Shown here: positions 1 to 33,916 of the stretch, piece after piece
How positions within the stretch are numbered: position 1 is the first letter of the stretch
Layout of the letters: every line of letters begins with the position of its first letter
Origin: Gemmobacter aquaticus
GTDB taxonomy: Bacteria; Pseudomonadota; Alphaproteobacteria; Rhodobacterales; Rhodobacteraceae
Direction: 5' to 3'
Assembly: GCF_007859075.1 (NCBI RefSeq)
Contig: NZ_VOAK01000007.1
Span: 1 to 33,916, forward strand
Length of the DNA stretch: 33,916 bases
Position numbers and translations under genes: made by a program
Notes under the pieces: model-generated
What the model saw: the letters and a program-made list of their open reading frames with translations, nothing else
What the model was told of the DNA's origin: nothing
Database searches by the model: none

Positions 1-65
1 ATGCTCGGCACCGGCATGCCGGCAATCGAAAGGAACTGGTCATGGGGCATCACAGGACTGGGCAT
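1..65 (-). CDS. 5' end of an unidentified leftward gene, cut by the window edge
   Basis: Reading leftward, an ATG at 65 is preceded at a good distance by a GAGGAGG ribosome binding site (about 71-77) and opens a frame (MPSPVMPHDQFLSIAGMPVPS) that runs off the window. Only 21 residues are visible, so no family can be named. The same frame stays open upstream to about 318, but that stretch has no good start or Shine-Dalgarno signal and an unremarkable composition, so I take 65 as the start. It lies downstream of, and in the same orientation as, the 170-aa gene at 377-889. Confidence 0.4.
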   Translation of the reverse strand, partial: MPSPVMPHDQFLSIAGMPVPS

Positions 66-376
66 GCGAAAGCCCTCCTCTTCATTGGGTATGTCGATGT
101 GGGGAAAGTCGTCAGCTGCCGGCGCGGATAAAGGCGGGCAGGGGAATGAGGTGGCAAAGGGACAGTAGATCAGCTCACATCTTGTAGGAAACAAGGAAGG
201 CCAGAGTGATGCGTTCGAGATTGGCTTGGTGGCGGCTCCAGTTTGCCGCTTGGTGCCGCAATAGGGCGCCCTTGCTGTCGTCCCTACGTGTGTATCGACG
301 TCGGCTGTGGCAGCACGGAAGGGCTACCACTCCGCCTCTGAGCGTTGGAAACCAACTTCCCTTATCTGAGACCCGG

Positions 377-889
377 CTAGTAGGAGAGTTCATCCTTAAA
401 CTCGACGGCCCGTTCCATGCTCTCAAAAGCAACGCGAAGGCGGTCAATTGCGCGGTGGACCATGGCAGCGGCCTGACGTGCAGTCGTTCCCTGCGCCGGT
501 GCGATGAAGATCGGTGCCGCAGACGTCAACGTCGACGCGAACTGAGCGCGCTCAACAGCAGATGTGCAGCCAAGGGCATAGCGGATGAAATGCGCTGCTG
601 CGACCAAGCTACGGTCGGATGCGTGGACGATCTTCAGTCCCATAACCTGATCGGCTGCATGCGCAGCTGCGGCCAATGCCTGAACATCTGCCGCATAGAT
701 CAATTCGAGCGCGGGGTCCCAGCTTGCGGGCTCTTCCATACGTTCAACTGCAGCGGCGGCCTCGGCAAGAGCATCGCTCAGGCAGGAGAATGCCTCAAAG
801 ACCGCGGAATGCCGAACCTGCAGAGGTTCGGAAAAAAAGCGCGAAGCTTTGACGCCGCCCGCCAGAGTGATATTGGAAACAGTAGCCAT
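377..889 (-). CDS. Hypothetical helical protein, 170 aa
   Basis: I do not recognise this family. The start at 889 (MATVSN...) is chosen because GGAG lies about 8 nt upstream (894-901); a longer frame back to 1042 would run through the AT-rich intergenic region and the neighbouring gene's start. The product is alanine-rich and predicted mostly helical from about residue 30 onward. It has no signal peptide or membrane segment and only one cysteine (in YALGCTSAVER). It is divergent from a small ribbon-helix-helix gene at 1019, with about 130 bp of AT-rich DNA holding repeated GCATAT motifs between them, so the small protein may control it. A two-component arrangement such as a regulator with its target is possible but not shown. 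Confidence 0.6.
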   Translation of the reverse strand: MATVSNITLAGGVKASRFFSEPLQVRHSAVFEAFSCLSDALAEAAAAVERMEEPASWDPALELIYAADVQALAAAAHAADQVMGLKIVHASDRSLVAAAHFIRYALGCTSAVERAQFASTLTSAAPIFIAPAQGTTARQAAAMVHRAIDRLRVAFESMERAVEFKDELSY

Positions 890-925
890 TTCTGATCTCC
901 TAAGGATCGGGTTGGTCAGGTTCGG

Positions 926-1018
926 GGAGGTGTTCGTAGCACCTCCTCGATCCGCATATTGAGCATATGCTTTATGATTTTGGTTGTCAATATGTAATAT
1001 ATTTGGCATATATGAAAT
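926..1018. promoter_or_regulatory. Divergent intergenic region with GCATAT repeats and a hairpin
   Basis: This AT-rich spacer separates the 170-aa gene (minus) from the ribbon-helix-helix gene (plus). GCATAT occurs three times (954-959, 963-968, 1006-1011), the second within the palindrome GCATATGC at 963-970. A perfect inverted repeat, GGAGGTG-7 nt-CACCTCC, lies at 926-946 in the leader of the leftward gene. Repeated half-sites in a divergent promoter next to an RHH gene are typical of autoregulation; that part is inference. Confidence 0.45.
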
Positions 1019-1192
1019 ATGTCCAAGGAAACCGTTTACCACATCAAAAAACTCGTCAATCTGACGGAAGAGCAGGCCAAGCGGATATCCGATTTCCGCT
1101 TCGCAATGAGGTTGAACTCAGAGAATGAGGCAATTCGCCAGCTCATCGAAATGGGTCTCGATGCTTCTGAGCGGGGCGTTGAGGGTTCCTAG
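1019..1192 (+). CDS. Small ribbon-helix-helix (CopG/Arc-type) DNA-binding protein, 57 aa
   Basis: The frame from ATG 1019 to TAG 1190-1192 encodes 57 residues. It has the ribbon-helix-helix pattern: a short strand (residues 5-15, YHIKKLVNLTEE), a first helix with the common RISDFRF signature (about 16-29), a turn (RLNSENEA) and a second helix (EAIRQLIEMGLDAS). This fold binds DNA as a dimer through the antiparallel strands; antitoxins, plasmid copy-number and relaxosome accessory proteins commonly carry it. There is no classical toxin next to it, so an autoregulator of the divergent gene is the simplest reading. The Shine-Dalgarno signal is weak. The neighbouring spacer carries GCATAT repeats that could be its operator. 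Confidence 0.7.
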   Translation: MSKETVYHIKKLVNLTEEQAKRISDFRFAMRLNSENEAIRQLIEMGLDASERGVEGS

Positions 1193-1850
1193 ATCACAGT
1201 CAGCCGGACGCGGCGGGGGAGCTCGGTTACTGCATCGCTCATCCGATATCATTCAGTGTTGCCGCTTCGCCTGGCGACCGGAACGAGATAAAGCCGCGAT
1301 TTCCCAACCGCCAATGGATTGATGTCAGTGTCCGCCTCATTGTTCAGCCGATAAATGCTTGTAAGGCTCCACACCCCACCGCGGGGCAACAATCCCACGC
1401 ACTGACAGATGGGCGCGCGGTGCGTTGATCGAGCGCGTCTACTTGAGTGCAATCGGGTTGCGGGCTCGAAACACTTTCGCGCCTGCCCGCTGCTTGGCTG
1501 CCTGAACCAACGGCTTATGGTCAGGACTTCGGTAGCGGGGCTGTCCTAGTCAAGCGGTTTTGGGCATGCAAGGCTGGCCGCCGGGGAGCGGTTTCGACAT
1601 CTGGTGATTTGTACCGCCCTGCCTTCGTTGCCGCCTTCTTCTTAGATCGCCCACGGGTGCATGCTTCGGTCCGTGGTCGGCGCATTGGCCGGCAATATGG
1701 TGCTGGTTCAATGCAATTCCGATGTGCCCATCTCATTGGCGTGCTCCATATGGATCGGCAACACTCCTGACTATGGCATCATCGGAACCGCGTCCCTAGG
1801 GGACCTCGACGGCCCGCGATCAGGCAGGCAACGGGTGTGCGTTCGGGGTG
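1193..1850. other. 658 bp without a supported gene
   Basis: Several short open frames cross this stretch on both strands, but none has a convincing ribosome binding site, family signature or codon bias. It lies between the RHH gene and an IS110 transposase fragment and probably includes the non-coding end of that element; no clear terminal repeat can be pointed to. Confidence 0.5.
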
Positions 1851-2169
1851 TCAGGCTGCATGCGGGACCGGAATGTCTGACCGGAAGTTGGTGTCATCGC
1901 CCCACATCCGGTGAAGGATCACGCTGATACGTCGCGGCAAGGCAACCATGGCACGCTTGGCTCCGCGACGGCGAGCAAGCTGAGCGGCCCATGTTCTCAG
2001 CCATGACGAGCGCCCGCGGTTCATCATAACGGTCGCAGCCTGACAGAGCGCGCACCGAAGATTGACGTCGCCAGCCTTGGTGATCCCGCCCGAGACATCG
2101 CGTTCGCCAGATTGGTTTCGCGACGCCGTGAGGCCTACCCACGGCCCAACCTTCTTCGAGGAGGTGACC
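1851..2169 (-). pseudogene. C-terminal fragment of an IS110-family transposase (leftward)
   Basis: The reading frame ends at 1851 and carries the hallmark C-terminal IS110/IS1111 (Transposase_20) pattern: TSSKKVGPWVGLTASRNQSG, then SGGITKAGDVNLRCALCQAA, then AKRAMVALPRRISVILHRMW. Intact family members have about 340 residues with an N-terminal RuvC-like DEDD catalytic domain; here only about 105 C-terminal residues remain and the catalytic domain is missing. Homology stops abruptly at about 2169, where an oppositely oriented, different IS110 fragment starts. The frame continues further upstream only as the antisense of that second fragment. Confidence 0.8.
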
Positions 2170-2181
2170 GGTTCACCCGGG

Positions 2182-2588
2182 CCATCGCGAGCGATGATCG
2201 CCTGTCGGAGATCGCCGGTGTTCTCCGTTTGATCCCGGGCAACGGCCCGGTTGCCAGCACAATGCTGATCGCCAAAATGCCCGAGATCGGCACCGTCACC
2301 GGCGCACAGGCTGCTGCACTCACTGGATTGGCCCCGGTCGCGCACGACAGCGGAACCCTTCGCGGGAAACGGGCCATCGCTGGAGGTCGCCATGCCCTGC
2401 GGCACGTGATGTTCCAGGCGGCACTGGTCACGGCACATCACAACGCAAGCATGAAAACCTTCGCAGATCGCCTTCGCAAGGCCGGAAAACCGCACAAGGC
2501 CATTATCACCGCCGTCGCCAGAAAGCTCGTCACCATCGCGAACGCCCTATGCAAGAGCCGTCAGAAATGGATCGCCGCGACGGCCTGA
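2182..2588 (+). pseudogene. C-terminal fragment of a second IS110-family transposase (rightward)
   Basis: The product has the IS110 helix-hairpin-helix and Transposase_20 region: LRLIPGNGPVASTMLIAKMP, AAALTGLAPVAHDSGTLRG, GGRHALRHVMFQAAL, and a final AGKPHKAIITAVARKLVTIAN. It ends naturally at 2588, but the N-terminal half with the DEDD catalytic residues is absent. Family similarity begins near 2182, although the frame is open from 2112. It differs in sequence from the leftward fragment, so the two come from different elements rather than an inverted duplication. An inactive remnant is most likely. Confidence 0.82.
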
Positions 2589-3113
2589 GAGATACCGTTG
2601 CTAGAACCTTGTTTTCCTCAGGCGTGAGAAGTTCATGAAGGCGCATGAGGAGAACGAGGTAGTGATCTGCTCGACAACGGCGAAGGGGTTCGAGACGGCG
2701 CCGGGACAGATTGCATTCCCGATCTTGCCGACTTGCGCCCGAAACGGACTGGTCAGCGTGGCGCTGAATCTCTCCTTGAGCTTAGCTGAGTGAGCCTTGG
2801 GCGCGGGCGCCACGCAACAGGGTAGCCCGCGCTCGCCCATGGCCGACCCACCACGAATTGGCCGCTGGCGCGGACGTCGGCGTCGCTTTGCCTTAGCTCG
2901 CGCGTGGCCACTGCTGCAGCACTTCGCAAGCGACGACTCGGCAGCTTCGCCCCTGATCCGCGCATCCTGTCTTCGAGCAGGCTCACATAACCTGACGGAA
3001 GAAAATTCCCGGTGAGAGACCCGGCACAGGTGTCACGCCCCGCGTAGCAGACACAATAGAGAACCAAAAACACGACAAAGTAAGTAGACTTAAATACGCC
3101 GAGAGATGGAGAT
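2589..3113. other. 525 bp without a supported gene, ending in a regulatory site
   Basis: Downstream of the IS110 fragment there is a 52-codon open frame (2635-2793, plus) with no clear ribosome binding site and no family I recognise, and an antisense frame of similar length. I do not call either. The last 45 bp hold one copy of the repeated operator-like element (3069-3094) ahead of the gene at 3114. Confidence 0.45.
3069..3094 (-). promoter_or_regulatory. Operator-like element, copy 1 (ahead of the 163-aa gene)
   Basis: Read on the minus strand this is TTTAAGTCTA-N8-GTCGTGTT, matching the element found ahead of five other units in the window with the same 8-nt spacer. It ends 19 nt before the ATG at 3114 and, with the copy at 13700, is one of two oriented opposite to its gene. 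Because the element is an imperfect palindrome, orientation need not matter for a dimeric regulator. Confidence 0.6.
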
Positions 3114-3605
3114 ATGAAGTTGACTTACGCCGCCCCTGCTCCCCCCCGTCGCGCACGCCGCCAAGACTCGACCTTCGACCTTGGAGCTACCGAAGCGGCG
3201 ACTATCGATTTCTCTGTTCCGAAAGGTGGCATCCTGCCCCATCCTTACGAAGTCGCAGAGGCTTTGATGTTTCATCGCGCCCCCCGGGTGACGGCGCAGG
3301 GCGCTTATGCTGGCCTGATCCTGGAGCTGTTGGCAAATAGCCCGACGCTTGCACCTGCCGAAATCGTTCTGATCGATCCCGAACTCGCCACAGTCCCCGA
3401 CCTCAGCTCACTGCGCGGGCAGGCACGGATCACGCTTGTTTTGAGCGAAACCGCGACGCGTTCAGTTCGCGCGCGTGTCTGTCAGCTGGAGAACAGGCTG
3501 CATTGCCGCGTGATTGACAGAGGTCCTCGTACGAACCTGACCGAGACGCTGATGGCGATTTGGCGGCAGTTCGCACCACAGCGCATGGTGGGCACTACGT
3601 ATTGA
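3114..3605 (+). CDS. Hypothetical protein, 163 aa, first gene of the organosulfur region
   Basis: I do not recognise this family. The start at 3114 follows a purine-rich GAGAGATGGAGAT leader. The product is soluble with no signal peptide. Residues 1-30 are basic and proline/alanine-rich; residues 40-160 look like an alpha/beta fold, with a hydrophobic strand AEIVLIDPEL, then RITLVLSE, and a C-terminal helix ETLMAIWRQF. There are two cysteines (RARVCQLENRLHCRVI). It is followed after 90 bp by an FAD/NAD(P)-binding oxidoreductase in the same direction, with a hairpin between them. A copy of the repeated operator-like element sits just upstream, tying it to the sulfur regulon by position although its role is unknown. 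Confidence 0.65.
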   Translation: MKLTYAAPAPPRRARRQDSTFDLGATEAATIDFSVPKGGILPHPYEVAEALMFHRAPRVTAQGAYAGLILELLANSPTLAPAEIVLIDPELATVPDLSSLRGQARITLVLSETATRSVRARVCQLENRLHCRVIDRGPRTNLTETLMAIWRQFAPQRMVGTTY

Positions 3606-3643
3606 TGCTCTGTCTCAGCACATCACGCCATTCTCTCTACGTT

Positions 3644-3666
3644 GCTGCCCGGCGATGCCGGGCAGC
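3644..3666 (+). terminator. Perfect hairpin between the 163-aa and the flavoprotein genes
   Basis: GCTGCCCGGC-GAT-GCCGGGCAGC forms a 10-bp perfect stem with a 3-nt loop, followed by a T-containing run (CGTTTCGTTT). It lies 38 bp after the stop at 3605 and 29 bp before the ATG at 3696. It could be a weak rho-independent terminator or attenuator, or an RNA-processing hairpin that sets different levels of the two proteins. Confidence 0.55.
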
Positions 3667-3695
3667 CGTTTCGTTTGATACCAAAGGGCTCCAGC

Positions 3696-5129
3696 ATGTT
3701 TGTCGATCGTAAGGATACTTCCGCCACCACATCCAAACCCGTGATCGCGATCGTCGGCGGGGGCTATAGCGGCGCAGCTGTCGCCCTGCATTTGGCACGA
3801 AACGACTGCGACGCGCAGGTTGTCGTGTTCGAACCACGGACCGAAATCGGACGCGGCCTCGCCTACTCCACCCCCGACCCGGATCATCGGCTGAATGTGC
3901 CGGATCATCGCATGACGCTGATCAGTGAAGACCCCAACCATTTCAAGAACTGGCTCGGCTCGGCCGAGGCTCCCATCTTGCCAGGCGGCAGCGCCACGCT
4001 GGCAGGCGAGATCTTTGCGCCTCGAGCCGTGTTTGGCCAATACGTCGCGGCCTGTCTGGCAGATCTGGTCACCGCTGGCAGGATCATCCATCGGAAGGAG
4101 ACCGTGATACGTATCGATGCCGAGGCTCGGGGTTACTTTGTCTACGGATCGCAAGGGGCCCCCTTGCGGGCTGACGTGGTCGTGCTGGCGGCATCCCATC
4201 CCGCGCCCGCCTTGCCCGTTGAACTCAATGCGCTCGCACACGACATAGCGCTCATAGCGGATGCTTCCGCACCCGGCGCGCTCGACCAGATTGCGCCGCA
4301 AGAAAGGGTCCTGATCGTAGGCTCCGGCCTCACCGCTGCCGATATCCTCGCGACGTTGGCACGGCAGGGTCAGCGCGCGCCGGTTCATGTGCTCTCGCGC
4401 CACGGATGGCGATCGCAGCCGCACGGGCCGAAGCAACCCGAAGCGCAGGCGGATTTTGCGACCAACCCTTCTGCAACTGCCCTTTCTCTTTTCCGCCGGG
4501 TGCGCCTTGCCCTGGATGCCGAGGCGGCGCGCGGTGTGACCTGGCATGCTGTCTTCGACAAACTGCGCGCCCAGGGCCCGGCGATTTGGGCCGCCCTTTC
4601 ACTGCCAGAGCGGCAGCGGTTCCTGCGGCACTTGCGGGCGTTGTGGGACATCCACCGCTTTCGCATCGCTCCTCAGACGCATGCAACACTCGTGCAGGCC
4701 GAACGGCAGAAAAGTGCGATCTTTCACGCTGCACGAATTCTTGCTGTGCAGCGCTTACCCGGCGGAATAGAAATCAGCATCCGCCCGCGCGGACGACGCG
4801 ATACCTCGACTCTGGTGGTTGACCGGGTGATCCTTGCAACCGGTCCGGCACATGGGCAGGTGATTGCGGACAATCCCGCCTTGGCGTCTCTGGCAAAGCA
4901 GGGTCTTGTACAACCAGACCCACTCAAACTGGGCATAGCGACAGGAACTGACGCGCGCGCCATTGGGGTGAGCGGGCCTGTACATGGGCTGTACGTTGCG
5001 GGCCCCTTGGCACGTGGCACTGTGGGCGAGCTTATGGGGGTCCCCGAGGTGACAGCCTGGGCCGAGCATGTCGCAGGTCGGATTCGGCAATCCTTGCCCG
5101 TTCATGCACGACCGGAAGCGGCAGAGTGA
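3696..5129 (+). CDS. FAD/NAD(P)-binding oxidoreductase (NAD_binding_9-type), 477 aa
   Basis: The N-terminus carries a Rossmann FAD-binding motif, AIVGGGYSGAAVALHLA (residues about 15-31), followed by the acidic strand end VVVFEPRTEIGRGLAYS and the family-typical block LNVPDHRMTLISEDPNHF. A second dinucleotide motif, VLIVGSGLTAADILATL, lies mid-protein, and VILATGPAHGQVIADNP near the C-terminus resembles the flavin-proximal ATG motif. These features match the FAD-NAD(P)-binding family (PF13454) seen beside sulfur- and siderophore-related genes; its substrate is unknown. The ATG at 3696 is preferred over an upstream TTG because AAAGGG precedes it at 9 nt and the extra residues would come from the hairpin. 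It could oxidise or reduce a sulfur intermediate, which is inference from context only. Confidence 0.75.
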   Translation: MFVDRKDTSATTSKPVIAIVGGGYSGAAVALHLARNDCDAQVVVFEPRTEIGRGLAYSTPDPDHRLNVPDHRMTLISEDPNHFKNWLGSAEAPILPGGSATLAGEIFAPRAVFGQYVAACLADLVTAGRIIHRKETVIRIDAEARGYFVYGSQGAPLRADVVVLAASHPAPALPVELNALAHDIALIADASAPGALDQIAPQERVLIVGSGLTAADILATLARQGQRAPVHVLSRHGWRSQPHGPKQPEAQADFATNPSATALSLFRRVRLALDAEAARGVTWHAVFDKLRAQGPAIWAALSLPERQRFLRHLRALWDIHRFRIAPQTHATLVQAERQKSAIFHAARILAVQRLPGGIEISIRPRGRRDTSTLVVDRVILATGPAHGQVIADNPALASLAKQGLVQPDPLKLGIATGTDARAIGVSGPVHGLYVAGPLARGTVGELMGVPEVTAWAEHVAGRIRQSLPVHARPEAAE

Positions 5130-5218
5130 TTTTCTGCTGCTGATGCGGTGAAGGGGGAAAATCGTTACTTCGCACATGCAGAAATATGGAATGGCCGATA
5201 CCGGGGTGCGCGGCATAG

Positions 5219-5244
5219 ATTAAAACGACCAATCTGGTCGTGAT
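5219..5244 (+). promoter_or_regulatory. Operator-like element, copy 2 (ahead of metQ)
   Basis: ATTAAAACGA-CCAATCTG-GTCGTGAT lies 36 nt before the metQ start. This copy is also the best dyad: ACGACCA-ATC-TGGTCGT is a 7-bp perfect inverted repeat. Both outer halves are identical, base for base, to the copy at 13700-13725, while the 8-nt spacer differs, which points to selection on the two halves. Confidence 0.7.
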
Positions 5245-5280
5245 GCCAACTGGCCGCGCCCCAACTGAAGGAATTTTGCC

Positions 5281-6087
5281 ATGTCCCTGAAATCACTTGG
5301 CCTTGCTGCAGTACTCGCACTTGCGACAGCTATGCCCGCTGTCTCCGAGGCACTGAAGATCGGCGTCGTTCCCGGCGCCTATGCTGACGCAGTGGGCGTC
5401 GCGGCCGAAGAAGCCAAAGCGCAAGGGTTGGAGATCGAGGTGATCGAGTTTTCCGACTGGAACACCCCGAACCTTGCGCTGGACGCCAAAGATATCGACG
5501 TGAACTTCTTCCAGCACCAGCCATTCATGGAGAATACCGAGGCTGAAAAAGGCTATGATTTCAGCGTCGTCGCGCCGGGTATCCTGCAAAACTTCGGCTT
5601 CTTTTCGCTCAAGCACAAATCGCTGGACGAGATCCCCGAGGGCGGCTCGGTCGCGGTGGCCAATGACCCGGTAAACCAGGGTCGCGGCTTGCTGCTGCTG
5701 CAAAAGGCCGGGCTGATCACGCTCAAAGAGGGTGTGGGCTACAAAGGCACGCTCGATGACATCACCGCCAATCCGAAGAACCTCAAGTTCACCGAGGTCG
5801 AGGGGCCGCAGCTGGTACATGTGACGCCGGATGTCGATCTGGCGCAGGGCTATCCGCATTTCATCGTGGCGTCCGGTGCGTTTGATCCGACTTCGGGCCT
5901 GATTTACTCAGGGGTCGAAGACAAGATCTTCAATGTCAGCTTCGTGTCGCGCGCGGGCGAGGAGAATGACCCCCGTATCCAGCAATTTGTGTCGCTCTTC
6001 CACAGCTCGCAGGCGGTCAAGGACCAGATCCATGAATCCTTTGCCGGCAGCGACAAGCTGTATGTTCTGGCCTGGCTGCTCAAATGA
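5281..6087 (+). CDS. metQ: MetQ/NlpA-family ABC transporter substrate-binding protein
   Basis: This is the periplasmic binding protein of a methionine-type ABC importer; family members bind methionine or related thioethers. The 268-aa product shows family blocks: [14 protein letters not shown] after the signal peptide, [14 protein letters not shown], and [23 protein letters not shown]. The signal sequence (about residues 1-25) ends in an AxA-like site (VSEA) and lacks the lipobox cysteine of classical MetQ lipoproteins, so it is probably soluble in the periplasm. AAGGAA lies upstream of the ATG. Its end overlaps metN by 4 bp (ATGA), giving a metQ-metN-metI operon. A copy of the operator-like element precedes it, suggesting sulfur control. 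The true ligand could be methionine, methionine sulfoxide or another organosulfur compound. Confidence 0.9.
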
Positions 6088-7172
6088 CCGGCGCGGCCGT
6101 CATCAGATTGCCGCAAGCAGGGGCGCATGCCGCCCCTGCTTCACAGGCGGCGCAGGCCAGGCGCCCAGCCGGATCCGTGCGGTTTCAGGGCTTGGGAAAG
6201 ACCTATGTTTCGTCAGCGGGTGAGGTTCAGGCACTACAAGGTATCAACCTTGATATCGAACCCGGTGAAATCTTCGGCATCATTGGGCGTTCGGGCGCCG
6301 GAAAATCCAGCCTGCTGCGCAGCATCAATCGACTGGAGCGCCCGTCCGAAGGGCGCGTACTGGTGGATGGCGAGGACATCGCAGGACTGGGCGAGGCCGA
6401 ACTGATCCGGTTGCGTCGCCGGATCGGGATGATCTTTCAGCATTTCAACCTGCTGGCGGCCAAGACCGTGCGCGAAAACGTGGCGCTCCCCTTGCGCATC
6501 GCTGGCGTCCCGCAGGACGAGGCACGGGCACGGGTGGCCGAGGTGCTACGGCTGGTAGGTCTGGAGGGGAAGGAAGATACCTACCCCTCCCGCCTGTCGG
6601 GCGGGCAGAAGCAGCGCGTGGGCATCGCCCGGGCGCTGGTCATGCGCCCCGAAATTCTGCTGTGTGACGAGGCGACCTCGGCGTTAGACCCGGAAACAAC
6701 CTTGTCAATCCTGCGCCTGCTGCGGGACATCAATCGACGGCTTGGGCTGACCATTGTCCTGATCACCCATGAGATGAGCGTAATCCGCGAGATATGTCAT
6801 CGCGTTGTGGTGCTTGAGCATGGCCGGATCGCGGAAACGGGGCCGGTCTGGCAAGTGTTTGCCCAGCCCCAGCATGCCGCGACGCAGGCGCTGCTGGCAC
6901 CATTGACCCGCGCGCTGCCCGAAGATCTGTCAGCCCGACTGCGTGATCGCGCAGAGCCCGGCGATTGGCAGGTGATCGAACTGCCCTTCACGGGTGAGGC
7001 GGCACCGGATCTGGCGGTATTGGCGCAGGGCGTGCGTCTGGTGCAGGCGCAGGTTGATCCGATTGATGGTCACGCCGTTGGTCGATTGGTGCTTTTGGCG
7101 CCGCCAGAGCTTGATCCGGCGTCGCTCTCCCCCAATGCAAGGAGGCTTGGCCATGTCGCCACAAATGATTGA
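6084..7172 (+). CDS. metN: MetN-type ABC transporter ATPase
   Basis: This is the cytoplasmic nucleotide-binding subunit of the methionine-type importer. The 362-aa product has Walker [10 protein letters not shown] (about residues 68-76), Q-loop MIFQHFNLL, signature [15 protein letters not shown], Walker [13 protein letters not shown] and the H-loop LITHEMSVI. The C-terminal 90 residues (after about 270, [20 protein letters not shown]) resemble the NIL regulatory domain, which in MetN binds methionine and inhibits transport. About 30 alanine/proline-rich residues precede the ABC domain, longer than usual. The start is fixed by the ATGA overlap with metQ, and the end overlaps metI by 20 bp. Confidence 0.9.
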
Positions 7173-7806
7173 CCGATTGATCGGCGCCTTTCTTGATACC
7201 TTGCTGATGGTTTCGGCCTCGGCAGGTATTGCCCTTTTGGCGGGCATCCCGCTTGCTGTGTTCCTGGTGACCTCCGGGCCGGGCGGGTTCTTTCCGGCGC
7301 CACGGCTGAACCGCGCGCTTGGCGCGCTGGTCAACGGCTTCCGTGCCGTACCCTTTATTGTGCTTCTGGTGGCGCTGATCCCCTTTACCCGCCTGGTGAC
7401 GGGCACGACGATCGGCGTTTGGGCCGCCGTGGTCCCGCTGTCGATCTCGGCAACGCCGTTCTTTGCGCGCATCGCTGAGGTAAGCTTGCGTGAGGTCGAT
7501 CCGGGACTGGTTGAAGCCGCGCAATCCATCGGCGCGAGCCGCTGGCATATCGTGCGCCATGTCCTGCTGCCCGAGGCGCTGCCGGGCATCATCGGTGGCT
7601 TCACGATCACGGTGGTGTCGATGATTGGGGCCTCGGCCATGGCGGGGGCCGTTGGCGCAGGCGGCCTCGGCGATGTGGCGATCCGTTACGGCTATCAGCG
7701 CTTTGACACGACGGTAATGGTCGCTGTCATCGTCATTCTGGTGGCGCTTGTATCAGTGGTTCAAGTCACCGGAGACAGGGCGGTGCGCCGGTTGCGGGCA
7801 CGGTGA
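7153..7806 (+). CDS. metI: MetI-type ABC transporter permease
   Basis: The 217-aa product has five or so hydrophobic segments and the binding-protein-dependent permease EAA loop ([26 protein letters not shown] is the region at about residues 118-143) that contacts the ATPase. It matches MetI in length and in the final segments, [20 protein letters not shown] and [11 protein letters not shown]. The ATG at 7153 is chosen because GGAGG (7141-7145) lies 7 nt upstream; the frame is open further 5' only inside metN. It is the last gene of the operon, with a strong terminator 4 bp after its stop. Confidence 0.9.
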
Positions 7807-7810
7807 GACC

Positions 7811-7839
7811 AAAGGGCCGGGGGATTACCCCGGCCCTTT
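7811..7839. terminator. Bidirectional rho-independent terminator
   Basis: AAAGGGCCGGGG and CCCCGGCCCTTT form a perfect 12-bp stem around a 5-nt loop. It lies between the stop of metI (7806) and the stop of the convergent amidohydrolase gene (7844). The terminal A/T runs on both arms give a U-tract in either direction, so it can serve both operons. Confidence 0.85.
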
Positions 7840-7843
7840 GCCG

Positions 7844-8689
7844 TTACAGTTTCAGCAACCGCGCCGCGTTGTCGTGGAATACTTTCTCCAGAACCGCGTC
7901 TTTCAAGCCAAGCGCCTGAAAATCGTCGATGCTCTGACGGATCGGGCGGAATGGGTAGGAGGAGCCGAAGAGCAACTGATCCGACAGAAACCCGTTTGCG
8001 GCCTCGACGTAAAGCTGGCTGCCCGGCTGGAACACATACATGTCAGGGATCAGAAACACATTCTCATGCCGGAATGCCACGCCCACAATTCCCGCCACGT
8101 TGGGCCAGAAGCCGTGATAGGCGGCGATCTTCAGGTGAGGGAAGGCACGGGCGACGTTGGCCACCGGGGCCGGATCGTTGTATCGCGGGTCAGGAGTGGT
8201 TGGGCCGCTCATCAGGTAAAGTGGGACATCGAGGGCCTGCAAAAGCTCATAGAGCGGGAAGAAGGCAGGATCGTCTGCATGCCGGGCCGGGTTGCCAAAG
8301 CCCGGCTCCACGTCGATGCCTTTCAGGCCCAGCGTCAGGATTGCGCGCTCGGCCTCATCCAGCGCCGTCTGCCGACCCTGGCTGATGATATCGACCGAAC
8401 CGATCCCCTCGAGCAGGGGCGAGGCACTGGTAATCGCGTGAATCGTATCATTGGGCAGATGTTGCCCCGGCGTATGACGGCCGACAACCACGGCCTTTGT
8501 CAGCCCGGCACCTTCAACCTCAGCCAAGAAGCCCTCGGGCGTGGCAGAGCGGGTAAAATGCTCCACATCCCCGCGCGTGCCGACGCGGGCATTCAGCCAC
8601 TTCACCACCTCGTAATCCTGCCCGCCCGGTGTCTTGCCGAAGAAATCGTGCAAATAGGCCGGTCGGCAACGCATATCTATGATTTTCAT
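7844..8689 (-). CDS. Amidohydrolase-fold protein (Amidohydro_2/ACMSD-like) lacking usual metal ligands
   Basis: The 281-aa product has the overall pattern of the Amidohydro_2 TIM-barrel family: an N-terminal strand IIDMRCRP, a mid-barrel IDVEPGFGNP, PLYLMSGPT, the histidine-bearing strand LKIAAYHGFWP, and a C-terminal LLFGSSYPFRP with family-typical HDNAARLLKL. In catalytic members the N-terminal motif is DxHxH and the late motif is fGTDyP. Here the two histidines are replaced (DMRCRP) and the aspartate is serine (GSSYP), so canonical metal-dependent hydrolysis is doubtful. It starts 9 bp after ssuD, with AGGATAAGG upstream, as the last gene of the monooxygenase operon. Confidence 0.75.
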   Translation of the reverse strand: MKIIDMRCRPAYLHDFFGKTPGGQDYEVVKWLNARVGTRGDVEHFTRSATPEGFLAEVEGAGLTKAVVVGRHTPGQHLPNDTIHAITSASPLLEGIGSVDIISQGRQTALDEAERAILTLGLKGIDVEPGFGNPARHADDPAFFPLYELLQALDVPLYLMSGPTTPDPRYNDPAPVANVARAFPHLKIAAYHGFWPNVAGIVGVAFRHENVFLIPDMYVFQPGSQLYVEAANGFLSDQLLFGSSYPFRPIRQSIDDFQALGLKDAVLEKVFHDNAARLLKL

Positions 8690-8698
8690 GCCTTATCC

Positions 8699-9838
8699 TC
8701 AGCTTGCCGCACTCTGGCGGCGGATGTCGAAAGCGCCGCCGGTTTGGCTGCTCCCCTGCAGCGTCACTGGCGTCTTGCCCAGAAGAGGAAAGACCAACTC
8801 GGCCACGCGAAGCGACTCCTCGAGATGCGGGTAGCCCGACAGCACGAAGGTATCGACGCCAAGCGCCTGATACTCCCGCAGCCGCTCTGCAACCTGTTCA
8901 GGCGATCCCACCAGTGCCGTGCCCGCCCCGCCCCGCACAAGGCCGACCCCGGCCCAGAGGTTCGGCGACACCACCAGCCGGTCGCGGCGCCCGCCATGCA
9001 GCGCGGCCATACGGGCCTGGCCCACAGAGTCCATCTTGGCATAGCCCGCCTGCGCCGCCGCTATATCGGCATCTGTCAGACGGGATATCAGCCGATCAGC
9101 TTCGGACCATGCTTCTGCTTCCGTCTCGCGCACGATGACATGCAGGCGCAGGCCGTAGCGCAGCGTCCGACCCTGCCGCGCTGCGCGCGCGCGCACATCG
9201 GCGATCTTTTCGGCCACCTGCGCCGGAGGCTCTCCCCATGTGAGGTAAGCATCCACATGCTTTGCCGCCAGATCATGCGCGGCGTCGGACGAGCCGCCAA
9301 AATAGAGTGGTGGATAGGGGCGTTGCGCCGGCGGGTGATAGTTCTTTGCGCCCTCGACGCGGACATGCTTGCCCGCGAAATCCACTGTCTCGCCGGACAG
9401 CAGGCGCCGCCAGACGGTCAGGAATTCGTCCGCGTTTTCGTACCGGCCTGCATGGCTGAAGAAAGCGCCATCGGCAGCCAACTCGGTCGCATCTCCCCCC
9501 GGAACCACGTTCAAGAGGAGCCTCCCGCCCAATGCCTGATCCAGTGTCGCCGCTTGCCGAGCCGAGGCCGTGGGCCCCGAGATCGACGTGCGCAGCGCCA
9601 CCAGCAGCTTGATGCGCTGCGTGGCGTGGATCAGACTGGCTGCCACAACCCAAGGGTCCTGGCATGAGGCGCCAGTCGGGATCAGAAGCCCGTCATAGCC
9701 TAGCCGGTCCGCGGTCACCGCAATGTCGCGAAGGTAGTTCAGTGTCGGCGCGCGGCCACTGTCCGAGGTGCCCAGATACCGCGTATCGCCGGAGCTCGGC
9801 AAGAACCAGAAGATGTCAGGTGTTGGAAGGTGAGTCAT
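8699..9838 (-). CDS. ssuD: FMNH2-dependent alkanesulfonate monooxygenase, SsuD-like
   Basis: Family members use reduced FMN and O2 to cleave alkanesulfonates to the aldehyde and sulfite. The 379-aa product matches SsuD in length (about 380) and in strong blocks: [37 protein letters not shown] with the active-site cysteine seen in Ssu[26 protein letters not shown], and [20 protein letters not shown]. It belongs to the bacterial-luciferase-like TIM-barrel group. The start overlaps the end of the upstream DszA-like gene by 4 bp (ATGA). The reductase partner is probably the MsuE-like protein encoded at 24179-24739. A methanesulfonate monooxygenase (MsuD) role is an alternative, which the sfnG and msuE genes nearby would favour. 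Confidence 0.85.
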
Positions 9839-11223
9839 TCTGCAGCTCCAAGCAGGGATCCACCAATGCGGAAGCCCTGTGCTGTATGAGTGGCGGGCAG
9901 GCGGTCACCCTGTCCGAAGATGCGGTGGCGCAATGAGCCTTCGCCATAGGCGGTCTTGTAACTGCCGCGGGTTTGCAGCTCCGGCACGACCAGATCGGCG
10001 AAGTCAGTGTAGCTCTCAGGTGTGACTATTCGGGTCAGGTTGAAGCCGTCGATCTCGCCCTCGCGAACCCAGGCTTCCAGCTCGTCCGCCACCTGCACGG
10101 GCGTGCCCACGGCAATGGGATAGCGCCCGCCAAGGGCCAACTGATCCAGCAAGGCACGCTTGGTGTAGCCCCGGCTCTCGGCGATCTTCGCGGCCGACTG
10201 GATCGCATTCGACTGACCGAAGGGGATCGGGTCATCCAACCCAAATCGGGCAAAATCAATTCCGACAGAGGCGGAGTAATGGGCAAGTCCCGCCTCGGGG
10301 CTTGAGGCGGCCCGGTATTCGGCCAGTTTCTCATGGGCGCCGGCCTCGCTATGATCGGCGATCACCGCAATTCCGGCAAGGATGCGCACGTCCGACGGGT
10401 TGCGCCCGGCTGCGGCGACCGCCGCGCGCACCGCGCGCGAGGCCGCGCGGGCGGCCGCCTTGTCGGGCACCGAAATAAACACACATTCGGCATGGCGCGC
10501 GGCGAAGACCTGGCCCCGGCCTGAAGTGCCGGCCTGAAACAGCACGGGCGTGCGCTGGCGCGACGGTTCTGAAAGGTGATAGCCGTCAACCTGATAGAAC
10601 TGTCCGTGGTGATGGACCGGATGAATGCGCGCGGGATCGGCATAGACCCGCGAGGCGCGATCGCCGCGAACCGCGCCTTCCTCCCACGAGCCCTCCCAAA
10701 GCTTGTAGAGCACCTCCAGATACTCGTCAGCCTGATCGTAGCGCAGGTCGTGCCTGATCTGGTCCGATCGCCCGACTGCACGGGCGGCGCTGTCGAGATA
10801 GCCGGTCACGATGTTCCAGCCGATCCGGCCATCGGTCAGATGATCGAGCGTCGAGATGCGGCGGGCAAAAGTGTACGGCGCCTCGTTGTTCACATTCACG
10901 GTGACACCAAATCCGAGGTGCCGTGTGACCGAGGCCATTGCCGAGACCAGCACCAGCGGATCATTCACCGGAAGCTGCACGGCCTCGCGTGCGGTGACAT
11001 CGATGCCAGCACCGTAGACGTCATAGACCCCCAGGATATCTGCCAGAAACACTGCATCGAAAAGCCCGCGCTCCAGCGTTTTCGCCAGATCGGTCCAGTA
11101 GTCCAGCCGCTTGTAATTTACCGAGGTGTCACGAGGATGCACCCATTGGCCATGATTGATATGGCCGATGCTGTTCATGTTGAAGGCATTGACCAGTATA
11201 TGTTTTCCAAGCCGTTCGGCCAT
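9835..11223 (-). CDS. FMN-dependent monooxygenase of the DszA/NtaA/SnaA family
   Basis: The 462-aa product belongs to the luciferase-like flavin monooxygenases that include dibenzothiophene-sulfone monooxygenase DszA and nitrilotriacetate monooxygenase NtaA. Supporting blocks are [81 protein letters not shown] and [22 protein letters not shown]. DszA members open the C-S bond of a cyclic sulfone using FMNH2. GAGG precedes the ATG, and the end overlaps ssuD by 4 bp. It lies 15 bp after an SfnB/DszC-like gene, so one transcript encodes two DszC-like enzymes, one DszA-like enzyme and SsuD. No DszB-like desulfinase is seen. The natural substrate is unknown. Confidence 0.82.
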
Positions 11224-11238
11224 CAGTTCGCCCTCATG

Positions 11239-12441
11239 TCAGATTGCCCCGTGCCGGGGAGGGTTTACGCCGTTCAGGGCAAAGTTCCCGATGGCGTGGT
11301 ATTTCCACCGCACCGGATCGTGCAGCGTATGGGTGCGGACGTTGCGCCAATAGAGGTCAAGGTTGTCGTCCGCGAAGGTGGCCGAGGTGCCGGTAAACTC
11401 GAAGAGTTTTGAGGCTGCCAGCAGGCCCGCCCGGGTCGTCAACACTTTGGCTTCGGCCACCGCGACCGAGGCTCCCGCAACCGTATTCTCTGTGGGCTCG
11501 GTAATCGCGGCATCAACGGCTGCTCCGGCACGGTGGAGCAACGCCTCGGCCGCCGAAAGGCGCAGCGCGACCTCGCCCAGACCCGCGAGGGTCAACGGGT
11601 CTTCCGCTGCAGTCGCCACTCTCGCATCGATCCAGGGCCGGGCGCGATCGCGGATGAAGGGCAGCGTCGCTGTGAATGCGCTCTGCCCGATGCCAAGGTC
11701 GATCGCGGCATGGATGAGTTGCGCCACTGGACCGATGGGGGTCGGACGCTCGAAACTGGTCTGGAACGGCACCACCCATTCCGGCTGAACCTGCACCTGA
11801 TCAAAGGCGACCGACCCCGAGCCGGTGACGCGCTGCCCGAAACCATCCCAGTCATCGGTAATGCTGACACCTGGCGCACGGCGTGGAATGAAGACCAGCT
11901 GCTGCACGTCTTCGTCATCGACGGCAAGAGTGGGTATCCAGTGGGCATAGATGGCGCCGGTGCAATAGAATTTCTGGCCCTGCAGCAAAAGACCTCCGGG
12001 CGTGCGCACCAGCCGTGTTCGGCGCTTGAAATCGCGGTGGCTGATCTCGGCCAGCGCATTGCCGAAGCGCAGGCCACGCAACGCCTTCTGAAAGAAGAAC
12101 CGCTGCTGGTCCTCCCGCGCGCCCGAGCGCAGCACCTCCAGCGCGTAAAAATGGTTCTGCGGTATCTGCGACAATGACCCGTCGGCTGCAGCTATGATCG
12201 CTGTCACCCGCGCCAGCGTGACCATCGACACCCCCGCCCCGCCGTGCGCGCGGGGCACCGTGATGCCCCACAGACCCGACGCAGAAAAGGCATCCAGCTC
12301 TGCCCAGGGCAGGATACGCTCGCGGTCACGATCAACCGCACCGGGGGCAAAGCTCTCGGCCAACGCCCGCGCGACCTCCAACGCCTCGGCGTCAGTGCGA
12401 ATGATATGGGCCTCAGGCGGCGGGCTGGCAGGATTCGTCAT
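11239..12441 (-). CDS. sfnB: SfnB/DszC-like flavin monooxygenase of the acyl-CoA dehydrogenase fold (copy 1)
   Basis: The 400-aa product has the acyl-CoA dehydrogenase fold but is of the sulfur-acquisition (SfnB) group related to DszC, enzymes that use reduced flavin and O2 rather than acyl-CoA. Shared signatures are DRDRERILPWAELDAFSASGL, SLSQIPQNHFYALEVLR, KFYCTGAIYAHWIPTLA, ITDDWDGFGQRVTGSGSV, and the C-terminal WRNVRTHTLHDPVRWKYHAIGNFALNG. It starts 3 bp after the end of the second SfnB-like gene, and the two proteins share these blocks throughout, indicating tandem duplication and divergence. The substrate may be a thioether, sulfoxide or sulfone. Confidence 0.85.
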   Translation of the reverse strand: MTNPASPPPEAHIIRTDAEALEVARALAESFAPGAVDRDRERILPWAELDAFSASGLWGITVPRAHGGAGVSMVTLARVTAIIAAADGSLSQIPQNHFYALEVLRSGAREDQQRFFFQKALRGLRFGNALAEISHRDFKRRTRLVRTPGGLLLQGQKFYCTGAIYAHWIPTLAVDDEDVQQLVFIPRRAPGVSITDDWDGFGQRVTGSGSVAFDQVQVQPEWVVPFQTSFERPTPIGPVAQLIHAAIDLGIGQSAFTATLPFIRDRARPWIDARVATAAEDPLTLAGLGEVALRLSAAEALLHRAGAAVDAAITEPTENTVAGASVAVAEAKVLTTRAGLLAASKLFEFTGTSATFADDNLDLYWRNVRTHTLHDPVRWKYHAIGNFALNGVNPPRHGAI

Positions 12442-12444
12442 GGT

Positions 12445-13683
12445 TCAGTTCCATTGATGGCGGGCAGGCAGGGCACCGTTCAGGTGCCAGTTGCCCAGAA
12501 GATGCAGCTTCCAGCGCAGAGGATCGTGAAGCGTATGCACACGGGCATTGCGCCAGTGCCGACCAAGGTTGGGACGAGCGCGGGTGGCGGCACTGCCGGC
12601 CAGCTCAAACAACTTTTCCGATGCCTCGAGAGCGATTTCCGAGGTCAGCACCTTGGCCTCGGCTACGGCGACCGAGGCGCGGGCGCTGCTTTCGGCCGTG
12701 ACGGGTGCAGCGGCTATTTCATCCAGCAGGCGGGCAGCACGGCGAAGGACGGCCTGTGCCGCGTGAATGCCGATCTGCAACTGCCCAACCTCAGCAATGA
12801 CATATGGATCATCGACCGCACGCGCGACGCCGCTGTCGACCCAAGGACGCGAGCGGGAGCGCAGAAACTCCAGCGTGTCGGCAAAGGCGGCCAAGGCGAT
12901 GCCACTGTCGATGGCAGCCTGGATCAGTTGCGACACAGGCCCCGCGAGGCCCGGGATATCGACGCGCTGCCAGACCGGAATGATCTGATCATCGGCGATG
13001 GGCACATCGTCAAAGATCACCGTGCCGGAAGCGGTCGTGCGCTGCCCGAATGAGTCCCAGTCGTCAACGATCCGCACACCCGGCGCATCGCGCGGCACCC
13101 AGACCTGAACCGGGCGACCCTGCGGATCGTTGGCACGGGTGGGGATCCAATGCGCAAAGATTGCACCGGTAGAGTAAAAGCGCTGCCCCGAAAGACGCAG
13201 CCCCTTGGGCGTGTCGCGCAGGCCGGTGGTGTTGTGGGTCACGACCGCACGACTTTTCTCGGGTCCGGCATTGCCAATGCGGTGTCCTGCCAGCACATCG
13301 CCAAAGAAGCGGCGCTTCTGGGCCTCGGTCCCGGCCTCGGTCAGCAGTTGCAGCACACCAAAATGGTTCTGTGGAATCTGCCCGACCGAGCTGTCGGCGG
13401 TGCAGATTATTTCGAACACCTGCGCCAGCGTCTCGTACCCCAGACCAGAGCCGCCATAGGCGCGCGGGACCAGAATCGAGCCTAGCCCCAAGGCGGTAAA
13501 GGCCTCGATCTCGCGCCAGGGCAGGATGCGGTCGCGGTCCCGTTCCGCGGCAAGGGGGGCGATATGATCCGCCAGCGCACGTGCGGCGGCCAACGCGGCT
13601 GTGGCGTCGGGCAGAACCGGCGGGCGATTGGGCGCAAGCGGTCCGATCTGTGCGCTGGAGGCGGAGGGCCGATGGATCGTCAT
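12445..13683 (-). CDS. sfnB: SfnB/DszC-like flavin monooxygenase (copy 2), first gene of its operon
   Basis: The 412-aa product has the same architecture as the copy at 11239-12441: AAERDRDRILPWREIEAFTALGL, DSSVGQIPQNHFGVLQLL, GQRFYSTGAIFAHWIPTRA, IVDDWDSFGQRTTASGTVIF and a terminal WRNARVHTLHDPLRWKLHLLGNWHLNG. I place the start at 13683 (MTIHRP), because the frame beyond it runs through an operator-like element at 13700-13725 into untranslated leader. The Shine-Dalgarno signal is weak (GGGAAA). Only 3 bp separate it from copy 1. As first gene of the five-gene monooxygenase operon, its promoter probably sits in the 131-bp gap after tauC. Confidence 0.85.
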   Translation of the reverse strand: MTIHRPSASSAQIGPLAPNRPPVLPDATAALAAARALADHIAPLAAERDRDRILPWREIEAFTALGLGSILVPRAYGGSGLGYETLAQVFEIICTADSSVGQIPQNHFGVLQLLTEAGTEAQKRRFFGDVLAGHRIGNAGPEKSRAVVTHNTTGLRDTPKGLRLSGQRFYSTGAIFAHWIPTRANDPQGRPVQVWVPRDAPGVRIVDDWDSFGQRTTASGTVIFDDVPIADDQIIPVWQRVDIPGLAGPVSQLIQAAIDSGIALAAFADTLEFLRSRSRPWVDSGVARAVDDPYVIAEVGQLQIGIHAAQAVLRRAARLLDEIAAAPVTAESSARASVAVAEAKVLTSEIALEASEKLFELAGSAATRARPNLGRHWRNARVHTLHDPLRWKLHLLGNWHLNGALPARHQWN

Positions 13684-13699
13684 AGGGTTTCCCGCACGA

Positions 13700-13725
13700 A
13701 TTAAAACGATTTCTTCAGTCGTGAT
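13700..13725 (+). promoter_or_regulatory. Operator-like element, copy 3 (ahead of the SfnB operon)
   Basis: ATTAAAACGA-TTTCTTCA-GTCGTGAT lies 16 nt before the SfnB copy-2 start at 13683. Read with the gene, the GTCGTGAT half is the distal one, and a CATAAT hexamer overlapping it (13722-13727) could serve as a -10 box, so a bound protein would occlude transcription initiation. Spacing and both halves match the metQ copy exactly. Confidence 0.68.
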
Positions 13726-13814
13726 TATGGGTGCAAAGGGCGCGCGCGGCGATTCCAAAGCATGGCGAGAAAAGGGATCGTCGTTCCCCGAATGACCTGC
13801 AAAAGGAAAGAAAC

Positions 13815-15023
13815 TCAGCCTCTGCCTTTCCATGGCACAAGGCGCGCCTCAGCCCAACGCATCAGGATATCAATGGCATAGCCGATGATGCCGATGAGGA
13901 TGATGCCCATGACCACGATATCGGTCAGCTGGAACTTTGACGCGACAAGGATCATCATGCCGGCACCTTTTTCGGCCGCGACCAGCTCGGCTGCGACGAC
14001 GGTTCCCCAGCAGACGCCAAGCGCCACGCGCAGTCCGGTGAAGATCTCTGGCAGCGAATTGGGGATCAGGATATGCCGCAAAACCTGCATACGGCTGGCC
14101 CCCAACGAATAGGCGGCATGAACCTTTGAAAGCCTGACGGCAGATGCACCCGAGCGCGCGGCGATAACCATGATCCACAGCGCGGCCAGAAACAGCAGAA
14201 CGATCTTGCCGCTTTCCCATATGCCGAACCAGATAATGATGAGCGGGATCAGCGCCAACGGCGGTACCGGACGCATGAACTCTACAATCGGGTCGAACCA
14301 ACCACGGAACCAGCCCGACAGCGCCATCGCGTAGCCCAGGGGGATTCCGACCAATGCGCCCAGAACGAGACCGGCGAGCACGCGCAGCAATGAATAGCCA
14401 AGATGCTCCCACAGCGCCGTGTTCTGGTATCCGTTCCGGGCGATCTCCCAGAAACGCGCTGCCACTGCCTCGGGCGCGGGCAGCCAGATCGGTTCCATTT
14501 GCCAGCCGGGATCGGGGGTGAATGAGAGCGCCCCCTTTGGCGTCAGAACCACATGACCATGTGGAACCGGCGCAGATTGGCCGGGAGAAATCGGCAGCCC
14601 TTCGACCGTTACGATCTGCGTACCCGGCGTGTCTTTGTCTGTCGGCCGGATCAGGGTGGATCGCCATGCGGGGGTCGCAAAGACAGTCTTGCCGACTGGC
14701 AGAGACAATGGGTCGGGCTTGTCCTCTGGACGATGCACGATGATCGTCACTCGGCCTTCAGCGGCGCCATCAGGACCGTTAGTGCCATAGTCAAAGCCGG
14801 TCTGTCCCAGAAACGGGCCGGGCACATGCAGCGGCACCAGACGCGAGCCGGTAAAGCCCCCCCAGATTGCCAACACGGCGATGATCGACAGCAACTGCGC
14901 CCAGCGATTTGGCCGTATCGCGGCGATATCACCGAACACAGGGCGCGGCTTCCGTGGTGACAACAGGCGCAGCACGGACCAACTACCCAGGAACAGCCCC
15001 AGATAGGTCAACAGAACAATCAC
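13815..15023 (-). CDS. tauC: TauC-type ABC transporter permease with large N-terminal periplasmic insert
   Basis: The inner-membrane subunit of a taurine/alkanesulfonate importer. The 402-aa product is longer than E. coli TauC (275 aa). It has a first membrane span at about 4-20, a second at about 42-60 (LLSIIAVLAIWGGF), then an extracytoplasmic insert of about 120 residues, then the permease domain from about 195. In this domain PPLALIPLIIIWFGIWESGKIVLLF, the EAA-like loop AYSLGASRMQVLRHILIPNSLPEIFTG and the C-terminal RLVPWKGRG match TauC closely. The GTG start overlaps the tauB stop (GTGA). It is the last gene of tauABC. No tauD dioxygenase follows. Confidence 0.85.
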   Translation of the reverse strand: MIVLLTYLGLFLGSWSVLRLLSPRKPRPVFGDIAAIRPNRWAQLLSIIAVLAIWGGFTGSRLVPLHVPGPFLGQTGFDYGTNGPDGAAEGRVTIIVHRPEDKPDPLSLPVGKTVFATPAWRSTLIRPTDKDTPGTQIVTVEGLPISPGQSAPVPHGHVVLTPKGALSFTPDPGWQMEPIWLPAPEAVAARFWEIARNGYQNTALWEHLGYSLLRVLAGLVLGALVGIPLGYAMALSGWFRGWFDPIVEFMRPVPPLALIPLIIIWFGIWESGKIVLLFLAALWIMVIAARSGASAVRLSKVHAAYSLGASRMQVLRHILIPNSLPEIFTGLRVALGVCWGTVVAAELVAAEKGAGMMILVASKFQLTDIVVMGIILIGIIGYAIDILMRWAEARLVPWKGRG

Positions 15024-15826
15024 TCGGCGGCCTCCGGTCGGCCCATGATCTCTTCCTCGAGGCCCCAGATCGTCGAGAGAATCTCCTCGCGGCGGGACTG
15101 GAAGGCGCGCGATTGCTTGACGGCGCGCAGATCGCCCCCTGCGGCCATCCGCGCAAAAGGCAGGCGCAGGTCTTGCAGAATTCGACCCGGACGCGGCGCC
15201 ATGACAATCAAACGCTCGCCCAGAAGCAGGGCCTCATCAACGGAGTGCGTGATCAGAATGATGGTCTTGCCTGTGTCTTGCCACAGGTCCAGCACAAGGC
15301 TTTGCATCTTTTCCCGCGTCAATGCGTCGAGTGCGCCAAGCGGCTCGTCCATCAGGATAAGGTCAGGATCGCCGGCAAGGCAGCGTGCCAGCGCCACACG
15401 TTGCTGCATGCCGCCAGACAATTGCCAGACCGCCTTGTCGGCGTACCCCTGCAGACCCACCTGCGCCAGAAGGCGGCGAACCAGCGCCTCGCGCGAGGCA
15501 CGCGGGGCACCGCCCATACGCGGCCCGAAATCGACATTGCGCGCGACGCTCATCCATTCAAACAGCGCGCCTTGCTGGAACACGATGCCCCGGTCGCGGC
15601 CCGGCCCGGCAATCGGGCGACCATTCAGCAAGGCCTGGCCGGAAGACTGACGCTGAAACCCCGCAAGGATTGACAACAGCGTAGTCTTGCCGCAGCCCGA
15701 AGGCCCGACAATGGCCACCAGCTCTCCCTTGCCGATCGACAGGCTGATATCGCAAAGCGCCAATGTCTCGCGGCCCTCGGGCGTGGGAAAGCGCATCGAC
15801 AGGTCGTGAAGGCTGAGCAGGGTCAT
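15020..15826 (-). CDS. tauB: TauB-type ABC transporter ATPase
   Basis: The 268-aa product contains Walker A GPSGCGKTT, Q-loop IVFQQGALFEWMSVARNVDFG, signature LSGGMQQRVALARCL, Walker B LILMDEPLGALD and the H-loop ITHSVDEALLLGERLIVMAPRPGRI; this last block and GALFEW are typical of TauB/SsuB. The start at 15826 (MTLLSLHDL) is preferred, since the frame further upstream passes through a strong hairpin. It sits 73 bp after tauA and overlaps tauC by 4 bp. It energises uptake of taurine or another short sulfonate. Confidence 0.88.
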   Translation of the reverse strand: MTLLSLHDLSMRFPTPEGRETLALCDISLSIGKGELVAIVGPSGCGKTTLLSILAGFQRQSSGQALLNGRPIAGPGRDRGIVFQQGALFEWMSVARNVDFGPRMGGAPRASREALVRRLLAQVGLQGYADKAVWQLSGGMQQRVALARCLAGDPDLILMDEPLGALDALTREKMQSLVLDLWQDTGKTIILITHSVDEALLLGERLIVMAPRPGRILQDLRLPFARMAAGGDLRAVKQSRAFQSRREEILSTIWGLEEEIMGRPEAAE

Positions 15827-15847
15827 GGGGTCAATCTTTTCAATGAA

Positions 15848-15882
15848 CGCGGCGCAGACCCGAGGGGAAGGTCTGCGCCGCG
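15848..15882 (-). promoter_or_regulatory. Intercistronic stem-loop between tauA and tauB
   Basis: CGCGGCGCAGACC and GGTCTGCGCCGCG form a 13-bp perfect stem with a 9-nt loop (CGAGGGGAA). It lies 18 bp after the tauA stop and 22 bp before the tauB start. There is no strong U-tract, so rather than a full terminator it most likely stabilises the tauA message or partly attenuates readthrough, giving more binding protein than membrane subunits, as is common in ABC operons. Confidence 0.65.
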
Positions 15883-15899
15883 CATGAACCGCGTCTGCG

Positions 15900-16892
15900 T
15901 CAGAGCTTCGATGCCGCAACAAGGAAGCTCGGATCGACTGCGGCGTCATAGGACTCCAGCGAGGCCGGGATATTGCCCGTGCTCACAAAGAAATCTGCCA
16001 CCGATTTCAGATAGGCCTGCACTCCACCCCCCAGCCAGTCAGCTGACAGGCGATCCTCGACCGAAAGCAGAGTAAAGGTCGCCAGCGATTCAGAGGTGGC
16101 TTGCTCATCCAGCCCGGAGTCCTTGGCCAGCACAGGCACGAAGTCGGTCGGCGCGGCCAGATAGGCGGCATTCTGATCGTTCACTACCTTCAGAAACTTC
16201 GCCAGCAGATCCGGGTTCTCCGCAGCAAATGCGCCAGTGGTTGAGATGACGTCAAAGACGCGAATTCCCGCCGCCTCTTTCTCAGCCCCGGTCAGCAGGA
16301 CATTGCCATGTTCGAGATTGCGGCGCAGCGAGCCCCCCCACCCGCAGACCCAATCCAGATTGCCTTGCGCAAAGGCAGCGGCACCCTCTGGGGGGGCCAG
16401 ATCGACGATGTCGAGCGACTTCAGGTCGATGCCGAAATGTTCGACCTGCTTAAGGAACCCGTAGTGTGCCGCTGTGCCGATCGGCACGCCAACCGTTGTT
16501 CCGTTAAGCTCTTGCGCATTGTCTTTGGTGATCTCCAGATCACTGCGCACAACGCAATTGTCATTCTCGGAATACGTGACGGCGACGTCGACCACCTTCA
16601 GATCCTGCCCGGCCGAAGCGGCGGTGATGAAGGGCGGCACGCCTTGGCTGACCGAGATTTGCACGTCACCGGCCGCCATCGCCGCCGACATGGCGACCCC
16701 GGTGTCAAAGCTCCGCCAGTTAACCTTGACGCCAAGCTCTTGATCGAACAGGCCCTCTACCTTGGCCTTCTCGAACGGAAGTGGCCATTCGAGGAAATAG
16801 GCAACGGTTATCTCGGCGGGCTGAGCATGGGAACTGGTGGCAGTCAGCAGAGCGGCCAGCGGGCCGAGGGAAGACAGCAGGCGGCGGGTCAT
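15900..16892 (-). CDS. tauA: TauA-type sulfonate-binding periplasmic protein
   Basis: The 330-aa product begins with a signal peptide (MTRRLLSSL...SSHA, cleavage near residue 24 before QPAEITVAYF). Mature-protein blocks match TauA/SsuA: GVKVNWRSFDTGVAMSAAMAAGDVQIS, NGTTVGVPIGTAAHYGFL, LDIVDLAPPEGAAAFAQGNLDWVCGWGG, and a C-terminal ADFFVSTGNIPASLESYD. The start at 16892 is chosen for the signal peptide and GGAGAGA 6 nt upstream. An operator-like element lies 25 nt upstream of the start. It should deliver taurine or a related sulfonate to TauBC; the exact ligand cannot be read from sequence. Confidence 0.88.
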   Translation of the reverse strand: MTRRLLSSLGPLAALLTATSSHAQPAEITVAYFLEWPLPFEKAKVEGLFDQELGVKVNWRSFDTGVAMSAAMAAGDVQISVSQGVPPFITAASAGQDLKVVDVAVTYSENDNCVVRSDLEITKDNAQELNGTTVGVPIGTAAHYGFLKQVEHFGIDLKSLDIVDLAPPEGAAAFAQGNLDWVCGWGGSLRRNLEHGNVLLTGAEKEAAGIRVFDVISTTGAFAAENPDLLAKFLKVVNDQNAAYLAAPTDFVPVLAKDSGLDEQATSESLATFTLLSVEDRLSADWLGGGVQAYLKSVADFFVSTGNIPASLESYDAAVDPSFLVAASKL

Positions 16893-16917
16893 CAGTCTCT
16901 CCGGAGGAAGGGTCGAA

Positions 16918-16944
16918 AATAATCGACTCAAGTTATCGTTATTC
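16918..16944 (-). promoter_or_regulatory. Operator-like element, copy 4 (ahead of tauA)
   Basis: On the minus strand this reads GAATAACGA-TAACTTGA-GTCGATTAT. The core ACGA-N8-GTCG is the same as in the metQ and SfnB copies, with divergence in the outer bases. It ends 25 nt before the tauA ATG and has the same orientation relative to its gene as the copies at metQ, msuE and the 190-aa gene. Confidence 0.55.
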
Positions 16945-17044
16945 AGGAGGGAACAGGATTTGCGGGCCGGTGACCATTCCAAAGGCGTGGGACAAAAGGC
17001 GATGAACCTGCTGGCAAGTCAGCACCCAACACAAGATAATTCTC

Positions 17045-17956
17045 TCACAGACCGGACTGCGCCACATCCAGAAGAGGTTTGGCCTGTGTGACTGTAGATC
17101 CGGGTGCGACGGAATGCGTAAGCCAGACGCCGCCGCCGATGGAGCTGCCGCGCCCCACCGTCACGCGACCAAGCACAGTTGCGCCAGCGTAGATGACCAC
17201 ATCATCCTCCAGCACCGGATGGCGCGGCTGCCCCTTGACCAGCGCGCCGGTCTCGTCAACCTCAAAGCGTTTGGCGCCGAGTGTGACGTGCTGATATAGG
17301 CGCACATTGCGCCCGATCACCGTCGTCTCGCCGATCACCACGCCGGTGCCGTGATCTACGAAGAATGCAGGTCCGATCTTCGCGCCAGGGTGAATGTCGA
17401 TCCCGGTAAGCGAGTGCGACAGTTCAGCCATGATGCGCGCCGTCATGGTGGCGCCGTGGCGATGTAACTCGTGCGCCAGCCGATGCCGCAAGATGGCAGC
17501 AAGGCCCGGAAAGCAGAACACCACCTCGTCAAGGCTCTTCGCAGAAGGATCGCCCGCAAACGCGGCAGAGATATCGGTGTCATGCACGTCGCGCACCCGC
17601 ACCAGTGCAGACAAATAGGCGTCAGCGATGGCATGGGCGCGGGCGGCCGCACCCTCGCTATCAGAGCCCTCGGCCAGCATGAACTCCAGCCTCAATTGCA
17701 CCGCAAGCCGCGAACGGACCGAGATCAGCATTCGCGCCACATGGGCATCGGTGGCCTCAGCTGTCAGCCCCGCCGGGCCGAAATGGCGTGGATAGAGCAA
17801 GCCCACTGTATCGATCTGAATCTGCGCGATTTCCGCACGAGAGGGCAGTTGCGGCAACACCCTGCCCGGATAGCGTCGCTGTTGTGAAACCAGCCGGATA
17901 AGCCGCAGCTGTTCGGTGATGGCGGAAATGTCAGAAAGTGGGGTCTGATCGGTCAC
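17045..17956 (-). CDS. cysE: Serine O-acetyltransferase (CysE/EpsC/SrpH type)
   Basis: The enzyme makes O-acetylserine from serine and acetyl-CoA, the acceptor for sulfide in cysteine synthesis and commonly the inducer signal of sulfur-starvation systems. The product has a helical N-terminal domain and a C-terminal left-handed beta-helix with GIDIHPGAKIGPAFFVDHGTGVVIGE, which includes the catalytic Asp-His region, then RNVRLYQHVTLGAK and hexapeptide repeats. I choose the GTG at 17956 (VTDQTPLSD), giving 303 aa, the size of SrpH-like plasmid enzymes. The same frame is open further upstream without an ATG, so the N-terminus is uncertain. It is last in the msuE-sfnG-transporter operon, after livF. 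Confidence 0.82.
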   Translation of the reverse strand: MTDQTPLSDISAITEQLRLIRLVSQQRRYPGRVLPQLPSRAEIAQIQIDTVGLLYPRHFGPAGLTAEATDAHVARMLISVRSRLAVQLRLEFMLAEGSDSEGAAARAHAIADAYLSALVRVRDVHDTDISAAFAGDPSAKSLDEVVFCFPGLAAILRHRLAHELHRHGATMTARIMAELSHSLTGIDIHPGAKIGPAFFVDHGTGVVIGETTVIGRNVRLYQHVTLGAKRFEVDETGALVKGQPRHPVLEDDVVIYAGATVLGRVTVGRGSSIGGGVWLTHSVAPGSTVTQAKPLLDVAQSGL

Positions 17957-17991
17957 GGCGCTGCCCAGGAGCGGAACGAGAGGCGGCAGGG

Positions 17992-18060
17992 CTATCGGAT
18001 GCCGCCCACCTTGCCAAGAGATGAGACCTTTTGAATTTTGGTCCGAAACAGTTGTGCCAT
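17992..18060 (-). CDS. Possible 22-aa leader ORF ahead of serine acetyltransferase
   Basis: Between livF and the acetyltransferase, ATG at 18060 follows TGAGGA and opens MAQLFRTKIQKVSSLGKVGGIR, closed by TAG at 17992-17994, 35 nt before the GTG chosen for the next gene. It is in a different frame from that gene. It may be a translational-coupling leader, an out-of-frame piece of an older N-terminus, or chance. Confidence 0.25.
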   Translation of the reverse strand: MAQLFRTKIQKVSSLGKVGGIR

Positions 18061-18071
18061 TCCTCAAGGGA

Positions 18072-18818
18072 TCAGACCGAAGCCCCACCCAGATAGCTGT
18101 CGCGGATGTCGCTGCGCGCGGCCAGATCGGCAGCACGACCCTGCAGCACGCTGCGGCCGTTCTCGATGACCGTCGCGTTATGGGCATGTTTCAGCGCAAC
18201 GGCCGAGTTCTGCTCGGCCACCAGAAGGGTAAGGCCTGTTTCGACGTTGAGCCGGGTGAGCGCCTCAAAGATTTCGGTCACCACAAGGGGGGCCAATCCC
18301 ATCGAGGGCTCATCCAGAACAAAGAGCCTCGGCCGAGCCATCAGCCCGCGACCGATCGCCGCCATCTGCTGCTCACCGCCCGAGGTCAGGCCGGCGGCCA
18401 CTTTGCGGCGCTCCTTCAGCCGAGGGAACAGATCATAGACCTGCTCCAGCCCTTGCGCGATGGATGTACGACGCAGACCGCGACCGATGGCGCCAGTAAT
18501 CAGGTTCTCTTCGATCGTCAGGTTCTTGAAGCAACGCCGCCCCTCCAGCACCGGAACGAGGCCCCGTCGCAAGTGGTCGCCTGGATCATGTGCCGTCACA
18601 TCTTGCCCGTCGAACAGGATATGCCCGGCGGAGATGCGCCCGCGTTCAGCAGGCAAGAGGTTCGATGCCGCTTTCAGCAGCGTCGTCTTGCCTGCGCCGT
18701 TCGCACCCAGAAGCGCCGCGAATTCGCCCTCGGCCAAGCTCAGGCTGACGCCATGCAGCGCGGCAATCGCCCCTCCATAGCTGGCCTCGACATCACGAAA
18801 CTCCAACAAGACCGACAT
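18072..18818 (-). CDS. livF: LivF-type ABC transporter ATPase
   Basis: The 248-aa product has Walker A GANGAGKTT, the LivF-specific LVPVLEGRRCFKNLTIEENL segment, a shortened signature SGGEQQMAAIGRGL, Walker B LFVLDEPSMGLAP and LLVAEQNSAVALKHAHNATVIENG. It is the second ATPase of a branched-chain-amino-acid-type importer. The ATG at 18818 (MSVLLEF) is preceded by a G-rich GGGGGCC. It follows the binding-protein gene by 55 bp. In this operon, between a dimethylsulfone monooxygenase and serine acetyltransferase, the transporter probably takes up an organosulfur compound rather than leucine. Confidence 0.87.
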   Translation of the reverse strand: MSVLLEFRDVEASYGGAIAALHGVSLSLAEGEFAALLGANGAGKTTLLKAASNLLPAERGRISAGHILFDGQDVTAHDPGDHLRRGLVPVLEGRRCFKNLTIEENLITGAIGRGLRRTSIAQGLEQVYDLFPRLKERRKVAAGLTSGGEQQMAAIGRGLMARPRLFVLDEPSMGLAPLVVTEIFEALTRLNVETGLTLLVAEQNSAVALKHAHNATVIENGRSVLQGRAADLAARSDIRDSYLGGASV

Positions 18819-18873
18819 ACTGGCCCCCTTTTCCCGGAAGATGTGGCGCCCGCGCCCGGGCGCCACGCTGACT

Positions 18874-20199
18874 TCAGTTGCTGACGGTGCCCTCGGCATC
18901 CGCTTCTGTGCGGATGGGCAACCCCTTTTCCTTGGCATAGGCCTCGGACGACTTTTCAATGATGGGGCGCAACAGCGACCAGTCCGGAGCGATCCAGTCG
19001 CTGACCACGTTCCATTTCTGGCCATCCCATTGCTGGAAGGTGACGTAGCCTTCGCCCTCGTGGTTGTCGTAGGTCACGTTGATCGAATGGAACAGGTTCT
19101 CGGCCCCTAGTTCCTTCACCCGATCCGTCGAAAGCTGCAGGTGTTCGAAGCCCCAGCGAACTTCGTCGCCGGTCAATGTGCGGTTGCCGAACTTGGCTTG
19201 CGCGATCCGCACCGCTTCAACGTTCAGGATGCCGTTCACGATGCCGAGGTTATGGTAGACCGATCCAATACGGGCCGGATCTGACAGGTTGCCCCGCCCT
19301 TCGTCATAGACCGTCTTGATGATTTCCTGCAGCACCGGATACTGGTTGCCCGAAGCCTGGGTGGTGATGGCGGTGTAGCCGATGGCGGCATCACCTGCCG
19401 GGCGCACGTCCTCTTCCGAGTTGGACCAGACGTTGCCGATGATACGGTCCACCGGAAAGCCATTGCGCTGCGCCGTGGTCAGCGCCACCGGGTTCATCAC
19501 GCCCCAGCCCCGCAGCACAACATAGTCGGGCCGCTCGCGCCGGATCTGCAGCCATTGCGCGCCCTGTTCATTGCCCGGATGCGGCACCTCGATCTGCACC
19601 AGATCGAAGCCGTATTTCTCGGCCAGCAGCTCGTAGATCGGGATCGTCTCCTTACCATACGGCGAGCCGTGATAGAGGACCGCGATCTTCTTGCCCTTCA
19701 GGGCCTCATGCCCGCCTTCCTTGCCGGCGATATAGTTCACGATGCCCGAGGTTTCCGAATAAGGGTTCAGCAGCAGCGGGAAGACATAGGGGAAGACGCG
19801 CCCGTCGGTCGTATCCGTGCGGCCATGGTTGATGGTGATCAGCGGCACCTTGTCAGCAGTGACGCCATCGATCATTGCATAGGCAATGCCCACAGAAAGC
19901 GGGTTCCAGGCTGCGATGCCGGGGTTCGACTTCAGCCGCTGATAGACCTCTACACCCTTTTCGACCTCGTATTCGGTCTCGCCCTCGGACCAGGTGAGTT
20001 TAACCCCGTTCACCCCACCGTCGCGGGTGTTGATTAGGTTGAGGTAGTCGATGAACCCGCCGAAGAACCCCGTGCCACCGGCGGCATAGGGGCCGACCCG
20101 GTAGGATTGCAGCGGAAAGTGCTGCTCGTCCGAGAGTGCGGGGCTGGCGAGGAAGGCCGCCGCCAGCAGTGCAGGCGCGACGCGTTTGAGGAAAGACAT
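18874..20199 (-). CDS. Peripla_BP_6-type periplasmic binding protein of the sulfur-operon transporter
   Basis: The 441-aa product has a signal peptide (MSFLKRVAPALLAAAFLASPALS, cleavage near residue 23) and a type I periplasmic-binding fold: YRVGPYAAGGTGFFGGFIDYLNLINTRDGG at the start, VPLITINHGRTDTTDGRVFPYVFPLL, KKIAVLYHGSPYGKETIPI, and a C-terminal HEGEGYVTFQQWDGQKWNVVSDWI. It is longer than LivJ/LivK (about 370 aa) and closer in style to the large binding proteins that serve amides and aromatic acids. AGGAG lies 9 nt before the start. Its position with sfnG and msuE suggests that it binds a sulfone, sulfonate or sulfonamide, which is inference. Confidence 0.85.
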   Translation of the reverse strand: MSFLKRVAPALLAAAFLASPALSDEQHFPLQSYRVGPYAAGGTGFFGGFIDYLNLINTRDGGVNGVKLTWSEGETEYEVEKGVEVYQRLKSNPGIAAWNPLSVGIAYAMIDGVTADKVPLITINHGRTDTTDGRVFPYVFPLLLNPYSETSGIVNYIAGKEGGHEALKGKKIAVLYHGSPYGKETIPIYELLAEKYGFDLVQIEVPHPGNEQGAQWLQIRRERPDYVVLRGWGVMNPVALTTAQRNGFPVDRIIGNVWSNSEEDVRPAGDAAIGYTAITTQASGNQYPVLQEIIKTVYDEGRGNLSDPARIGSVYHNLGIVNGILNVEAVRIAQAKFGNRTLTGDEVRWGFEHLQLSTDRVKELGAENLFHSINVTYDNHEGEGYVTFQQWDGQKWNVVSDWIAPDWSLLRPIIEKSSEAYAKEKGLPIRTEADAEGTVSN

Positions 20200-20226
20200 G
20201 GAAAAGCTCCTGTTTGTGGGGATGGG

Positions 20227-21267
20227 TCAGCCGCGTCGGACCAGCGCGCGCAGGCGGGCTGACAGGCGGGAGAGGATGGCCGAAAGCCCGTTGGGCTCGG
20301 CGATGAGGAATAGGATGATGGTGCCGCCCAGCACGATGCGCTCGATCAGCTTGATCAGGCCCGCATCGATCAGACCGTCGAAGGCAAAGGCGGACAGACG
20401 GCCCAGCAGCAGCGGAAACACCACGATCAGCCCAGCGCCAAGAAAGGTGCCGCGAATTGTGGCAAGCCCGCCGATGATGACGATGAACAGGATCTGGAAT
20501 GATCGGTCGAGGTTGAAGCCCGCAGGCTCTACCGTGCGTAGATAGGTGAAGGCCCAGAGCACCCCTGCGATGCCGATGATTCCCGACGACAGCGCGAAGG
20601 CCACCAGCTTTGTGCGCAGGACCGGAACACCGATGACCTTGGCGGCGGTCTCATTGTCGCGCACGGCAATCAGGTTCACCCCTTCCGGCCCCGAGACGAT
20701 ACGATGCACCAGCAGCGTGATTGCGGTCACTATGGTAAGCGAAAAGAGGTAGCGCCCCACCGCACTGTCCAGGCGCAGCCCCGCCAGTTCGATCACCGGG
20801 GCGGCGATGATGCCCGAGGGACTGCCATTGGAAAACCAGCTGAATTTCGTCAACGCCCACTGCACGAAGAACTGCGCGGCCAGCGTAGAGACCGCGAGAT
20901 AGAAGCCGCGCAGCCGCAGACTCGGCAGGCCGAAGACCAGCCCGATGACGGCGGCGGTCAGCGCGGCCAGCACGATCGACACCGGGATCGGCAGGCCGGT
21001 TCGTAGATCAAAGTTGTAGGCGGCGAAGGCACCCACGGCCATGAAGGCCGCCGATCCAAGTGAGACCTGCCCGCAGTAGCCGGTCAGCAAGTTAAGCCCC
21101 AGCCCGGCAAGCGACAGGGCAAGGAAGGGCAGAAGGATCGCCTCAAGCACATAGGGGCTGGCGGTCAGAGGCACGGCCACGAAGCCCAGGCTGAGCACCA
21201 CCAGCACAGGCAGCGAGAACCCGGTGGCCAGACGCGCCCCGGTGACGGATGCAGAGAAGACGGACAT
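20227..21267 (-). CDS. livM: LivM-type ABC transporter permease
   Basis: The 346-aa product has about nine membrane segments and the LivM pattern: LLTGYCGQVSLGSAAFMAVGAFAAY, VFGLPSLRLRGFYLAVSTLAAQF, LIAVRDNETAAKVIGVPVLRTKLVAFALSSGIIGIAGVLWAF and IVIIGGLATIRGTFLGAGLI. The ATG at 21267 lies 1 bp after the livH stop, so the two are translationally linked. It forms the heterodimeric channel with LivH. Confidence 0.88.
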   Translation of the reverse strand: MSVFSASVTGARLATGFSLPVLVVLSLGFVAVPLTASPYVLEAILLPFLALSLAGLGLNLLTGYCGQVSLGSAAFMAVGAFAAYNFDLRTGLPIPVSIVLAALTAAVIGLVFGLPSLRLRGFYLAVSTLAAQFFVQWALTKFSWFSNGSPSGIIAAPVIELAGLRLDSAVGRYLFSLTIVTAITLLVHRIVSGPEGVNLIAVRDNETAAKVIGVPVLRTKLVAFALSSGIIGIAGVLWAFTYLRTVEPAGFNLDRSFQILFIVIIGGLATIRGTFLGAGLIVVFPLLLGRLSAFAFDGLIDAGLIKLIERIVLGGTIILFLIAEPNGLSAILSRLSARLRALVRRG

Positions 21268-21268
21268 G

Positions 21269-22165
21269 TCAGTATCTTTCCACGCGTTTTTGGCCAAACA
21301 GTCCCGACGGCCGCACGAGCAGGACAATCAGCGCCACGGCATAGGCGAACCAACCCTCGATGCCGCCGCCGAAGAACGGGCCGATATAGACCTCGGCCAG
21401 CTTCTCGGTCGCACCGATCACCAGGCCTGCCACGATGGCACCGAGGATGGAGTCGAAGCCACCCAGCACCAGCACCGGCAACGCCTTCAGCACGATCAGC
21501 GACAGTGAAAACTGTACCCCCAGCCGTGCGCCCCACAAGAGACCCGCGACCAGCGCCACCACCCCGGCGGCAGCCCAGACGGTGGCCCAGATCCGGTCCA
21601 ACCGCAGGCCCACGGCCAATGCAGCAAACTGGTCATCGGCCACGGCGCGGAAAGCAAGCCCAGTATGGGTAAAGCGGAAGAACGCCGTCAGAGCCGCCAC
21701 CAAGGCCGCCGCAATCGCCGCGGCCACCAGATCGAAGGTCGAGATGAAGATGCCCCAGACCTCGAACGGCGCATTTGAGATGCCCAGATCCAGCCGATGC
21801 ACCTGCGTGCCCCAGATGAGCTGGGCTGCGCCCTCGATGACATAGGACAGGCCGAGCGTGGCCATGAACAGCGTCATGGGTGAGCGGTTGGCCAAAGGGC
21901 GCAGCACCGTGCGTTCAATCCCGAAGCCAAGTGCCGTCATCGCGGCCAAAGTCACTGCCACCGACACCCAGAACGGCACACCGCGCTCGACGAGGTTGAC
22001 AAAGGTCAGCGCGGCGAACAGCACCATCGCGCCCTGTGCAAAGTTCAGCACGCCCGAGGTCTTGTAGATCAGCACAAAGCCAATCGCGACCAGCGCATAC
22101 ATGACGCCTGACAGCAACCCGCCCACGGCGACCTCGGCGGCGAACAAAAGCTCGAACCAGTCCAT
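21269..22165 (-). CDS. livH: LivH-type ABC transporter permease
   Basis: The 298-aa product has about eight membrane segments and the LivH blocks GGLLSGVMYALVAIGFVLIYKTSGVLNFAQGAMVLFAAL, FRAVADDQFAALAVGLRLDRIWATVWAAAGVVALVAGLLWG and VLGGFDSILGAIVAGLVIGATE. The ATG at 22165 shares its A with the livG stop (TGATG), a common coupling arrangement; a GTG one codon earlier (22168) is an alternative. Confidence 0.88.
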   Translation of the reverse strand: MDWFELLFAAEVAVGGLLSGVMYALVAIGFVLIYKTSGVLNFAQGAMVLFAALTFVNLVERGVPFWVSVAVTLAAMTALGFGIERTVLRPLANRSPMTLFMATLGLSYVIEGAAQLIWGTQVHRLDLGISNAPFEVWGIFISTFDLVAAAIAAALVAALTAFFRFTHTGLAFRAVADDQFAALAVGLRLDRIWATVWAAAGVVALVAGLLWGARLGVQFSLSLIVLKALPVLVLGGFDSILGAIVAGLVIGATEKLAEVYIGPFFGGGIEGWFAYAVALIVLLVRPSGLFGQKRVERY

Positions 22166-23034
22166 CACGCCGCCTCCGCACCCAGATATGCCCGGATCAC
22201 ATCGGGGTCGCGGCGCACCTCTGGCGGGGTGCCATCCGCGATCTTTACGCCGTGATCGAGTACCGCGATACGATCGGAAAGGCCCATGACAACGCCGATG
22301 TCATGCTCGATCAGGATTGTGGCAAGACCCAGCCGATCGCGGGCAGAACGCACATGAGCCGCCATCTCGGCCTTTTCGGTGGCGGTCATCCCGGCCATCG
22401 GCTCGTCCAGCAATAGCACTTTCGGTGACGCGACGAGCGCGCGCGCCAGTTCCACCTGCTTTTGCAGACCATACGGTAGGGTGGATACCAGCCGGTGCAG
22501 ATGCGCCGTGATTCCAAGAAACCCTGCCACATCCCGAACTCTGTCCGCCACCTCTGCCGCCTCTGCCCGCGCGCCTGGCAGGCCCGCGAGCTGCGCCAGC
22601 AGGCCGTGACGGCGGCGGAACACCAGCCCGGCGGCGACGTTCTGCTCCACGGTCAGGCCAGGGAACAACGCGAGGTTCTGGAAGGTGCGCGCAACGCCCA
22701 ACTTTGGCAGCGCCTCAGGGCGCAGATGCCTCAGGCGCCGCCCGCCCAGATGGATATATCCGGCGTCGGCCTGATAAAGCCCGCTGATCACGTTGACCAA
22801 CGAGGACTTGCCCGCCCCGTTCGGCCCGATGACCGCCCGGATCTCGCCCGGACGCAGGTCAAAGGATACATCGCGCAGCGCATGGATGCCTCCGAAGCTG
22901 AGGCTGACCCCCTCCAGCGCAAGCGCGCTGTGCGGCGCATGGATGCTCTCTGGCGCCAGCTCTGGCACGCGCGCGGCAATCGGTGGCTGCGCCAGTCGCG
23001 CAGCCTCCAACCCGCCCGTCAGGACGCTCAACAT
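22165..23034 (-). CDS. livG: LivG-type ABC transporter ATPase
   Basis: The 289-aa product has a 35-residue proline/alanine-rich N-terminal extension, then ALEGVSLSFGGIHALRDVSFDLRPGEIRAVIGPNGAGKSS with Walker A, VARTFQNLALFPGLTVEQNV, the degenerate LivG-type signature LPYGLQKQVELARAL, Walker B VLLLDEPMAGMT and LIEHDIGVVMGLSDRIAVLDHG. GGAGA lies 8 nt before the ATG. It follows sfnG by 30 bp and overlaps livH. Confidence 0.87.
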   Translation of the reverse strand: MLSVLTGGLEAARLAQPPIAARVPELAPESIHAPHSALALEGVSLSFGGIHALRDVSFDLRPGEIRAVIGPNGAGKSSLVNVISGLYQADAGYIHLGGRRLRHLRPEALPKLGVARTFQNLALFPGLTVEQNVAAGLVFRRRHGLLAQLAGLPGARAEAAEVADRVRDVAGFLGITAHLHRLVSTLPYGLQKQVELARALVASPKVLLLDEPMAGMTATEKAEMAAHVRSARDRLGLATILIEHDIGVVMGLSDRIAVLDHGVKIADGTPPEVRRDPDVIRAYLGAEAA

Positions 23035-23064
23035 TTCAGTCTCCGATCCGGTGAAAGGGCGGCC

Positions 23065-24159
23065 TTACTCGGCAGCCACCAGTTCCTTGGCACGCTGCGC
23101 CTCTAGCTGGCGCACCAGCGGGATCACATGCTTGCCGAAATATTCGACCTCTTCCTGGAAGTGCAGGAAACCAAGCAAGACAAGGTCGGCGCCCGCATCC
23201 TTTAGCGCTATGATGCGCTCGGCCACTTGCTCGGGGGTGCCGATCAGGTTCGACCGGAAGCCATCGTTGTATTGCACCAGATCAGCGAAGCTCGATTTCG
23301 CCCAGTTGCCCTCGCCTTCAGGGCTGGCCTTGCCTGCGTTTTTCACCTCATGGGCAAAGCCCTGCACTGCCTCAGGGTTGGCCTTCGCGACGATCTCGTC
23401 CACCACGGAGCGCGCGGCCTGTTCGCTGTCGCGTACCACGGCAAAGGCGTTGATGCCGATCTTCACCTTGTTGCCGGTTTCCGTAGCTTTGGCCCGGATA
23501 TCATCGACCTGCGCGCGCAGCCCCTCTGGAGTGTTGCCGTTGGTGAAGTACCAGTCTGACACCCGCGCGGCCATATCCCGAGCGGCGCGACTGGATCCGC
23601 CCTGGAACACTTCGGGCAGCGGTTGCAGGGGCTTGGGTTTCATTGTGTAGTTGGAGAAGCGGTAGAAATCGCCGCGGAAGGTGAAATCGTCCTGCGTCCA
23701 GATACCTTTCAGCGCGCGGATGAACTCCTCCGACCGGCAATAGCGTTCGTCATGGTCCAGCCACAGCTCGCCAATGGCCGAGAACTCGCCACGGAACCAG
23801 CCAGACACGATATTGACCGCGATGCGGGCATCGGTAAGGTGGCTGATTGTTGCGACCTGCTTGGCCACCACCGCCGGGTTCCACGGCCCGGGAAGGATTG
23901 CGGCAATCACCTTGAGCCGCGTTGTATGGGCCAGCAGATCATGGCTGAACGCCACCGACTCATGCTGGTTGTCGGCGCCATAGCCGGCGGTAAACCGGAT
24001 CTGGCTCAGCGCATAATCAAACCCCGCTGCCTCTGCGATCTGGGCAAGCTTGCGATTGTATTCGGGAGTCCAACTGGTGCGCTGTTCGATGTTCGAAATA
24101 ACAAGGCCGCCCGAGACGTTGGGCACCCAATAGGCGAACTTGATCGGATCTTTCGTCAT
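23065..24159 (-). CDS. sfnG: Dimethylsulfone monooxygenase, SfnG-like
   Basis: SfnG uses FMNH2 and O2 to convert dimethylsulfone to methanesulfinate and formaldehyde. The 364-aa product matches this family closely in PIKFAYWVPNVSGGLVISNIEQRTSW, IAEAAGFDYALSQIRFTAGYGADNQHESVAFS, PGPWNPAVVAKQVATISHLTDARIAVNIVSGWF, PLPEVFQGGSSRAARDMAARVSDWYFTNGN and LGFLHFQEEVEYFGKHVIPLV. It has the luciferase-like TIM-barrel fold and no signal peptide. The start at 24159 (MTKDPIKF) follows AAAGGAA. It lies 19 bp after the FMN reductase gene that would supply its reduced flavin. In Pseudomonas putida sfnG is switched on by a sigma-54 activator; no such gene is seen here. Confidence 0.88.
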   Translation of the reverse strand: MTKDPIKFAYWVPNVSGGLVISNIEQRTSWTPEYNRKLAQIAEAAGFDYALSQIRFTAGYGADNQHESVAFSHDLLAHTTRLKVIAAILPGPWNPAVVAKQVATISHLTDARIAVNIVSGWFRGEFSAIGELWLDHDERYCRSEEFIRALKGIWTQDDFTFRGDFYRFSNYTMKPKPLQPLPEVFQGGSSRAARDMAARVSDWYFTNGNTPEGLRAQVDDIRAKATETGNKVKIGINAFAVVRDSEQAARSVVDEIVAKANPEAVQGFAHEVKNAGKASPEGEGNWAKSSFADLVQYNDGFRSNLIGTPEQVAERIIALKDAGADLVLLGFLHFQEEVEYFGKHVIPLVRQLEAQRAKELVAAE

Positions 24160-24178
24160 TTCAGGTTCCTTTGCGGGA

Positions 24179-24739
24179 TCATTCGGCAGCTCTGGCCAGC
24201 CGGAGATAAGAAGGGAAGAAAGCGTCAAACTGCGTCACAGCCCGGGCGAGGCGTTCCAGAGTGGCGTCACCGGTCAGCGCCCCATCGGTGAAATCCTTGT
24301 CAGAGGCATGCACTGCCGTCGCGAGGCTTTGCGCTTCGAAGAAACCCAGCAGCGGCCTAAGCTGGTGCTCGACAACCAGCGCATGCTTCTCGCCACCGCC
24401 GGTCGCCGCCAGAAGCACCGGCCGCCCGGACAGGGAGGCCGGGTCGAGCAGGTCAATGAGATGCTTGAACAACCCCGGATACGTCGCCTTGTAGATCGGG
24501 GTCGCAATCAGCAGACCGTCAGCCGAAAGCAATCTGTCGATCTTTGCACGTGCATCGGGCGCAAGATCATTCAGCTTTCGTGCGGCGCCCAACCCGGACC
24601 CGAAATCGTTGATTTCAAGAAGATCCGTCTCGACATCCAGTCGTGCGGATACCAATTCAAGCGCCGTTGAGACAAGCGCGCGGGTTTTTGATGGTGCGGT
24701 AATATTGCCGGATAGACCGACGATGAGGGGCTTTGTCAT
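24179..24739 (-). CDS. msuE: NAD(P)H-dependent FMN reductase, MsuE/SsuE-like
   Basis: The 186-aa flavodoxin-fold product supplies FMNH2 to the monooxygenases. Evidence: IVGLSGNITAPSKTRALV at the N-terminus (the phosphate-binding loop), DGLLIATPIYKATYPGLFKHLIDLLDPASLSGRPVLLAATGGGEKHALVVEHQLRPLLGFF, which is characteristic of SsuE/MsuE. The start at 24739 (MTKPLIVG) is chosen over a start six codons upstream because it fits family length. It is the first gene of the operon msuE-sfnG-livG-livH-livM-binding protein-livF-cysE, and an operator-like element ends 13 nt upstream. Confidence 0.9.
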   Translation of the reverse strand: MTKPLIVGLSGNITAPSKTRALVSTALELVSARLDVETDLLEINDFGSGLGAARKLNDLAPDARAKIDRLLSADGLLIATPIYKATYPGLFKHLIDLLDPASLSGRPVLLAATGGGEKHALVVEHQLRPLLGFFEAQSLATAVHASDKDFTDGALTGDATLERLARAVTQFDAFFPSYLRLARAAE

Positions 24740-24752
24740 TCTTGCATCCTGA

Positions 24753-24778
24753 ATCACGACTAATTCAATAGATTTAAG
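24753..24778 (-). promoter_or_regulatory. Operator-like element, copy 5 (ahead of msuE)
   Basis: On the minus strand: CTTAAATCTA-TTGAATTA-GTCGTGAT. The right half is identical to the metQ and SfnB copies; the left half has TCTA, like the copy at 3069, in place of ACGA. It ends 13 nt before the msuE ATG, so a bound protein would cover the leader or promoter. Confidence 0.62.
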
Positions 24779-24835
24779 TCTGTTCCCCTGCCTTTTCCCA
24801 TTCCAAAGACCGGCACGCTTCGACGGGTTTCAACT

Positions 24836-25402
24836 CTATTTGCGATCCCGGAGAGGCAATTCTTTCCGAAGCGCCAAAACTTCAGCCACGCCGCCAAACG
24901 CTGGAGGAGGTGAGGCCACTGGCATCCAGATGGCTGCGCTCGACCGGTCGACCAAAGCCACCTGATCAGCATCAAGGCGGCTCAGATAGATCTCCTCCCA
25001 ATGACGACCGAACCCGTCAATGCCGCCAAGGTTGCGGCGTAGACGATCTGCCCAGGCCCTGATGCAAGGCAGGCCATGCAAAAGGAAGGTTGCGCGCTCA
25101 CGATCCAGCAGGTCCAGACGCCAAAGGGCGGGAAGCGCCAGAAGATCGGGGAGTTCTGTCACATTCCGGTCGAGCCAACGCTCGATCCGAAACAAGATGT
25201 CACGCAGACAATACACTGCGATGTCCAGGTCAACAGGATCACGCGCAACTTCGACCCGCGACACCGCCGGCATAAGTGCAGCAACCCACCTGCAGAACTC
25301 GCAATCGCGCACCGCCGTTGCGGGAACAGGCTGATGCAACCTCCCGGCAGCTTTCGTCCTCTGAGTGTCGGGGTGCAGAGGATCGGGAGCGCAGTGCCTC
25401 AT
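24836..25402 (-). CDS. Hypothetical protein with CxxC motif, 188 aa, coupled to the gene before it
   Basis: I do not recognise the family. The start at 25402 (MRHCAPD) is set by a 4-bp ATGA overlap with the upstream 190-aa gene, implying translational coupling and perhaps a joint complex. The product is soluble and largely helical, with a CEFC motif near residue 36 followed by RWVAALMPAV, a pattern reminiscent of redox-active CxxC helices in the AhpD/carboxymuconolactone decarboxylase superfamily, but the match is weak. Further cysteines lie in AVYCLRD and GLPCIRAW. It ends 96 bp before msuE and shares its direction, so the two operons may be partly co-transcribed. Confidence 0.55.
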   Translation of the reverse strand: MRHCAPDPLHPDTQRTKAAGRLHQPVPATAVRDCEFCRWVAALMPAVSRVEVARDPVDLDIAVYCLRDILFRIERWLDRNVTELPDLLALPALWRLDLLDRERATFLLHGLPCIRAWADRLRRNLGGIDGFGRHWEEIYLSRLDADQVALVDRSSAAIWMPVASPPPAFGGVAEVLALRKELPLRDRK

Positions 25403-25971
25403 GGGATACGCTGAACCGGCAGCGCCGCACCCTTGTCGATCCAACGCAGGATCGCCATCTGGCGGACAAACGCGACCACTCCATCGATCTCGGCGACCCC
25501 CTCTGGCGACCATCCCATTGCCAGAAGTTCACCAGCATCTGTCGGTAGATCAGGGTCCATCAGACTTTGATGCGCATAGACAAGCGCCGCAGCCATACGC
25601 GGACCGATCTGGGCCAGCAACGCTGGGTCCACATGCCAGGTGGCTCCATTGCGCTCTGCGCGGCAGGCAGAAAATCCCGGCAAAGAGCCATAGGGATCGG
25701 GACGCGCGGCCTGTTCGGCTGCGTCCGAGATCCGGATCGCAAGATCCAGCGCAGTTTCAGACAGCCATTCGCCGAACAGCGCCACACAATGCGGCTCGCC
25801 CAGATATTCCGCCGTGAAGGCGCTGATCATCTGACGCTCCAACTTCGTCAGGACCATCGGACGGACCGGGGTCATGATCTGGCGCACGCCAGCCGCAACG
25901 GCTCGGCGCAACATGGCGTTCTGCTCGCTCCAGTTCCATGGCGGACCTTCCCGCGGGACGAGAACATTCAT
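25399..25971 (-). CDS. AhpD/CMD-like helical protein (tentative), 190 aa
   Basis: The segment PMVLTKLERQMISAFTAEYLGEPHCVALFGEWL resembles the helix of carboxymuconolactone-decarboxylase/AhpD-like proteins, and the C-terminal MGWSPEGVAEIDGVVAFVRQMAILRW resembles the second part of CMD-domain proteins that accompany organosulfur monooxygenases. The family's CxxC is reduced to a single cysteine here. The start at 25971 (MNVLVPREG) is chosen because GGAGG lies 8 nt upstream; alternative ATGs at 26010 and 26031 lack such a signal. It overlaps the next gene by 4 bp. An operator-like element lies 62 bp upstream. Peroxide or radical scavenging alongside the flavin monooxygenases would fit but is inference. 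Confidence 0.6.
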   Translation of the reverse strand: MNVLVPREGPPWNWSEQNAMLRRAVAAGVRQIMTPVRPMVLTKLERQMISAFTAEYLGEPHCVALFGEWLSETALDLAIRISDAAEQAARPDPYGSLPGFSACRAERNGATWHVDPALLAQIGPRMAAALVYAHQSLMDPDLPTDAGELLAMGWSPEGVAEIDGVVAFVRQMAILRWIDKGAALPVQRIP

Positions 25972-26442
25972 CCGAGACCTCCTTTCGCTCTGCAACGTGC
26001 GGTCAGGCATTAGTCTGCCCGTCCCGCGCAATAATTACGACAATACAAAGCGTGTTTTCTTTTGCCCCTTCATAGAAGAAACACCCTCTGATCCGGCATA
26101 GCGCAGCAGAGCGTCCGCCGGCCGATGGGCCGCCACCCGGGCTCCGAAAGAAACCACCTGTGCATGTCCCTCACGGGACGGCAGGAATTTTACGGGAATG
26201 CCAGTGCGCAGAACGATTCATCTGCCAGCTGATTCCAACCACCCACGAAACACCTCCGAAACATGTCACCCCACCGAAGATCATGGTGCCCAGACCCGCC
26301 TCTGACAGTAGCGCCACGCCACGCAAGCCACTGAATTTGAAAAGTGGTTCTGTCGCATCGACCTGTCGAAGGCGTTAGCCTTTGGACCATCCTCGGACGA
26401 ACCGAAGGCCAATCACATGCCCCCTATCCTGCAGGAGACAAA
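25972..26442. promoter_or_regulatory. Divergent 471-bp intergenic region
   Basis: This region separates the leftward 190-aa gene from the rightward SfnB/DszC-like gene. Near its left end it has the AT-rich operator-like element (26034-26059). The rest has no supported gene. A weaker look-alike (26331-26360, ending in GTCGCATC) lies 80 bp before the rightward gene. AGGAGA precedes the ATG at 26443. Confidence 0.5.
26034..26059 (-). promoter_or_regulatory. Operator-like element, copy 6 (ahead of the 190-aa gene)
   Basis: On the minus strand: AAAACACGC-TTTGTATT-GTCGTAAT, with the same 8-nt spacing between the ACG-type left half and the GTCG right half. It is the most diverged copy apart from tauA's. 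It lies 62 bp before the chosen start at 25971 and may act on the divergent gene as well. Confidence 0.5.
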
Positions 26443-27672
26443 ATGACCAAGCATGACCGTTGGACCGAAGTGCCAACCACCGACGAACTGAAATCCCGGT
26501 TCCAGCCGGTGTTCGACCGCATCGCTGCCGGAGCGGTCAAGCGGGAACGAGACCGCATTCTCCCACATGATGAAATCGGCTGGCTTAAAGAGGCCGGCTT
26601 CACCGCATTGCGCGTTCCGGTGGAATTCGGCGGCATCGGTGCTTCGCTTGTCCAACAGTTTGATCTTCTGATCGACCTTGCCACTGCTGACACCAACGTT
26701 GCCCAAGCCTTGCGCAGTCATCTGGCCCTGGTCGAGGACCGGCTTGTCGCACCCCGCGCAGAAGGCGAAGTCTGGCTGCGCCGTTTCGGCAAGGGCGAGA
26801 TTGCCGGCAATGGCTGGACCGAGATCGGCTCGGTGAAGATCGGCGATACGATCACAAAGGTCACACCCGACGATCAAGGTTTCCGCGTCGATGGCGAGAA
26901 GTACTATTCCACGGGAACCATATTCGCCGAGTGGATCGACACCTATGCCACACGCAGCGACACCGGCGCCCCGGTCATTGCGATCATCAGGCTGGATCAG
27001 CCAGGTGTAACCATCCGCGACGATTGGTCCGGCTTTGGACAGCGCCTGACAGGTACTGGCACGACAACCTTTAGTGGGGCAAGGCTGGAACCGGAAGGGC
27101 TCGTCCCATTCGAGCGCCGTTTCCGGTATCAGACTGCGTTCTATCAGCTGGTGCTGAACGCGGTTCTGACGGGCGCGGCGCTCGCTGCAGTGCGCGACGT
27201 GGCGCAACTTGTGGCGGCGCGCAAACGCACTTTCTCGCATGGCGCAGGCGGCGCGGGCGGTCTGGTCCGGCATGATGCCCAAATCCTGCAGGTACTCGGC
27301 CGAGCACGCGCACAGGCCTACGCGGCGCGCGCGACCACGCTGGAAGCCGCACGCGCGGCACAGCGTGCATACGAGACGTCACAAGGCAGTGATCGCACCG
27401 CTGACGATGCCGCAAACGTGGACGCAGAGCTGGCATCCGGCGCAGCTCAATCGGCCGTTGTCGATTTGGCACTCCGGGCAGTGAGCGACGTGTTCAACGC
27501 CCTGGGCGCCTCGTCAAGCGACACGGCACTCGCACTTGATCGGCACTGGCGCAATGCCCGGACGGCCGCGAGCCATAATCCGGTCATCTACAAGGAGCGC
27601 ATCCTGGGGGATCACCTCGTGAACGGAACCGAGCCCACCTTTGTCTGGCAGATCGGTGCCGTTGCAAGTTGA
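26443..27672 (+). CDS. SfnB/DszC-like flavin monooxygenase of the acyl-CoA dehydrogenase fold (copy 3)
   Basis: The 409-aa product has the same architecture as the two SfnB-like enzymes at 11239-13683: AVKRERDRILPHDEIGWLKEAGFTALRVP, FRVDGEKYYSTGTIFAEWIDTYA, VTIRDDWSGFGQRLTGTGTTTF and the C-terminal HWRNARTAASHNPVIYKERILGDHLVNG. It is clearly more distant: it replaces the IPQNHF block by VAQALRSHLALVED, which is nearer to DszC-type dibenzothiophene or desulfurisation monooxygenases. Such enzymes are tetrameric, use FMNH2 and O2, and oxidise thioethers to sulfoxides and sulfones. It stands alone on the plus strand with its own ribosome binding site (AGGAGA). Substrate unknown. Confidence 0.82.
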   Translation: MTKHDRWTEVPTTDELKSRFQPVFDRIAAGAVKRERDRILPHDEIGWLKEAGFTALRVPVEFGGIGASLVQQFDLLIDLATADTNVAQALRSHLALVEDRLVAPRAEGEVWLRRFGKGEIAGNGWTEIGSVKIGDTITKVTPDDQGFRVDGEKYYSTGTIFAEWIDTYATRSDTGAPVIAIIRLDQPGVTIRDDWSGFGQRLTGTGTTTFSGARLEPEGLVPFERRFRYQTAFYQLVLNAVLTGAALAAVRDVAQLVAARKRTFSHGAGGAGGLVRHDAQILQVLGRARAQAYAARATTLEAARAAQRAYETSQGSDRTADDAANVDAELASGAAQSAVVDLALRAVSDVFNALGASSSDTALALDRHWRNARTAASHNPVIYKERILGDHLVNGTEPTFVWQIGAVAS

Positions 27673-27809
27673 CGTGGCGCGCTCATCCCGCACAGTGGAC
27701 AACTCTGCCATGTTGCGCGGCCGGAGGTCGGCTTTGAACGACCTCCGGATTCCAAGCGAGAGGGACTTTGTGGATACAGCTTTTTGCCATCGGCTGAGTG
27801 AAGCAAATC

Positions 27810-28085
27810 GTAAGCGGTGCGTCGGCCACGTGGTTTCGGCCTGATGCTGTATCGGGCATGCCGTCGTGCAACTGAGTTTGCAGGGGGGGCACCAAAATGA
27901 GCACCGGATGGAGGTGCGTGGGTCGAATGGAGTGTCGCGGATCGAGATCCTTGATGGTCCGACCGGGCGGCGGCGATGACCGCAAGATCTCAAGGCGCGG
28001 AATATGGCCGAGAGTTTTCAGCTGGCGCGCGCGTCTACGATGTTGCGGTGAAGTATGGGTTGATTGCCCGGTCGGACATCTCGAA
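27810..28085 (+). mobile_element. Degenerate left end of an IS66-family element with tnpA remnant
   Basis: GTAAGCGG at 27810 resembles the GTAAGCG terminal sequence of IS66 elements. From about 27937, allowing two frameshifts, the translation follows IS66 TnpA: SRIEILDGPTGRRR, then PQDLKARNMAESFQ, then GARVYDVAVKYGLIARSDIS. An intact TnpA has about 130 residues and is followed by tnpB and tnpC; both are missing here. The remnant is non-functional and marks the right boundary of the organosulfur region. No partner right end or target duplication can be seen. Confidence 0.7.
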
Positions 28086-28099
28086 CACTGATCTTCTTC

Positions 28100-28160
28100 T
28101 GTCCCGGGTTTCCCGGGACAGGTCATGCGAATGCAAACCGGGTGTCGGCGCGACACCCGG
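28100..28160. repeat. Two tandem perfect hairpins
   Basis: TGTCCCGGG-TTT-CCCGGGACA (28100-28120, 9-bp stem) is followed 17 bp later by CCGGGTGTCG-GCG-CGACACCCGG (28138-28160, 10-bp stem). Both have 3-nt loops and no U-tract. They lie just after the IS66 remnant, in non-coding DNA. They resemble palindromic REP-type units or termination structures; their role is unknown. Confidence 0.6.
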
Positions 28161-28504
28161 GCCTTCGCCATTGGTCGCGATCAAAAGGCCCGGAACCGCC
28201 CAATCTGGGCGTAACACGCTCAATGCGCGGACCCAAGTTGCAGCCTCCCACCCGATGTCTCCGCGCGGTTCACGGCAATCGAATCGGAGACTGAGAAGCG
28301 CGAATTCGGCTGCGGCCGTCGAGGCGGCAGGAAAAAATCTTCGCCGCGAGGTGAGATTATAGGGCGGATATACCGCTTACCATGTTCCGCTGTTCCCCGC
28401 ACTCGCGGGGATGAACCCTCGACGCCAATTTCTTCAGATTTACCGGGGTCCCCGGTCTCTATCAGTTCCCGCGATCGGCCGATCTTGTTTCCGTCCTTTG
28501 CACG
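28161..28504. other. Non-coding stretch carrying palindromes and an orphan CRISPR-like repeat
   Basis: No gene is supported here. Besides the CRISPR-like unit (28390-28417), ACCGGGG-T-CCCCGGT at 28442-28456 is a perfect palindrome. These structures lie downstream of the leftward mobilisation gene and may act as its terminator. Confidence 0.45.
28390..28417 (+). CRISPR. Single type I-E-like CRISPR repeat (orphan)
   Basis: The unit GTTCCCCGC-ACTC-GCGGGGATGAACC (28392-28417) is almost identical to known 29-bp type I-E repeats (Cas6e hairpin with GATGAACC 3' handle). No second copy is found 61 bp before or after, and no cas gene is in the window. It is therefore a solitary repeat, not an array. 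A coincidental hairpin serving as terminator for the leftward mob gene cannot be excluded. Confidence 0.5.
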
Positions 28505-29959
28505 TCAGAACCCCGGCCCATCCATGTCACGGGCTGCCGCGATGCGGGTCAAACGTGCGATCTGGTCGGGATTGAGGCTGTCGCGCAGGTTCGCCAGAAA
28601 CGCGGCATCATCGGCGATTGTGTGACGCTCTTTCCCGACCATTGCTTCTAGAGCTGCCGAAACGGTGTCGGCAAAGCGCTTCAAGAGGGGCAGCACCGGA
28701 TTGAGGCGCGCCTCATTCCGGTGCTGCTGCGGCAAGTCCCTTGCTCGCGCCGTCCAGACCAGCCTGAGGTTGCTGCCGGTTTCGCTGTCCAAAAAAGTAA
28801 ACATCCCCTCTGCGAACAGGCGGAGACCCAGGGTCAGGTTCTCCACGATCCCCTCGGCCTTCACCTCTGCCTCCCGGGCGGCGGCGTTGGCGAGGCGGCA
28901 TCGCTTCACCGCCTGATTTGCGTCTTCTTTTGCCACGGCGGCCCGATCCCGTTCAACATCGGCGCTTTTCCGGAGGTGAAGCAACGCCGCGTCCTGCGCC
29001 GCCCTCTCGGATTTGAGCCGCCCGATCTGTGCGAGGATCGCCGCGTGCTGAAGCTGCGCCTCGTCACCATCGCGGGCAATTTCCGCAGCAGACCTCCGCG
29101 CCGCATCAACAATGCCTGCCGCCTTTGCCTCTGCTGCCGAAACGAGCCGCTGCGCCTCGGCTCGACCTCGGGCGATCTCGGCCTGCCGATACTGCGATGG
29201 TGGCACGTGGCGCCGTGGTTTAGGCGCGGGCCGACCTGCAGCCCTGGCGGCGCGGCGCTGTTCGGCGCGGGGCGCGCCGCGACAGATGCCAAGATGGTGG
29301 AAGGCCGCGCCAACCAGATCTTGCGCATACTCGTACCGGGCCAGCAACGGGTTCGCCGAGGCCTGCAGCAGGATCTGACGCCCTCGATTCAGGGTGGTGC
29401 GGACCGTCCAGACGAGGACGATGAAGTGGATGTGAAACGCTTCTTCATCGCGGTGTGCGCTGGCATAACACAGCTGATCGCCCGGAAAGTACGTTCTCAG
29501 GAAGGTCAGGGCGGTCCGGGTGAACGCCTTGATCCTCTCTGGATCCCAGAGCGATTGACCCGTTCCCCCGAACCAGGCCTTGTTGACGGTCAGAAGGCCT
29601 TCCCGCATCGGGCCACCCTTGCAGGACCGCCATGGATCACGGGGGCCTGCGGCCTCCACCTCGGCAGCCTCCCTCTGCCGGGATTTTGCTTTCAGAGCGG
29701 CGATGTGTTCCTTGTAATTGGTCGCGCGGGCAGCCCGTATCTTCTCCCGGACGGTGTCAATCCACTGCGGCCCACCATGCAGAACCTCATTCATCGCGCT
29801 CAGCCGGGTGTTAATATGGGAGAGGTCGCCGCCCCGCCGCTTATCGTGCATGGCGAACTTGCCCAGGTCCTTCGGATGCAGGCCTTTGAAGTTCAGCACT
29901 GCGGGGTGCGGGGTCTGAATTGCAGATGCAGCGCTATCGAAGGTCGGATGGGTGGACAT
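28505..29959 (-). CDS. MobV (Pre/Mob)-family plasmid relaxase
   Basis: Relaxases of this family nick the plasmid origin of transfer and start mobilisation. The 484-aa product has the metal-binding motif HRDEEAFHIHF (residues 169-179), corresponding to the HxDExxxHxH of Pre/Mob proteins, and an N-terminal segment with FAMHDKRRGGDLSHINTRLSAMNEVLHG that fits the family's first motif. Residues about 255-350 are alanine-, glutamate- and arginine-rich and likely coiled coil. The N-terminal half is thus the relaxase domain and the C-terminal half a helical extension. The start at 29959 is the first ATG; the ribosome binding site is weak. Upstream DNA (29960-30080) may contain its nick site. It is intact, so the replicon could be mobilisable. 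Confidence 0.72.
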   Translation of the reverse strand: MSTHPTFDSAASAIQTPHPAVLNFKGLHPKDLGKFAMHDKRRGGDLSHINTRLSAMNEVLHGGPQWIDTVREKIRAARATNYKEHIAALKAKSRQREAAEVEAAGPRDPWRSCKGGPMREGLLTVNKAWFGGTGQSLWDPERIKAFTRTALTFLRTYFPGDQLCYASAHRDEEAFHIHFIVLVWTVRTTLNRGRQILLQASANPLLARYEYAQDLVGAAFHHLGICRGAPRAEQRRAARAAGRPAPKPRRHVPPSQYRQAEIARGRAEAQRLVSAAEAKAAGIVDAARRSAAEIARDGDEAQLQHAAILAQIGRLKSERAAQDAALLHLRKSADVERDRAAVAKEDANQAVKRCRLANAAAREAEVKAEGIVENLTLGLRLFAEGMFTFLDSETGSNLRLVWTARARDLPQQHRNEARLNPVLPLLKRFADTVSAALEAMVGKERHTIADDAAFLANLRDSLNPDQIARLTRIAAARDMDGPGF

Positions 29960-30246
29960 GGAGAAACCTGATGATCTTGTCGTCTCGCATCAGGATGCAG
30001 GACGACCAGGAAAACCCCGGTACGGGTTTGGCAAGATTCTTGGTGTGCGCCTCGGTTTTTTTGCAGGACGAATACTCAGTAGTGAATCTGCAGAATTCCT
30101 ATGTTTGGCCCCGCCGTCGTGACCGCGGCCGGAGGGGTGACATCGCCGGCATTCGGTCTCTTGCAGCGCTGGAATCTCGGATTTCAGGATCGGCGGTTTG
30201 GATTTTCTTCAGCTTCGGCAAAACTTTGTCGAGGCAGGAGATCTCG
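29960..30246. other. Non-coding region upstream of the relaxase gene; oriT candidate
   Basis: A 10-bp direct repeat TGCAGGACGA occurs at 29996-30005 and 30062-30071. Between the copies lie a small inverted repeat, AAACCC-N6-GGGTTT (30012-30029), and the stretch TTGGTGTGCG (30040-30049). MobV nick sites usually lie just upstream of the mob gene next to an inverted repeat, so this is the best place for oriT, but no nic sequence can be assigned. Confidence 0.35.
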
Positions 30247-30798
30247 ATGGACATCACCACAACATCCGCCCTTTTCGATGATATCGCCCTGGCGGATCGC
30301 TATGCGCCGCTGTGTGATGGCCGGATTGGAACGCGGACGCCAAGCGGAGAGGCGGTTCTCTTCGATGACATTCAGGCGCTTGGCCCTGTCGCCGGGATGC
30401 GACCTGACGCCGACTGCAATGCTGTTTCAACCCCCGCGAAGGACAGCGGATCCGAACCGATCGATCGGGACCCGCAGCAGAGCGCTGGTCAAGAGCGCCG
30501 GCCGCCATGTCGCGCGGGCGCACGGCCGGGGCAGGGCGGTAACAGTATCCGCGGCTCGCGGATATGTGCTCGGAACCTGTTTGCGACGGCCAGGGTGGTG
30601 ATCGACTGGCGCGCCATCGGATGCACGCCTCGTGCCGGTCCGGCCCCCCTGCAGCTTGTGCGACTCCGTACCCACGCCGCCCCCTGCCGTGGGCCACCTG
30701 AAAGGCAGCGCAGGCCGATCTTAGATCAAGCCATGCACCCCCGGGGCCATTGGGGGCCGGGACGTGCTGGTGCGTCCTTTGACGCGCTGCAATCCTGA
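30247..30798 (+). CDS. Doubtful hypothetical protein, 183 aa
   Basis: ATG 30247 follows a good ribosome binding site (CAGGAGAT). The first 60 residues, MDITTTSALFDDIALADRYA followed by a second LFDDI motif, look coding, with two LFDDIxA repeats. The rest is rich in arginine, proline and glycine and looks like non-coding frame. Either a short gene was frameshifted near 30430, or only the N-terminal part is real. No family recognised. Confidence 0.35.
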   Translation: MDITTTSALFDDIALADRYAPLCDGRIGTRTPSGEAVLFDDIQALGPVAGMRPDADCNAVSTPAKDSGSEPIDRDPQQSAGQERRPPCRAGARPGQGGNSIRGSRICARNLFATARVVIDWRAIGCTPRAGPAPLQLVRLRTHAAPCRGPPERQRRPILDQAMHPRGHWGPGRAGASFDALQS

Positions 30799-30829
30799 AC
30801 CGACGCCGCACTGGCGATTTCGCGCGGCC

Positions 30830-31012
30830 TCAGCGGGCGTGCGTCAGCATGGTCGTGTCCGCCTCGCCGAGATCCCAGTAGAGTCCGGCCATGATTGCCA
30901 GCCCCTCTCTGGCAATGGGGATCGGCAGATGTTCATTCGGTGCGTGCTGGGAACAGGCGGCATAGGAATGTAGCACCCATATCGTCGGCAGAGCCAGCAC
31001 CTTGGTCTGCCC
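30830..31012 (-). pseudogene. C-terminal fragment of an M20-family peptidase
   Basis: The frame ending at 30830 encodes KVLALPTIWVLHSYAACSQHAPNEHLP and EGLAIMAGLYWDLGEAD. This is the C-terminal zinc-binding end of M20 (ArgE/DapE/carboxypeptidase G2-like) metallopeptidases, in which the histidine in QHAPNEH binds metal. Intact members have about 400-460 residues; here only about 60 remain, without a start, dimerisation domain or the other zinc ligands. It was presumably cut by an insertion or deletion near 31012. Confidence 0.65.
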
Positions 31013-31271
31013 TCTGACAAGTTCTCTAATCGCACTGGTCAAGACTTCTTCTTTGGGTCTGCGCCTTCGCTGGGTTCAGGGTTCTCTCCTGAGTCGATCG
31101 CACTTGGGGTCGCTGCATATTGGCGTCAGATTAGGGATCGGCCGAAGTGGTCCTCGCGGTCATCATCCCTGCGTCTTTTGGAGGCGCCGCGTTTCAGAGG
31201 ATCGGCCTGATCCTGGCAACGCGTCCCGGCAGGACACGTGCGAGAAGTCAGCCAGCCGTGCTCCTTGGTTG
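31013..31271. other. Non-coding DNA between two gene remnants
   Basis: No supported gene. Open frames here are short, without ribosome binding sites or familiar motifs. It joins the peptidase fragment to a transposase tail and probably includes the end of the insertion element. Confidence 0.4.
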
Positions 31272-31385
31272 TCATGCATCGAGTTGGCTCCAGGGGAACG
31301 GGGTGTTTGTCTTCCACATGGCGTGGACGATGACGGCCAGCTTGCGGGCAACGGCTATCCTGACTGCGTTAGCCGTGGTGTTGGC
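31272..31385 (-). pseudogene. C-terminal tail of an IS110/IS1111-like transposase
   Basis: The frame ends with NAVRIAVARKLAVIVHAMW and TNTPFPW, closely resembling the AVARKLAVILHxMW end of IS110-family transposases. Sequence before about residue 37 from the end no longer fits the family, so only a tail remains. The frame stays open leftward for 217 codons, but most of that is not recognisable as protein. Confidence 0.6.
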
Positions 31386-31890
31386 ATCTATTCCGCTGAC
31401 CCATTTGGTGTTCTGGGGGGCCATGACCATGAGCCGGGATGCGCGGTTCAGGCAGCAGTTGCGGTCGGAGGGCTTGATCCCGAGCGTCTCGAGCGCTGGC
31501 GCAAACTTGGGGACGAGAACCGGATCAACACCCCTGTCCAGTCCGGGCCTCGCGGGAGCAAGCAGACGAAATCCAGTGTCAAACGACGCTGACCACCCAG
31601 ACGCTGGCCACCCAAAAGAGACGTCGGCCCATATCTGACGTTTACCCTCGACAGTGTCCGTTTGATCATTTCCTCCGAAGCAGAGGTTGGCCCGTAGCGA
31701 AGCATTCGCGTGCCGCGGGTCCACGCCCGGCGGGTAGAGGAAGGCGTTCTTCGCTTTGCCGCCTTCCGCCCTGGCAGTCAGCTTGCGAATTCTTGATGGT
31801 GGCCGAAGCTCAAATCGTCGTCCTGACGACTGACCTTGGACTCGGTCGCCGGGCAAGTTAGGGTTCTGCCTTCCCAGCGATGAGGATTCC
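31386..31890. other. 505 bp without a supported gene, upstream of the ABC exporter
   Basis: I see no credible gene. The final part must contain the promoter of the exporter operon. An inverted repeat CGTCGT-CCT-GACGAC-like segment lies near 31815-31831, and AGCGATGAGGA just before the ATG at 31891 serves as ribosome binding site. Confidence 0.4.
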
Positions 31891-32817
31891 ATGCCGTCGA
31901 TTGTTTCGGTCCGCAATTTGACCAAGACCTACAGTTCCGGCTTTCAGGCGCTGAAATCTGTAGATCTAGCGATTGAAGAAGGTGAGATTCTTGCGCTTCT
32001 TGGCCCGAACGGGGCGGGGAAGACGACGCTGATTTCCACAATTTGCGGCATCGTGCAGCCAACGTCGGGCAGCGTGACTGTGGGCGGGCATGATGTGGTC
32101 AAGAATTTCCGTGCTTCGCGTGAACTGATTGGGCTGGTGCCGCAGGAAATCAGCCTCGAGCCTTTTGAGAAGGTGTTCAATGCGGTCAGCTTCTCGCGCG
32201 GCCTTTTTGGCAAGGCACCGGACCCCGCCTATGTCGAACGCGTGCTGAGACAGTTGTCGCTGTGGGACAAGCAGGACAGCGCGATCATGCCGCTGTCCGG
32301 CGGGATGAAGCGACGCGTGCTGATCGCCAAGGCGCTGGCCCACCAGCCACGGGTCCTGTTTCTGGATGAGCCGTCAGCGGGCGTGGATGTGGAATTGCGC
32401 AAGGACATGTGGTCGGTCGTCGGTGACCTCAAGGCCGCGGGCGTGACGATCATTCTGACCACGCACTACATCGAAGAGGCCGAAGCGATCGCCGATCGGG
32501 TAGGCGTGATCAACAAGGGCGAGATTCTGCTCGTCGAGGACAAGGCCGCGCTGATGCAGCGGATGGGGCAAAAGCAGCTGCATATCGAACTGGCCGCGCC
32601 GCTGACAGCATTGCCCGCCTCGCTGGCGCACTATCCGCTTGAACTTGGGTCAAATCAACAGAGCCTGGTCTACACCTATGACACCAAAGGCGAACGGACT
32701 GGGATCGTGACCCTGCTCAACGATCTGCGCGCTGCGGGATTGCAGTTGACCGACCTGCAAACCCGTCAGAGCAGCCTTGAAGACATTTTCGTCGGACTGC
32801 TGAGGGAACAGGCATGA
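31891..32817 (+). CDS. yadG: ABC-2-type transporter ATPase (YadG-like)
   Basis: The 308-aa product has Walker [10 protein letters not shown] (about residues 38-46), Q-loop [26 protein letters not shown], signature [15 protein letters not shown], Walker [13 protein letters not shown] and H-loop [21 protein letters not shown], the pattern of the YadG/NodI/DrrA drug and polysaccharide exporter group. After about 225 comes a variable C-terminal domain ending in [16 protein letters not shown]. It overlaps the permease gene by 4 bp (ATGA). Substrate unknown; the operon is intact, unlike its neighbours to the left. Confidence 0.88.
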
Positions 32818-33575
32818 ACGTCCACGCCATACGGGTGATCTTCCAACGCGAAATGGCGCGGTTCTACCGCACAATCATGGAATCACTGATCTCTCCGGTG
32901 ATCTCGACCTCGCTTTACTTCGTCGTGTTCGGGGCAGCGATCGGCAGCCGGATCGAAACGGTGGAAGGTGTCACTTATGGCGCGTTCATCGTGCCGGGGC
33001 TGATCATGCTTACAGTGATCACACAATCGGTCTCCAACGCGTCCTTCGCGATCCATTTCCCGAAGTTCATCGGATCGATCTACGAACTTTTGTCCGCGCC
33101 CGTCAGCTATCTTGAAATCGTGATCGGCTATGTCGGCGCGGCGGCGGTGAAGTCGATTCTGATCGGGCTCGTGATCCTTGGAACGGCCTACATATTCGTT
33201 GACCTGCCCATCGCGCACCCCTTCGCAATGTTCGCCCTGCTGTCGGTGACAAGCTTCAGCTTTTCGATCTTTGGATTCATCATCGGCATCTGGGCCAAGG
33301 ATTTCCAGCAGTTGCAGCTGATCCCTTTGTTGGTGCTGACGCCTCTGATCTTCCTGGGCGGCAGTTTCTACAGCGTCGACATGCTGCCGGGCGTTTGGCG
33401 CACCATCGCGCTGTTCAACCCGGTCGTGTACCTGATGTCGGTGTTCCGCTGGTCGTTCTTCGACACAGCGGATGTGCCGATTGCCATCAGCTTGGCAGCG
33501 ATTGTCCTGTTCACAACGATCTGCATGGGGGTGGTGTGGTGGATTTTCCGGACCGGTTGGCGCATTCGTCAATAG
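32814..33575 (+). CDS. yadH: ABC-2-type transporter permease (YadH-like)
   Basis: The 253-aa product has six hydrophobic segments and the ABC-2 permease pattern: [110 protein letters not shown], and [15 protein letters not shown]. Together with the ATPase it forms an exporter. The start is fixed by the ATGA overlap. Confidence 0.88.
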
Positions 33576-33916
33576 GGCGGCGGGTCGAACGTTGACTGTT
33601 GCTGCCCACCGGATGCAGTTCCTTTGGCTTTGCAAAAGGTTGATCAACATGCTCACCGGTAGCCTCAGGCGCGCCCTGCCACTTCGACTGCACCAGCCTT
33701 TTCAGCATGTACTGCGAGGAACATAGGCAAACGCTGTGGGGCCGCACCTGAGTTTGCCCGTGACGTCTCTGACCCGGAGCGCAACGCAATCGGCCCATTC
33801 CGGTCATGTGATCAACGCGCAGCGAACGGACACTCCTCGTGCGTTCGCTGCGCTGCCGTCCTGTGCCTCAAGTGGGCTCGTCTCGCCGGGTCCGTGGGCG
33901 ATAGCAAGCTTGGCGA
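33576..33916. other. Non-coding right edge
   Basis: No gene is supported in this 341-bp edge. It includes the perfect inverted repeat at 33817-33853. Rightward open frames are continuations of the antisense of the permease gene or short chance frames. Confidence 0.45.
33817..33853. repeat. Perfect 12-bp inverted repeat
   Basis: GCGCAGCGAACG and CGTTCGCTGCGC flank a 13-nt loop (33829-33841). No U-tract follows, and it lies about 240 bp after the exporter operon. It could be a factor-dependent terminator, a recombination site or an element end. Confidence 0.55.

Follow-up and report, generated by a model that had tools for sequence, protein, structure and literature searches.

Gene units and dyad copies in the window

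The window is the whole 33,916-nt stretch of Gemmobacter aquaticus DNA that was analyzed. It contains the following gene units:

3114..3605, plus strand: 163-aa protein without a Pfam or NCBIfam match
3699..5129, plus strand: FAD/NAD(P)-binding protein (PF13454)
5281..7806, plus strand: metQ, metN, and metI, a methionine-type ABC importer
7844..13683, minus strand: operon of sfnB2, sfnB1, an NtaA/DmoA-type monooxygenase gene, ssuD, and an amidohydrolase gene
13815..16892, minus strand: tauA, tauB, and tauC, a taurine/sulfonate-type ABC importer
17045..24739, minus strand: msuE, sfnG, a Liv-type ABC importer, and a cysE-like gene
25399..25971, minus strand: CMD-domain protein (TIGR04029, score under its cut-off)

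No regulator was found among the 34 ORF products scanned in the window. A known RNA leader as the regulator of these units was rejected on an Rfam scan of the window (SAM riboswitch and others), which gave 0 matches at the gathering score.

All six copies of a 26-bp element that an earlier note had reported are present, each ahead of a separate unit. The symmetry center lies 11 nt into the site, where 8-bp halves flank 7 bp, and the element is accordingly a 23-bp dyad, ATCACGAC-N7-second half. The spacing is uniform across the copies, as had been claimed, while the 10-8-8 layout first given is replaced by 8-7-8. One copy had been placed at 16918-16944; in register it occupies 16917-16942, a 1-nt shift after which its spacing equals that of the others. 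The dyads are as follows:

3069..3091, plus strand: AACACGAC-N7-GTAGACTT, before the 163-aa and FAD/NAD(P)-binding protein genes; 30.9 bits
5222..5244, minus strand: ATCACGAC-N7-GTCGTTTT, before metQNI; 33.1 bits (copy 5219)
13703..13725, minus strand: ATCACGAC-N7-ATCGTTTT, before the sfnB2 monooxygenase operon; 28.9 bits (copy 13700)
16920..16942, minus strand: ATAACGAT-N7-GTCGATTA, before tauABC; 24.1 bits (copy 16917), weak genome-wide
24753..24775, plus strand: ATCACGAC-N7-ATAGATTT, before msuE-sfnG-livGHMKF; 35.8 bits
26034..26056, plus strand: ATTACGAC-N7-AGCGTGTT, before the CMD-domain gene; 20.7 bits, weak genome-wide

The earlier division of the half-sites into two classes, TAGATTTA-like and TCGTTTTA/TCGATATA-like, holds up, and both classes turn up in other genomes as well. 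Relative to their genes the dyads are oriented one way at 3069, 13700, and 16917 and the opposite way at 5219, 24753, and 26034. Remeasured positions confirm that five copies lie 13 to 36 nt from a start codon; the sixth is ~60 nt from the likely start of the CMD-domain gene (ATG 25971, preceded by GGAGG), or 23 nt if the start is ATG 26010. In the promoters compared, an A/T-rich, −10-like hexamer falls within the dyad or at its edge.

A search that tolerated at most 3 mismatches from the earlier consensus retrieved three copies, against 0.01 by chance, and the remaining three were recovered with a matrix. When the matrix was built from 98 distinct sites, all from other genomes, it ranked the same six copies first and no others (20.7 to 35.8 bits); six further window matches of at least 7 bits were the same six places on the opposite strand. 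The window was also simulated 200 times with a first-order Markov model, and no simulation reached 20 bits, the highest value being 19.6. Two copies are weak genome-wide. Model R3, which consists of 81 of 106 collected sites after removal of near-duplicates and doubtful ones and includes own-genome sites, retrieved neither 16917 nor 26034 at E ≤ 3, although both are in its training set. With model R1 (17 sites, 5 of them from the window), 26034 appeared at E 0.75 and 16917 was absent at E ≤ 10.

Dyad sites in the genome and its relatives

Genome-wide, R3 yielded 8 sites at E ≤ 3, every one preceding a sulfur-type unit of the regulon: four in the window, one at a serine hydrolase gene (contig C27), two in the cysP region (C21), and one at a CitMHS/DASS-type anion permease gene (C12). 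The C12 site and one of the C21 sites are outside every training set. The genome’s own sulfate importer, cysPTWA, is preceded by the dyad, and across the family dyads stand before cysPTWA, anion permease, serine hydrolase, and msuE operons. The metQ, sfnB2, and msuE dyads have orthologous sites in the congeners G007, G003, and G009, and the unit at 3069 has sites in G007 (L044:9880) and G003 (L045:6298). G171, of another genus, carries dyads at similar genes, three similar sites having been revealed by a 3-mismatch pattern search. Among the copies, the halves are kept while the centers vary.

Such loose searches need a control: with 3 mismatches the pattern matched in 119 of 198 family genomes, and the backward control also matched many. 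Eight of 36 stretches around matches (L116 to L151) were without any gene from the compared lists (L117, L119, L121, L125, L126, L129, L130, and L151). The outcome that would have spoken against a sulfur regulon in the earlier note, a matrix no commoner at sulfur genes than by chance, did not arise in the part of that comparison that was run. The dyads at congener orthologues and at sulfate importers in the family lend good support to the earlier proposal of one dimeric regulator, which would govern a set of sulfur genes. The same proposal had made the regulon specific to organosulfur compounds, which proved too narrow, as sulfate/thiosulfate import is also covered.

An Rrf2-family protein as the candidate regulator

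The occurrence of the dyad was compared with that of an Rrf2-family protein in 391 genomes (394 minus 3 training genomes). R1 matched in 20 of them at E ≤ 0.12, and Rrf2 (E ≤ 1e-40) was present in 16 of these 20 versus 30 of the 371 others; the Fisher test on these counts takes no account of how the genera group into clades. With the reversed model, Rrf2 was present in 1 of 6 matched genomes. Four of 15 nontraining genomes with matches at E ≤ 0.06 were without Rrf2 at E ≤ 1e-40. Many weak matches are due to chance, because at E ≤ 1 the reversed model reaches 46 genomes versus 61 for the true one. Among 61 family genomes drawn evenly, 7 have a close CysP, and these 7 are also the ones with Rrf2 at E ≤ 1e-30; all seven close-cysP regions had dyads (best, 12.2 to 26.8 bits), and two distant CysP loci had no dyad of at least 9 bits.

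Scanning the best 80 of 316 Rrf2 loci gave 85 sites of at least 15 bits in 57 loci, with 0 for the reversed matrix; 23 of the 80 were without such a site. None of the 85 sites in these best 80 loci lay within Rrf2, Lrp, hydrolase, cysPTWA, or msuE homology, and a site of at least 12 bits was found in 44 of the 45 CysP-containing stretches among them. At least two of the best 80 loci had already been used, namely L186 (G171) and L184 (G431), so L186 holds a training site. Since the dyad stands ahead of the sulfate-import genes of relatives, often beside the Rrf2 gene, Rrf2 is the likely master regulator of sulfur supply.

The window genome encodes its own copy on a different contig (C25), apart from the sulfur genes tested. 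This protein scores 111.3 bits with PF02082 (cut-off 30) and 98.1 bits with TIGR00738 (cut-off 73.3). Its best-scoring equivalog is NCBIfam CymR (NF047409); it may be CymR-like in role and is not a CymR, because its 64.3 bits fall short of the cut-off of 195. Nor were the cut-offs reached with the IscR, RirA, and NsrR equivalogs (59.6/207.55, 47.7/193, and 41.6/182 bits). Four cysteines (94, 103, 106, and 112) are invariant in the orthologue group, in 12 as well as in 25 aligned proteins, with the pattern C-x8-C-x2-C-x5-C. A structure model of moderate confidence (mean pLDDT 75.2) matched two CymR chains (2y75) best, followed by NsrR on its 23-bp operator. The 12-kb stretch around the C25 gene has no dyad of at least 9 bits, and autoregulation was not seen for the own Rrf2; sites between the Lrp and Rrf2 genes in 10 of the best 80 loci would allow it elsewhere. 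Two further Rrf2 genes of this genome pass the cut-off, but both are distant from the candidate and were rejected as the regulator; by eye, at the sequence start, one of them adjoins a citramalate-synthase-like gene.

A second element, a proposed mechanism, and its meaning

A second element, TTTGGAA, which is absent from the earlier note, has three copies in the whole window, all of them upstream of genes with a dyad (a variant is listed last):

24801..24807, minus strand: TTTGGAA, upstream of the msuE dyad
16977..16983, minus strand: TTTGGAA, upstream of the tauA dyad
13753..13759, minus strand: TTTGGAA, upstream of the sfnB2 dyad
5186..5192, plus strand: variant ATGGAAT, upstream of the metQ dyad (orthologues of G007 and G003, TTTGGAAT; orthologue of G009, CTTGGAAT)

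In aligned promoters the element is exact in 4/4 for msuE, 4/4 for sfnB2, 2/4 for metQ, and 4/5 for the serine hydrolase gene, the rest being one base off. An A/T-rich hexamer lies ~21 to 24 nt downstream of TTTGGAA, versus 17 nt for an ordinary −35 box; 6 of the 16 promoters listed have a strict TAnnnT at 21 to 24 nt, and 2 of the 16 (L193 and L206) were matched at the wrong place. TTTGGAA may be a simple promoter element.

We consider it probable, at roughly 0.8, that the dyad serves as the operator for a regulon of sulfur supply under a CymR-like, winged-helix dimer of the Rrf2 family. The dimer would bind the dyad, overlapping the likely −10/start region, and with sufficient reduced sulfur would repress sulfate and organosulfur uptake. 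The signal may be cysteine or a cofactor that depends on sulfur, for example an Fe−S cluster on the four cysteines. Upon sulfur limitation, Rrf2 would release the dyad, and sulfate import and organosulfur desulfonation would be induced together. More tentatively, a four-cysteine Rrf2 repressor sensing sulfur sufficiency, possibly through its own Fe−S cluster, might replace CysB-type activator logic in these Rhodobacteraceae. It would unite the import of sulfate and of methionine with sulfone/sulfonate desulfonation in one regulon, in which a second factor would act at TTTGGAA.

That the copies arose by chance, or are a small dispersed repeat without a regulatory role, can practically be dismissed: loose searches and their backward controls do yield many matches, but the matrix from other genomes, the kept halves around varying centers, the orthologous conservation, and the co-occurrence with Rrf2 all argue against it. 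That the dyad serves an activator and not a repressor is unlikely. The sulfur regulator known from enteric bacteria, CysB, does act as an activator, and the genome’s own cysP sites lie ~380 nt and more from CysP homology; five of the six window dyads, however, are so near a start codon that activation is hardly possible, and the −10-like hexamer in or at the edge of the dyad also speaks against an activator.

The main rival assigns the dyad to an Lrp/AsnC-family protein encoded beside the Rrf2 gene, Rrf2 being a mere neighbor. A close Lrp homologue is present in 48 of the 57 site-bearing stretches among the best 80 of 316 Rrf2 loci, the Lrp/Rrf2 intergenic region holds sites in 10 of those 80, an Lrp homologue adjoins the own cysP operon, and the own Rrf2 gene has no adjoining site. 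This assignment is nevertheless improbable. Nine of the 57 loci (best 80 of 316) are without a close Lrp, some of which short contigs may hide; in the 61-genome draw, 9 of the 14 genomes with Lrp (E ≤ 1e-40) lack Rrf2, while G101 (100% complete) and G031 (79% complete) lack Lrp and have both Rrf2 and dyads. The sulfur cluster of G171 contains an Rrf2 paralogue (44%), with Lrp absent from the 14 kb read, and the 23-bp, 8-7-8 geometry is of the Rrf2-operator type (PMC9338935). Joint action, with the Rrf2 repressor on the dyad and a second factor on TTTGGAA, be it Lrp, an activator of the LysR type, or a particular sigma factor, is compatible with the Rrf2-operator reading and has a little under an even chance. 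It is favored by the three window copies, all upstream of dyads, by conservation in aligned promoters, and by enrichment within 70 nt of dyads (39 of 105 distinct sites versus 58 of 3180 random places, with each orthologue counted separately); against it, TTTGGAA is absent at 3069 and 26034 and near 66 of the 105 distinct sites, including most cysP sites, and may belong to the promoter.

The SfnG, SfnB, MsuE, and SsuD enzyme families are common to the window and to the Pseudomonas sfn, msu, and ssu genes, which are under SfnR/CysB control; there, SfnR and CysB are sigma-54-dependent and LysR-type activators, respectively. With CymR, the Rrf2 regulator of cysteine metabolism in Bacillus subtilis and Staphylococcus aureus, the candidate shares the fold and an operator ahead of sulfur/cysteine supply genes (cysPTWA, metQNI, and ssu/tau/sfn/msu units), whereas the candidate is alphaproteobacterial and its putative targets include FMN-dependent sulfone/sulfonate monooxygenases. 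B. subtilis CymR responds to cysteine as a complex with CysK and is cluster-free (PMC9338935), in contrast to the candidate’s four invariant cysteines in the region of the NsrR cluster ligands. The same paper gives ScNsrR a 23-bp operator whose central 7 bp are without base contacts, matching the 8-7-8 dyad. Conserved cysteines after the winged helix, which in the candidate may or may not ligate a cluster, are shared with the Fe−S proteins NsrR, IscR, and RirA; their arrangement differs from Cys93/99/105 of NsrR, and the predicted regulon concerns the import of sulfur instead of iron, NO, or the assembly of clusters. IscR of Rhodobacteraceae is likewise an Rrf2 regulator of this bacterial group; PMC4618611 describes its Iron-Rhodo-box, a 19-bp palindrome ahead of iron genes, and single-Cys ligation. 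Among papers listed by full-text searches and judged by titles and the beginnings of abstracts, we recognized none on an Rrf2 or CymR-like sulfur regulon in Rhodobacteraceae; a prior description is possible, for instance in RegPrecise, in a subscription paper, or in the supplementary R. sphaeroides network of PMC4344238.

The analysis provides a candidate regulator and operator for sulfur control in relatives of Gemmobacter, Tabrizicola, Pseudorhodobacter, Rhodobacter, and Paracoccus. One site appears to tie the use of sulfones, sulfonates, and methionine to sulfate import, and the 163-aa protein, the serine hydrolase, and the Liv-type importer can therefore be approached as sulfur genes. If true, CymR-like logic would also exist outside the Firmicutes.

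A shared dyad and the genes behind it

All six copies of the operator-like element claimed in the earlier note are present in the sequence. Searched with that note's consensus, the window yielded three copies, two exact and one with three mismatches (0.01 expected by chance); a matrix of 98 distinct sites, taken from other genomes only, returned the six reported places as its six best and only matches (35.8, 33.1, 30.9, 28.9, 24.1, and 20.7 bits). In 200 Markov simulations of the window, no match reached 20 bits, the maximum being 19.6. The matrix places the symmetry centre 11 nt inside the site and thereby defines a 23-bp dyad of 8-bp halves around 7 bp; the 8-nt spacing described earlier was not borne out, and the copy read at 16918 requires a 1-nt shift, after which it aligns with the others. 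In one half the sequence is mostly ATCACGAC; in the other it resembles either TAGATTTA or TCGTTTTA/TCGATATA, matching the two half-site classes already recognized, and the proposed distance of 13 to 36 nt from dyad to start codon holds in five units. The sixth, a CMD-domain gene, probably starts at 25971.

Dyad-bearing units of the window (named from protein family matches, the 163-aa gene aside)
metQNI
sfnB2-sfnB1-NtaA/DmoA monooxygenase-ssuD-amidohydrolase
tauABC
msuE-sfnG-Liv-type ABC importer-cysE-like
CMD-domain gene
FAD/NAD(P)-binding protein with a 163-aa gene (window 3114-3605)

No regulator was found among the 34 window ORF products scanned, and Rfam gave no match in the window. The 163-aa protein, encoded under a dyad beside the FAD/NAD(P)-binding protein, has no Pfam or NCBIfam match; its counterpart in the congener G007 is 50% identical over 112 aa. 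The Liv-type importer (branched-chain amino acid class; 18075-23034) lies behind msuE-sfnG, an order kept in the congeners G007 and G003, and is a candidate for importing sulfones or sulfonates, for which its class is unusual. The window is an entire contig. It has remnants of an IS110-type transposase close to one end, as well as a match to Mob_Pre, a plasmid mobilisation family (1854-2588, 28505-29959); the sulfur gene cluster may thus be on or near a mobile region.

The dyad beyond the window

The dyad precedes the msuE, sfnB2, and metQ orthologues of three congeners (G007, G003, and G009), the orthologues of the 163-aa/flavoprotein unit in G007 and G003, and the flavoprotein of another genus (G171). 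In these four genomes the halves are kept and the 7-bp centre varies. A further Rrf2 paralogue (44% identical) was seen in G171, within an organosulfur cluster carrying the same dyad (L050:4307-4750).

In the own genome, a model built from 17 sites (R1) gave six matches at E<=10, of which five are window sites and the sixth precedes a serine hydrolase gene (PF06821) on contig C27. A model of 81 sites, own-genome sites among them (R3), gave eight at E<=3: four window sites, one at the serine hydrolase, two at the C21 sulfate importer, in the region separating cysP from an Lrp/AsnC (Lrp) gene, and, on C12, one preceding a TrkA-C-containing anion permease of CitMHS/DASS type. No training set had included this C12 site or one of the two C21 sites; the weak window sites at 16917 and 26034 were not among the R3 matches at this threshold. 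In G429, too, a permease with these domains has a site. That such CitMHS/TrkA-C permeases bear dyads in two genera (L302:3644-3670, L120:4555-4580) suggests that they are sulfate permeases. Another site lies at a gene for a rhodanese-domain protein (G359, L144). Eight of the 36 stretches fetched around matches (L117, L119, L121, L125, L126, L129, L130, and L151) contain no gene of the compared lists; their dyad-like matches score 21 to 31 bits, and no sulfur tie was found for the neighbouring genes.

A second conserved element lies upstream of several dyads.

Second conserved element in the window
24801-24807, minus strand: TTTGGAAT, upstream of dyad
16977-16983, minus strand: TTTGGAAT, upstream of dyad
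13753-13759, minus strand: TTTGGAAT, upstream of dyad
5186-5192, plus strand: variant ATGGAAT, upstream of dyad

Exact TTTGGAA occurs in the window only at 24801, 16977, and 13753, each time upstream of the dyad of an operator-bearing gene, and is conserved in congeners. The second element starts about 28 to 34 nt upstream of the dyad at msuE, sfnB2, and metQ and 12 to 13 nt upstream at the hydrolase gene. Of 105 distinct sites, 39 have it nearby, compared with 58 of 3180 random places. It may serve as an activator site or as part of the promoter.

An Rrf2 protein as companion of the dyad

In other genera, many sites adjoin genes for an Rrf2 protein, our candidate regulator, and for Lrp, and cysPTWA. 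The own-genome copy of this Rrf2, encoded on C25, shares 86% identity with the G171 protein. When 61 family genomes were drawn evenly, this Rrf2 was found in exactly the seven with a close CysP; an eighth genome, G047, has a distant CysP. Dyads of at least 9 bits occur in the cysP regions of all seven, in six as a pair 32 to 36 bp apart, and at neither distant CysP locus (G047 and the second copy of G101). Such pairs (e.g., L152:2999-3060, L307:6454-6516, L127:4442-4503) are frequent at cysP; other genes have single dyads. Lrp (E<=1e-40) occurs in 14 of the 61 genomes and was not found in G101 or the incomplete G031.

Across 394 genomes minus three training genomes, R1 matched 20 at E<=0.12, and Rrf2 is present in 16 of these versus 30 of 371 others (Fisher 3e-13 without correction for relatedness). 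The reversed model matched six genomes, one of them with Rrf2. At E<=1, R1 matched 61 genomes and the reversed model 46, so loose matches are largely chance. Among the best 80 of 316 Rrf2 loci, 57 have sites of at least 15 bits, 85 in total (reversed matrix, 0): 35 between Rrf2 and cysP, 26 between hydrolase and Lrp, 10 between Lrp and Rrf2, and 14 elsewhere, none inside listed genes. Within the same best 80, a site of at least 12 bits is present in 44 of 45 CysP-containing stretches, and one of at least 15 bits adjoins the hydrolase gene in 25 of the 30 stretches that contain it. The RBBP9-type serine hydrolase (PF06821; L116:3860-4435), present at 30 of these 80 loci, is among the most constant members of the predicted regulon. 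Against Rrf2 as the regulator count the 23 of these best 80 loci that lack a site of at least 15 bits, and the own-genome Rrf2, which is of the solitary kind.

A proposed CymR-like sulfur regulon

Against PDB sequences, the Rrf2 profile best matched 4cic, 2y75 (CymR), 3lwf, and 3t8r (CymR). For the Gemmobacter lanyuensis orthologue, a structure model with a mean pLDDT of 75.2 had CymR 2y75 as its first- and second-ranked fold matches, followed by 7b0c, NsrR bound to its 23-bp operator. Four cysteines, invariant in both Rrf2 alignments, are located near the ligand positions given for NsrR (93, 99, and 105; PMC9338935). CymR is also the best NCBIfam equivalog, but because its score of 64.3 is far below the cut-off of 195, this Rrf2 is not a CymR; judged by its predicted regulon, it would be CymR-like in its working. 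An Rrf2 dimer would bind the dyad, which probably overlaps the -10/start region, and repress when sulfur is sufficient, the four cysteines or a cluster presumably serving as sensor.

The literature searched held no description of a CymR-like Rrf2 sulfur regulon in Rhodobacteraceae, although one may exist. What would be new here, we infer, is that Alphaproteobacteria have a sulfur regulon of CymR-like type, with its own Rrf2 subgroup.
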